A stretch of 64,000 nt of DNA from Bryopsis sp. KO-2023 (taxonomy: Eukaryota > Chlorophyta > Ulvophyceae > Bryopsidales > Bryopsidaceae): positions 5,332,001-5,396,000 of the forward strand of contig BSYQ01000009.1 in NCBI GenBank assembly GCA_030272585.1, given 5' to 3'. The notes under the pieces were generated by a model that searched no databases, had not been told where the DNA came from, and was given only the letters and a program-made list of their open reading frames with translations. Positions 1-64,000 of the stretch are shown piece after piece; the first letter of the stretch is position 1, and each line of letters begins with the position of its first letter. The position numbers and the translations under genes were made by a program.

Positions 1-227
1 TTGCCTGAGTGTGCCGCCTCCACTAGCCACGTGGGTGGCGTGGTGTAGTGGGTGGTCGATGTCACATCCCCCTGATGGGTGATGTGACTGGACAGGGTGT
101 CCGCCTAGCTTGCTGGGTTCCTCCACGTGGTTGATGGGACCCATGGGGTTGGAGGGTTAAAGGACTTCAAGGGGCTGTCCAAGGGGCTTCTTTTTGGCGA
201 CAAGGTCGTGAAGAGAGGTTCTAAACA
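1..227 (+). repeat. 5' LTR of chromovirus 1 (partial at window edge)
   Basis: Direct repeat of 6708-6934. It ends in CTAAACA, and the shared sequence TTGGTTTCGGAGC, the likely tRNA primer-binding site, starts two bases later. Confidence 0.93.
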
Positions 228-846
228 GTTGGTTTCGGAGCAAGTGACGACTGGCGCACGTTTTCGGCTGCTACTGGTCGCACACGTATCGGAATTGGGA
301 TTCCAAGGTTGCAAAAAGTATCTACAGAAACAGAGCTTTCCAGAACATTTTGTCGCTCGGTTATCGGAGTTCAGACGAGCGAGATATGGTCGTTTAAAGA
401 TCCTGACGGTTTTCAGGGTGGCCTATAGGGGTTCGTTTGAGTTCGCGAAGGAAAACTTGGGGTGTTTTCTTGTTCACTGAGTGGTTTACCCTAGGTTAGG
501 GAAGGGTCAGCTCAATTACCCTAAGACAAGTGTTGGAGAGTTTTGGTGGTGCTGTGTGCTTGTTTGGGTCCATAGGGCTTGTTTTTGCCCCAAGGGAGGT
601 TTTCTTTTGGGTGGATAAGCAAGTGAAAGTGGGCTGAGGTTTTTTCTGGAAACCTACAACATCAGTGAGGGCTGTGACTGGGGTTGCTGAGATTTATTCT
701 CCTTGAGCTAAGATCAAGACCCTAGAGAGCTCTAGTGTGTGTGTGTGTGCTCTCGAGAAGCCTTAGTGCTACATAGCATACCAAGGGCAGTTGTGTCTTG
801 GATGGTGGAAAGAGTACAGCTGTACTGAAGTGCTTGGAGAGCTTCA

Positions 847-3800
847 GTGAGTGTGTTCCCTTTTATTTGGTCAATAGAAGGTGTGAGGAAAATGGCTCAA
901 CCAGAAGGGTCTACTGGCCTTGAGGTTCAGGACTTGGTCGGAGGTCAGACCGAGGAGCCAGAAATGGTAGCTCCCACAGTTGCAGAGTTGCAAAGGGAGT
1001 TGGTTTTGTTGAGAACCCAGCAAGAAAATTTTCAGAAAGAGGTCGAAAGCCGCAGAGGTGCTAAAAGGTCCGCGGTTGGAAAACCGGACAAGTTCGATGG
1101 ACAATGTCCATGGGCTGAGCACAAGGTGACCTTAGAAATTTTCTGGAATGCTGAGGGTGTGCCTCGTTCCGAGTGGGGTAAAATAGGTCCAACCTATTTG
1201 GGTCCCAAGGGGATCAAACACCTCATTGCACGTGTGGGTGAGGACAGTGTGTCCCAAGGTGCCCTATCGTGGGAGGATATGTGCACCGCCATGGATGATG
1301 GTAGTTTTGGTGAGTTGGCAACAGAGTATGCCATAACTCAAAAACTAGCCACATTCAGGGACCATATCAATCGGAAATGTGACACTGGAGAGTATGTTCG
1401 TCAGATGGACACATACTTTACCCTGCGTAAGACCAAGGTGGATGATATCACCAAGATTTGGTTCTTACACCGCAACTTGCACAGTGTGTTGAAAGAAGCG
1501 GTTGCAACGGATACTTCGGGAAAGGAATGGACCTCGTATGAGGGTTTCCGATCTCATGTGTTGGCAAAAGGGGTTTCGCACGATGAGCGAACACCAGTGT
1601 TGTCACAGAAGAGTGACGAAGAGGACAGAAAGAGCAAAAAGCGCAATGAAACAAACGAAAAGAGCAAGGAACGGTCGAAGAGTCGAAAGAAGTTTCGATC
1701 GACTCCGGCTTTCACACCAGGTCGTGGTGGTGATTCTCAACCAACGCGGATGCGTCGGGGAAATGAGAAACGCTCTTTTGGCTTGAGTCCCAAGGAACTC
1801 GAGAGGCGTAGAGTAGCCAGTTTGTGTTTCAAGTGCGGTGCACCATACCAACCGGGTCACGTGTGTGATTCTGGAACGGTAAGCAAGGGTGTATTTGCTT
1901 GTTTCGGGAAAGAAGTTTTTCCAACAGTTGTGGAACATGCCACAGAAAAATCTGATCCAGTGGATGCAGATATGTTGGAACCCGAACAAACCATTCCATC
2001 AAAGACGAATCCTGACCAGGTTATGTCTGTTGATAGAAATGAGAGTGGAACTCAAGAGGAGGATGAGATGATCGTCGATCCCATTGGGGACGTCCATAAT
2101 CCTGTACTCGAGAGTGAGAAGGAGAAGGTGCCAGAGAAAGATTGCGTCTCTGGGATGCGACTCTTGGATACGGAATTTCATCGTTTGCAAGAAGCAAGTA
2201 GAGAGTTTACTTTGGACTCGTCTACAAACGATGTGAACTTTGCGTTGTGTAAAGAGTTCTGTACAGGAGAAAAATTTCTTGCATCGTCAGTAACAGGACA
2301 TCATGTTTGGATGGATCCTGGACGAAAGAATGTGCATGAGTATATGCAACATTACTTGAATGGCAAGAAAGAATCACCTTCTACCACCAGTTGCTGCGTG
2401 TTGATTCCTCACAACATGGCGGTAAAGATCAAAGAAATCGGGAAAATGCGATTGATTGCGCAGTACCGAAAAGGAGCAAAATTGTTTGCTCATGGTAGCG
2501 GAAAAGCACCAGGTTTGCTTTGGCCCGTTGATATCTATTATGATCCACCAGTAGCTTCGTTACCTGGAGGGGTATCTGAAGAGGATCATAATCATCAGAT
2601 GTCAATGTCCTTTGAAGCATTAATTTCTGGTTCTCCTGGTCAAGTCTTGTTAGACTCTGGCGCCGCTGGTTTGGCCTATATCTCAAAGCACTACTGCGAA
2701 AGCATAGGGTTGAGTTACAGGTGTACAAAAGGTCAACAAGTTGAGATGGCTGATGGCAGTCCCTTACATGTTGTTGGGGTCACCTCGATTAACTTGCGAT
2801 TGCAAGGCTTGCGGATGAAAATCGAGTGTCAAGTGATCACTGCCAAGCATTTTGATTTGTACCTTGGGGATGTGTGGTTACGCAATCACCGAGTTCTGAT
2901 GGATTTCACTGTGGGCAGTGCATCGGTTCTATCCACACGGGGAAACCGACTCACGTTACGACCTGATTTGGCGTTACGTGCCCCTACTCCGTCGAATGCA
3001 CGGATCAATCCCTTGTTGAGTGTCTCACAAGTGAAAAGGCGGTTGAAGAACTCTTCGCTTTCACCTTTCCTTGTGTTGGTTCGGGAGGTCCCGCACCCTG
3101 TTGAGGGGGAGGAACCTGGGGTACCCGAAACTGAATCCCTTCCATCTGTGTCTCATTCAAGTGAGTTGGAAAACTTGTTGAATGAATATGAGGACAGATT
3201 TGCGGATGAGTTGGCTGAATGTCCACCCGCTCGTGAAGAGGATGCAGCGATCGATCTAATCCCTGGAGCGAAACCGGTTCATAGACCTATGTTTCGGTAT
3301 ACGCCAGAGGAAAGAAAAGAGATCGAGGAGCAAATCGCTGACATGTTGAAAAAGGGTTTGGTGAAACCAAGTTGTAGTCCATGGGGAGCACCTATCTTGT
3401 TTGTGCCCAAACCTGATCGTTCCCGGCGCATGTGCGTTGACTATAGAGGGTTGAACAAACTCACGATTAAGAATCAATATCCTTTACCAAGGATAGATGA
3501 TCTCCTTGATCAGTTGCAAGGTGCGAAGTTCTTTTCGGCCTTGGACTTAAAAGCAGGGTATTGGCAACTTCGGGTGAAGGAACCAGACCAACCGAAGACT
3601 GCTTTTAAGACCCCGTTCGGTCTGTATGAATATCGGGTGTTGCCGATGGGTTTGTGCAACGCACCAGCGATATTCCAGACGTGGATGAATCGGGTTTTCA
3701 CCGGTATGATTGGGAAGTCGGTCCTGATATACTTGGATGATATACTCGTATTCAGCAAAACCCCCGAGGAGCATGTGCAACATTTACGAGCCGTGATGGA

Positions 3801-6129
3801 ACGGTTGCGTGAGCACAAGGTCTTTCTTAAGAAGTCAAAGTGTGATTTCTTCAAGAATGAGCTCCATTATCTTGGTTTTGTGGTAAACCGAGACGGTATT
3901 ACGGTGGATACTCGTAAGACTGCAAAGGTATTCGAATGGCCTGTCCCGAAGGATGTAAGTGAGTTACGTTCTTTCCTTGGGCTGTCGAATTACTTTCGGA
4001 GGTTTGTGCAAGGGTACAGCAAACTTGTTGCCCCACTCACTAACTTGCTTAGGAAGGGCAAGGAGTGGAGTTGGACTGAGGATTGTCAAAGGGCATTTCA
4101 AGGAGTTAAGGAAAGCTTAACGAATGCGCCTTGTTTGGCAATGCCTAACTTCGATAAGGATTTCGAAGTGATTGCTGATGCTTCGGATTATGCAATCGGG
4201 GCAATCTTGTTGCAAGAGGGACATCCAATAGCTTTCGAAAGTCGGAAGTTATCTGGAGCACAACTTAATTGGAGCACCGGGGACAAAGAAATGTTCGCCG
4301 TGGTACACGCTCTAAAGTTGTGGCGTTGCTACTTGGATGTGCGTATGTTCAAGGTGGTGTGTGATCATCAGCCTAATACATATTTCCATTCCCAAGAAAC
4401 TCTTTCACGGAGATCGGCACGTTGGCTCGAAGTCCTTCAGGGTTTTCGGTTCGAGTGGGAATACAGGCCGGGTCGGACGAACGTGGCAGATCCCTTGTCA
4501 CGATATCCGTCGTATTCTCAGCAGATCGGAATACTCTCGGAGCTGGGAGGTGGCCAGAAACGACCAACTTGGAAAGGGGATCCGTCCTCGCCCCGGACCG
4601 GTACGTCGGTGCTCTGTGATCGAATTCTTGAGGGGTTGGCACAAGATGAGTGGTTTGAAACCAGTGAGGTCGCCGCTCATGGTTGTCATTATGACTCAGG
4701 CTTGTGTTGGAATGGGGCACGTGTAGTGGTACCTGATTGGGATGGCTTAAGGCAAGAGATCCTGATTGGAAGTCATGAAAGTGTGTATGCCGGACACTTT
4801 GGGATCCGCAAGACTCAAAGGGCAGTTTTGAAACACTTTTGGTGGCCTGGCGTTGAGGGTGATATCGCAAACTTTGTGAAAGGATGTGATTCATGTCAGA
4901 GGAATAAGCACCGACGCGGCAAGGTGCCAGGTCCTCTACAACCCTTACGTATACCGGATGGTAGATGGGAATCAGTATCCATGGATTTGATTACTGATTT
5001 GCCTAAGTCGGGTCCAAATGGATTTGACGCCATCATTGTCTTCGTAGACAGACTCACAAAGATGGTTCGATGTGTTGCTACACATACGACTTGTGATGCG
5101 GTTGAATCGGCGAGGCTGTTCGTTGGTGAGGTTTTCCGTTCACACGGTCTTCCTAAGACTCTCATCAGTGACAGGGATACAAGGTGGACGTCAAAATTCT
5201 TCACTGAATTGTGTCGTACCTTAGGAGTCAATCAGGCGTTATCGACGGCTTTCCATCCACAGACTGATGGTCAGACCGAAGCGATGAATAGGGTCCTCGA
5301 GGATACCCTGAGACATTTCGTTGGACCGCGCCAGAATGATTGGAGTGATTTGTTACCAGTGGTGGAATTTGCAATGAATAATTCCAAGTCAATGGCCACT
5401 GATGAGACGCCGTTCTTCTTGAACTACGGTAGAGATCCGTGGACGCCGTTGACGGTGCAACTCCCTACCAGAGGATCAGGTGATCAAGGTGGGACGAGTA
5501 AGACCCAAGTGGGGGTACCGGCGGTGAAGAAGATGACTGAGGACATTCGCGAGGCGATTGTCAGGGCAAAGCGGTGTTTGGAAGCGGCTCAGCAAAGGAT
5601 GAAATCTTATGCTGATGCGCGCAGACGTCCGGTAGATGTTCAAGTGGGAGATATGGTCTTGCTGGATGCTAGACATATTAAACTGAAACATCCCGGCAGG
5701 AGGAAGTTGTTGCCACGATGGTTGGGTCCTTTCCGCGTTTTGGAAGGTGTCCAAAAGCGAAGGTCGATGGCCGAACAGGTTGCATTCCGACTGGAACTGC
5801 CTGAGTCACTTCCGATCCACCCGGTCTTTCATGCTTCACTTCTGAAGAGGTATTGGAAGCATGGTAGGACACAACCTCCGCCACCTCCAGTTGAGATTGA
5901 GGGTGAGCTTGAATATGAGGTTGAGAAACTCCTCGACTACCGAGAGGTAAAGACAGGTCGACGAGTAGTCCCGCAATACTTGGTGAAGTGGTTGGGATAC
6001 TCGCATGAGCATAACTCATGGGAGCCCGAAGCAAATCTGGAGAATGCTCGGGATATGATTGAGGAATATAAGAAACCAACGTTGGTTCCCCTGAAACAAG
6101 TGCGTCGAAGTAGGCGACTTCGTTCGTGA
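847..6129 (+). CDS. Gag-pol polyprotein of chromovirus 1
   Basis: A single 1760-residue frame. In order it holds a gag region with a CCHC knuckle (CFKCGAPYQPGHVC, about residue 327), a retropepsin motif (LLDSGAAG, about 600), reverse transcriptase (YLDDILVF, about 962), RNase H (DASDYAIGAIL, about 1110), integrase with an HHCC finger near 1310-1350 followed by the catalytic core, and a chromodomain at about 1687-1738. Gag and pol share one frame. In the family the chromodomain steers integration toward modified histones. The frame looks whole. I treat it as a mobile-element relic and not as a host gene. Confidence 0.93.
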   Translation: MSVFPFIWSIEGVRKMAQPEGSTGLEVQDLVGGQTEEPEMVAPTVAELQRELVLLRTQQENFQKEVESRRGAKRSAVGKPDKFDGQCPWAEHKVTLEIFWNAEGVPRSEWGKIGPTYLGPKGIKHLIARVGEDSVSQGALSWEDMCTAMDDGSFGELATEYAITQKLATFRDHINRKCDTGEYVRQMDTYFTLRKTKVDDITKIWFLHRNLHSVLKEAVATDTSGKEWTSYEGFRSHVLAKGVSHDERTPVLSQKSDEEDRKSKKRNETNEKSKERSKSRKKFRSTPAFTPGRGGDSQPTRMRRGNEKRSFGLSPKELERRRVASLCFKCGAPYQPGHVCDSGTVSKGVFACFGKEVFPTVVEHATEKSDPVDADMLEPEQTIPSKTNPDQVMSVDRNESGTQEEDEMIVDPIGDVHNPVLESEKEKVPEKDCVSGMRLLDTEFHRLQEASREFTLDSSTNDVNFALCKEFCTGEKFLASSVTGHHVWMDPGRKNVHEYMQHYLNGKKESPSTTSCCVLIPHNMAVKIKEIGKMRLIAQYRKGAKLFAHGSGKAPGLLWPVDIYYDPPVASLPGGVSEEDHNHQMSMSFEALISGSPGQVLLDSGAAGLAYISKHYCESIGLSYRCTKGQQVEMADGSPLHVVGVTSINLRLQGLRMKIECQVITAKHFDLYLGDVWLRNHRVLMDFTVGSASVLSTRGNRLTLRPDLALRAPTPSNARINPLLSVSQVKRRLKNSSLSPFLVLVREVPHPVEGEEPGVPETESLPSVSHSSELENLLNEYEDRFADELAECPPAREEDAAIDLIPGAKPVHRPMFRYTPEERKEIEEQIADMLKKGLVKPSCSPWGAPILFVPKPDRSRRMCVDYRGLNKLTIKNQYPLPRIDDLLDQLQGAKFFSALDLKAGYWQLRVKEPDQPKTAFKTPFGLYEYRVLPMGLCNAPAIFQTWMNRVFTGMIGKSVLIYLDDILVFSKTPEEHVQHLRAVMERLREHKVFLKKSKCDFFKNELHYLGFVVNRDGITVDTRKTAKVFEWPVPKDVSELRSFLGLSNYFRRFVQGYSKLVAPLTNLLRKGKEWSWTEDCQRAFQGVKESLTNAPCLAMPNFDKDFEVIADASDYAIGAILLQEGHPIAFESRKLSGAQLNWSTGDKEMFAVVHALKLWRCYLDVRMFKVVCDHQPNTYFHSQETLSRRSARWLEVLQGFRFEWEYRPGRTNVADPLSRYPSYSQQIGILSELGGGQKRPTWKGDPSSPRTGTSVLCDRILEGLAQDEWFETSEVAAHGCHYDSGLCWNGARVVVPDWDGLRQEILIGSHESVYAGHFGIRKTQRAVLKHFWWPGVEGDIANFVKGCDSCQRNKHRRGKVPGPLQPLRIPDGRWESVSMDLITDLPKSGPNGFDAIIVFVDRLTKMVRCVATHTTCDAVESARLFVGEVFRSHGLPKTLISDRDTRWTSKFFTELCRTLGVNQALSTAFHPQTDGQTEAMNRVLEDTLRHFVGPRQNDWSDLLPVVEFAMNNSKSMATDETPFFLNYGRDPWTPLTVQLPTRGSGDQGGTSKTQVGVPAVKKMTEDIREAIVRAKRCLEAAQQRMKSYADARRRPVDVQVGDMVLLDARHIKLKHPGRRKLLPRWLGPFRVLEGVQKRRSMAEQVAFRLELPESLPIHPVFHASLLKRYWKHGRTQPPPPPVEIEGELEYEVEKLLDYREVKTGRRVVPQYLVKWLGYSHEHNSWEPEANLENARDMIEEYKKPTLVPLKQVRRSRRLRS

Positions 6130-6694
6130 CTTGTGTAGGGTTGAGTGTTTTCTTCGTGATCAGGAAGGGGAGTACTGATATGGAGAGGGGTTCGTGATCA
6201 GAAAAATCAAGTTGTTTGTATGGAATACTTTCAACTAATGAACCTGCCTTAGTTGAAGGTTAGCTACCTTGACTTTGGGTTTCTCGCATAATGGGAGTCG
6301 ACTTGCTTCCGAAACAGGAAGGTGAAGTTGAATAAAAAGAAGTGTTGGGTATCGCATCTTCTTACTGCATAAGCGGATGTGCAGGTGTGAGAGTGTGGAT
6401 ATCAATTCGGGAGGAATTGATATGGTGTCTTGGTTCGCCACCAAGAATGAGTGTGTTGGATATTGGTAGAATCAGTGTGACAATAGTCAACTGATTATCC
6501 ATGGTAGAGAGATGTGGGTGGTCCGCATAGCTAAAGGGGTAACCGATAGCTAAGGTACAAGAGTATCTTGTGAACCCATCTGCTCTATTGACCACACGAG
6601 GATAACTGCTCCAGGTTATCATTGTATGTTGCAATAGCAGCATATGCTCCAAAGGCACGAGTCACCAGGTGGAGACTCATCGGAGGGGGAGGAC

Positions 6695-6934
6695 TGTTAT
6701 GCCCTCCTTGCCTGAGTGTGCCGCCTCCACTAGCCACGTGGGTGGCGTGGTGTAGTGGGTGGTCGATGTCACATCCCCCTGATGGGTGATGTGACTGGAC
6801 AGGGTGTCCGCCTAGCTTGCTGGGTTCCTCCACGTGGTTGATGGGACCCATGGGGTTGGAGGGTTAAAGGACTTCAAGGGGCTGTCCAAGGGGCTTCTTC
6901 TTGGCGACAAGGTCGTGAAGAGAGGTTCTAAACA
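6695..6934 (+). repeat. 3' LTR of chromovirus 1
   Basis: 240-bp LTR, TGTTATG...CTAAACA, preceded by a G/A-rich polypurine tract. Nearly identical to the left copy. Confidence 0.93.
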
Positions 6935-7046
6935 TGCAGTCCCCCAAAAATCAGGCTGGAAATTCCAGCATCCAGCAACACAACAACACATGCAGTCCCC
7001 CAAAAATCAGGCTGGAAATTCCAGCATCCAGCAACACAACAACACA
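6935..7046. repeat. 56-bp direct tandem duplication
   Basis: Two identical 56-bp units (6935-6990 and 6991-7046), each starting TGCAGTCCCC, directly abut the right LTR. They lie in what looks like an intron of the minus-strand zinc-finger gene. Origin unknown; one unit may be a local duplication that predates the LTR insertion. Confidence 0.9.
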
Positions 7047-7078
7047 TGCATTAACATCACAAGCAATCACAAACCTAC

Positions 7079-7314
7079 CCGGTGTAGAGACTTGGATATC
7101 AGCGTCTCGGATGGGTCCTCGCTTGACTTCCCCCCCTTTCCTGGCTTCAAATGGCCTGCTGCTGCCATTTTCGACGTCCATTCTTCTAATGGGAAGTCCT
7201 TCCCATCCTTCGCAGCATCATCGATCCACCCCTTGGCAGTGGTGAGGACATCATGGTCTTTCACACCATGCCTCCCAGAGCAGTGGGACTTGATGCCACT
7301 GTAGGACCCCTTGG
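7079..7314 (-). CDS. Zinc-finger gene, exon 2 (host gene interrupted by LTR elements)
   Basis: Minus-strand exon bounded by a TGTCTGCAG acceptor before 7314 and a GTAGGT donor after 7079. It carries the second half of a possible BED-like zinc finger: the preceding exon ends in the CLLC pair, and this exon contains GIKSHCSGRH, giving a C-x2-C...H-x4-H pattern. A lysine/acid-rich stretch with WIDDAAKDG follows. The gene continues left through an intron that holds chromovirus 1 and then out of the window. It could be a host regulator or an old DNA-transposase-derived gene; function unknown. Exon calls rest on splice sites and open frame only. Confidence 0.5.
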
Positions 7315-7393
7315 CTGCAGACATCCACACCAAAATAAAAAACTACTCCAGAAATATTAACCCAGAAAAAGAAAAAAAAAAAAAAATACTTAC

Positions 7394-7571
7394 ACCAAGA
7401 GCACATGTGTCCGCACAGCAAACACTTCAGCTTGACCAGCCTGTCCTCTTTTTTCTTCCCCTTTTCTCCTTTTACATAGGCCTCCCACGAGCCGTCGTCG
7501 AGCTGCACCACCAGGGTCGCCAGCGGTGCGTAGTCGACAGGACGCAACCCCGCATCCTTTCTGACCTCGCC
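7394..7571 (-). pseudogene. Zinc-finger gene, exon 1 distal part, split by LTR element 2
   Basis: Open minus-strand frame ending at a GTAAGT donor (after 7394). It includes a W-rich segment (QLDDGSWEAYVKG), a lysine-rich run and the CLLC half of the zinc finger. The other part of the same exon lies at 18257-18291, beyond the 10.7-kb LTR element, and both sides share the 5-bp duplication TCGCC. The gene is therefore interrupted near its N-terminus at this locus. Whether another intact allele exists cannot be seen. Confidence 0.5.
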
Positions 7572-7675
7572 TGATAGTAGAACTCGGGTTTGGGGGTTAT
7601 TGTGTAGTACAATGGGATGTACGACAGGGTTTATAGGGCAGGGGGCCCTCCTGTAAAAATTATCTTTCCCAGTGA

Positions 7676-7712
<37 letters not shown>

Positions 7713-7743
7713 TTTGTGTCTCGGGGCCTGGGCGCCCCTATCA
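7572..7743 (+). repeat. 5' LTR of chromovirus 2
   Basis: 172-bp LTR with a (CT)n(GT)n microsatellite near 7677-7714, matched by 18087-18256. Confidence 0.93.
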
Positions 7744-7894
7744 TTTGGTTTCGGAGCTGGTCGAGGCCAGGCGCACTCCACAGGCGAACTCGCGCAACCC
7801 CCCCAAAGATCTGACCCTAGGGATTACTAAATCCCACAGATCTGGAACTCGTTCGTTCCAAGGGGCGTGAGAGGGCGAAGATACCTTTCGAGAG

Positions 7895-8359
7895 CAGAGA
7901 TAGGACTTGGGCCAAATTTTTGGTCCGACTCCGGTCCGGTCCGGTTACGGTCGGGTTACGGTCACCGTACTACGGCCGTAACTCCGTACCGTAACCGGAG
8001 TAATATGTTGTTTTTACGGTACGGAACAGGTACGGTATAACTACGGTAGGCCCTAAATCACCGTGAAGTAGCGTGGTTCAGTGCTAAAGCGTTAGGCTGC
8101 AGTCAGTAGGGTCGCGGGTTCGAATCCCCCTGGGTTCCTTTGGAATCGCGGGACCCTGCGGGGGTCACTTTCTACGGTTTACGGTTGTTACGGCCGTTAC
8201 GGTCGTTACGGTCCGGTACGGAGCGGTACGGAGTGGTACGGTGCTACGGTTACGGCCGTAAAAGTACGATTTTCTGACGAAAATTGTACTCCGGTTACGG
8301 TCCGGTTACGGTGGTTACGGTCCGGTTACGGTGACCGTAACCGTAAAGTCCTATCTCTG
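7895..8359 (+). mobile_element. tRNA-carrying hAT-like MITE, copy 1
   Basis: 465-bp non-autonomous element with 14-bp inverted ends (CAGAGATAGGACTT) and a perfect 8-bp target duplication TTCGAGAG (7887-7894 and 8360-8367). Ends beginning CAG(A/G)G and 8-bp duplications are hallmarks of the hAT superfamily. The body is packed with TACGGT/ACCGTA motifs in both orientations and has a tRNA-like core at about 8063-8139. There is no coding capacity. It lies in the leader of chromovirus 2, between the left LTR and gag. Confidence 0.93.
8063..8139 (+). ncRNA. tRNA-like core of MITE copy 1 (possible Pol III promoter)
   Basis: Contains an A-box-like segment (TAGCGTGGTTCAGTG) and an exact B box (GGTTCGAATCC) about 40 bp apart, with a CTGCAGT stretch where an anticodon loop would be (GCA, Cys-like; another copy reads GTA, Tyr-like). 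The T arm pairs at four of five positions. I could not find a matching acceptor stem, so this is tRNA-derived and probably not a working tRNA gene. The same core is present in all five well-preserved copies. Confidence 0.6.
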
Positions 8360-8874
8360 TTCGAGAGTGAGCGATACTCTCGCGTTGTCGCTTACAACGT
8401 CCAGGCGAAGTCGCGAAACAATCGGAGTCCACTAGTGAACTGACTCTCAGATCTATAGATCTGTAGAAGTCGAGAGAAAAACGTCGGAAAAGCGCAGGAA
8501 CAACAGTCGTTCGGGCAGGCGACCGCGTGAGCAGACGTTCGAACACGAACGTGCGACTTTATCCCGGAAAGTTCGGAAACGAGAGCGAGACGACTCTGGT
8601 TCTGACGACCTGACAGAAACCAGACCGTCCACCGCCCCATCCGATTACTAATAGTCATTCTTTCCCGGAGAAAAGTACCGCACCGTCTGATTCCAGGCGG
8701 AATTACTAAATATCGCTGGAAAATCTCACGACGGATAGTAGCTTACACCCAAACACTGTCTGACACCAGAAAGATTCCATCTTTTCCCGCGGAAAAGTTG
8801 GAAACAGTTCTACGGAAAAACCGAGAACTTTCCTGTTCGCTATCACAATTCCCGGCGGATTTCACTCAAATAAC

Positions 8875-10878
8875 ATGTCCGGCCAGACGCCGCCACAACT
8901 ACCACCTATTCCACCTCCTGAGGAGGAAGTGGTGGAGGATAACCAACTTATTCCCGTGGTCTATCCAGATGTGGTGCACCCACCAGCACAGCAAATACAT
9001 GATTTGCAGTGGGACAGACATGTACCCGACCAGGTTGAGGAACCGGACGAAGACTTAGACGACGAACAAGAGTCGGAAGAGTCCGGGGACGAGGAGTATG
9101 ATGAGGATATGGAGGACGTCCCGACAATAGAAGTCACCAACATCCTTCACCATGAACATCAGCACATAAACGTCCACCAGCAGGAGGTGCACGTTCATGG
9201 TGTGGACGAGGGACAACTTAGGGACACAGCTGAGCATGTGTATGCCGCTGTCTCCTCGAATGTGCAAGAGGTCGCACAAAACCTGGAAGGACAAGTTCAC
9301 GAGCAGGTTCAGCGTGCAGAGTCGACCTTAAAAGGCGACCTGAAAGAGGAATATGAGCAGTTCGTGCTCTATGTCAGGAAGGAGGCCCAGAAGCTGGTCA
9401 AACACAATACTGAGTCTATAGAAAGACAACAGAAATTGTTAGACCACCAGCACAAATTGCTGGAACAGAATATAAGGTCCACAGAGCGGATCGACAGAAA
9501 TCTGTTGGGTAAATTCGACAACGAGGCTATTCTGCAAGAGCGACTTGATCGGATGCAGGAATCAGCCCGTACCCAAGCTGAAGCTGTTGATCAAAACAAT
9601 GCTCTCAGGGAGAAACAAATTATGTCTCTGCAAGCCTCTCTGACAAAAGTTGCTGAAGGTATGCGCCTACAGCAGACAACGCTGGATAACCTAGCTCGGG
9701 CTACTGATGAGTCTCGGTGCGAGCAAGTCGACCACCAAGGCCAGCTAGACACACTCTCAGGCCTGGTAAGCCAGAGCTTAAAAGTGTTGCGGGACTTACA
9801 CCAAGCCGAAGAACAACGCAAACAAAGAAGAGCGGAACGAGGCAGTGTGAGTTCTGATGACACGGCAGGAGGACCACCTGAAAGTGGAGGGGGATCTTTC
9901 CTTTCCGGACCAGGTGGAGGTGGGGGTGGTGGATGGCCGTACCACCCAGGTGGAGGTGGAGGTGGCGGAGGTGGAGGTGGGGGTCCTCCAGACCCTAACC
10001 AAGGCTTTGCTGCTCCGCAAGATCGCCACGGACGGATTCCGTCATCCGTTCGTATTCCTTTCCCAAAGGCCTTCTCAGGTGATGGCCAGCGATGGATCAG
10101 AGATTGGCAACTAGAAATGACGGTCTATTGCCAGACTTTGGACATCGATGAGAGCGTATGGTTCAGGCTCTTCCGCAGTAACCTGACCGGAGCTGCTGCT
10201 CAGTGGCGAAACGTCCAGGATCTGCGTACAAGGGAAGGAAAAAGACATCCAATCACAAATTGGATTGAGTTTGTTGAGGAACTGGTCCAAGCATTTGAAC
10301 CCACCAGAATGTCTGATGTAGCCAGGCGCTCCTTACGGAACCTGAAACAGACTGGGTCAGTGCATCAGTACATTGTTGCTTTCCGAGAGCAGGTGCTGAG
10401 GATTCCCAACATGACAGATGAAGAACAATACTTCTTCTTCGTGGACGGGTTAAAGTTCCATATTAAACAACAAACTGTGGCTCAAGTGCCGCACGGCATT
10501 GAGTTGGCGATCCAGACGGCGGCTCGTCTTGATGCTATTGCCTCATCCGGAGGAGGAAACTTTCGTGGCCGCGGACGGTGGCGCGGAGGTAAAGGTCGAG
10601 GCCAAAATAAGAAGCAAAACCAACCCCAGACTGATAAGGCAAACCAGATGGGTGGCCAACAGCAACCTCAGCCAGACCAGGCACAAAACATTGGCCAAGG
10701 TCGAGGTCGAGGACGGGGTGGTGGCCGAGGTCGCGGACGAGGTGGTGGCAGGAATCAAGGACGTGGAGGTGGAGGCGCAAATCCTAAATGCTATATGTGT
10801 GGAAAAACTGGGCATATTCAAAGTAAGTGTCCAGAGGGTGAAAAGTTCAAGAAATGGTTAAACGAAAAAGCCGGATGA
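8875..10878 (+). CDS. Gag of chromovirus 2
   Basis: 667-residue gag-like protein. It has an acidic N-terminal region (about residues 60-85), a long helical, likely coiled-coil region (about 90-310), a glycine-rich linker with runs of Gly (about 330-370), a retrotransposon gag homology region (about 385-550, IRDWQLEMTVYCQ), an RG-rich tail and a C-terminal CCHC knuckle (CYMCGKTGHIQSKC). Its end overlaps the start of pol in another frame, the arrangement used in this family to make gag-pol by ribosomal frameshifting. It looks whole. Confidence 0.9.
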   Translation: MSGQTPPQLPPIPPPEEEVVEDNQLIPVVYPDVVHPPAQQIHDLQWDRHVPDQVEEPDEDLDDEQESEESGDEEYDEDMEDVPTIEVTNILHHEHQHINVHQQEVHVHGVDEGQLRDTAEHVYAAVSSNVQEVAQNLEGQVHEQVQRAESTLKGDLKEEYEQFVLYVRKEAQKLVKHNTESIERQQKLLDHQHKLLEQNIRSTERIDRNLLGKFDNEAILQERLDRMQESARTQAEAVDQNNALREKQIMSLQASLTKVAEGMRLQQTTLDNLARATDESRCEQVDHQGQLDTLSGLVSQSLKVLRDLHQAEEQRKQRRAERGSVSSDDTAGGPPESGGGSFLSGPGGGGGGGWPYHPGGGGGGGGGGGGPPDPNQGFAAPQDRHGRIPSSVRIPFPKAFSGDGQRWIRDWQLEMTVYCQTLDIDESVWFRLFRSNLTGAAAQWRNVQDLRTREGKRHPITNWIEFVEELVQAFEPTRMSDVARRSLRNLKQTGSVHQYIVAFREQVLRIPNMTDEEQYFFFVDGLKFHIKQQTVAQVPHGIELAIQTAARLDAIASSGGGNFRGRGRWRGGKGRGQNKKQNQPQTDKANQMGGQQQPQPDQAQNIGQGRGRGRGGGRGRGRGGGRNQGRGGGGANPKCYMCGKTGHIQSKCPEGEKFKKWLNEKAG

Positions 10879-13800
10879 ACAGAGCCCAGACTCGTTCGGC
10901 GAAACGCAGAAGGGCACGCCGTCACAGATACAAGCAGCGCCAGAAACTTCTTAGAAAAGAAAGGTTAGCTCGAAATGCAGAAGTGAATAAAAGAGCACAA
11001 GGGGAAATAGAAAAGAATGCTACCCAAGGTGCAGAGGGATCGATTATGAGTGCTAAGTTGGAAACTCGATCCAGTAAGTGCAGCACGCTTACTAGGACAA
11101 GTTCGGAATCAAGTTCGGAACCTGTCGACTCTGTTCATGGAGACCTTGGTAGTCCTGAAGGAACTGAGAATTCGGTATCGTTCCCGCCTCAAGGAACGAA
11201 ACGAAATCCGGAAGGAAGGGAACCCGCAAGGGAATCAAATAAGCCTGCCACTCGCTCACCACCAACTGACGAGTCGGCAGCCCCTGTTCAGGGAACAGGT
11301 AGAGGACAAAAAGTGGAGGAAGGTCAGTATTCACCTTCTGAGCGTATGTTACCACTAGGAGGTCCTAACCATTTGAAATTTATGGGATATGAGATCCGAG
11401 CCAGATTAGGAGGAGTACCGATCTCCGCCTATGTTGATTGTGGTGCAACGGAGAACTACATTACCAAGAAACTAATCACGAGACTGAAACTCGAAACAAC
11501 CGAGTGCAAAAAGGGAGTCACTTTGGCAGACGGAACCCTGTGTTCACTTGATCGGCGGTGTGAAGACTTGCAGCTCAGGATGGGTACTTATACCACAACC
11601 CTTTCCGCAGACGTCTTCCCAAACCTTTCATATGACATGATACTAGGGCTTCCTTGGTTGATGCAAACCAATCCCAAACTGGACTTTGCAACAGGCACGC
11701 TCAAAGTACCAGTGGGTGCTGGATGGACAACTGTTCCTATGAAGGAACGACCATCAGACTACTTACAGCACCTAGCACCGGCTATTGATACAGTCTCAGC
11801 GAAGAAGTTATTCTCGCTCGTGAAGAACAGTCCAGAAGTTGATCAGGCATACCTTGTGGTTGTGCGACCAACCACCCCGGATGATATGGCACACCTCATG
11901 CAGTACCCATATCCGGGAATTCCAGAGGAGCGTTTGAACGCTACTGGAACCACACCGGCTCATCTCCAGCCAGATGTGGAAAAGGTAATGCATTCGGGTC
12001 TCGACCCAAGGATCAAGGCTGTCCTCACAAGTTTCAAGGATGTGTTCCCGAAAGACTTACCACCCGGCGTTCCTCCAGTCAGAAAAGGCCACGAATTTAA
12101 GGTGGACCTGGAGGACGAACAAATGACCCCAATCCACTGTCCCTTATACAAACTCTCTCCAGCCGAGCTGGATGAAGTTAGGACACAGGTGGATTACCTC
12201 CTCGAGCAAAGGAAGATCCGACCCTCCGAGAGTCCCTGGGGCGCACCCATACTCTTTGTTCCCAAGAAAGACGGAGGGTTGAGAATGTGTGTGGATTACC
12301 GTTGGATAAACAAGTTCACGGTAAAGAATAGGTATCCACTCCCTCTTCCTGAGGAGTTAATGGACCGTCTCGCCAGAGCGAAGATCTATACGAAGATCGA
12401 CCTCCGCTCAGGCTACTGGCAGTTTCCCGTTCGACCCAAGGATACTCCCAAGACGGCATTCCGGACAAGATACGGACATTTCGAGTTTCTCGTGTGTCCG
12501 TTCGGAATGACCAACTGCCCAGCCCAGTTCCAGACCATGGTTCAGGATTTGCTGGGGGAGTTCCTTGATGAGTTTGTAGTGGTGTTTATCGACGATATTC
12601 TGGTCTTTTCCAACTCGGTGGAAGAGCACGTCGAGCACCTAAAACTGGTCTTTGAACGGTTGCGGAAACATAAGTTGTACGCAAAAGCCAGTAAGTGCGA
12701 AGTAGGGGTAGCAGAGACGGACTACCTGGGGTATCATTTGTCGGAGAAAGGCCTTCAACCGATGCAGGATAAGGTTAAGGCTATTCAACAATGGAAGGAG
12801 TTAACTTCGGTCACTGATGTGCGAAGTTTCCTGGGAATGGTGTCTTACTATCGTAAGTTCATTCCTGAGTTCGCTAGGATTGCGAGTCCCTTGACAGATC
12901 TAACCAAGAAGGATACTGTCTGGGAATGGGGGCTGAACCAACGCAATGCCTACAACGAGCTTAAGGATCGGATTAGCCGCGCACCGATCTTACTCCTTCC
13001 TGATCCGGCTAAGGAGTACACCGTAATAACGGATGCATCTGGGACTGCATATGGAGCGGTTCTTACCCAGGATCATGGGAAAGGTTTGCAACCAATTGCA
13101 TACCTTTCCAGACGATTAAAACCAGCTGAAACGCGATACTCCGCATATGAGCGGGAGCTGGGGGCAATAGCATATGCTTTAGCCCAGTGGCGACACTACC
13201 TTGAGGGATGCGATGGGGGTGTGAACGTGTTGACGGACCACAAACCGATCACCCACTTCATGAACCAGAGCACGTTGTCGCGGACCCAAACCCGGTGGTT
13301 AAACTCAGGGTTTTTCCAATCCATAGGTCCAAAAATCGTCTATATCCATGGAAAAGCCAATGTATTGGCTGATGCGTTATCCCGGAGCCTTCCTGGTCCG
13401 CCAGACCAGCTCAATAACCTCTCCACTTGGGAAGTGGCAGAGAAGGAGGCGTGGAAAGAGGCTTTGAGAAGTGACGAACAACTCAAGCCTGTCTTTGAAA
13501 GGATGGAACGAGGGGTTTCTCCGCAATACAAGCTGGACGACGGGTTCTTGTATTATACCAAGACAGACCCGGGTCCTAGTTTGCTTGTGGTCCCTGCTTC
13601 TTTCCAGAAACGGATTCTGGAAGAGCATCACGACGTTCCCAGTGCAGGTCATGTTGGAGCAGACCGCATGACCGAAGTACTTACCCGCAGTTACTGGTGG
13701 AAAGGCGTTGGGTTAGCTGTAAAGGCATACGTGAAAACGTGCCCAACTTGTCAACTAAACAAATCGGACTTGCAAAGACAGAAAGGTCTTTTGCAGCCGT

Positions 13801-14945
13801 TGCCTATCCCAGACCAGAAATGGGAACAGATCACGACGGACTTGGTTACCGACCTACCGTCTTCCCATGGCTTCACAGCAATCGCTGTCTTTGTAGACCG
13901 ATTGACGAAGTATGCGAGATTCGTACCCTGTAACAAAACTATCACGGCGCCAGAATACGCAAAGCTGTTCGTGGAGAACATATACAAACACTACGGGCTG
14001 CCTAAAATCATAGTTTCGGATCGGGATCCAAGGTTCACAAGTTTGTTCTGGACCTCCCTTTTCAAACTTTTAGGTACCCAGCTCCGGATGAGCACTGCAT
14101 ACCATCCTCAAACGGATGGGCAGTCGGAAGTCACCATCCGGGTGCTGGAGGATTTCCTGCGTCCGTATGTGGAACGGTACCCAGACCGTTGGGTGGATTA
14201 TTTGCCAACCGCGGAATTTGCCGCAAATAATTCACGGAATGTCTCCACAGGCTACGCGCCAGCCCATCTTCTGTATGGCCAGAACATGGGGCAGATAGTT
14301 GTTGCCAGGAAGGGAGTTCGGACGGGCGATGAATCGGAAATGGCGGCTGAGATGGTACGTCGAATGGACGACCAAATGCGAAACGCTAAAGCGAAATACG
14401 CAGAGGCACAGAACCGCATGTGCACCTCAGCAAACAAACGTCGAAGGAAAGTGGATTTTCAGGTTGGCGATGAAGTGCTGGTACAAAGCAAGTATATTCC
14501 CCTTGCTTCACTTCAGAAAATCCCACCGAAAATCCGCCGGCGATTTGTTGTACCTTTCCGGGTGGCTAGCCGAATTGGGGCTGTCGCCTACCGTCTTGAC
14601 CTTCCCGATCACTGGAAAATCCACCCAACTTTCCATGTGTCGAAATTGAAGGCTTACTCTCGGCTTGATGACGATCAGCGAGAGATAGACGCTCCAGAGG
14701 GAGAGCTAGTGGATGGAACCATCGAATTCGAGGTCGAGCGCATCCTCAGAGATCGGGGCACTACTCGCAAGGAGTACCTGATCCTTTGGAAGGGCTACGA
14801 TTTGATGGAATCCACCTGGGAGCCAGAAAGCCACCTGGCCAATGCCCAGGACTTGCTTAAGGAGTACTTAGCCAACAAACCGGAGAATAAACAAGTGACC
14901 CAGTCTAAGAAAAAGACTAGGGCCCAACGCAGAACTCGAACCTAA
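10854..14945 (+). CDS. Pol of chromovirus 2
   Basis: 1363-residue pol. It has a basic N-terminal segment, retropepsin (DCGATENYI), reverse transcriptase (FIDDILVF), RNase H (DASGTAYGAVL), integrase with HHCC finger and catalytic core (SMDL-like block ITTDLVTDLP, later STAYHPQTDGQSE), and a C-terminal chromodomain (FEVERILRDRGTTRKEYLI). Compared with chromovirus 1 the protein is clearly divergent, so the two elements are different families within the chromoviruses. It looks whole. Confidence 0.92.
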   Translation: MVKRKSRMNRAQTRSAKRRRARRHRYKQRQKLLRKERLARNAEVNKRAQGEIEKNATQGAEGSIMSAKLETRSSKCSTLTRTSSESSSEPVDSVHGDLGSPEGTENSVSFPPQGTKRNPEGREPARESNKPATRSPPTDESAAPVQGTGRGQKVEEGQYSPSERMLPLGGPNHLKFMGYEIRARLGGVPISAYVDCGATENYITKKLITRLKLETTECKKGVTLADGTLCSLDRRCEDLQLRMGTYTTTLSADVFPNLSYDMILGLPWLMQTNPKLDFATGTLKVPVGAGWTTVPMKERPSDYLQHLAPAIDTVSAKKLFSLVKNSPEVDQAYLVVVRPTTPDDMAHLMQYPYPGIPEERLNATGTTPAHLQPDVEKVMHSGLDPRIKAVLTSFKDVFPKDLPPGVPPVRKGHEFKVDLEDEQMTPIHCPLYKLSPAELDEVRTQVDYLLEQRKIRPSESPWGAPILFVPKKDGGLRMCVDYRWINKFTVKNRYPLPLPEELMDRLARAKIYTKIDLRSGYWQFPVRPKDTPKTAFRTRYGHFEFLVCPFGMTNCPAQFQTMVQDLLGEFLDEFVVVFIDDILVFSNSVEEHVEHLKLVFERLRKHKLYAKASKCEVGVAETDYLGYHLSEKGLQPMQDKVKAIQQWKELTSVTDVRSFLGMVSYYRKFIPEFARIASPLTDLTKKDTVWEWGLNQRNAYNELKDRISRAPILLLPDPAKEYTVITDASGTAYGAVLTQDHGKGLQPIAYLSRRLKPAETRYSAYERELGAIAYALAQWRHYLEGCDGGVNVLTDHKPITHFMNQSTLSRTQTRWLNSGFFQSIGPKIVYIHGKANVLADALSRSLPGPPDQLNNLSTWEVAEKEAWKEALRSDEQLKPVFERMERGVSPQYKLDDGFLYYTKTDPGPSLLVVPASFQKRILEEHHDVPSAGHVGADRMTEVLTRSYWWKGVGLAVKAYVKTCPTCQLNKSDLQRQKGLLQPLPIPDQKWEQITTDLVTDLPSSHGFTAIAVFVDRLTKYARFVPCNKTITAPEYAKLFVENIYKHYGLPKIIVSDRDPRFTSLFWTSLFKLLGTQLRMSTAYHPQTDGQSEVTIRVLEDFLRPYVERYPDRWVDYLPTAEFAANNSRNVSTGYAPAHLLYGQNMGQIVVARKGVRTGDESEMAAEMVRRMDDQMRNAKAKYAEAQNRMCTSANKRRRKVDFQVGDEVLVQSKYIPLASLQKIPPKIRRRFVVPFRVASRIGAVAYRLDLPDHWKIHPTFHVSKLKAYSRLDDDQREIDAPEGELVDGTIEFEVERILRDRGTTRKEYLILWKGYDLMESTWEPESHLANAQDLLKEYLANKPENKQVTQSKKKTRAQRRTRT

Positions 14946-15652
14946 ACAGGGATCATTACCACTCTGTTCACGCTCGACTTAATACTATCCTTCCAGCTGG
15001 GGGAAAAATATTAAGCCGAGAAAGTCGATTTGGAACGCTATCTAGATGGGATACCAAAAAGACTTAGGAAAAGAGCACCAAGTAGAACTCCCGGAAAAGC
15101 CTGGGGAAAGGTTCCATCTTTTCCTAGGGAAAGTTTCCATCTTTTCCGGCGAACGGGTTGCTATCTTTTCCCGTGACAGAACTGTGGACGGTTCGCAGGA
15201 CGGGCTAGGGGTCAGTTTTCTTTCCGGGGAGGTTTACCTAACGCACAACTCACACGCTCATAGCGACTGACAACAGGTGATGGGGACATTGGATCAAGTG
15301 ATGGGTTAATGTCCGACCTGGAGGTCACGTGATTGCGCCGCAGGTGGAACTGAGTTGACATAAGCAAGTTAGGGTAAAATCAAATAGGCACAAACCCGTG
15401 TGGTGACGGCGACCTCCATAGAGTGTCACGTTACCGAGGTACGTTAGCTAATACGCCTAGCGTATCTTAAAGCGGACTTGCGATCATTTTGCCCTGGTTA
15501 TTCTCGGCGCGCATACAGAAAAGTCGGAGACTAGTCGGAGAACAAAGCGCAGCCAACAAAAGAGAATGCCAAAGCACAGCCCGATCATGTGGCGCAGTGG
15601 TGAAAAAGCGGTTCAGGGAAAGGAGTCGAGTGGAAAACAACTGGGTGGAGGC
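14946..15652 (+). other. Non-coding stretch between pol and MITE copy 2
   Basis: About 700 bp inside chromovirus 2 with no convincing frame. Short CTTTTCC-type repeats occur near 15110-15165. I see no other structure. Confidence 0.5.
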
Positions 15653-16117
15653 CAGAGATAGGACTTGGGCCAAATTTTTGGTCCGACTCCGGTCCGGTCC
15701 GGTTACGGTCGGGTTACGGTCACCGTACTACGACCGTAACTCCGTACCGTAACCGGAGTAATATGTTGTTTTTACGGTACGGAACAGGTACGGTATAACT
15801 ACGGTAGGCCCTAAATCACCGTGAAGTAGCGTGGTTCAGTGCTAAAGCGTTAGGCTGCAGTCAGTAGGGTCGCGGGTTCGAATCCCCCTGGGTTCCTTTG
15901 GAATCGCGGGACCCTGCGGGGGTCACTTTCTACGGTTTACGGTTGTTACGGCCGTTACGGTCGTTACGGTCCGGTACGGAGCGGTACGGAGTGGTACGGT
16001 GCTACGGTTACGGCCGTAAAAGTACGATTTTCTGACGAAAATTGTACTCCGGTTACGGTCCGGTTACGGTGGTTACGGTCCGGTTACGGTGACCGTAACC
16101 GTAAAGTCCTATCTCTG
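15653..16117 (+). mobile_element. tRNA-carrying hAT-like MITE, copy 2
   Basis: 465 bp with the same 14-bp inverted ends as copy 1 and a perfect 8-bp duplication GTGGAGGC (15645-15652 and 16118-16125). The body is nearly identical to copy 1, so both moved recently. The tRNA-like core lies at about 15821-15897. It is inserted just upstream of the third frame of chromovirus 2. Confidence 0.94.
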
Positions 16118-16245
16118 GTGGAGGCGGAAACGCAAAAGGCAGTGGCGGCGAGAAAAGCGGAAAAGAACAGAGTGGAACTCTCGCCGACGCTCGCCCACCC
16201 AGAGGGGAACCCAGACCACTTATCACACCACCTCAGGCGAAAATC

Positions 16246-17814
16246 ATGAAAACTCTCCCACCTCCTTCGGTGCTTTCGAAACTTCGGAACTTCGAAACAT
16301 CGCTGCTGAAAGGAACCTCAAAGATCGTGATCCGCCCACCGACAGAGTTGCCGGAAAAACTGCCGGAAAAACCTAGTTCCAGAACAGGAAAAACACTCGA
16401 CCGGGACGCCGACCCAGCTACTCTCCAAGCTAGGTGTCAACGGTTACAAGACGATGTGTTGGAACTCCGTGCAGAACGCGACGCACAACGCGCGCGGGCG
16501 GATCAGGCAGAGAAGCACTTGAGAAAGTTCGAGGGTGCAGCACAACGACTCTGCGATCAAGTAACGAAGCTTGAACACGATCTGGAAATCGCCCGGCAGG
16601 CGAGAGGAACCGCTGAGCAGGAGGTGAAACAGCTTCAAAAGGAGCTCGATTCTGCGAACCAGACGCAGAAAAAGCTGAAAGCGCAGCTGACGAAACAGCA
16701 GCCGCACCTGACGTCCACAGACGAAAGGTCGGCCTGGCAAACGGCTGTGTACTCGTCTGAGGCACAGTCCGGGTTGATGAGCCGGTTGCTCCACAGCGTT
16801 CCCGCGCGTCTTGGGGACTACGTGGAAAACCTTTGTCGGGCGACGATGGACGATATCATCGAACAGGGTGCTGGAGCTGCTGCTGCGATCAGAGACGGAG
16901 AGGAGCCTGTCTACTACGGCAAAGGGAACGTTCCGGTTAACCACCGGCTAGCCGGGTATGACTATACGCAGGTGGACAGAACGCTGGAGAGAATCAGAAG
17001 TCGTGCACCGGGGCACTTTGAAATTCCCGACGTCGCCGACGATATGATCTCAGAGCCACAACCAAGGAGAATCCGCGACCTGACCGGGGGACAGACCGGT
17101 GGAAAGACCGACGAAAAGTCGGCGCCCAAGAAAAGGAAGGAGAGAGAGGAAGAGGAGGCGCTCGCCGACATGTCAAAGAGATTCAAGGACAGGCGTGGGG
17201 AAAAGCCGCCGATCTGTTTGTGGTGCTATTCGCCGCCGGCGCTGGCGGATAGCTACGTGATCACCACATGCACGAGCCACACGGTGTGCCGAACCCACTG
17301 GAATCTCATGATAATCCTCGTGCGCTTATACGGGGTGTGGCAGGAACAGCGAATAGATCCGCCACAGGTTCAGCTGAAGGACCTTCATTTGGACATGCGC
17401 GAGCCAGACTTCCAGCCACTCCTTCAGGCTCCACCCACGACCCCGACTCTAACCGAGTGCTATCAGTGCTTGAGAAGGGACATGGGCTTTCCGAAAGGCC
17501 TTGCCCTGAAGCGCTTGGGTCCGTTGGTGAAAAAGTGGGCAGAGGAGTATGAGAGGCAGGAAAAAGAAAGGACACCCGAACCAGAAACAAAAGGAGAACA
17601 AGACCCAAAACAGGACGAAGGAAAAAGTCCTTCCGTGTCAAGCAGGAGTCCATCCTCGGAGCCCTCGTCTTTGGGACCTCTTCCTCCACCTTTGGATGAG
17701 GACTTCCCTCCTTTGGATCCGGATGTGGACGAGCCTCCGATCGACTTGGTGGCAGAACCAGTCGATGAACCAGCTGAGGAACCAGCTGAGGCACCAGCCA
17801 CGGGTGCTGACTGA
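16246..17814 (+). CDS. Extra 3' ORF of chromovirus 2, unknown function
   Basis: 522-residue frame between pol and the 3' LTR, where most chromoviruses have none. Residues about 55-155 form a strong heptad-rich coiled coil. A basic/acidic patch (KKRKEREEEE) looks like a nuclear signal. A Cys/His cluster (CLWCY...CTSHTVCRTHW) near residues 325-350 could bind zinc. The tail is Pro/Glu/Ser rich. No signal peptide or clear transmembrane span, so I would not call it an envelope. I do not recognise a family; it may be a captured host segment or an element-specific accessory protein. Confidence 0.6.
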   Translation: MKTLPPPSVLSKLRNFETSLLKGTSKIVIRPPTELPEKLPEKPSSRTGKTLDRDADPATLQARCQRLQDDVLELRAERDAQRARADQAEKHLRKFEGAAQRLCDQVTKLEHDLEIARQARGTAEQEVKQLQKELDSANQTQKKLKAQLTKQQPHLTSTDERSAWQTAVYSSEAQSGLMSRLLHSVPARLGDYVENLCRATMDDIIEQGAGAAAAIRDGEEPVYYGKGNVPVNHRLAGYDYTQVDRTLERIRSRAPGHFEIPDVADDMISEPQPRRIRDLTGGQTGGKTDEKSAPKKRKEREEEEALADMSKRFKDRRGEKPPICLWCYSPPALADSYVITTCTSHTVCRTHWNLMIILVRLYGVWQEQRIDPPQVQLKDLHLDMREPDFQPLLQAPPTTPTLTECYQCLRRDMGFPKGLALKRLGPLVKKWAEEYERQEKERTPEPETKGEQDPKQDEGKSPSVSSRSPSSEPSSLGPLPPPLDEDFPPLDPDVDEPPIDLVAEPVDEPAEEPAEAPATGAD

Positions 17815-18086
17815 GATGGCTTCTGGAGTGACAACGAAAAGCAGACCAAGCCGGAGACCAAGCTACCGTCCAAGCCAGAGACCAAGCCTCAAGACAGAAC
17901 GGGGTTTTTCTGTGGGGTTGATCATGGGTTTGGTTTGGGATTTTTCATGGGTTTGTTTGTCATTTAGTTGGGGTTTTTGTTGTGGGTTTGTTTGGGGTTT
18001 CTTTTTCTTCTAGGTCGCTCTTTTTCTTTCTTTCTTTCCTAGGTTGTGACGGGTGTGGACACCCTCTCGTGGGGGGGGGGACAAAT

Positions 18087-18190
18087 TGATAGTAGAACTC
18101 GGGTTTTGGGGTTATTGTGTAGTACAATGGGATGTACGACAGGGTTTATAGGGCAGGGGGCCCTCCTGTAAAAATTATCTTTCCCAGTGA

Positions 18191-18226
<36 letters not shown>

Positions 18227-18256
18227 TTGTGTCTCGGGGCCTGGGCGCCCCTATCA
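18087..18256 (+). repeat. 3' LTR of chromovirus 2
   Basis: 170-bp LTR matching 7572-7743, followed directly by the duplicated target TCGCC. Confidence 0.93.
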
Positions 18257-18291
18257 TCGCCCATCAACTGAACATCCGACGTCGCCGACAT
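18257..18291 (-). pseudogene. Zinc-finger gene, N-terminal end of exon 1
   Basis: Short minus-strand open segment starting at an ATG (18291-18289) that runs to the LTR junction. It belongs with 7394-7571 on the other side of chromovirus 2: the strand and reading frame agree across the duplicated TCGCC. Only about ten codons lie here, so the start codon choice is tentative. Confidence 0.4.
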
Positions 18292-18420
18292 ACTGAACAC
18301 ACTCCGGAAAAAAACGAAAACACACCGCGAGACAGTAGAAAACCAAAGGAGAAACTAGCGATGGGACAGTGGCTAGGTTATAAGGGAGGTTGCGTACGAC
18401 AGGACAACTTCCCACCGTAA

Positions 18421-18754
18421 CTCCTCTTTACGGTGGAACGGACTCCGGTTTGCGGTTTACGGTGTTACGGTCACGTGATTACGGCGCTACGGTGGATGAT
18501 TTACGGTGCTACGGTTGTTGATTTACGGTGAGTTTACGGCATGCTCCGGTGTACGGTGATAACCGAACCGTAAATCCGTCATTTCATGCTCCGGACCGCC
18601 GTAATGACGCCGTAGTACTACGGATAACATTTACGGTGGTCCGGTTCCGAGCACGAAAACCACTCCGGTCCGGACCGGAGTGACCGTAACCGTAAGTGAC
18701 CGGAGTGAGGTTACGGTACGGTTTACGGTACCGTAACCGTAAAGTCCTACCACT
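18421..18754. mobile_element. Divergent or truncated relative of the TACGGT MITE family
   Basis: Roughly 330 bp dense in TACGGT/ACCGTA words, ending at 18754 in AAGTCCTACCACTG, a variant of the MITE end. Its right half matches the left half of MITE copy 6 in inverted orientation. No tRNA-like core and no matching left end or target duplication was found, so it is probably a partial copy or an older subfamily. Confidence 0.6.
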
Positions 18755-18783
18755 GGGCGGAACCAACCACTCGGAACCTGCGA

Positions 18784-20053
18784 ATGGCCGATCCCCGTCG
18801 GTCGGAGGTGCAACTGTTGCGGCTCGCTCAGTACGGCAGCGAACTGGTTCACCAACGGCTGGCGCATGATCGTCGACTTCGAGGCGTGCCTGCACACCCT
18901 AGGGTGTGGAAAGCATGGGAAAAGTGGATCTCTCAGCTCGCGCTAGCCCGACCTGTGACGCTGAGGACGGCGGCCCCCATAGACGTCCTGAGCTTTATGG
19001 AAATATCGTGGTTGCCTGAACTCCACGCCCACAGCCGAACTCTCACAAGTGCTGGTCTCAGGATGCCTCACCATAATTCCGTAAAACAGGCGCTAGCGCA
19101 ACTGCGGGCTGAATATGCCCGCCAGGGTCGACGGAGAAAATATGACACGATCACCCCCTCAGGGAATCCTCTGCGAAGTCTGTTAGTAACTGACTGGCTC
19201 CGGGCTTACACCAATGGATCTGTCCACCAAGGAGTGAGCGAAAAAGCGGCTATACCTATGACCCAAGCCCACTACTTGGAGCTCATGCGCGCAGTAGAAG
19301 ACGCATACATATCGGCGACTCGAAAAGGGGACACTGGCCTAGGCCAAATACATGTGGTGAATGCGGCGTTGTTCGCCTTTCTATGGACGACTTGTTCGCG
19401 TTCCAATCCGCAATATAGCGGGTATCTTCGCGGCAGCGTGGAGGTGGCGCCCCTATTTGCCACTAGAATAGCCCGGGCCCAAACCTTGTATTGCCACGGC
19501 CGCGTTCTAACCGAAGAAGTGGCCGTGACACCTAGATTTGTCAAACGGGCGACAGGAGCCCGCAGCCATAGAGCGATAATGCCTACCCAGGGAGGATTCC
19601 CCACCCTAGGGTGTCCTGTGTGGAACCTACAGCGCCTCCTGGCCTTGGTGCCTGGCACCGCGGAATCCCCTCTGTTTCCCCGAGGGGACTTTAGAAGGGG
19701 TCGGCTAACTGAGAACCCTGCTAACGCGAGCTCCGTGACACGCCACCTGCGTATCTATAGTCGGGCCACCTCCATCGACGAGGCGTACACGGCGTACAGC
19801 TTTAAACGAGGGAGCCTGCAACATCAGTATGATCAAGGGGCGTCCGTGGCGGACCTCCAGGCTTTATCAGGAGTGCGATCGCGTGTTATATACCGCTACC
19901 TTGACCCTGGAAGGCACCTAGGTGCCTACACCCAGGAAGAAACCAAGCCTGATCCCACTGATGATATGATGCTGCCTGTGGGCCTTCCCCCTGAAGTATT
20001 CCTGGGGCCAGAACCTGGGGAGACGACGGATCTGTTTGAGCGTGACCTGAGGG
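18784..20053 (+). CDS. Tyrosine recombinase of the YR retroelement
   Basis: About 423 residues of recombinase-like sequence. An N-terminal helical, SAM-like DNA-binding part is followed by a catalytic half ending in the conserved block YSFKRGSLQHQYDQG and SGVRSRVIYRYLD, which fits the R/K...G...Y signature of DIRS-type recombinases with the nucleophile tyrosine near the end. It would insert circular DNA copies by site-specific recombination. MITE copy 4 lies at the 3' end of this frame, so the last residues read from the frame are MITE-derived. Confidence 0.75.
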
Positions 20054-20518
20054 CAGAGATAGGACTTTACGGTTACGGTCACCGTAACCGGACCGTAACC
20101 ACCGTAACCGGACCGTAACCGGAGTACAATTTTCGTCAGAAAATCGTACTTTTACGGCCGTAACCGTAGCACCGTACCACTCCGTACCGCTCCGTACCGG
20201 ACCGTAACGACCGTAACGGCCGTAACAACCGTAAACCGTAGAAAGTGACCCCCGCAGGGTCCCGCGATTCCAAAGGAACCCAGGGGGATTCGAACCCGCG
20301 ACCCTACTGACTGCAGCCTAACGCTTTAGCACTGAACCACGCTACTTCACGATGATTTAGGGCCTACCGTAGTTATACCGTACCTGTTCCGTACCGTAAA
20401 AACAACATATTACTCCGGTTACGGTACGGAGTTACGGCCGTAGTACGGTGACCGTAACCCGACCGTAACCGGACCGGACCGGAGTCGGACCAAAAATTTG
20501 GCCCAAGTCCTATCTCTG
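20054..20518 (-). mobile_element. tRNA-carrying hAT-like MITE, copy 4
   Basis: 465 bp, inverted relative to copies 1 and 2, with perfect 8-bp duplication CCTGAGGG (20046-20053 and 20519-20526). tRNA-like core at about 20274-20350 on the minus strand with exact B box. Inserted at the 3' end of the recombinase frame. Confidence 0.94.
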
Positions 20519-20526
20519 CCTGAGGG

Positions 20527-21056
20527 ACGACCCCATGGGGACAGATGGCCCCATAGCTACCCTTGGGGATGAAGAATTCTAAATTTGACGGATGTGAAAC
20601 ATCGGTGAAGTCGAGACAAACAATTTAAACGATGGTTTGTAAGAACGTTCCCATACGAACAACCCCTGGCCTGGTGTGGCCGAAATAGACTGACCCTGAT
20701 TTAATCCACAGCTACCACCTAAACCCTCAAACCTGTTTGGTGGATACCCAAGAAACGTCCCATTCTGCACTTGCAACCTGGCCAAGGCCAGTGGATCGGA
20801 AACACCACCCACGTTCCCTTTTCCCTTGCCATTTAAACATGCGGGGCATGGTAAAAGTCCCCTGTGCGATGCGCCGCAGCAGCGGTGTCCATGAATGCAC
20901 CCCCGAGCGCGTAACCACAATAGCGGGATACCGGCTAGCCGTTATCTTGAGGAGGGCCCGCGCGGTCAGAGCCACAGGCGGAAAAACCCAGGCAAAAGAG
21001 TGCTCCTCAGGGGCTGGCCACGCATGTGTGATGGCATCCACGCCTGCCGCCCCCTC
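20527..21056. other. Spacer between recombinase and RT regions of the YR element
   Basis: About 530 bp between MITE copies 4 and 5 with no convincing frame and no recognised repeat. Confidence 0.5.
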
Positions 21057-21064
21057 CTCCCAAT

Positions 21065-21528
21065 CAGTGATAGGACTTTACGGTTACGGTCACCGTAACC
21101 GTACCGTAACGCCGTAACCGGACCGTAACCGGAGTACAATTTTCGTCGGAAAATCGTACTTTTACGGCCGTAACCGTAGCTCCGTACCGCTCCGTACCGC
21201 TCCGTACCGGACCGTAATGACCGTAACGGCCGTACCAACCGTAAACCGTAGAAAGTGACCCCCGCAGGGTCCCGCGATTCCAAAAGAACCCAGGGGGATT
21301 CGAACCTGCGACCCTACAGACTGCAACCTAACGCTTTAACACTGAACCACACTACTTCACGATGATTTAGGGCCTGCCGTAGCTATACCGTACCTGTTCC
21401 GTACCGTAAAAACAGCATATTACTCCGGTTACGGTACGGAGTTACGGCCGTAGTACGGTGACCGTAACCCGACCGTAACCGGACCGGACCGGAGCCGGAC
21501 CAAAAAATCGGCCCAAGTCCTATCTCTG
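21065..21528 (-). mobile_element. tRNA-carrying hAT-like MITE, copy 5
   Basis: 464 bp with perfect 8-bp duplication CTCCCAAT (21057-21064 and 21529-21536). One end is CAGTGATAGG and the other matches the family end. More diverged than copies 1, 2 and 4, but the tRNA-like core (about 21284-21360, minus) and B box persist. It lies at the 3' end of the RT-RNase H frame. Confidence 0.93.
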
Positions 21529-21536
21529 CTCCCAAT

Positions 21537-23769
21537 AACGACCGAAAAAACAAGGCGCCTTGGCGGTGTTGGCGGACGCAAAGAAATCCCAAGCCAAACT
21601 CTCCCGCCTCAGATGAGCCCACTTGAGCGAGGTGATTTTCCAGCACGCAAAATCTACCGCCACTGGAGAGAATTCCCAATCTACCGAGTGCTCCAGACGA
21701 CTTAAGTCGTCCGCGCGCTTCTGCCAGGGGTCAATCCTAGGAGCCCACAAAAATTTTACATCGACTTGGTGCTGCCAGGCCGCCACATAGATCTCCCGCG
21801 TCATAGGGTGATTGGCTAAGGTGCCCTTCCCTTTCGACAGAGCATAATACGCTGCTTGCGAATCAGTCTGATAAACGACCGTCCCCCCTTTTAACGAGTC
21901 GCCTAGGCGAGCGAGAACATGAGTCACAGCGAACAGTGCCGCAAACATCTCACGCCCCGTAGAGTCCCGTTCTGGTCCTTTCCATCTCGCTGGCAGGAAA
22001 CCCTGGACTGGTTCAGCGAGCTCGCCAAACGGGGTGAAAGCTCCCCATGCATCGTCCGAGGCGTCGCCGACCACCACCACTGTGGGCCCCGGTCGCACCC
22101 ATTCCATGCCATTCATGGCCCGCACCTGGGTGCGCCAAAAACCCACCTCCGCCTGAACCTCGGACAGCGCTCCGCAGTCCTCGTCCCATGACTTCTTTCC
22201 CCGCAACCAGAAATGTAGAGTCCGCGCTAGCGCTTTAGCGGGCAAAATTGCCTGTCGGAAGGACACCAACAGACCGGCCAGTTGGGCGATCTCACGTGGT
22301 GTGGCGGTGTCGCGTTCCATAAGAGCGTCACACTTCCCCAAAAAATAATCCACCTTGTCCTCGGGCACTTCAAAGCGTCCTGTCTCCGTGTTAACCGTCA
22401 TACCTAGGTAGACCACCTGCTGGCGCACCTCCCAGTCATTTTTATCCAGGCCAAAACAAAAACCAAGGGCCGTCCCAGCTGTGGCCCAACACATAGCATC
22501 CCGTCGAGCGGATTCCTGGGAATCGCCTCCGCCCAGGCGGTCGTCGATTAAAAACGACATGTCAGCCCCAGCGGCCCTCAAAGGACGATACGCGACCTCC
22601 ATCAATCTGGTAAAGGCGGCACAGGCGGACGAGAGGCCGAACATGAGGCTTCGCAAAACGTAAACCTGAGAACGCCAACGGACTGCTAAAAAAGGCCAAT
22701 CAGCCTCCCGCACACCTAGGTGGTGGTAACCCGACTTGAGATCCGCTGTGTGCAACCACCACCCCTGCCGGACGAGCCCTGCCACAGTCTCTAGAGACTC
22801 GTACTTCACCGGCTGGTACTCCACAAAGGCATTGACGTATTGGAAATCCATGACGAGCCGTTTCTTTCCTTTACGATTGGTCACCACCGCTAGCGGCGTG
22901 ACGACTTTCACATCGATGTCCATATGTTCTGACCATGGAAAGATCGCTCCCGATTTTACCATTTTTTCTAACGCTCCATCCACGAAAACGCCCTCCGCCA
23001 CCGTGGACTTACGGTTTGAGAACCAAATGCGGTGTGGTCGGTCGCCCTGGAGCATCCCTGCGCGCTCCTTTTCGGTGGACAGGGGAAGAGCTTGCCTGAG
23101 CATTGCCCGCACTCTCGCCATCTTTCGTTTATAGAAAGGATGTTCTTTTTGGCTAGCCACATGTGGCGATGTCCAGGGAACGTCGTAACCTCCCCGAATC
23201 CATCCCAAGACCTCCGCCTTTCTTGCAAAGGGGCCCTCAGCGTGAAGGTAACGAACCCACTGATCATACTGCGCATGAATAGCTCCAGCACAGTAATTCT
23301 GATCGTCCAACAGGAACTCTTGCACCCTAGGGCGAATCGGAGTAGCGTAGGCGGAGTCCAACTCCGGAGACGAGTGCCTGTACCGAGGCAACAGGTCGAG
23401 AGCGCGAGTCATCAAAACATCAGGTGCCACGGGGTACGTAGGCCTAGGCACGGGGGGAACTACAGTGACACCTCGACATGATGAGAGCAGATACTGCCCC
23501 GACACCAGTGGATCCCCGTCCAACTGTTCCCAAAGGGCTTCTGATGCCAAAGAGTGGTCGAGGTCCAGGGGCTCCTCGACCTCTGAAGGACCTGGGGCTG
23601 CCTGCACCACCGTTTGTTGAGAATGGCCAATCGTTAGACAAGGGTTGACGGCTAGCCGTGCCCAACTAATGCAGGACAGGATCCAAACACCGAATGAAAC
23701 GAGGGCTGTAGGATGACAGCCCGAAGTGATGGTAGTCACGGTTGAGCGACTCCCTAAAGAGGGCGCCAC
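21537..23769 (-). CDS. RT-RNase H protein of the YR retroelement
   Basis: About 744 residues on the minus strand. The reverse transcriptase core includes LVMDFQYVNAF, HTADLKSGYHHL and the DIRS-type catalytic block FLIDDRLGG. An RNase H region follows with VGDASDDAWGAF and TDSQAAYYAL. The order RT then RNase H without an integrase is that of DIRS-like elements. The protein would copy element RNA into DNA for recombinase-mediated insertion. Confidence 0.85.
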
Positions 23770-23879
23770 CGCCTAACCCAGCCCCCCTTGCCCGACGGGC
23801 ACGGAGAACATCAGTGGTCAAGTGTAAACTGACCAGATGCACGGCACACCCCGACGACCGGGGTGGGAGGACTTAAGAC

Positions 23880-24013
23880 TTTGCAAGTTGCCCCTGGGGG
23901 GAGTTGTGAGACCGAAACCAGCAAATCACCCGAAATCCTTTACTTTGCAAGAATAGTTGCCCCTGGGGGGAGTTGTGAGACCGAAACCAGCAAATCACCC
24001 GAAATCCTTTACA
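23880..24013. repeat. Two tandem copies of a 64-70 bp unit in the YR element
   Basis: Units at 23880-23943 and 23944-24013 share more than 55 consecutive bases (from TTGCCCCTGG to AATCCTTTAC); the second has a small insertion near its start. The pair lies between the RT and gag-like regions. It may be part of the repeat system such elements use for circle formation, or a simple local duplication. Confidence 0.85.
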
Positions 24014-24239
24014 CCTGTAGACATGTCCACTAACTACCAAGGAACCTAAGTTCCTACCCACTGCAAACAACCCCCCTCTAGTCTGTGTAACCCAGAACTG
24101 TTCGATTCCCACCACTGCCCCTGGAACCTAAGTTCACCATCAAAGGAAAGCCCATTCATTTAAATGACTGATACTCGAAAACCCAAACCTGGCCGAAACT
24201 GGCACCGTTCTCCCTCCCCCACAACCCGAACAAACAAAC

Positions 24240-26680
24240 CTAGGTCGTTGCTGCCATGACCTGAAAAGACGCCTCCTGCGCTAGCGTAGTTCCTGCCCTC
24301 CGAGTTTCGTCGCCCCAGTTATCCATAAAAAACTGGAGCAACGAATGGAAACTGATGGCGGTGGTCGAACCCTGCTGCACGGTTTCAAGGAAGGTGGCGT
24401 CCCTCCAGCTCCTAGGAATAGAGTGGTCGCCCAAGTACCGGAAAGCCACGTGCCGACGCCAATTCTTGGCCCTAGGGGCGATTGTTTTTATCCCCAGGGA
24501 TGAGTTAGGCCGAGCCTGCGACGTGTGCTCGCAGACCCCCCCCCGCTGACGCGCCACCTTGGGAAACGCCACCGCCAGCAACCAGAGATAGATATGCGCC
24601 CCGAGGAGCCCCGCTCGTTTCAAGTCCAAATCCGGAGTGAACCATTCCCGAATAACCGCCCCTAGGGGCTCCTCCGCCATGTCCCACAAGTGGGCCCAAT
24701 TGCCCGTCTCCGCTCCCTCGTTCGTAACGCGTCCTCGGACGAACCCAATGAACTGGGTCAGCGCGCCCACCAGATCCCCCAGGGAATGTATGTCCAGCCA
24801 CTCCCATGAAGACTCCGCCGCTGTTGGCCCCGCTGCTGTCGGCCCTAGGGCTGGGAACTTCTGGCGCAGCGCCTGGTCCGAAGGCTGCCCAGCAACAAGC
24901 CCATCGAACGCTCGCCCGCGAAGAGCCAGGAACAAAGCCTGGGAAACCCTAGGGAATAAGTCGTCGGAGAGGGCGAGGACCACGACGGGCACCGGAAAAC
25001 CCGCGTGCGGCAGCAAACGCTCCCCTGGGGGTATGAAAACAAAAGGCACTGGTGCACCCACGTTCTCCTCCGCCAGGACGTCAATCCCGCCCAGAAACAA
25101 CGCCCCGTTCCTAGGAACGGGGGGATCTCTAGAGAAAAAACAAGCCGGGGCGAGCAAAACGACCTTCCCTCCGATATCGGTAGCGATCAGAGATAGGACT
25201 TTCCGGTTACGGTACCGTAAACCGTACCGTAACCCCACTCCGGTCACTTACGGTTACGGTAGTTACGGTCCGGACCGGAGTGGTTTTCGTGCTCGGAACC
25301 GGACCACCGTACCACTCCGTACTGCTCCGGTACCGGACCGTACCGACCGTAACCACCGTACCAACCGTAAACCGTAAATAGTAACCCCCGCAGGGTCCCG
25401 AGAACCCAAAGGAACCCAAGGGGATTCGAACCCACGACCTTACAGACTACAGCCTAACGCTTTAGCACTGAACCACACTACTTCACGATGATTTAGGGGC
25501 TACCGTAGCTATACCGTACCTGTTCCGTACCGTAAAAACAACATATTACTCCGGTTACGGTACGGAGTTACGGCCGTAATACGGAACCGTAAACCGATCG
25601 TAACCGGACCGGACCGTAGCCGGACCAAAAATTTGGCCCAAGTCCTATCTCTGGTAGCGATATCTACCGCGAACCATTGCTCGTGGGTGTAAGGGGCAGA
25701 AACCGCCCTAGGGCGTTCCTGCATCCGGCACGAAACCTCCATCACCGGAATGGAAAAATAGTCCATCCGGGGGGGAAAGGTCACACTATTGAACGAGCGT
25801 GCCAGTAACCAATAGTCTGGCCGGGTGACGCCCTTGGGGGATCGCTCCCTGTGCGGCTGAAGGTCCCTAAGGGAAAAATTACCCCGATCCCGGAACGGAC
25901 TCCCAGGGGCTGGGTTGTGTCGGTGGGGCTGGCCCCTGTCTCGACGAAAATGACCCTGAGAAACGAAACAATGCACCACAGACACACTTCAGCCATGGGC
26001 AAGCTAGCCTGCAAATTGCCCTCTACCTCTCACAGCATTCACACAAATACATGCACCCCCCCAAAGAAATTTTGACAAGCCCAGAAACATTAATCAGCAG
26101 TGGGAACCTGAAAGCCAGCAAAACAACCCCATTCTGCAAGCCACCCTGAAAGGTCACTGTTCCCTGCAAACAAAGCCCTAGGGGTTTCCACGGCCTACCG
26201 CAGGAATAAACCCACAGCCTTGGAGTGGATCCTGCGGCTGAGGCGCGCGATGGATATAAGGGCTCCTGCCGGAAGCCACAGCCCACCGGGCGCCTACCGC
26301 GTCCGGGGTGCGATCCGTAGGGTCCCTAGGGACGTTCGAACGCGCAGGGATCCGACGAAACGTCCTGCCCTGGGACAACGGAGAGGGGCATGGGGATACC
26401 GGAGGAGTCACTGGTCGCGGAGAAACCGAACGAACCTGGCGCGACACGCCTGGAGGAGACAGAGGGGCCCGCAAAGGCGGGGGAACGCCCTCACTTTGAA
26501 CGGCCGAGCCTGGCCGCAACAAGCCTGGAGGATAGAGGGGAGCCCGCCTAGGCGGGGGAATATTGACGGTTGCCGCGCGCGACGGAACAGGAGAGGCCCT
26601 GCGGGCTCCCTCGCTCACAGCCCAGGCCATCGTGGACTCCGGAGTTGGTAACATGCCCGACAGTTCCGCCGCGGACAAAG
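24240..26680 (-). CDS. Gag-like region of the YR retroelement, interrupted by MITE copy 6
   Basis: Minus-strand coding-like region upstream of the RT. The distal part (24240-25179) has a helical region with WAHLWDMAEEPLG and IREWFTPDLDL; the proximal part (25654 to about 26680) is Pro/Arg/Ser rich. No zinc knuckle was recognised. Assignment to gag is by position and composition. The region is broken by the MITE insertion. Confidence 0.5.
25188..25653 (-). mobile_element. tRNA-carrying hAT-like MITE, copy 6
   Basis: 466 bp with perfect 8-bp duplication GTAGCGAT (25180-25187 and 25654-25661). Its left half is a subfamily variant shared with the partial element at 18421-18754. The tRNA-like core (about 25410-25486, minus) reads GTA at the anticodon position. 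Inserted in the gag-like region of the YR element. Confidence 0.93.
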
Positions 26681-27130
26681 CCGGAGACCACGCCTGGTCG
26701 CGAAAACCTGAGCCCGATGCCTGGGCGGGAGCCGCTCCCTGTTCCGATCCTAGGATCTGCGAACCTTCCCAACCTGGGAAACCGTAGGAGACAGAGGACG
26801 GGGTCCCCCACGATCCGAACCGACGACGCGTCGGTAAGCTGATCCGACCCCCCCCCCTGGGGTTGAGAGTCCCCTGGAGTCAAACGCTCAAACTCCCCCG
26901 CGAGCGCGACCACGTCCCTGGGGGCGTGGTCCTCCTGCAATCGCACCGCAGCCTATGCCGTTGGCGATGTCCCCGCCAAAATACCAAACAGCAAACAGCA
27001 AACCGAAACGTCTCGACGTTTCCGTACCAAACGCTTCGTCCCTCCGCCGCGCGAACTCCCTCTCCGTCCATCGCTGCTCGTGTCGTAACTGCGGTCCATC
27101 AGAATTTTCGCCCTGGAACAAAACACGCCT

Positions 27131-27547
27131 TACGGAACGGTATCTTTACCCCGCCTCGTCCCCTTTATAAATCATCCACGTCGCTTCACCTGTCTGCCAG
27201 AAATACCTGAAGCGTCATTGCATCGAAGGGACCTTCATCATCCGTACCATCTGACGTCATCGAGGAGGGTACGAGGCGCCGTGCATCGTACCAGGGTACG
27301 ATAGCACGGCCAGACTCAGTTCTAGTGCTATCGTCGAATTGCTGAACATCCCTAATATCACTTCTGCCAAATACTCTTCTGTCAAACCCTTCCCACCTAG
27401 ATTTGGAAAAATAGTAAGTATGGGTGATTTCGAAGAGGGAGAGGGAGGAGCAGACCAAATAAGTAGTTAAGGTTAATGTCTACCATCCGAAACATTGTGA
27501 AACACAAACCTAAATACAAGCATTGTCTTTTTGATAGTCCGCAGCAA
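27131..27547. other. Transition from TE nest to host DNA
   Basis: Base composition drops from GC rich to AT rich across this stretch. No gene or repeat recognised. Confidence 0.4.
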
Positions 27548-30412
27548 CTAAACTATCTTTCCACAACACTCCCCAAAACCAATTCTGTAGTCAGACCCTT
27601 GGCACCAGCCTCTCAAAATGACACTGTCTCCATCATGCAACGATTTTCTCTCAAGCACCTCATTTCCCAGTCTCAAGTTGCATGGGCGTGCTCCACTCCA
27701 ACACAACTCCAGCATGCTACCCAAGCCATCCTCTGTCTGCGCAGTCGACCAAGTACAATAACATTGTATGTTTATGATGTTTCATTCGCATAATATCATT
27801 TCTGCCCAGATTGCAGTGAATCCCATTACCAGCACCAATGAGAAAAGAAGAAGCTGCCCCAAGGGTAAACTACACAACTTCACAAGGACAAAAAATGCTG
27901 ATCAAACAAAACGACGAGCCACCACTGGTTCGAAAGGAGAAGCTGTTTGCACTAGACTGTGGAATACGGAGTCTTGCAATGGAATGCATAAGGCAAAGCG
28001 TGATTCAGAGTGGGTTCAAGCTTTTCAAAAAAAAATCAGTTTTCCTTCGACAGCGATGGGCTGATGTCAATCCTTTGCACTGTGGGTAGTATGTTGGAGA
28101 CAAAGAACTTTCATTTATATTTTGGTCGAAATTGTGTCGATTCTAAACCAACACTCAAGAAAAGCCATTCTGTGCAGTTGCATGACACCATAAAACCATT
28201 CCATGAGATGAAATCCCACCTCGGAGCTAATCGTTCCCGTCCCAAGCAAATCCCCTGACCTCAAATTGCATCCACCTGCAGTATGGTGGGCAACCATTTG
28301 GGGAAAAGTCCAGTACCTGCAAAAAATATAATTTTACAAAAACACCCAGCTCGATTCCCCATCCAAGCAACATTGGTAGTTTGACATTTCAATCGCTTGA
28401 GGAATAATTATAACCAGCACTGCAAGGAAATTCAAATGAACACTATTGGACCGTAATATGTTGTTGGCTTGTCCAAATTTTGGCCCTGAAGAAAACAGTG
28501 CATCGCTGTTCACAATAACAGCAAAATTCAAGGCTCACAATTTGCGAAGGTTGGAGTTTGAGACAGTGGCAACATCGGCTCGTCCGCTGGGCTGCAAATC
28601 CACCTGCAACTTTATATCGTATGTGGATCTGTGTCGTTCTCTCAAGTAAGGCAAAACAGGAGGGCTTTGTGTGGGTGCTTCACATTTGAACGGCTCCAAA
28701 GCATCCATTGTGACCACCCATGGCGAAATCGTGGTCGCCTGTTATTCACAAACACAGCGGTGGCGCACTGTGAAAAACGCAACTAGTTTGTGCATACTGG
28801 TGAGGATTGCATGATGAGTTGATCCCAACCCCTCACCCAGTTCTTCCCATTAAATGGGCCTAACGGCACATACTCCCACTTCTGTATATCTCTTGCACTC
28901 CAGTCGTTCATCAAGACCAGTCCGAAAATGTGATCCATGGCGTCATCCACAGAAATAGACTCTCCAAGCTCGTTTCCAGGGCCCATGAATGCACCCTGGT
29001 TGGTGAAAGCATAATAACTAATGGGCAATCAATAAAATAGCTTTCTTTTGTGCACACTCATGGACAATCAATATAACAGGGTTTTTTTTGTGTGCAGCAA
29101 CGATCACGTGAAGACAACACTTTGCTATCAGATGCAGGCGGCCACTCAATCTACATAGATCTACGTTCGACTGATCAATCGCTGTACTCACCATTTCTAA
29201 TTCGAAGTCAACCATTTTGCTTGGGCCAAAGTCAACGACGCCTTCGGTCGGAGGCATTTGTCCTCTGAAGCCCAACAGAAAGCCGCAGACATTGAATTTC
29301 AAACATGGCCTTCCATACCCATTCTGTGAGAAAACCTTGTTTTTTGTAAGGTTGGCTTACAATGATGGAAAAGAAAGGGAAATGCTACCTTACTTTGGTC
29401 GTTTCACATCAGTTCCAGAAACCACAATTGAAGAAGACCTTCCGTGGTACCCAACAGGCAAATGAACCCTGAAAAGCACCAACAAAGAAAATCACAAGAC
29501 CTACTCTGCAGAAGACTGGCAGGTATGATGTTAATATCAGGATTTCGTCACACTGCATTGGAGGGAAATGATAAGTTTGCAGACGCAAGTTCGTCTTACA
29601 ATACCAGTTGGGCTGCAACGCTTTGTCTGCCCCTCGGAACATGGTCCCCACATTTGTGGCATGCTCTCTTGATGCATAAAAATCAGTATAATCCCCTATC
29701 TGGGCAGGAAGATGCATCTGCACATTTGCCTACAACGACAAGGAAAGATGCTTCTGCTGTGTTTGTTGGGATCGAATAACGCCAGGAATTGGCATGACTC
29801 GGGAATCTACATAACTTTGTCACAATGCTTATTTTGCTTTCCAGACTGACCTTGTGTATGAGAACCTTTTCCTGCAGCTGTTCATCATCCCTGATAATGC
29901 CCTCTGCGGAGGAAAACAGCCTCATTAAGCTTTCCCTCACCTCTCTCCATGCCGATCGACCCAAACCCATGAACTCATTCAGAGATCCCTAGTTGAGAGC
30001 ACTCCATACGTTCATTAACCTGGACTGCAACGATGTGCACCCCATGAAAAAAAAAACAAGGGTTGCAAATAACTCTGTATCAGATTCTCCCAGCAGGATT
30101 CCATTCACCGATTCCAACATCACCAACAACATGTGAGAAAACCCATCTGGATCCTTGTCACAGCCACGACAAACACGGTCAGTTGTATTTTGCTGAGCCT
30201 GAACCCACATTTGAAAAGCATAGCGAGCGACCCGTGAGCTCTGGCCCACAGAAGAGGCCTGCACCCTGCAAGGCAGCCAAGTCGATCACGTAGTCGCCCA
30301 AAGCCGCCCCCACTCGTGGCGAGTATCCGTTGTGGGAAAACACTCCAAAAGGTAAGTTTTGAAGTGGAAAGTCGCAGTCAGGAGCGCACTCCACAAATGA
30401 ATTCCTGGACAT
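27548..30412 (-). CDS. FAH: Fumarylacetoacetase, 9 exons, complete
   Basis: Last enzyme of tyrosine breakdown, splitting fumarylacetoacetate into fumarate and acetoacetate in the cytosol. Exons on the minus strand: 30209-30412, 29851-29988, 29605-29729, 29394-29468, 29192-29264, 28837-28995, 28539-28738, 28220-28316, 27548-27736. All introns are GT-AG, phases agree, and the product is 419 residues, the usual length. The N-terminal FAH domain begins [11 protein letters not shown]. The catalytic core has [18 protein letters not shown] (metal-ligand Asp130 and catalytic His137 by alignment to the human enzyme), [16 protein letters not shown] and [19 protein letters not shown]; the C-terminus is [14 protein letters not shown]. 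Its 5' end faces the nitrite reductase gene, 534 bp away. Confidence 0.95.
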
Positions 30413-30946
30413 ACTGAGGTGGCGGATCGAGACTTTCGTCTCTTTCTTTTGCGCTCACCAGACTGCGACTCGATGACAGAAACAATCGCTGATTGCTCCA
30501 ACCTGGCACCACATCCCAATCCTACCACATCTACCAACCACGTGGTGCACCCGCGCCCGTTGGGGCAGGCCAGCCCAGCAGGTGTCTTGCAGACATTCAT
30601 TGTCTTGGGCGTGGTGACGATCCGCCACACCCCGTTGAAGTTTGTGACATGAGCGGCCACTCGCTCCAAATTCGGCACGCCAAGCAAGGCAATTGTCTGA
30701 ATTTCAACGCTCAACGTCCCAGGGCACTCGCCGGGAAGAAAAAGTTCGCTTTCGATGGGGTCTGACTGTGGCGGCGACCGTCTGACATGTTGCTTGTCTC
30801 TTGCCCCTTCGAACCGTGTCCCATTCGCCTCGCCCTTTGGGGAGACGTACTTTCGTGCGCCTTGGTACGCTTCTTCGCCATCGACGTTCTGCGCCGCTCC
30901 TCCATTGTTTCGACACTTGATCTAAATCCCGCAGACATCACCAAGC
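30413..30946. promoter_or_regulatory. Divergent intergenic region between FAH and nitrite reductase
   Basis: 534 bp separate the start codons of the two divergent genes, so both promoters must lie here or in the 5' untranslated ends. I see no clear TATA box or known nitrogen-response element. Confidence 0.5.
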
Positions 30947-33122
30947 ATGTATCACGCACTTCCGACAGCGTCCACGGGCCTATCGGTCCGGAGTTCGGGT
31001 TCTCGGCGTTCCCCACGCTTGGGAGTGGTGCGATGTGCAGCAACCCCTGTCGAGGTGGACGAGAAGTCTGGTCTCAAGCATCTCTCCGAGGCGGCCAGGG
31101 AGCGTGCAACCGCCAAGAAAGCCAACAAGTTCGAAAAGGTTAAGGTGAAGAAGTGTGGTTCGACGATGTGGACGGAAGTTACAGAGCTCGCTGCTCTGAT
31201 CCGCGAGGGTAAAACCAGCTGGGAAGATCTGGACCTGGACGACGTCGAAGTCCGCATGAAATGGGCAGGGCTTTTCCACAGAAAGAAGAGGCACCCCGGA
31301 ACTTTTATGATGCGTTTGAAGGTAGGCGTGGATCGATTTCATGGACTTGCTGCTGTGATTAGTTCATGCATGCAATGTCATTGTGAAATCTGGTAACCCA
31401 ATCCAACAACAGAATTGTGATTCGATGGCAGGTTCCCAGTGGAGAGCTGAGTGCGGAGCAGCTGCGAATGTTGGGTGAATGTATCGCACCTTATGGAGAG
31501 GCTGGGTGTGCTGACATCACCACTCGAGCCAACATCCAGCTGAGGGGAATCACACTGGACAAAGCAGACCAGATCATGGAGAAGCTGGATACGCTTGGAT
31601 TGACCTCCAAAATGACAGGGATGGACAATGTCAGAAACTTGACAGGGAATCCGATTGCAGGCATTGATCCGCATGAGCTTGTGGACACAAGACCTCTCCT
31701 CCAGGAAGTGCAGGACATGATCACGGACCACGGCAAGGGTCGAGCTGAACTGACCAACTTACCAAGGAAAATCAACATTTGCATATCCAGCACACGAGAT
31801 GATTTCCCCCATACTCATATCAACGATGTTGGTTTTGAGGCAGTGAAAGACCCTCAGAGCGGAGAGGTGGTGTACAATTTGGTTGTGGGGGGATACTTCT
31901 CCATCAAGAGAAACACTGTGTCCATTCCATCCAACATCAGCGTCACAAGAGATCAGCTTGTGCCGTTCACTGAGGCGGTGCTTAAGGTGTTCCGAGACCA
32001 TGGGCCGAGGGAGAATCGGCAGAAGACCAGATTGATGTGGCTGGTTGAGGAGATTGGGGTGGAAAAATTTAAGGAACTGTGTGAGGAATATATGGGTGGC
32101 GGAGTGAAACTCAACGGTGCTGTGGAGGTGAGTCTTTCTGCTTTTTCGGTCAAAATTCTTTCGACGTTTTCGTGAACATGGATGTGAGGGGCATGGGGTA
32201 CTACATTTGCAGGTGAGTCATGACGATGTTTGGGAGCGCAGAGACCTATTGGGAGTCCACAAGCAAAAGCAAGATGGCCTCTGTTGGGTGGGAGCCTGCG
32301 TTCCGGTTGGCCGAATTCACACGGAGGACTTTTATGAAACTGCGCGCTTGGCTGAAAAGTATGGCGACGGCACCGTCAGGATCACCTGCGAAGAGAATGT
32401 TTTGTTTGTGAACGTGCCTGAGGGAAACGTGGAAGGTCTCTTGGCTGAGCCTCTTTTACAGAAATGGAAGGTCGATGCAGGCAAGAATTGAGACGCACCT
32501 TGCAATCCCGATAGTGTTTTTTTATTTCTGAACTGAAGGAATGGATGGATCGCATCGACAAGGTCTCTGGAACAAGTTTTGTGCAGACTATAATTTAGCA
32601 ATTCATAGTGGTGCCAGCGGGGATACCGCAGTGTCTTGCAAGATCACAAGATGGGAGGGGATGTCAAGCAATAATATTGATTATCGTTCTGCAGGTAAAT
32701 TGGAGCGAGCCTTGGTGTCGTGCACTGGTTCCCAATTCTGTGGTTTCGCAATGATTGAAACCAAGAAGCATGCCCTGCAAGTCGCTGAGCAGCTGGAAAA
32801 TGAGCTGAACATCCCCAAGACAGTGAGAATTCACTGGACTGGGTGTCCAAATTCCTGTGGGCAGGCGCAGGTGGGCGATATTGGTCTCATGGGAGCACCT
32901 GCAAAAGTGGATAAGAAAGCTGTTGAAGGGGTAAAGATCTTTTTGGGAGGCAAGATTGGAGAAGGCGCTGAGCTCGCTTCTGAATTTGAAAAGAGCGTGC
33001 CTGTTGCCGATGAATATCTGATTCCCAAACTCAAGGAAATCTTGATTGAGAAGTTTGGAGCCACCCCCAAAGATCATAATGGTCTCCCCGCAAGGGAGGG
33101 TGCTTGGTGGAGGGATGAATAG
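30947..33122 (+). CDS. NIR: Ferredoxin-nitrite reductase, plastid, 4 exons
   Basis: Reduces nitrite to ammonium with six electrons from ferredoxin in the plastid stroma. Exons 30947-31321, 31432-32127, 32213-32480 and 32695-33122 give 588 residues. The first 30 residues are Ser/Arg rich and end in VVRCAA, a plastid transit peptide. Two ferredoxin-like half domains and two siroheme/4Fe-4S domains follow. Cluster cysteines are Cys456 and Cys462 (CTGSQFC) and Cys497 and Cys501 (TGCPNSCGQ). The third intron (32481-32694) uses a GC donor (CAG/GCAAG), needed to keep the frame and the family spacing. Sulfite reductase is the alternative, but the sequence RIHWTGCPNSCGQAQVGDIG is nitrite-reductase-like. 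Confidence 0.95.
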
Positions 33123-34256
33123 GCCTGACACTTGGCCAAGGGGAAAACACCAGTTTTTCCTTGCTGTCCAGATGTATTGGGCTGGCTGGACATCTGCCTG
33201 GCTGGGACTGATGCATCTTTCCTGGAAATTTATTGGACCTTTTGAGAAGAAGTAACGTGGGGGATTTTTGTGTTCTCTTTTTGTGTCTGTCCTGACCTGC
33301 AAGAATTGTCATTTGTTTTGCTTTGGGACCTAGTTTATAAAGTGCAGGGGAGAAAAGGAAAGAATTTTTTGTACTCTTTGGGGAATGCTCCCTTTTGTAT
33401 CTTTGCAAGTGGAAACCCGGAGACTCCATGAAGTCCACAAACATCATGATGATTGAATGTGTATTGATCATGTGGGGAGTTCTCTTTTTTTTCTGTGATG
33501 TTTATCATCTTGTGTACTTGGTGAGTTAGTTTTAATACACTCAGGCTTTTATCCTCAGTGAGGCAAAGAGAGGTGGTTTCTATTATCACTCCAGTGGTGT
33601 CCACAGAAACTAAAAAGGGCTGAGGGAGATTTTATATCCGTCTTCGTAGCGCGTACAGTGAGTGAGTGGGTGCAACCCCTCACAGAATAGTTCATCAAAT
33701 TTTCATGTCCCCCCTCCAGTTTTCAGGCAGGAACTTGGGAAAACCCCTTATTGTGGTGCTGCTTAAATCTGGCTGGAGGTGTTGACTAAATTATGTCTCA
33801 CCCTTGTAACATGCAGTGTGTGTGTATGATGCACTATACATGAGTCATATCCAATACACTGCAGCCATCATCTACACAACGAACTAGTAAAAAGTAGGAA
33901 AAAAAAGCAAACTACACCAGCCAAAATTTAAACACCAACTACAATGTCCATGAAAATCAGAACTCATGCTTTGTTTCCCCTGTCTAAGAACAGAAGATTC
34001 CCCATGACCCGCACCAAGTTCACAGCTCCAAACGCAAAGACTGGCTTGCGCCCCATGCAGACCACATGGTCTTACCCCAAAAACCTTGATTCCTCTCACA
34101 ATGATGATTACCAAGAATTGTACAAGCTATGGGTGCATATCAAGCTCCCCCCCCCCCCCCCCCCTCCCTTTTGGCCCCATCAAAAAAGAGAACACCACTC
34201 AATGATCATTCCGTTGCCCAGTTCTTTCAGAAAACAGTATCTTGCTCTCTCAGTGT
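33123..34256. other. Convergent intergenic region, NIR and HIR 3' ends
   Basis: 1.1 kb holding the 3' untranslated ends of two convergent genes. It includes a run of about 18-19 C near 34147-34165. No further gene recognised. Confidence 0.6.
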
Positions 34257-36922
34257 CTACTTCTTCATGTCAAAAAAGCTCTTGTGAATTTGTGCAGTGA
34301 CCTCCCCCACAGCACCTGGCTGGTGTGGCAAGAACATTGCGTTGTTTCCAGTGTGGGTACCTGATTGCACAAAACAGGATTTCAAGACTGGCACCAGCAT
34401 TCTTGTTGAATCGAATCACATGAATCTACAAATGTTGTCTCCCTTTAAACCAGAAAACACTGCACTGACTAAAGACTTGCTCACACCGCATGCTGGACAT
34501 GCGGCCTGGGGCCGTGTGAAATCCTTGAGTTGAGATCAGAAAACAACAAGATGTCAACCTACCAACATCCTTGAGCGTATCGAAGTATTGCGTGACCATC
34601 ATCATTTTCATGACCTCCCGGCTGTCAATTCCGTCAACATCACTGGAGAATTGCATCACACTTTCTCGAAGGCCACTCACAATAGCTTGTCTTTGTCGAG
34701 CAATACCTTGACCTGTGAGTTCATACTCGTTAGTATCCAACTGCAAACTCTTCCTCACAAAAGAATCGGTATCAAAGTCAAGACAAGTTCAAATTCATTG
34801 GCGGTTCCCATCGAGTAAAAAAAAACGTGTATTGAGTTTGCCCACCTGCGAGAAATTTGGCTTCAGCATCTGCTTCGGCAGATTTGACCACTTTCAGTTT
34901 CTCAGCCTCGGCCTTTTCCTCGGCAGCTGCCCTAAAAGCAGGTATCGTAATCTTGGGACACCAATTGATGGAGAGTTCAAAAGCTTCAATATTCTGTCCA
35001 CCCAATATTCAGTAGAGTACCTATTCTGTACTCTTCTGTGTACTGTTTTACTGTTTTTCTTTCAAAAACAGTAAAAGACAACCAAACCATGTTTACCTGA
35101 GCCTTGTTGCAGCATTGATTTCATTCATAGCTTGTTTGACTTTGGATGCTGGTTCAATGTCTGTGACAAGGGCTTGAATGATGATGTGCCCGAAAGATCC
35201 CATACTTTTCGTAAGTTCATTTTTCACATCCACAGCAATTTCCTCTTTGCTCTGTGGAACCAGACAACAAAGTGTCAAAATTGCATCCACACGACCCGGC
35301 ACGTACTTTTTTTCTTTTATGAAAAGACAGATGGATGACATATCCTTCTATAACATTAATAGGGTTATATTATAGAAGGTATAATATATATATATTTATA
35401 TATTTTGGGTTATTTATTACTATCTGGAGTGATTTTCCCTCCAGATTGATCGTATCGAATTGCACCTTCCTGCAACATTATTGTTTCTTTCCCATCACGA
35501 TTTGCCATAATTTATTTTTATTTTTATTTTTGCAGACTTCACTCACTGTGAAAACATCATCCAGGTTCATCTTTGGAACAGTGGCTCTGACGACATCAAA
35601 AATGTAACTTCGAATCTGAGACCTGGTGTCGGTTAGCTTGTAGAATGCATCATAGACGCATTCCCTCAAAACCTACAGATCCAAAGAAAGGCTTTCAGGA
35701 CAACTCAATCCCGACCAGCGTTGGGCAAAAACCATAAAGTGGCATTGAAAGATGGACTTGTCACAGAGAGGCAGCAAGATTCCACCGTATTTGGTTTCAA
35801 GCACCCGAAACGTTACTAGACATTCTTTTCGTTTTCTTTTTTCTAAAGGACTAATGTGATCACTAATCTGTGGAGAGTCAGACCATAAAACATTGAAATT
35901 GGACTTATTCCCAGCTGAAAACTTAAATTGGGTTGTCAACTGTGCAGCTCAATGAACATCCCGAAGTTCTGTAAAGCTCAGATCCTGATGGGTTTTCGTC
36001 ATAAAATAACACTACTGTAGACCATCTTTCGTGCATTTGAACTGCATGATACTCAATTTGTGGGAATTTCTTATAAACTCTAGTAAATAGTAGACTAACC
36101 AAGTTTTATGTTTATAAGAATGAAAGAGCTTGAGAAGAAGCTAATGATTTTTCGCTTAAAGTGGTGAAAAATATATGCTGACGTTTCAGGCGATGGTGGT
36201 GCCTCTGGACACCAAAACGAAAACAGAGGGAAGTGTTTCAATGCTAAACCTTTTGTTTCATGATTCAATTATCTACCATCTACAGATAGATATATTAACT
36301 GATGGAACAAGGTGGTTTAGAGGTTGGTAAATCACACAGCAGTTCGTGCCAAGACCAACCTGGTATTGGACAGAAACGACAACGTTTACGAACACGTTGT
36401 CTCTCGTTTTCGTTTCGCAGGAGACGTCCAGTTGTTGAATTCTCATGCTCAGCGTTCCAGCGATCGTTTCCCCTGACCAACAGCGACGATCAACAAAGCC
36501 AGCTCAACACAAGAAGGGCGAAGTTATTTTTTTCCTGTTCAAGAAAAAATGTCGCAGAGCTATGTTTCGACATCGCAGCAGCACATCGTGAAGGACTCAG
36601 GGAGGATAACCAGCTGCAGTCTCTGGCAAGATGAGTTATTGTCTCAGGGATTTGTTCGAAGACGTTGGAGTCCAGTCATTTCACGCCAGGAACGGGGCAG
36701 GAACCTAACCTCCCGTCCTTTAAGCTCATCCAACAACAGAGCTGCAGCGGGGAAAAATCCCCACAAAGACAACTTCAGGAAAACCACCACGACGACTCCG
36801 AGGTACTCACCAATACAAGGAATCAAAGGATTGCAGCCAGGTGCCGCGACACGGTCGAACTTCCCGAACCGTGACACGATCTGGACGGTTCCTTGATCGA
36901 CACACGAAAAGCACACCCCCAT
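34257..36922 (-). CDS. HIR: Hypersensitive-induced-response type SPFH protein, 7 exons
   Basis: Membrane-scaffold protein of the stomatin/prohibitin/flotillin/HflK superfamily, plant HIR subgroup. Exons: 36811-36922, 36360-36472, 35547-35672, 35097-35251, 34846-34931, 34563-34712, 34257-34360; sum 846 nt, 281 residues, matching the family length. It starts MGVCFSC, with Gly2 and Cys residues suited to myristoylation and palmitoylation, so it is probably anchored in the plasma membrane. Core motifs are [44 protein letters not shown], the coiled-coil [13 protein letters not shown], and [16 protein letters not shown]. Plant homologues act in immune signalling microdomains; the role in an alga is unknown. 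Confidence 0.93.
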
Positions 36923-38234
36923 GGTTACAAGCGGAAGGAAGTGCTTCCTCAACCAAATTCTTCAGCGAAAGAAGCGTGCGTTTGGGTATGGTGTGGTGAA
37001 CAGAACAGCAGAAGCACAAAAAAACACCTTGACGATGGAGTGTGTCACTGAAAATGAAGATTCCACCCTCTCAATTACGTGGCTGCGACAGACGCTCGGC
37101 ATGTCGTCGCGATTCGGGCGCGCTGCAGGTGCGGCGCAACTGCGCACCGTTGCTGGGATCTCCTGGCAACAAGTGATCGATGTGCTCTCTGAAGAGTCGC
37201 TGTGAATGGTTGCGTCCATGAGGTATTTTTGTGGACGATCAGGACAAGGATATTCGTAGCAATAGTGTTTTCTGTTTTTTCTTTTCAGTGTTGTCCTTCG
37301 CTGAATGTTGGGAAGTGCAGCGCATGCGAACGAGCGCTGTTGGTAGTTTTTGAGACTAATTCAAACACTGTAAGGAGGTTCAGCAACACTATGAAATGTG
37401 ATCTTCACGAGACCCGTAAACGAAGCAGGTTGCCAAAATTACCAAAAAAAAATTAAAAGCATACACACACAGGCTTAATAAACCCTCCATAACTACCGAA
37501 AGAATATCAGAAATGCAATAAGCCTCTTTTCTTCCACCAGACATCCCACCATTGTTTTCGGAGAGAATAGAAAAGCCAGCAGCACACTAGCATATTTCCA
37601 AAAGAATCCCAACATACCAGCAATTCAAATCGTAACTGGAAACATCACCCTTTTTCCACCCATCTGGAAGTTCACTTTTTTTTCCCTTCTTTTTTTCTCA
37701 TTTTTCTTCAAACAAGGACAAAATAATTCCCCAACTCAGAACCATATATTTAACTACTCCACTTCATGTATCTACAAACAGATGAAGGTTTTCTTGAAAT
37801 GTAGATTTTTTCCTTCTGGAGCTTCGGCCCTCATTCCACAAGCAAAAAAAAAAAAAAATCACAATGACTGCAGCACAAATAGGAAATTTTTAATTCATGG
37901 TAATTCGAGCAATTTTTTTTTTGCAAACCAAAAAAACCCAGCTTCCCCGTAAAGAAATCCTGAAGTGAAATAGACAAAAAAAAGCCAAGGAGATACGTCC
38001 ACAATGCATATTCAGCAGTCCAAAATATATATAAAAAAAAATAGGCCAACTTTTGGTTTCATCAAAGGAATGTATAAAATTGCTCTCAATGTTTTTAAGA
38101 GTATGGGGAGGTACCTTTTTGCCAACTAATTTTAGCTTCTTTTCTCCTCCTTTGTAGAAACCGAAAACCATACACGGCTCCATATCACGCTTACTTTTTA
38201 ACCCTCTGTTTGACCATTCAGCAAAAACCATAAT
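36923..38234. other. Intergenic region upstream of HIR
   Basis: 1.3 kb between the HIR start and the 3' end of the cyclopropane synthase gene. An open plus-strand frame at 36921-37205 has no recognised homology and overlaps the HIR start, so I do not call it. AT-rich runs occur at 37680-38040. Confidence 0.5.
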
Positions 38235-41200
38235 CTATTGAATGTGGAGTTTTTCAGGTTCATCATAGGATTTAAGTACTGAGCGCAAACGGTAAAGGTT
38301 GGCGATGTTGCAGTGAATAATCCCCCCCAAAGCCATGTAGTAGTGAATAGTACTTGTGAAGGCAAGAGTATTGGCCAGAATCACAAGGAGCACCCAAAAG
38401 TGAGGAACAGCCCTGAACATCACAGTCAAGATATTAGAATTTACAGCCAATGTGACGTCCTATTCAAAAAAAAATAATATATATATATATATCCTATTGA
38501 AAATGCACGACACACCATAGTGGAATTAATTGTGTGTACAGATCACACTCGGAAAAATTGAAATTGTTTAACAGGCATCATCGTAACACTACAAACACAC
38601 AACCAAATTATGGTAGAAACTCCTTGGCTTCAGTAAAAGAACAGCACTTCTTCAATAATAGTAAAAGAAAAAAGTTTCAAAAAAACCCACCTGAGAAAGA
38701 CAAAAGTGAGTCGCTCGAAGGCAGCACACGTTCTGACCAGCTTCTGCCTCGATGGACAACCCGCCATTTGCAGCAATATTCTCAAAGTATGAAACACACT
38801 CCACCATTCTGCCGTCAGCATCACAGCCAATAGACTGGTGTGCTCTCTCTTGTAAGCAGCGCTTGCAAAAAGACAGAGCACCACAGTAAAATGCAGCAAT
38901 GTCCACGGCCGATGCCGGAACAAGCCATTCCTGACGATGTCCCAAACCTAAATCACAAACACACACCCCACAATAAGAACTCAGCCCACGCGTACGTGTC
39001 CACACAATCCACACTTCAGCAGTCTTCTGCATGCACTGGACGTTTCTACCTATCCTGTTCCAAAGCATGATGACTGCCGAGAAAAACAATACATGCCTGA
39101 AAGCCAGCGAACCCCATGGCAATGCAAATCATGTTTGTGGAAAACCCATCTCCTGTGTGGGGCTCAGCCAGGGTCAAGGAAGGAAGGCGGCATCTGGCCA
39201 GGCTCATGGTGGCAATCGACAGCGAAAAGACCAACTGGGTGACATTGTTGCACCACCACAGCTGAGCTTTCCTGTCCAACTTCAAGAAGAAATTGAACCG
39301 CTTGGAAAGTAACGACACGACAGAAAGCAGCGTGGCGAAAATTGCTGACGTCATGGGAGTGACCCACAAGTAGGGACGGTAGCTCACCGCCAAACCCGCC
39401 AAGAAGAAGTATATTGCAAGCAGCACCTGAACAGGCAGCCAGCGTGTGAAACACCACCCATTTGCAGATAACAAATCCAACGCATCAGTGCTCCCAAAAT
39501 ATGTCCAACCTGAGTGATTTGATCAGTGCTGCTCGCAGAGTCTGCTTCAACCACTTTTCCATCGGGTCGGTCAGACACATCCTCAGACATCCCTAGATGC
39601 TTTCTAAACGCCACCTGGTAATTTCTGATATATTTGGCGTCAAAACCGGCTTCACAGTAGGCAAAGTACATGTCATATTTCCTCCAGAAAACCTCATCGT
39701 AGCCCAGGGCAAGCACATCCTCACGCTCTTCTCTCCATTTTTTCCGCCATCCTCTCAGAGTGACTGCATAGTCTGCCCCGATGTCTGACACAGCAGACAT
39801 AGACATTCCATGCTTGGACGCATGGTCAATCATAGTCCCCAAGCACAGCAGATGGCCACCAGGGAAAACATGTTCTCGAATGAAGTCAGAGGTCGAACAA
39901 TATGCATCATACCTACAGGAGAAGTATAACCATTGCTGAGCTAGACTTCCAGTCCCCCACACAAAGTATATATCATATCGCAATAGCATATTTCAGGAGG
40001 GCTGTTTCTCTTGTTATGTTGGAACTAACACTGAGTGCAATAGTACACCCAGTTTTCAACCAGTATGAAAACTTGCCTCTCATCCGGTGTTGAGATCGCC
40101 TGCAACACAGCTATACCGCCAGGTTTCAACATTTTGCCTATCGTAGCAAAGTAACTGTCCAGGAACTGCTTTCCAACTGCTTCGATCATTTCACAGCTCA
40201 CAACCTTGTCATAAGTGCCGGCCCCAGGGCAGTTCCTTCAAAACAATACAGAAAACATACAACACAAGATATCTATGTCTGAGCGACAGACATTTGACTT
40301 TCGGAAAACGGCACAGGTCGGATTCAAAAATAATTTTGATCACATGGGAAAACACCTCCAGTTCCAACACCTGTAATCACAGAAAATGAGGTTGACTTTG
40401 TCCTCCAACCCAGCGACTTTAACTCTTGCTTGAGCCTCCTTCAGTTGAGCCTGACTAATAGTCAACCCTGCCAAGAACTTAAACAAATCAGTGTGGCTGA
40501 TTGCACATAGATCAAAATCCCAGGAGTTAAAACATGCAGTCTCACATTGCCCCAAACCAAATTCAGCCAGTCCATAACATCGGAAAGAGAAAAGCAATTC
40601 TTCAGGCATGTTCAGATTCTCAGCTTTCGTTATCGAAAAGCACCCACATGAGAAGATTTTTCTTTTTTGATAAAAAATTATGTGCATGAAACTGCTGGAG
40701 AGAAGTGCCATACCAGTAACTCTGCATCCAGTTGTCTGGGCAGCCCTAATGGAAAACGACCCCCACCCACAACCAATTTCCAAAACATGATCTGTGGATT
40801 TAATGCAAGCCTTTTCAATCAGGGCATCCAGCTTATTCATTTGCGCTTGATACAAACTTTCCCCAGACCTATGGATTCCTCCCGAGTAAGTCATGCTTTC
40901 ATCAAGGAACAGTCTGGGCAGAGAATATGAACTACTGATTAGAATTGCTTTTCATGCCAAGATTCTGGCAATCAGATCAACCACTACAATTATCTCGAGT
41001 AAAAGAGCCAACACATGCCACCGTCAGCCCACCATAGCAGAGACGACAAGGGAAATCAAGCAAAAACAGGAAAATTTGCTGTCCCCTTTGTTTTACGATT
41101 AAAAAATGTAGCGGAGCATCGACTTTTTCTTCCAAGCTATAGGGAGGGAAGGACAATTGTTGAACTGGCTCTTCCTCAGATGCCTCGGACACCGTTCAAA

Positions 41201-44200
41201 CATTGCGACCTACTTGTACATATCGTTCCCAGCATCATAGTGCTCCTCGATGTTCCTGCGACTGCCCTCAACAGTGTTAGGCCTGGCCAAATGTCTCAGG
41301 AACAGCAGTTTTTCACCGATCCAAGTCAAAATCCCAAGCACCCCTTTCTCCCCATGCAATCGATGGACATTCTCAGCTGCGATTGCCATCAAACCCCCCA
41401 GATTGTCAACTTCAAAGTCCCCATCCATGTAGGCTTCTCCTAGACCTGTATCGTGGCGAAGGATGCACTTCTTGAACAAATTCATGTTCAGCAATCGAAG
41501 AGTGGCTTGCAAAGGGGGGGCACCTTTAGTTTTGTCCGCTGCAAAAACATCAAAAAAACATAACGTGAATGACAGAGATTTTCCCCAGTTTTCCAAGCTA
41601 ATTTTAACAAAAAAAATGCATGGGAGTACCTGTGTTATTTGTCTCTCCATTCCCATAGTGCAGCTCCTCTCCGTTGGGTAAGATCAACCTCAATTTTCCT
41701 TCCAAAATAGTAGACTTTGCAAATCTGTCAAACACCCACATATACATCGACTCCCCCAATGAAACCTTGGGGGAAACAGTTCTCGGTACCCAAGGAACCG
41801 AGGCTCCCAGTCTCTGGGCAACTTCAATCCCTGCCTTGATGCCATCCTCATGAAAACCGTAACCGCACCAAGCCCCCGCAAAATACACTCCTCTCTTGCC
41901 TTGAATGGTGTGCAGTCTGTCTTGGGCATCCACACTTCCATGGCTGACATACAGAGTGAAAACGTGAGAACTCCAGGAACACGAACTCGGTAGGAATCAT
42001 TGCATCGATGTTCTTTGTTGGGTGTTCATTTTTCTGCTGTGTTTGTGACCAGCTCCCCACAGACACACAATCCTGAACAATCACGTGTGGGATTAGTTTC
42101 GTCTTGGGATGGCACCATGTTTCTTACTTACCTGAAAACAGGGTGCTTCAGTACCAATTTTCGAATTGTTTTCGACTCTTCAGGAGGTGAAGGAGGGTTC
42201 AATGTAACAAAAAGGTCATCCACAGTATCAGGCAAATTCTGTAGCTTGTTTGCCCAATAAGTCACACAAACAGGATCATCTGCAGATTCCTTGCTGGAAC
42301 TTCCAATAAAATTCCAGCAAGACCACACACCCTTTCGCTTAGGCATGTACTCTGCATCTGTCCCAACAAAACAACAAATTTCTGATCAGAACAAAAATGC
42401 TCATGTCACTTGTGAAATTGGCAAGAGAAGAGTTCGCTGGCCACTTATGCTTTGCAGGAAAAACAGGAAGATGAAAAAAAAAGAGACACCAGCACCCAGG
42501 ATTCCCACACATGCACAACAATGCAACCATTTCCACTTTCTTGATACAACTTCGGTACGATCTGAAAAATTCGACACATGACTTCTATACTTGGCTTTCA
42601 GGAGACTGGGTGGAATTCCCACAACTGAATCACATCAAGAAAGATATATATATATATAGATAGATAGATAGATATAGATATATATAATACCTGTGTGCAA
42701 ATAGATGTCATTTGCCTCATAGGGAATCTTGCCCAGGATATCCTTTTCCTCAGCAGTGGCATCTTCGCTCAATATTTCCAACGAAGTGTCAGAATGCGTT
42801 GCCAAAATCACAGCATCAAATTCACTCCGAATCCCACTCTCCGTTCTTACGCTCACTCTTCCATCAGGAAGGGATCGAACAGAAACAACACCATCGCCAG
42901 TCCTTACATCTTGAAGAACTGAGCAATTTCACAGAGAAAGAATACATACTTCAGATAAACCTGACACCAAGGGGGGTATGTTTTATTGCCACACAGAAAG
43001 GGTGGGGGGGGGAAATTCATCGTTGTCTAGCCAACCGTCAAAAGAATATACTTATTCTGTCCTTCTCTCTGTGACACTGCCAGTCATCCGTACTATTTGA
43101 TTGAATATACTTGTAGACCATGCAATCCAGCAGAAAAACACTCTTTGAAATTCATTCTTTTCCATTTGTGGTCAATGTGAACCGAAAAAATGTGTGGAGT
43201 ACACGTTCAGAATATAGATAGGTCACAGATTCTACTGTCCTCCTTTGTTGTTTTTATCAAGATGGTGCCCCTTCTTCCGCACCTACCTTCCAGAACTTTG
43301 TCCACATACTTCTGGCTGGTCCCTTTCACCACCCTCCATCTGGGCCTCTGTAAAATGTCAAGCAGGTGGTGATTCACCCAAAACCGAACCAGCACAGAAA
43401 CAGGGAAATTCAACACTGTTTCGAATGGCACGCTCCACACTGCAGCGCACATTGGCAATAAATAGCACTTCCGAAACAGCTCACTGTAACCCTCCTCCGA
43501 AATGTAGTCGCCCAAGGTCACATGTCTGTATTTTTCCACATTTTTTTGCTCCAGGATCTGAAGAAGGGTCAGAAAAACTTCAAGCAATGCTCTTTGTCAA
43601 CCATTGGCAGCATCTCTAAAGAAAATATTCAACAACAGTTTTCCAGTTCTGGGTGGCGTCATTCAACCCAGTCTGACATCCAGGCTTGTTCTTGACAACG
43701 ATATTCATATCCGCATAAACTATCTGTGATTCCCGCGGATTCCCCGACCCACCTTTGGTGCGTGACGTCCGAAATAGACGACCTCGGAAACCATTCTGAG
43801 AAATTCGACGCGAAAGACGTTGCTCCTCTGGGCAAAAACGGCGTTGAGGCCATCGCTAGCCCACTCCAGGTCCCCACTGTCGAGCGACAATCCAAAAGAC
43901 ATGTCGGAAGGCTCGGTGTCCACGCCCAAGCATTGCAAGAAGCCAACCAAGTTGGGATACGTCGTCAGATTGTAGACCTGCACCATGATGCATAGAAAAC
44001 GATGTCAAATTGAGAGTCGCGTCGGTTAGGCGAGCCTTCAGAGACTTCGCGGATACCAGGGAACGTCCAGATAAAGGTCGCAAGGGACTCTAGGATAGGG
44101 CTGATTCGACGCCGTTCTCCAGAAATGGTTGGCCGTTCGAGCCCTCGTCCAAAAGTGAAGTGGAGAAGAAAACAGAACTACCTGAAAGCCAAGATCTACA

Positions 44201-44373
44201 GGGACGTCGCCAGTTGCGTCGGTCAGCGTGTGGCCACCACATACGGCGTCTTTTTCGAAAAGAGTAACCGAGGCCCCCGTTCTGTTCAATAACCAAGAAG
44301 CACTGAGACCGGAAATGCCCGACCCCACCACCGCTATGCGACGAGGAGTTTCATGCGTGGCTCCGCCCTCCAT
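38235..44373 (-). CDS. FAD oxidase - cyclopropane-fatty-acid synthase - TLC-like fusion, 14 exons
   Basis: 1134-residue predicted protein. Exons: 44182-44373, 43753-43977, 43287-43557, 42691-42918, 42132-42357, 41630-41943, 41214-41538, 40714-40913, 40371-40467, 40077-40235, 39510-39912, 39097-39426, 38691-38947, 38235-38412; every junction keeps frame. Residues 1-485 are an FAD amine-oxidase-like domain (VVGSGISGLSAS). Residues 486-880 are a SAM-dependent cyclopropane synthase (VLEIGCGWG at 637-645, FCDYR, VSCEMIEAVG, ISTPDERY). Residues 881-1134 hold several membrane spans and resemble a TLC (TRAM-LAG1-CLN8) domain (LDRKAQLWWCNN, VWDIVRNGLF, LLHFTVVLC, AEWWSVFHTLR). The first two domains are fused in plants; the third is unusual. 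Introns 39913-40076 and 38948-39096 have GC donors. It should act on membrane phospholipid acyl chains. Confidence 0.88.
42642..42690. repeat. AT/GATA microsatellite in an intron
   Basis: Runs of TA and GATA repeats just downstream (on the minus strand) of the fourth exon of the fusion gene. Confidence 0.9.
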
Positions 44374-46021
44374 CCGATTAACTGACGAGGTGAAGAGGAA
44401 GGACGGGGTTGTTGCTTATTGCATAGGGGGCTGGGTGGGCTGTCCCTCCAGACCGTAGGTTCAGCTTTCATGTTGTTGAAATTTCGTTCAATTCGTAATG
44501 GTGAGGTGGGGTCGGCTCTCCACCAGACTCCGTACACTCGATCACTTCCACACTGTTCCCCTATCCATACAAACTTCATTGCATCAAGCCTTTCACAATC
44601 CTCCTGGAAAAATCCTGCATTGAACTATCCCCACTTTCAGCCAGTCTCCCCAACCTGCTGTAGATATGACAAGTTGTTCCTAGTCACTCTTATTCTTACC
44701 CAAGCACTCATCCCATAGAATTCCATGCATATTCCGAGCGACATCCTTCGGTCCACCAGAGCTCTGGACAGTTCAGGACTCCAATCACCAGAAATCAAGA
44801 ACACAACCCACATTCAAACATTCTAGTATCCAAGAAAAAGATCCCCATAAGGTAAAAGGGAAAAGAAAGATATCCAGACTGCCACCTCAAGGCAGGTTGG
44901 GTTAAACGGCAATTGCCAGCAGCCCTTTTCACTTAGTCCACATGAAAACACACCAATCCAAATATTTTCACCACGCACTCCTTCAAAGAACTGAAGTCAT
45001 TAACTACTAGTTAACACCTAGTTAAATTTCGAAACTCGTTTTTTCGACTGAGTACCGCGTGTGATGTGAAGAAAAAGAAAATATTGTTGAAGTTGCAGAC
45101 ATTGGGTTTGTCGAATGTCGGATACAGTTTTGAAATCAACACAGCAGGATCAGATGGTTGGGGTGTTATCAAAGGGGCCATCGTCTCTTCTTGATTGTAT
45201 TCTTTCTGATGCCTGCATGTTCGGTGTCAGTTGAATGTGATACCTGTGTGCAAGTCTCCAGTTAAACAAAATGATATACAGAAAAGATTTCCCAACAAGG
45301 CTAACCAATCATTTCCTTCAAAACTTGCCGAAGTGCTAGCATGAACATGTCAGCGCTGACATGTTCACTAAAAAAAAACCTGTGTTCCAAGTGGCGCCAA
45401 CTCCCCCTGCCCAACCAAACAATTGTAATGAAGTTCCCAGTCTCAACAATAGATCCAGTGAAGAGGATAGGCTCAAAATATGGACACGAACGCAGTCATT
45501 GGACCATTGAAACCTTATCTTCCTGTTGCCCTCCACGTTAACTGACATGGTGGGTGCCAAGGAAACCGCACCCGAAATACTCCTTTTGGACATCAGGCCG
45601 ATGCCTCCACGCAAACTCCCCTCATTGTTGCAAAAGCGTGCAAGTCCCATCAGTCCTGGCGGCGTACGGTCTGAGATCCACCAATGTGTTGGATGAACAA
45701 CTGCACAGATCAGCTGTGCAGTTGCGAAGAGGTCCTCCGCCTCCCCTCGATCAGGATCGTTTAGCAGGGAAATCTCGTCTGGGTCACCCAACTGCGAGGA
45801 GGCGTGGTTCACAAAAGGAGGTCGTGTGAGTGAGGTGAAATATGTCGACGATCCATTCAGTTGCAGGCTGGCGGCAAGCTGGGGTGTTAATTTTGCGGAG
45901 TTGGTAATGGCGCTCAATGCGATTTGGATCGCTATGCGGCTGTTCTTTTTCCAGAGTCGGATCGGAAGAACTGAAGAGCTGTGTTTGAGCTCCAATCTTG
46001 TGCTTTGGTTCCAAACTTTTT
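44374..46021. other. Intergenic region without a recognised gene
   Basis: 1.6 kb between the fusion gene start and the inverted-repeat element. A 233-residue minus-strand frame (45336-46037) begins within the inverted repeat but has no homology I recognise, so I leave it uncalled. The promoter of the fusion gene should lie in the first few hundred bases. Confidence 0.4.
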
Positions 46022-46569
46022 CATCTGAAAAAACCAACCGCGATAAAATGATGATAAAGTAGCGTCACTGATTCTTTCACGGGGTGTCAGCGTCACTTTA
46101 TGGGCGGTATTTGACGCTTGTGCAGCGCTTGCGTCAAACAACACCAAGTTATCGCCAAATCACGGACGCGAACTTGACGTAAAAACACGCTGAAAGCTCG
46201 CGCGTCTGTTTGACGCAAAAATATCGATCATGTGACGTGCATTAAATTGACGGTGGAATCACGTGCGTGAAATCGACACACAAATACCGCGAAAACCACA
46301 CTCAGTACACCCCACACTCACTTCTCCTTGTTTCCGTGAACTTTTTGTTCAAGTTTTCACGGACCCACAAACACGTGACAAAGACGATGTGACTTCCCAT
46401 GGGTTTGGAGACATTTTCGCTTGTCCTGTTCGCGTTCGACTTCTTGGGCCTGTTGATATTTTTTCGATCTCCGATAGGTTTCCGCCAATCGATAAGCGAC
46501 TCTGACTTGCACAAGACAGGAAGTCCGCTTTCTGAGGTCGTGTTGAGGTCGTGGGTGCTGTTCGCTGCC

Positions 46570-46612
46570 AATAATGGGTTTGGGTTTGGGTTGGGTTAGG
46601 GTTGGGTAAGGG
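46570..46612. repeat. Degenerate telomere-like GGGTT(T/A) array
   Basis: About 40 bp of GGGTTTGGGTTTGGGTTGGGTTAGGG type sequence inside the inverted-repeat element; could form a G-quadruplex. Confidence 0.7.
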
Positions 46613-48075
46613 TCTGTTTTTTCTCTTTTTGGACGTGAAACGACTCGGCGCTTCGACGCTTGGGGGTAAAAAAAGCGGGGTTTTCCGTGAACTGAGGGGA
46701 CCCTTTCTGTGGCGATCGCGACTACTACCCTCCTGGGGGGTCTGTAAGCCAACAGAGTTTGGTTTTTTTTTTGTTTTTTTCCTGGGCGGGCTATGTGGAG
46801 AGGCTTGCAGTTCTGCTCCGCGATAATCGGATATACTCCTATGGACGTTGACAGTGGAGTTCAGCGATCGTGTTACGAGGGTCTCTAGCTTAGATGGAAT
46901 GGCGAGGGGGTGGAGTTGGTCGATCGCGTTGCGAGCGCCTCTAGTTGGGATGGACGGGCGAGAGAGCCTGGGTGGCTGTGAGCTTAACCACCCTGCTTGC
47001 GTGCCGACGTTTTTCTGGTGGTGCTCGGCGTCAGGATCGGATTCCTCGCTACTCCCAGGTTCAGGATTTTCCTTGTGACTTTTTTCCCTTATACACATCA
47101 CACCAAACCACATCTCCCCTGTTTTGGAGGATACATCCTGTTGCTTCCTATTCCCATCCCCAGGGCATGTACTTCAGGATCACCCACTGCTGCAAAAAAA
47201 CTCTGTGGAGTCGAAAATAAAACTCTAAATCACTGTGTTCTTGAAATGTTATTTGCAGTTCTTTATCTTCACTCCCTGACAGCACTCCTGGGTGCATTGG
47301 CAATTGGAGGAAGAGAAATATATTCCATTGTTGATTCTGAATCTTGTAGGTTTGAGCCTTTCGTGCATTCGCATCAGTCCCTCGCTTGATGAATGTGTCT
47401 ATTGTAGAAGGTTGCAGGCTGGAATGAGCACATAAGATATCCACAAAAAGAAGCTAGAGAATCTTCATGCCAAAAACATTTTAAAGCTGTCTCGACCTTG
47501 AAATCACCCTGATGATGAAAACATAAGTTGTTGAACGTATCTCTGTGGCTGTATTCATGGATAACTCAATCCCAACGGATCAGCAATGGTGGTGGCGATC
47601 GACTATAAGAGGAAAAGCAAACGAGAAGTAAGTTTGCAGTAGGTTTGATGTGTCCTCCATCACAAATTTGTGATAGGATTTGAGTGCGGTGCTGATTTTG
47701 CAGTGCATGGGTGTGTGTGTTAGATGGCTCGAAGGCTGATGCGTTCCAAAGCGAAAAAAAATGCAACTAATAGAGGGTTCAAGGCCGACTTTTTGGCTGC
47801 CCGAGCGAAGAGTGGTGATGGAAGTTGAATGAGGGTAGAATTCCTTGTGTATGGAGCACAGATTACAAGAATTGGGTGACCTCAGTGAACATCAAGCATG
47901 ATGCTAGATTTCTCACTTCAGGGTTGACACACGTCCTTAAACTTAAGTTTTAAGAAATTGAGTGGAATCCCTGGTGGCCCCCTCCAGGGGATTGGGTTCT
48001 ATTCCCAAAAGGTTCCTACTATTAGATCTATTGCATCATTCACCGATAATTCACCCCTCTTTGGATGTCGTACAA

Positions 48076-48330
48076 CAGCGTGAAACAACGTCAAAATATC
48101 GCTGACGCTCTCTGAGCGTGAAAGCAACGTACCCACAACAAGCGACGTGAAACAACGTCAAAATATCGCTGACGCTCTCTAAGCGTGAAAGCAACATACC
48201 CACAACAAGCGACGTGAAACAACGTCAACATATCGCTGACGCTCTCTGAGCGTGAAATTAACGCAACCGCAAAAAGCAACGTGAAACAACGTCAAATTAC
48301 TGGTGGCGCTGTTTCACGCTGGATTGGCAC
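48076..48330. repeat. 3.5 tandem copies of a 66-67 bp unit
   Basis: Subterminal array near the right end of the inverted-repeat element. Each unit contains GTGAAACAACGTCAA and the palindrome-like GCTGACGCTCTCTGAGCGTG. Such arrays often bind transposase in DNA transposons. Confidence 0.85.
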
Positions 48331-48543
48331 AGTCGCAACAAGCACGCAATTTTATGGGCGTTATTTTTGCGCTAATCATCGTCAGCGGTATCCGAATTCG
48401 ATAAAGAGGCGTAAGCGATAAAACAACGGCCAGTTCTCGTCATTTTATCGCGGTTGGTTTTTTCAGATGTTGGAGACATCACTATTCGCTTTCACAAATG
48501 GTACAACACAATTTTAGTGTTTGTGCGACAGGATTCCTGTGAA

Positions 48544-51500
48544 ATGAATCTCTGCAAAGTTCTTGTGCTGGTGCTGGGGGCCTGGGCTGTGTGGCTGCCA
48601 TCCACAGCGCTTTTGGAGGATATTGGGACGGAGGATGATGGGTTATGTCCAGTGGGAACGAATGGGGACTATCTTCTGCTTGAGGAGGTATAATACTAAA
48701 ATACAAGCGATGCAGATCCTGACCTTTCTTCAGAAAGTTTGTTTTGCCAGTGGATTCATGAACAGCACGGATAGCGCTTTGTTTTAGCTCCACTGAACTT
48801 TCCAGTTTTTATTGGTATCGCTGCATGCTTGTTTTTTCAGGGAAAGGATGATGAGGCTCGCTGGTCAATTTTTGACCAGCTCAGTACTACTGAGATTTGG
48901 GACGTGATTAATGTATTGGTGGACGATATGGGGTTTTTCCACGAAAGGAATGAAACCTATCAAATTAAGGTAAGTGGGTGACCCTCTACAGTTTTTGTAT
49001 CAAAATCTCTGTTTCAAGTACATCCCATTGAAGATTTGTTGCAGCCTGACAGCAGCACCCGCAGGAGAGGTGTTTCTAATGAGTATTGATGTTTCTGTTC
49101 AGGACATGCCAACTCCAGCAGGGCCTGACCATATTTACAGAGTGGAACTGTTTGAACCCTCCAAGAAAGAAGCACTGGCATATTTGGATGGCGACGGACC
49201 TCGGCCACAGCGATTTGCCAAAGCTATTGTCATTCGAGCTTCGGCAGAGCCAAAAGATGTGATGGAATACAAGGTATCTTTGCTGTCTAATCTGCTACGA
49301 CCGGAAAAAAAAATATATTCTTTGATTGGTTTTGGTTTCCCAGTTTTCAAGAGTCGAAACGGATTGGATCCACTGAAGAGTGTGGACATCGAGATGTAGA
49401 TGCAAGACGGCAAAAAGCTACCACCACCAACTCATGATTTCGGCTTTTCCTGTGGACATGTCCTAATTTTGGGTGTGTGAATTATTCAGGTTGGGCCATT
49501 GCCTATTCCAGAAGACAAACGCTCCCGCAAAGAAATTAAGAAAAAGGGGAAGGGTCCTAGACCAGGTGTAACTGTTGAGGAATTGCTGGAAGATGGGGAA
49601 ATGCCATTTGTCAAAAGGCCTACTCATAAGTACACCTCCGTTTGGTCCGAAACGGTTGTTGCCAGAGTTGCCTACCAATTGAGGGAAGCTTTCAAGGATT
49701 CCACGGGTACTTCAAAGGAATTCTGTCCTGTTTGATTTTCAACTCTGCCCGATTGGTTGAAATTTCTAACAACCATAAGCCAACCGGGCTTGTGGTGTGA
49801 ATATCCCTGACGGGGATGTGAAGCAAGAAGACCACACAATGAGTTTTCACTTTCCTTTTTCAAATCCCCATAGTGCTGCCTGATACTTTTTCTGCCACTC
49901 CAGGATATTGTTATGGAAGTGACGACACCACTGAAGAATTGAAAGAAGAGACATCTGCAGAGTGTGGAACCAGCTTGTTATACTGGTTGGAATTTCCGGT
50001 TCTGCATTCCAACGACTCCAAAAGGTATTTGTGCTTGGTTTTGTAGTTAGACCAGTGGGAGCTCTTCCTTGCTGATGGATATCTTGCCCAGGTCTTAGCA
50101 CATGCAAACTTTGAACCTCCGGTGCATTGCCTTCCAATGTCTAAGAATCAAAAACTCCGTGTTCGATGGACTGACATCATGGCTCCGTGTGAAAAACAGG
50201 ATTTCCCATATCCACTGGTTTTTCAAACCAAGAAATGCTGGCGGGGAGGAGTTTGAGCTTCATCCTGTTCCCATCAGTTTCAAATTGGATGAAAGTGGGG
50301 ACGAAGTTGATGAATGGGATGTGGTTGATGTGGAATACTGTCACCAGGTCAGACCGCCACATGTCCAATAAACCCTCACTGGCTAACGTGCATGATTTCT
50401 TGTTTCATGTTGGCACAGGTGTTTGAATTCCCCTGGAAGGAGTTTTACACTACCCACTAGTATTCGAAAATGCTTTCTGAGTTTTTGTGGTGATAGAGAA
50501 TCTTAACAAGACCCACAGCACTTCCACGCACAAGGGCATGATCCGAAGTTCTTAGTACTTTGCCAAACAAATGTTCGCACCAATAATAGATTATGGCGTT
50601 TTTTGGTGACCTGTTCTCCCCAGCGTCCAACCATTTTCAATGCTCTTGATAGTTGATGATTTTTTGGCAATGTTTATTTGCAGGGCCCATTTCCATCTGT
50701 GAAAGCGTTTCTGAAAGCGTACCGATCCGACCAACTTGTGAAGTGTGTTGCCCCTGAATGGCGCGAAGGAGATTATGACGAGAGCTGGTCAAAAACTTCT
50801 GGAAGAACCCGATTCAGAGGTGGATCTCGGGAAGCCAGCCCAAGAACTTTTGAGCCGGAAGGCAGGCGATTCAGTGTAAGCTTAAAAAGGAGAGACCAAG
50901 GTTTTTTTTTCCAAGAATGGAGAAATTGAAATGGTGGATTTATGTGAGCCTCTTTTCCCAGAAATAACTTTATGTAGTAGTCTGATATTGTTGCATTGTT
51001 GAGAATGTCACAGATAAGTGGAAAGACTCCAGGCGGTGGACATCACTTTCATTATCTGGGTTGGGAAGGTCACATTGGAATGAGACCAGATACAGGTGTG
51101 AAATTTTGCAACAAAAATCTGTTGCATATGCATGGTGTGCCTAGCAATAGTTTCCAAACGATTACCACATGCTCTGGAAAAATGTGAAAACCCATGTGTG
51201 AAAGAGATATCGATAATTAGTCAGTCTGATCCAGGAGAACATCGACCAAGAATTTGCTGGCAAGGGAATTTTCTCAAACCTTTGGAATGTCTCTTTTCTT
51301 CTCCAGGTCTGACTCTGCATGACTTACGTTTCCGTGGAAACCGTGTTGCATACGAGGTCTCCCTTCAAGAACAGTACGTTGCCTACAGCGGATACGGGGG
51401 CGCTGGTCAGGTCGTTTATTTCGACAGCTACTTCGGCATTGGGTTGAGTAGTTTCCCTTTGAAAAAGGGGCTGGATTGTCCAGAGTCTGCTGAATACTTG

Positions 51501-53186
51501 TCGGTGGCGAAGCTGGGTCTGACTGGGATAGTGGAGAACGCGCCCGATATTATTTGTATTTTTGAGGAGGATTCACAGACCACGGAATGGCGACACACCC
51601 ACACGAATGGTAAACTTGTCACCCATGTGTTGATGCTTCAACAGATTGAAATGATTTTTGATGAAGTAGATGTGCAGTATTGTATTCAAGACTCCTAATT
51701 AATTTCTTCCACCCACTTTGCAGGGACCAGCCATCGACCCCATTTGGATGCAGTCCGACGAAGTGCTCTGATTGTGAGGTCCATTGCAACCATTGGAAAT
51801 TACGACTACATCTATGATGTTCGATTCAAGCCTGACGCCTCCATCCAAGTGGATGTGATCATGGCTGGATACATGGAGTCCAGTTTCTTTGGACCAAATG
51901 GGGAAACTCAAAAGGATCTGCCCTTTGGAACGCGAGTGCACAAGTACACTTTTGCGAATCTGCATGACCATCTGTGCAACTGGAAAATTGATTTGGATGT
52001 GCTGGGAACTGAAAACAGCGTCCATCGCCACGTGAGTATCGATGCGTTTTCAGAGAAGACTCCTGGCAAAAAAATATGGACTCGCAGCATCAGGCCTGCC
52101 GTTCATCTTCCAGCGAAATTTTTGTTGTATTGGCATTTTCTCACGACCATTTTTTCCAATGCAATTGAACGGTTTGCATATTATTTCACAGCTGCGATTG
52201 GAGATCCGACATATCAAGAAACCTTTCCATTTGATGATATTTATACTCTTTGTACTTCAGGAAGTCAAGCTGGGGACTTGGGAGGAAGCTCTGAAATCTG
52301 TGGACCCTGAGGCAAAGCCTCCTGGATGGCACACCTCCCCTTATGTCAAATACATAGACTCATCTCAACCCAAGGAGGAGTTTGGAATGAACAAGAAATC
52401 GGACGATGGGCTATATGTCTTTACAAACGACCTCAAGACAAATCAGTAATGCTTCTGAAGCCATCTCATGAAAACATGATATATATATAACACATATATA
52501 CAAGAAGAAGTTGTCATTTTCTTGAAGTTGCTTGATATTATTGCCTGGTGGATTGCCTGCTTGAGGCTCACAACTTCCTCCAGAAAGCTGTGTTTCAACA
52601 AATAAGATACAACAACATGTCTTGTTGTTTCAGGTGGGGGCAGCCCAGAGGATATGCCATTGTGCATGGATTGACCCATGGGCAAATTCTGCCTGACAGT
52701 CATCCCTTCACCAAGGCTATGGCATGGAGCAAATACCATTTGGCCGTAACTCAACACAAGGACTCGGAACCCAAATCGCATGCAGGAATTTATGACATGA
52801 ACATTCCCCAGAAGCCCCATGTTTCCCTTGACTCGTTTCTTGATGGTGAGCTGAATCTTATTCGCTCTGTATGACCATGGTAAATGTTGGAAACAACACT
52901 AGTTATTGCTGCATACAGCATCTGTCGTAATGGTGTGTGTTTCTGCTGATCTGTAGGTGAAAGCATTGTCAAGGAAGACTTGGTGGGATGGTTGACCATG
53001 GGCTTGCACCACATACCCCGCTCAGAAGACGTCCCCTTGATATCAAATTTTGGAACGAGTTTCTTCATCAAGCCCTGGAACTACTATGAGGAATTGGTGT
53101 CAATGGATATGGGTGACAATGACAAATTCCAGACATGCAACCCAAGAGCGGGCAGCGCTTTTGAATACTCATGGGCCTGGGCATGA
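48544..53186 (+). CDS. AOC: Copper amine oxidase (topaquinone), 13 exons
   Basis: Oxidises primary amines to aldehydes with release of peroxide and ammonia. Exons: 48544-48687, 48841-48969, 49103-49273, 49490-49706, 49904-50024, 50200-50347, 50684-50875, 51014-51095, 51307-51609, 51724-52031, 52261-52445, 52634-52845, 52957-53186; all GT-AG, 813 residues. A hydrophobic N-terminus (MNLCKVLVLVLGAWAVWLPS) is a likely signal peptide. The cofactor tyrosine is Tyr529 in TIGNYDY, the catalytic base probably Asp441 in YFDSYFGIG, and a late copper-ligand His is in TMGLHHIPRSED. The C-terminal block (WGQPRGYAIVHG, IKPWNYYEE) resembles animal diamine oxidase/VAP-1. The first-exon start lies 74 bp after the inverted-repeat element. 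Confidence 0.92.
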
Positions 53187-54137
53187 AATCGCCCATCTTG
53201 ATTCGAGCAAAGATTTCAGCAACAGACCCAGCCCGTTAAGCAGCATGGTCAAATGTTTCTCCCTCATACCTTAGTGTGCGCGACCCACAAGTTCAAATAC
53301 AGTACAATTCTAAAAAGAATTTGCAGATTGGGATTGAATCCGTTTATCCAGGCTTGATATGGACTGTCATCTGAGGGTGGTAATTGTGCGATCGGTTTCA
53401 TATACACATCCTCTTTGAAATAACTCAGTCAATTCCATTTAAGTTTTCAGGGAGGGAGGTACTTAAGAAATTGGCAAATTGAGATGTGAAGCGATTTGGT
53501 GGTGCTTGTTTTTTGCAATAAGATGAGATGGGGGGAGATTTTTATGGAATTCTCGAGCCAGGACGACACTTATATTATATATCGGCTGAGGTGATTTCTT
53601 AATCGGGAAAGGGTGGAAACTGTCATGGTGATATTGATTGAATTTCTAGCGGTTTGGTTCTGGGTGGTAGGTTTGGTTCTGGCTTGTGGCAGGTTTAAAT
53701 AAAGGGGTTGTACAATACAACATGTTTAATCTGAGGTAAATTGGAAATTTTTGGGCATTATGTATGAATTCTTTGCGATGCAATTGTTATGAAGGTTGAG
53801 TCTCAGAGACCACCCATTTGTGTGCGCACTGGCTTGGTTCTCAGCTGTTTCTTTGTAAAGGGGAGTCCAAGAGAAATGTATCAACAGCGCCAGTTCAAGG
53901 TGCTGGCAGCCCCAGCCGAGCCTTCACCTGTTGAATCCCGGGTTATCCACCTGAAAACCCGCTCCGATTTCAAAACGAGGAAAAAATGCTTCCCTTTCTT
54001 TTTCCATATTTGATTCCGGTGCCAGTGCAGAAGGAATCTGCTTGCCTTATCCAGTCCCTGGGTCAGAGCTTGGATTCTGAAGGATTGGTAGGAGATGGTC
54101 TGTCGGAAACAGGCTTCCCACAAGGAGATTTGTGACC
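53187..54137. other. Region downstream of the amine oxidase
   Basis: Contains the 3' untranslated end of the amine oxidase. No convincing exon. A short plus-strand frame near 53789-54013 is unassigned. Confidence 0.4.
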
Positions 54138-54518
54138 TTAATTTAACCTTCGACCCTTGGGGTTTCTCTGCCCATCTCCCAGCTCCTTGTTATCACCCGC
54201 CAATGCCTTGGCTCTCTCAATCGATTCCATGGATACCTCAGGTGGATACTTTCCACTGGCGATTCGAATGAGGCTCAGTCCCTGCTTTTCAGCCAGCCGC
54301 CCCCTCTTGCTGCCAAAGGAATTCATTGATGATGTCTGTCCTTGGGGAGGCGTCAGAGAGGAGTGAGGGCAGGGCTGAAATCGCTCTGATTGACTGAAGT
54401 GACCCAGATCCTCTCCATCCAGGCTGTAAATATCGAGAAGCCCATCCACTGTGCAAAGGGATAAGGGCAGATTTTCAGTTCGTTTTCGACTCATGTTATA
54501 AAATGGTACTGACTTCAC
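54138..54518 (-). CDS. Hypothetical short protein
   Basis: A 126-residue minus-strand frame, basic at its C-terminus (GDGQRNPKGRRLN) with a Ser-rich middle. I recognise no family. It faces the first plus-strand exon of the lipase gene only a few bases away, so it may be a chance frame. Confidence 0.25.
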   Translation of the reverse strand: MKSVPFYNMSRKRTENLPLSLCTVDGLLDIYSLDGEDLGHFSQSERFQPCPHSSLTPPQGQTSSMNSFGSKRGRLAEKQGLSLIRIASGKYPPEVSMESIERAKALAGDNKELGDGQRNPKGRRLN

Positions 54519-54854
54519 TTTTCAGACATTCCAGAGCAACAGGAAAAGGGGTTCAAGTTCTGCTACCATCCGTTTTTCGAAAGTAAAAACACATTAAGCG
54601 AAGAACAACAACGGGACCAAGAAGGTAAGCACTTCGCAAGGTTTTCCTTGCCTGTCACGTGCTGGGAATCCCTGTGAACGGAGTTCCACGGCGACACCGT
54701 TTGGGATGGCTTCGGACATGGTCGCGAAAAGGAAAACCCGGGGGGAACCCAGGCCGAACCATCATCATAACCTCTTCTTGCCATTGTTTTGTCGGGGTAG
54801 TGGCAATTTACAGACCAGAGCACGGAAAAGAAGGGGAAGCACTGTGGAATTTGG

Positions 54855-54962
54855 GGGTATGGTACCAAATCCACCCAAACGCGTGCAAAAAAGTCAGACT
54901 GGCCGACGTCAGCATCCAAGTCACCATTCGCTCGGTTGCACGCACAGAAATCGCCCAAGTGC
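54855..54962. repeat. 108-bp inverted duplicate, copy A
   Basis: Near-identical in reverse orientation to 60848-60956. It lies between the first two plus-strand lipase-gene exon candidates and keeps an open frame (HPNACKKVRLADVSIQVTIR). Confidence 0.85.
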
Positions 54963-55892
54963 AGGGCTCCGAGGTAACCTGCGCCGGTTGCGTACCCACG
55001 AGATCGTCGATGCCCGCCGATACCCCCGCGATACCAGCGACAAACGCAGAAACGCCTTCAAAGACCGAACTCGTGGAGGAGACGTCGCCACGAAGCGAGA
55101 GCACGCACCCCGATCACTTCGGAAGATCGGTGGTGTGCCGGTGCTGATATATTCAGATATTGTGGGTTGTTTTCAGATCAATGGGGACGTCTTGGGGGGG
55201 GCTGGGGGAGAGTCAGGAGCTCAGGGAAATCCGCAGCATGGGATTTCGCGAAAGCTGTGTGACCTTGGCTAGAGAGAAGGTGAGAAGTCCATTTTAATGG
55301 CTCCTGGCGAGTTATCATGGCACACTGTAGAAAGAAAAAGGAGGTTTTGGTACAAAGCAGCTGTGGAAAATAAGATCTAAGTGTTCCTGGAACTGGACTC
55401 AGTCCTAATGAATACAAGCTTTGGCAGCTCGCCAGTTCGGCATTCAGTTGCTACTCAGAAAATTTTGCAGTGGAATGGTATCTGGAAATCTCGGGCCAAG
55501 CGAAAAAGCCTGAACATCTCACACAGTCTGTGCACTGTGCAAATGAGTGTAGTGCTGTGGGCTCCACTTCCTGATAACAATAAACTGAGCTTTCCTGTCT
55601 CTGTGAAAGATTTAGCTCACTTCCTACGTATCAAATATTCCAACTTGATATGTTTGCATTGTGTGGAAGATTGGGATGTTTCGAACAAATACCCTGACAC
55701 TGGAGGCTGATCAAAGTAAAATGGATCACATAAATCGCATTCTGATGATCTCTGTATTGACAATGTGTAGGTGAAGACTGCTTCCGAACATTCGATGCTG
55801 GCTCGAATGCCTCGGCCACTGGCTCCAGCGAAAGAGGTGAGAAAAGCACTTGTGGGCTTCCTTCACAAGTTTTGCTTACCCCCCCCCACCAC

Positions 55893-56234
55893 CTTGCGAT
55901 ATCATATGATGCCAAAACTGCCAAGGCTCCTCCCAGAGAATGCCCTGTGACCAAAATCCTCATGTTCCGTGAATTGAAGCCTTCGAAGTGCATGATGCCG
56001 ATCACCTGATTTACGACCATGTAGTTCAACCCCCCCAGCGTCCAGCTTTCGAAGAAACCGGCGTGCACGAGCGGCCTGGTGCCCATGAAATAATGCCCCC
56101 TTTTGGGAGGGTGAACGGACCTCCAGAATCGAAAGTCTGCCTTAACGTTTTTGAGGCTGCTGTTGCCTCGAAAGGCAACCACGATCGTTTTATCGTTCCA
56201 GGATATTAAGGCGTTCGTGTCGGATTCGGTGCCC
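55893..56234 (-). pseudogene. Inverted lipase exon with nucleophile elbow
   Basis: 114-residue exon on the minus strand between a TTTCTTTCAG acceptor and a GTGGTG donor. It encodes the class 3 lipase signatures KTIVVAFRGNSSLKN, RPLVHAGFFESW and the nucleophile elbow VTGHSLGGALAVLASYDIA with the catalytic serine. Its natural continuation is on the opposite strand at 56672. Confidence 0.85.
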
Positions 56235-56912
56235 CTGAAAGAAAATCCACTGACAGATCAGTGGATGAATTCCAAAAGAGGAAAATAAAAAAATGAAAAA
56301 AATGAAAAATAAATAAGAAAAATAAGAATAAATACATGATAGGTTTTGAAAGTAAGGTTGATGTTGTGGTGGTGGTTTGTATTTTTTGAGTATATGTTCC
56401 ACGAGTGGAACTGAAGGAATTGTGAGTATCACCTTCCCTCCCCCCCCCAAAAAAAAAAGTAAGACGGCCGAACGTATCTACAACAATCCCTCTGATCGGC
56501 GAAACGTTGACTTCTTCATCCCACAATCGCTCCAGGCTTTTTTCCTTTTTTTTTTTTTTTCGCCCCGATTATTTTTATTTTTTTTAAAAGATTGATTCAC
56601 ACCAGCGGTGTCCTCCATTTTTATTCAGAAAAAAATTAAAAAATACTTTTTATAATATATTTTTTGTCCAGGTATTGTGGAATAAATCCAAGGGTCATTT
56701 CTTGCTACACCTTCGGCGCTCCTCGTGTGGGGAACCACGCTTTCGCTGCAGAATATGCAGAAAACGTCCCCAACACTTGGCAAATAGTCAACGATCTGGA
56801 TGCGGTCCCTAGAGTGCCTAAGTTTCATTTCATGTTCAAGCATGTGGGTCGACGACTCATAATCAATGAGGATGGGGACATCATATTGTGTCCGCTGTTT
56901 GTGGAGGTTTAA

Positions 56913-57782
56913 TTTGCATAGAGCCGCCAGGTCAGTTCTTCATCTATGTGGCTTTTCTTCCGCAGAAATGCTTATTTGGCCTGTTTTTTCTTTCTTTCTT
57001 TGTTTTTTTTTTTTGGGGGGGGGGAGGGGGTGGAGGGCCAGCCAAGTATAGACCTTTTATGTGATGGAAAATTTATTCATGCATTTGCAGCAGATATTCA
57101 TATCAAGCTGCAGAAATATTTGATTTGATTTTGGGGAAATGTTTTCGGCCAAATTGCAGATTGTGGAAAAATGCTCTTCCTGTCTCTGGTGTCATTTCTT
57201 TATTTAATAAAAGGAAAAAGTCGTTATTTATTATTTTAATTTAATAATTTATATTTCTTATTTCTTGTTTATTTTGTGAAGGGTTGGGCCAATCAAACAC
57301 ACTCCGAAGACACAAGGATTTGAAAAAAAAGCTTAAAGAATGAAAGGGCAAGTTGGCAGTTCCTGGGACAAATGGAGATGGGACGTGATGGAAGGCGGAG
57401 GGCAGAATGTACGTTCGTATCCGAGGCAAGCGGTCCAACATTCAGCAAAACAGAGCTTAATTGCATGCTCCGTTCAACGTCTCAAGTTCTCGTCCTTGCG
57501 AATCGTAACCATCGCCCGTCCCGACCATATCTGTAGCGCTCCAACACCGTAACATTATCAATTCGCCCAACCCTCCCCGTGTCTAACCAAACTTCTAACC
57601 GAGCACACACACACGACCGCGCTCATTTCACCAACATCAAAGGGAGCGGGCACAAAGACGGTGAGAGATCGACGCTCATTCCCTCGAAAAAAAAAAAAGA
57701 TATCGAAAACACATGACCGATCGCATCATCTAGTGTATAACCCTAGAGGGAGCGGCGACACGAAATCTGTCGACGCGTAGCC
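56913..57782. other. AT-rich region between lipase and tRNA-Glu
   Basis: Poly-T, poly-G and TTTAAT-rich stretches, then a more mixed segment. No gene recognised. Confidence 0.5.
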
Positions 57783-57856
57783 TGTGCTCGCCCGGGCTCG
57801 AACCGAGGGCCTTCAGTGTGAGAGACTGACGTGATGACCGACTACACCACGAGCAT
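57783..57856 (-). tRNA. tRNA-Glu(CTC), 5' end hit by a LINE
   Basis: 74-nt cloverleaf on the minus strand: acceptor nt 2-7 TGCTCG pairs CGAGCA, D arm GTG/CAC, anticodon arm TCAGT-CTCTCAC-ACTGA with anticodon CTC, T arm CTCGG/CCGGG. A box TGGTGTAGTCGG and B box GGTTCGAGCCC are good. Nucleotide 1 now comes from the inserted LINE and no longer pairs with C72; in the original locus, seen after the second target copy (59376), it was G and paired. Confidence 0.78.
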
Positions 57857-58590
57857 TCCGACGCATTCTGTGCGCGTTTCCGACCGTCCCGGAGGCGATC
57901 GTCAGAGAGGAATTGGGGCAGACGACTCTGGAGGCAACATTTTCCCTCCTCACACTCAAGTTCTACAACTGGATGATCAAAAGATGCGAACAGCGGCCCA
58001 CGTCTATACTCCGACGTCTCTATGTCGGCCTCTCTACTGCGTCGTATCCACGCTCTCTCAGCTGGATGCATCATGTTCGCCGCATCTACGAAACACCGGG
58101 GTGCACGTGGCCAGGGATGAATGTTGCGTTGGATGTGTCAGCATGGAAGGAGCAACATCGCGCTTACTACTACGCGCAGCCAGTGGGATCATTGATTTCG
58201 TCGTACCGTCTCCTGAATCCAGATGGACTGTTGAACCCGGGGTTGAATCAAATTATAAATCGTGCCGACATGACTGTGTACGTGAACTTCCGGGCAGGTG
58301 TGACCGTACTACACGATCACTCCGGACGTCTCGACGGAATCGCCCCCAGTCGTCGAACCTGTTCCCTTTGCGCGCAACGCGCAGTCGAGAGCCGAAGCCA
58401 TCTGCTGTTTACCTGCAGCGCGTACGAGACCACCCGTCAACATGCCGACTGTGCGCCCATGCTCGCGCTGTCCACGCGCTCCCTTCCAGCTTTTTTCGCG
58501 GAACTGGAAACTCGACAGATCATCGCCATCATTCGCTTATTGATGGGACGACGACGACAGCTGCTCGCGGAGAGAGAACGTCAGGCATAG
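57856..58590 (+). CDS. LINE ORF2 C-terminal fragment
   Basis: About 244 residues, truncated at the 5' end by the insertion junction. It begins with the post-RT helical region (VPEAIVREELG) and ends with a CCHC-like finger (CSLCAQ...SHLLFTC, C-x2-C-x9-H-x4-C) found at the end of many LINE proteins, then a basic helical tail. No RT catalytic motif is present in the remaining part, so it cannot retrotranspose. Confidence 0.8.
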   Translation, partial: FRRILCAFPTVPEAIVREELGQTTLEATFSLLTLKFYNWMIKRCEQRPTSILRRLYVGLSTASYPRSLSWMHHVRRIYETPGCTWPGMNVALDVSAWKEQHRAYYYAQPVGSLISSYRLLNPDGLLNPGLNQIINRADMTVYVNFRAGVTVLHDHSGRLDGIAPSRRTCSLCAQRAVESRSHLLFTCSAYETTRQHADCAPMLALSTRSLPAFFAELETRQIIAIIRLLMGRRRQLLAERERQA

Positions 58591-59359
58591 GGGGGGACAC
58601 CGGGATAAAGGACTACACCATGGAGGCTACACGAAGACTCTGACGAGGGACAGAGACAGTGTGATCTAAAAGAGGAGGGTTTTTCCTGGTTTTTCCTGCT
58701 TTTCATGTTCTTTCTGTTTTTCTATTGCTGATTCTACCTGGAGGGCAAACCAGGGCACCTGTTTTTCCTGTTTTTTCTATTGCTGTGCCTTTTGCCCTTG
58801 ATCAGAGTCTGTATTTGAGTTTTTGGGGTTTTTTCTGCTTGTTTTTCAAGCTCAGGGGGTGTTTTTTCTATCACCCCAGGTGCCCTGTTCTTGAGTTAGT
58901 TTGAAAGGGTGCTGGGGAAAACTTAGATCTTCTTTTTGGCTGCTATCTTACTATTTCAGAGCTGTTTTTCTGCTCTCAGGTGGCCTGGGGGTTATTTTCT
59001 TTATCACTTTGGTGACCTGTTGTGGATTTTAAAGTGCTATGGGACCCAGGTTAGCTTAGGGTTTTTTCTGCATGACATCCTGCATGTTTTGGACTGTTCT
59101 ATCTTATCTTTTTCTTTATCTATATTTGAACTGGGGATTGATTTTTGGCTTTTTCTAGTGATCTACTATTGGATCAATTGGTGATTTTTACCTTACAGTT
59201 TTTCTGATGGATATTTGTGGTTATTGCATCAGTTAGGTTAGTATCTTTCAGTACAATTTGGACTTTTTTCTTTCTGTCTATTATGTTGGTATTATTAATG
59301 GTCTTAAATGGAGTACCCCATGTGACCTAGTAGAGAATGTAATCAATGAAAATGAAAAT
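57856..59359 (+). mobile_element. 5'-truncated LINE with 16-bp target duplication
   Basis: Flanked by GACTACACCACGAGCA at 57840-57855 and 59360-59375. The body starts inside the C-terminal part of the RT protein, then a 770-bp 3' untranslated region of T-rich sequence ends in a short GAAAAT repeat. That combination is typical of target-primed LINE insertion. The duplicated target is nucleotides 2-17 of the tRNA-Glu gene. Confidence 0.85.
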
Positions 59360-59376
59360 GACTACACCACGAGCAC
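59360..59376 (-). repeat. Second copy of LINE target, tRNA-Glu nt 1-17
   Basis: Carries the original nucleotide 1 (G on the minus strand), which restores pairing to C72 of the tRNA at 57783. Confidence 0.85.
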
Positions 59377-59475
59377 CCCGCTCGTTTCGGCCTCGCGCAC
59401 CCCTCCGTGCGACCCGGCGGGCCGTCGCGTCGTCGTCCGTGCGTACGGGGCCCCCTTCCGACGACGAATAAACGT

Positions 59476-59549
59476 GCTTCCTTAGCTCAGCTGGTTAGAG
59501 CATGCGGCTGTTAACCGCAAGGTCGCAAGTTCGATCCTTGCAGGGAGCG
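59476..59549 (+). tRNA. tRNA-Asn(GTT)
   Basis: 74-nt gene without intron. Acceptor GCTTCCT/AGGGAGC (one G-T), D stem GCTC/GAGC, anticodon arm TGCGG-CTGTTAA-CCGCA with anticodon GTT at 59510-59512, T arm GCAAG-TTCGATC-CTTGC. All arms pair fully. CCA is not encoded, as expected for a nuclear gene. Without the LINE it would sit about 100 bp from the divergent tRNA-Glu. Confidence 0.96.
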
Positions 59550-60470
59550 ACCTGTTTTGCTGGGAACCTCCGGAGAAGTCCCGTCGTCACGGAGAGAGAT
59601 CGTCGGAAACTACGGAGAGGTCCCATCGCTACGAGGGATGTGTGTTCTGGCAGGAAGTAAACAAGGTGATGTGGGAGTGCCGATTCCAGGCGGTCCTGCA
59701 GAAGTCGAACTTCACCATGAGGTCAGTGATTTCGTAACGAAAAAAGCTTTATTCTTGTTGAATGGTGTTCCTTGGTTGAGACTCAGTCGGGGACAGTTCG
59801 ACCCGACTTCTTACGAAAGTCTAGGAAACACGCATTGAACCAATCGTTTTTACACGAAAGAGTTATCCAAAGTATCACGGTCTTTCCTTATATGTTCCCC
59901 TAGTTTCTGTCAGGTAGGCGAAACGCCATATGCGATCCACTAATTCGATCGCGTACAATCAACAATTCTTTATTCTTTTTTCCCCACATTGTGAAATTTT
60001 CTGCAATCAAAAACTCTTGCCAGTTTTTGCATAGGTTGTCGTGTTCACGAAGCTTTGCTCGTTTTCATATCAAATTGTAATTTTTTTTCTTGGGTTGGGA
60101 AAATAAGTATATTTCTATCCAGAAGTTTCCTCGAGAAGATCCCATTGATACGAAAATCGCCAGCTGAGGAGTTGATATTGGTTTTCCAAATTTATATTTT
60201 CTCATTCGCATTCGATATTGGGAAGTGATCCAGCAGGAGTTCAGTGGGGATGAAGACATTTGACGATGAGGATGAAGCTTTTTCAAATCGAGTGGCATCT
60301 CTTGACACCAATTCTGAGTTTGGACCCTGGTGCTGCCTGATGGAATATGTATATATGATTTTCATTTCCCAAGAGACCCAGTGCGGAACAAAGAAGAAAC
60401 AAAAACAGTAAGCTAGACAAGCTACCGAGTTAAAAACCTTGCCAAAAAAAGCTGCAAAGTATTTTCAGGG
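59550..60470. other. No gene recognised
   Basis: A 93-residue plus-strand frame near 59557-59838 lacks homology. The rest is AT rich. Confidence 0.4.
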
Positions 60471-61064
60471 TTGAAGGGCTACAGCCTGGTTCGAGTCCTG
60501 GCAGCCCTGTCGAAAGAAAGGGAATCAATCAATCATCAACGACGCACCGTCGATGTGATTAACGACGAAACGTCGGCGTCGCCAACGACTAACCAACAAC
60601 GACGACGACGACGGCGGCGACCACAACCCTCCCTCAGTTCGCGCTTCCCTTCCACCAGACACTCACACTCACAGTTCGCGCTTCCCCTCCAGACACTCAC
60701 ACCCACACTGAAACGGCTTTCGGCTGTCACACCAAGAACACAGACACAGACGGAAACCGTGGGACGTCGGGACGTCGAAAACCTCACTCGCTCGGTCGTT
60801 GAGGTCCCAAGCTCTGTGTTCTGTACTTGCACGCATTGCACGCACTCGCACTTGGGCGATTTCTGTGCGTGCAACCGAGCGAATGGTGACTTGGATGCTG
60901 ACGTCGGCCAGTCTGACTTTTTTGCACGCGTTTGGGTGGATTTGGTACCACCCCCGGAATTTGGCTCCTTCCTTTCTCCAGATCAGACGAAGAACGGCAT
61001 AATCGTCAGCCATTATTATGATAAAGCGATCGTCATCGATTCTGAGAGACGGAACCATGGCTGA
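60471..61064 (+). other. Unassigned open frame containing inverted duplicate B
   Basis: 197-residue frame, Arg/Thr/Gln rich at first (a GACGACGACG microsatellite encodes an Arg run), with the 108-bp inverted duplicate at 60848-60956. Because the duplicate is open in both orientations the frame may be accidental. I do not recognise a product. Confidence 0.25.
60848..60956. repeat. 108-bp inverted duplicate, copy B
   Basis: Reverse-complement match of 54855-54962, close to 100% over the central 100 bp. Confidence 0.85.
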
Positions 61065-61079
61065 GCTGCAGAGCCGCAT

Positions 61080-62439
61080 GCAAAGAGTTGCGATTTGCGG
61101 TTTTTCTGTGGTGGAACTTTACTTTAACACTTCTTTTAACTTGAATTTAACTTGATGCATTCAAGTTCTGAGATCGCATTGAGAACACATGAATGTTGTG
61201 CATATATTTTTCTTCTTCTTCTTCCCTTTCGAGGACCAATTGGCGAAATTCTATTTTTCACCAAAAAGTTTAAGTGTTCTTCACAATTGGATAATGAAGT
61301 GATTAGAAGGAATGGGGAACCAAGTTCTTGTTGCAGTACAACAAGGTACATTTGGTCAAAGTGTCGAGAGACGGTTTTGTTTGTGTCCCTTTTTGTGGAT
61401 TATAAATTTATTGTCTTTTAATTTTCAAACAGCATGTTGAAACGCTGGATTCTACTTAAGTTGATTACACATATCCGTTTTTATTCACAAATATAAATCC
61501 CAAGTACATACAACAGAAGTTGGACGAATGAAGATACGATAAGGTTAGATCGCTGCGAGGAAGTTAGATGGAAGTAGAGGTGAAACGACACTTGCCAAAA
61601 ATTGGGGAAACACTTATACAGCAAGGGAACTCGAAACAACTATTGGTGTAAGGTGTCAACTTTTTTCAATCATAAGTCTCAGCTACACTGATCGCAAGCG
61701 TTAACCAAGCAAGATCAGAGGATCGCCTCCCACACTGAACATAAGGACTTTTGCCTGAAGTTCATAACATAAACTTACAACATATTCATACAAATAAAAC
61801 CATTATTGTGAAAAAATTCCATAATCAAGAACAACAAAAACCTTATTTAATAAAAACCATAAAAACCCTCCAAAAGGGTTCAACATTATTCATTTTTGAA
61901 CAATAACAAAAAAAAACAGAAACACTACTCACTTTTCGCCCCCCTTCTCCCTTCTTCCCCCACCCCCTTTCTGTTTTTTTCTCCCCCCCCTTTCTCCCCT
62001 ACCCTCCCCCCTCCCTCCGACTGCTTCCGTCACTCTATTCGAGGGGGGGAGTTCTCCGTGAGCCATCCTTGGAAGGCATCACTTGCAGCTCTTTGATGGG
62101 AGGGGGAGGGGTCCGCTGCGTAAACCCCAACCCTCAATTCCTGCAAAAACATGCCATATTTTTGTTAATACATTACACTACAAATTCATTCACTTTTTCA
62201 GACAGCTTTTTGCCAGGTCTAAGTGATGAGCGGGCAGAGGTCATCGAAGAAAACTAGATTCAGTCAATAAAAACTGCAAGGGTGATAAACAAAAATAAAA
62301 TAAGAGCAGAGGTCACCGAAGAGAACTGGATTCAATTAATAACACCGCAAGGATAATAAACAAAAATAAAATAAGGACTTTCAACACTCATAAGGGAGAG
62401 AACAAACACATGCCTCGATCTTTTTGAAAATTAAAATAC
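61080..62439. other. AT-rich intergenic region
   Basis: 1.4 kb with no convincing gene. A short direct repeat (AGCAGAGGTCA...AACAAAAATAAAATAA type) occurs at about 62229-62385, and a C/T-rich run at 61930-62025. Confidence 0.5.
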
Positions 62440-63706
62440 TTAAAAATCAATTAATGGCTCCCTTACCCCGTACGGAAGGGTGTACATTTCTTGCTCTCTT
62501 GCGCTTCGCGTGTATGAGTAGCTCTCGATGTCGTTTTCAGACCCATAAAAGCACACGTGGCGCATTGGGTTGTCTCCTCCCTGCCCATAATGAATATGGG
62601 TAATAGCAACGCGAATGTCGTTGGGAACCAAATTGACCTGCACATCAAAAATCACAGACATGGATTTACACAGTTTCTACTCAGTTTTCTGTTTCCCCCT
62701 GCCCCCCCAAAATAACCTGCACATCGAAAATCACAGACATGAATTTACACAATTTTTACTCAGTTTGCTGTTTCCCCCTGCCCCCCAAAAAATAACCTGC
62801 CGGGATCAACCAGCCCTTATTTCCCCTACCAGTCCATCTGTGCTTTGGTAGGGCGTGATATCCTCAGCAGTGGGACCCTTCCAAGAAGGCATCTTGGTCA
62901 CATCGATTGGTACCACGACTTCTTTCGCCAACTTGTACAGTTTCCGTGCTTCCAAGTCCCTCATGATTTTCTGGGCCCTCAAAACATTGGGCTTCGCCGG
63001 ATCCATTTTAAAACATTCCCTCTCTATCCCGTCGTCCAGAGTAATGTAGTCGAAGGGGTTCTGAATCCTTTCCAGCAAATCTAATTCTGGACTGACCGCA
63101 GCAAGAGCATCAGACACCATGAGTTCGGCTGCCTTTACTCTCCTAACACAAACAATATGTGTTAATCAGACTGCCAAATGTATTTGAACTAAGCGAAGCA
63201 ATCGATAGACAGATTTTTTTCCCCAACAGAAAAACCTCAGATTATGAAACCCTGAAAGACCATCATTCATTGCACAGAGTGAAACCTAATCTCCAAAACG
63301 AATGATAAAACTGACAACTTCCTTTTTGGCAAAAATCAGTCCAGAGAGTCAAATTTCGCAAAATGAAAAACTGGTGTGGGGGGTTTTGTTTGGAAGAATA
63401 ACAATCAAAACGAAAAATCTACAAAAGAAGCAAAACCAGAAAAAAAAAAGATGCAGAGGACACCACATGTCAAACTGGAAAGAAACCCATCATAAAGAAA
63501 GAAAAAAAATTATATGAAAATATATCCATCACTGCCCATGAACTCCCTCTGAACGCAAAAAAATGCTATACCCTGTGTATCCTATCAACCGAATGTTTTT
63601 CCTACCTGTGCTGGTACACAGTCGAATGCATCCTCGCCCTATCTTGGAACACATTGAAAACCTGTTTTTCTTCCTTCAGGTCATAGCATACTTTGTTGTC
63701 GAAAAC
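62440..63706 (-). CDS. SAMHD1-like dNTP triphosphohydrolase, 3' exons (partial)
   Basis: C-terminal part of an HD-domain dNTPase that hydrolyses dNTPs to nucleosides and triphosphate. Exons on the minus strand: 63606-63706 (KVCYDLKEEKQVFNVFQDRA, MHSTVYQHR), 62830-63142 (LMVSDALAAVSPELDLLERI, ARKLYKLAKE) and 62440-62637 (DNPMRHVCFYGSEND, ends PLIDF). Phases agree and introns are GT-AG. These match the region after the HD core of SAMHD1, including the HR-VYQH and MVSDAL blocks involved in allosteric nucleotide binding and tetramer formation. The HD motif itself and the 5' end lie beyond the right edge. Confidence 0.85.
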
Positions 63707-64000
63707 CTGCACAAAAAGGAAAATTCCAATTCAGCAAAATTATCCAAATGGAATCCCAAACACCCTGAAATATCGATCGGAAACGAAACTTGGCAGGCAT
63801 GGTCATTTTCGTTGCAGAAATTTGCCTGGAATGTGGTCCCCTTTTTGAGGCGTTTTTTATTTTTTATTTTTTACAATATATAAACATATATATATATGTG
63901 TGTGTTTTCAGCGTTGATTTTTCGCTTGGAGGGGCCTGTTTCTTTGGGTTTTTTTTTAGTTGTCGATATCTCCACCATCTTTTCTCAACAGACAGTTAAT
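63707..64000 (-). other. Probable intron of the SAMHD1-like gene
   Basis: AT-rich sequence with TATATA and T runs. No upstream exon could be identified before the edge. Confidence 0.45.

What the first reader, a model, noticed from the sequence alone, without database searches (positions are those of the whole stretch)
7895..25653. A hAT-like MITE family that carries a tRNA-like gene in every intact copy
Five elements (7895-8359, 15653-16117, 20054-20518, 21065-21528, 25188-25653) are 464-466 bp, have the inverted ends CAGAGATAGGACTT and each has its own perfect 8-bp target duplication (TTCGAGAG, GTGGAGGC, CCTGAGGG, CTCCCAAT, GTAGCGAT). Ends and duplication length fit hAT. All keep a tRNA-like core with the B box GGTTCGAATCC at the same offset, 168 bp from one end. 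A cut-and-paste MITE with a conserved internal Pol III promoter mixes the features of MITEs and SINEs; I know of no standard family like it.
Basis: partly seen in the sequence, partly recalled or inferred. Interest (0 to 1): 0.88.

Follow-up and report, generated by a model that had tools for sequence, protein, structure and literature searches.

The report
hAT MITEs with tRNA-type promoters
Short cut-and-paste "jumping DNA" in what is probably a green alga carries a tRNA-derived promoter, and similar promoter modules sit in at least three hAT families with different ends, mixing two kinds of mobile element that are normally told apart by these very features.

Summary
In detail: five 464-466 bp elements with the stated ends and five perfect 8-bp duplications. 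Genome-wide (91 Mb, probably a green alga) the end occurs 790 times; the 40 best-scoring copies are identical. They are hAT MITEs: a ~5 kb hAT element (PF05699) has the same ends and duplications. The MITE's middle, not found in the one autonomous copy read, has TATA, A box and B box at tRNA spacing but is no tRNA: no gene call, no special fold, no fixed terminator. 45 of 46 copies read carry it; a 330-bp copy does not. The B box is a conserved island in a variable region, though other parts of the element are as conserved.

Larger result: this is not one family. Two more hAT-type MITE families with other ends and arms (CATACTATGGATC; CAGAGCTGGGCAGTA) carry divergent pairs of such cassettes, and one cassette type occurs within both kinds of ends. 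Of 93 cassette tails checked, 91 lie in such elements and two do by layout; none looked like a free SINE. A fourth family lacks it.

Best reading: a Pol III promoter captured and kept by non-autonomous hAT elements, possibly because TFIIIC/TFIIIB binding keeps them accessible. Pol III use is inferred, not shown.

The parts
7895..8359 (+). MITE1 copy, 465 bp, TSD TTCGAGAG; TATA 8034-8043, A box 8074-8084, B box 8117-8127, GC hairpin 8152-8166
15653..16117 (+). MITE1 copy, 465 bp, TSD GTGGAGGC; TATA 15792-15801, A box 15832-15842, B box 15875-15885
20054..20518 (-). MITE1 copy, 465 bp, TSD CCTGAGGG; TATA 20370-20379, A box 20329-20339, B box 20286-20296
21065..21528 (-). MITE1 copy, 464 bp, about 95% identical to the first three, one mismatch in one TIR, TSD CTCCCAAT; A box 21339-21349, B box 21296-21306
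25188..25653 (-). MITE1 copy of the diverged 466-bp subfamily (about 86% identical), TSD GTAGCGAT; A box 25465-25475, B box 25422-25432
18257..18755 (-). End (about 0.5 kb, TIR with 2 mismatches) of an autonomous hAT partner of the same family, 99.4% identical to positions 7-499 of the 4,990-bp copy on C5
6932..7571 (-). Further piece of an autonomous hAT partner (positions 495-1140 of the C5 copy, 98.8%); overlaps the piece at 18257-18755 by 5 bp, as if one hAT copy had been split by a later ~10.7-kb insertion. A hAT domain match at C9:5329264-5329506 lies about 2.5 kb left of the window
   Evidence: the single-copy reading is inference

Best explanation
These are non-autonomous hAT transposons. 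Each family is moved in trans by a hAT transposase that recognises its ends: family 1 by a ~5-kb autonomous hAT with identical TIRs (shown: shared ends and duplications; inferred: mobilisation), families 2 and 3 probably by other hAT groups whose transposase genes lie at near-constant distances from the same TIRs. The MITEs hold a tRNA-derived type-2 Pol III promoter module (TATA, A box, B box, 3' GC hairpin), once in family 1 and as a divergent pair in families 2 and 3; partly related modules sit inside unrelated ends, so the module has been passed between families or captured more than once (modules and different ends shown; route inferred). The promoter rather than an RNA seems to be what is kept: the B box is conserved against its surroundings while tRNA shape, RNA fold and terminator are not. 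Most likely mechanism (inferred): TFIIIC/TFIIIB binding keeps these deletion derivatives, which lack a transposase promoter, nucleosome-poor, unsilenced and accessible to transposase, so copies with a working B box amplify. My split: hAT MITE 0.95; tRNA-derived Pol III promoter 0.8; promoter retained because it aids amplification 0.35 (the last two lowered).
For: hAT: exact TIR in the fetched stretch in 24 of 28 loci of one PF05699 group, 1 more with two mismatches, 3 without. I looked for both ends in 14 autonomous copies and found them in 10; of these 7 have perfect 8-bp duplications, 1 has one mismatch, 2 have none (flanks compared by eye). PF05699 E=5.8e-19. The MITE ends match that element over 105 bp (97%) and 48 bp (94%), 124 bp (95%) in the diverged copy; there is no match between about 106 and 275 and no B box within 2 mismatches in its 4,990 bp. 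Copies: 42 of 46 perfect duplications, 3 with one mismatch, 1 none. Promoter: A-to-B spacing 43 bp, TATA 38 bp upstream of the A box. B box 1 of 11 sites variable against 22 of 32 between the boxes among 24 distinct sequences, Fisher p=0.001; on a tree, 1 change in 11 B-box sites, 25 in 32 between the boxes, 20 in the next 24 sites. 95 of 100 listed copies have an exact B box; the five exceptions are four variants, none seen more than twice, while inter-box variants recur in many copies (by eye). Module in other ends. Family 1 versus 3 tail score 59, best of 2,000 shuffles 26; family 1 versus 2 score 35, best of 1,000 shuffles 27. No free copies seen.
Against: No expression, ChIP or chromatin data exist here; Pol III use is inferred from boxes. 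The B box is not uniquely conserved: 40 of 426 11-bp windows outside the TIRs have as few changes on the tree (mostly positions 35-145), and the B box does not differ from positions 106-165 (11 of 60 variable, p=0.68) or 15-105 (20 of 91, p=0.45); downstream of 166 it is 6 of 275 windows, itself included. The A box is not conserved (4 of 11 variable, p=0.08 against the inter-box region; 9 changes in 11 sites). Most copies are very young. A cassette-free hAT-like family (0 of 5 hits with a B box) and cassette-free TIR1 (330 bp) and TIR2 (515 bp) copies with perfect duplications show that the cassette is not required for transposition. Thirteen of 45 copies have no T4 run after the B box. Family 3 versus 2: the best match is the 10-base B-box string, and 84 of 1,000 shuffles score as well, so one origin for all cassettes is not shown. 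L110 and two of four family 3 elements have no duplication.
Confidence: 0.4

Rival explanations
1. Passive cargo: each MITE founder happened to pick up a tRNA pseudogene or SINE piece (for example as filler DNA in gap repair), and the boxes look conserved mainly because copies are recent. The promoter has no effect on mobility.
For: Recent burst: the 40 best-scoring copies are identical. MITEs often carry non-homologous internal DNA (stated in PMC2374699, passage seen). Cassette-free copies and a cassette-free family exist. Other stretches of the element are as conserved as the B box.
Against: At least three families with different ends carry such cassettes; all share GTTCGAATCC; the B box stands out from its immediate surroundings; B-box variants are rare and not amplified.
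Confidence: 0.4
2. A functional small RNA: the cassette is a Pol III gene whose transcript (roughly 110-120 nt, tRNA-like head plus 3' hairpin) acts in trans, for example as a decoy of silencing or a helper of transposition.
For: Families 1 and 3 share a conserved tail after the B box that ends in the hairpin and a T-rich stretch; TATA and A/B boxes would give a defined start.
Against: Predicted transcripts fold little better than shuffles (z -0.82, -1.16, -0.70; a real tRNA of this genome -1.37, so the test has little power); 13 of 45 copies have no T4 run after the B box; family 2's tail is shorter and different.
Confidence: 0.13
3. They are SINEs (copied through RNA) that only look like MITEs.
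For: tRNA-derived head with A and B boxes; high copy number of a short element.
Against: Inverted ends, constant 8-bp duplications and a hAT partner with the same ends; elements end exactly at the TIR with no tail; no free cassette among 93 tail places checked.
Confidence: 0.02
4. The boxes are a coincidence and bind nothing.
For: No gene finder recognises the region; the A box is not conserved.
Against: Both boxes near tRNA spacing plus TATA in three families, and a B box that is conserved within a variable region.
Confidence: 0.05

Closest known systems
hAT-superfamily MITEs (non-autonomous deletion derivatives of hAT transposons)
   Same: 8-bp duplications with T at position 2 in 25 of 40 and A at position 7 in 24 of 40 distinct sites (the hAT consensus nTnnnnAn is recalled), CAG-type ends, short subterminal repeats, an autonomous partner with the same ends
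   Different: Carry a tRNA-derived Pol III-type promoter module, single or as a divergent pair, in at least three families of one genome
tRNA-derived SINEs
   Same: tRNA-derived head with A and B boxes and, in families 1 and 3, a conserved non-tRNA tail
   Different: Inverted ends and fixed 8-bp duplications; no 3' tail; no free copies seen
Plant nuclear tRNA genes (TATA and CAA upstream, A/B boxes inside, poly(T) behind; PMC11700998, passages seen)
   Same: TATA upstream and A/B boxes at tRNA spacing
   Different: Not called as tRNA by ARAGORN or Rfam; terminator not kept
DINE-1 of Drosophila (PMC2374699, passages seen)
   Same: Abundant short element argued over as SINE or MITE
   Different: There the lack of Pol III sites and tRNA similarity was used to argue against SINE; here both sets of features occur in one element

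Membership tests
hAT superfamily | 8-bp target site duplications | tested here: met
   42 of 46 MITE1 copies perfect, 3 with one mismatch, 1 none; autonomous partner 7 of 10 perfect, 1 near, 2 none
hAT superfamily | Transposase with hAT C-terminal dimerisation domain in an element with the same TIRs | tested here: met
   PF05699 in a 350-aa ORF; same TIR exact in 24 of 28 loci
hAT superfamily | Transposition actually catalysed by that transposase | not testable with these tools
   needs an assay
MITE | Short, non-coding, many near-identical copies with TIR and duplication, ends derived from an autonomous element | tested here: met
tRNA-derived SINE | A and B boxes in a tRNA-derived head | tested here: met
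   similarity to tRNA genes is weak and gives no clear parent
tRNA-derived SINE | 3' tail, variable-length duplications, dispersal as a free unit | tested here: not met
   fixed 8-bp duplications at the TIRs; of 93 cassette-tail places checked 91 lie in TIR-type elements by a nearby end or by sequence and 2 by layout only
tRNA gene | Cloverleaf recognised by ARAGORN or the Rfam tRNA model | tested here: not met
Pol III gene, type 2 promoter | A box and B box at tRNA spacing with upstream TATA | tested here: met
Pol III gene, type 2 promoter | Both boxes under constraint | tested here: inconclusive
   B box conserved against its surroundings but not against the whole element; A box not conserved
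Pol III gene, type 2 promoter | T4+ terminator at a fixed place | tested here: not met
   13 of 45 copies have no T4 run after the B box within the element; 26 have one 153 bp behind it
Pol III gene, type 2 promoter | Transcription by Pol III | not testable with these tools
   no RNA or ChIP data

The most novel reading that the evidence does not exclude
A tRNA-derived Pol III promoter cassette behaves as a transferable module of hAT MITEs: it is acquired by, and traded between, MITE families with different ends, is found only in the non-autonomous elements, and is maintained by selection because TFIIIC/TFIIIB binding replaces the lost Pol II promoter in keeping the element open to transposase.
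Probability: 0.3. Interest if true: 0.88.

Novelty: new variant of a known kind. Interest (0 to 1): 0.7.

Why it matters
Pol III boxes and TIRs with fixed duplications are used as opposite diagnostics for SINEs and MITEs; here they coexist in abundant elements of at least three families, so repeat annotation that relies on either may misfile them. If the promoter aids amplification, it would help to explain how deletion derivatives without a promoter of their own escape silencing, with natural controls in the same genome (cassette-free copies of the same families and a cassette-free family).

Tried and rejected
SINE origin by retroposition: rejected (fixed 8-bp duplications, inverted ends, no free copies seen). 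True tRNA gene: rejected. Origin of the core inside the autonomous hAT: not found in the one 4,990-bp copy. Autonomous family 2 elements carrying the cassette: none of the listed tail places falls in C1:3379249-3386098 or C1:4624656-4631990 (one search lists 0-1 mismatch, one search lists exact ones); the sequence itself was not read. Parent tRNA: best similarity to Leu, Ile, Arg, Asn or Ser genes among the 13 tRNA genes at hand, no clear parent. Viral and bacterial collections: 24 and 14 loci with the 17-base tail, 0 of 38 places with a B box within 80 bp upstream, so taken as chance. Transposase homologues: one unnamed protein, 49%. Papers: ten searches (two of them returned no paper), of which I saw listings with abstract starts, plus passages of PMC11700998, PMC2374699 and PMC6947457; no listed title describes such an element, which is weak evidence of absence because most subscription journals are not held. 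Rfam microRNA hits in the arms are below gathering scores and I take them to reflect palindromic repeats. Mistakes of mine, not used: the line for the GC hairpin had wrong coordinates (it is at 258-272); 'TATA to A 37' for family 1 came from a piece that lacked the TATA (38); the table holds four false family 2 rows (not at the B box) and left out family 3 loci L101-L103 for a reason I did not find (one search shows them; L103 has the exact string on one strand only).
Full report
WHAT IS THERE. Three are 99.6-99.8% identical, one about 95%, one about 86%.

WHERE IT IS. The window is C9:5332001-5396000 of an unnamed assembly of 91,088,769 bases in 28 contigs. I take the host to be a green alga; this is an inference.

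COPY NUMBER AND AGE. The exact 14-mer occurs 790 times (393+397) against 0 for the reversed control. A search with the 7895 copy had 554 candidates; the tool scored the best 40, and all 40 are identical over 465 bp. In 46 distinct copies read in full, 42 duplications are perfect, 3 have one mismatch and 1 none (of the 47 rows printed I dropped one, a false pairing of a solo end). Two pairs of copies share a duplication, as segmental duplicates would. Distinct duplications show T at position 2 in 25 of 40 and A at position 7 in 24 of 40, as in the recalled hAT consensus.

THE PARTNER. A PF05699 search gave 150 matches, of 185 candidates. Of 28 fetched loci of one group (27 with a 350-aa frame, one with 284), 24 have the exact TIR in the stretch, 1 has it with two mismatches and 3 have none. 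One copy on C5 spans 4,990 bp between exact TIRs; the MITE matches it over positions 1-105 (97%) and 419-465 (94%), the diverged copy over 124 bp at that end (95%); other matches are short arm repeats, and there is none between about 106 and 275. I looked for both ends in 14 partner copies; 10 had them, and of these 7 have perfect 8-bp duplications, 1 has one mismatch, 2 none (flanks compared by eye). Pieces of such a partner lie in the window at 18257-18755 and 6932-7571. So family 1 is a hAT MITE, and its middle looks like an acquisition, unless the copy that I read has lost it.

THE CORE. A box TGGTTCAGTGC at 180, B box GGTTCGAATCC at 223, 43 bp apart, GGTATAACTA with its TATA 38 bp upstream of the A box, GC hairpin at 258-272. 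ARAGORN and Rfam do not call a tRNA there; at E<=10 the only hit of the tRNA clan is 13 bases of the tmRNA model. Predicted transcripts of three families fold little better than shuffles (z -0.82, -1.16, -0.70; a real tRNA of this genome gave -1.37). After the B box 13 of 45 copies have no T4 run in the element.

CONSTRAINT. Among 24 distinct sequences, variable sites are 1 of 11 in the B box, 4 of 11 in the A box, 22 of 32 between them, 0 of 14 in the left TIR; Fisher p=0.001 for B versus between, 0.08 for A versus between. Counted on a tree, there is 1 change in the 11 B-box sites, 9 in the 11 A-box sites, 25 in 32 between, 20 in the 24 sites behind the B box. But the B box is not unique: 40 of 426 11-bp windows outside the TIRs have as few changes, mostly at positions 35-145, and it does not differ from positions 15-105 (p=0.45) or 106-165 (p=0.68); downstream of 166 only 6 of 275 windows reach it, itself included. 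Genome-wide, 299 places match anchors around the B box; of the 100 listed 95 have the exact B box, and the five others are four variants. Inter-box variants recur in many listed copies (346 places, 100 listed, by eye). The anchors favour young copies.

NOT ONE FAMILY. In L033 a MITE1 sits inside another element (MITE duplication CTTCTAAT), which has ends CATACTATGGATC and the duplication CTTGTCAC. This family 2 (TIR2 followed by NGA, 380 places, control 0) is 999-1,025 bp with CGATC-repeat arms and two divergent cassettes, each with TATATA or TATATAAT, a tRNA-type A box and GGTTCGAATCC; 4 of 4 read have perfect 8-bp duplications, and a 515-bp copy without cassette has one too. Family 3 (TIR3, 80 places, control 0) is 956-969 bp with ACGTT-repeat arms and a 410-bp palindrome of two cassettes; 2 of 4 read have perfect duplications, the other two have mismatched ends and none. 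A 1,088-bp element at C1:6464-7551 has family 2 ends (one with one mismatch) and arms, the perfect duplication ACTGGCAG, and a family 3-type cassette pair; a second such element, L110, has a degenerate end and no duplication. hAT transposase matches lie 2.8-3.1 kb from TIR2 in 13 of 16 cases that I chose (the three of the 784-aa group do not) and 0.8-1.1 kb from TIR3 in 5 of 6.

RELATIONSHIP OF CASSETTES. Families 1 and 3 share the tail after the B box (score 59; best of 2,000 shuffles 26). Families 1 and 2 share the stretch from A box to B box (35; best of 1,000 shuffles 27). For families 3 and 2 the best match is the 10-base string GTTCGAATCC, and 84 of 1,000 shuffles score as well. The cassettes are thus related in part; a single origin is not shown.

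NO FREE COPIES SEEN. The family 1/3 tail has 462 places with up to 2 mismatches. I checked the 43 with 0-1 mismatch on C1 and on C2 up to 2.43 Mb against the lists of exact ends: 28 lie near TIR1, 7 near TIR3, 2 near TIR2, 4 form inverted pairs 289 bp apart without an exact end (one pair read as L106, family 3; one pair by layout only), and 2 stood alone but proved to be family 3 sequence when read (L111 judged by eye, L150 by BLAST). The family 2 hairpin has 314 places with up to 2 mismatches (control 1); the 50 exact ones on C1, C2 and C3 up to 3.18 Mb all lie within 1.1 kb of TIR2. Thus none of 93 looked like a free SINE; most were placed by distance to an end, not read. As a control, a fourth hAT-like family in the fetched DNA (335-383 bp) has no B box in 5 of 5 hits (overlapping loci may repeat a copy), so the cassette is common but not universal. 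The fetched DNA is biased towards cassette families.

HOW IT PROBABLY WORKS. Shown: ends, duplications, partner, modules in different ends, and a B box conserved against its surroundings. Inferred: mobilisation by the partner, Pol III factor binding, and the benefit. The pattern 'B box kept, tRNA shape and terminator not kept, not found in the autonomous copy' fits a DNA-level role: TFIIIC/TFIIIB binding excludes nucleosomes and can block silencing (recalled for tRNA genes in yeast and animals), which would matter most for elements that have lost their Pol II promoter. The passive-cargo rival is about as likely, because copies are young and the B box is not the only conserved part.

NOVELTY. 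Ten full-text searches listed no paper with this in its title; the held library is partial. The DINE-1 paper (passages) used the lack of Pol III sites and tRNA-like structure to argue against SINE, which shows how the two feature sets are treated as alternatives. I rate it a new variant of a known kind: hAT MITEs, but with a recurrent Pol III-type promoter module.

Noticed in passing
L001, L002 (C5 about 3.11-3.12 Mb): A stretch of about one 3.46-kb unit (L001) holds 11 tRNA genes and a MITE1; L002, 3,459 bp away, has a MITE1 with the same duplication CTCACGAG, and tRNA matches recur at that spacing, so MITE copies are probably also multiplied with a tandem tRNA array.
   Followed up: partly
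window 7572-18256 (approximately): A roughly 10.7-kb stretch with Ty3/gypsy-like open frames (by eye) separates two pieces of an autonomous hAT copy that overlap by 5 bp, as an LTR retrotransposon insertion with a 5-bp duplication would.
   Followed up: partly
window 18784-20118 (+) and 21520-23769 (-): Open frames that by eye look like a tyrosine recombinase (no Pfam hit) and a reverse transcriptase (RVT_1, 28.8 bits, just under the cut-off), possibly a DIRS-like neighbourhood.
   Followed up: partly
L002:148-528, L003:1122-1456, L034:1022-1404: A fourth hAT-like MITE family with ends CAG[A/T]CATGGGCTG and 8-bp duplications, without the Pol III cassette.
   Followed up: partly
L031:1501-1830 (C1:5122693-5123022): A 330-bp TIR1 element without the core, made of the two hAT ends plus repeats that resemble positions 2318-2477 of the autonomous copy: a natural cassette-free control.
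   Followed up: partly
G000, many contigs: Several hAT groups with long open frames (784, 788, 839, 350 aa and more) have many matches of equal score, suggesting that hAT activity in this genome is recent.
   Followed up: no
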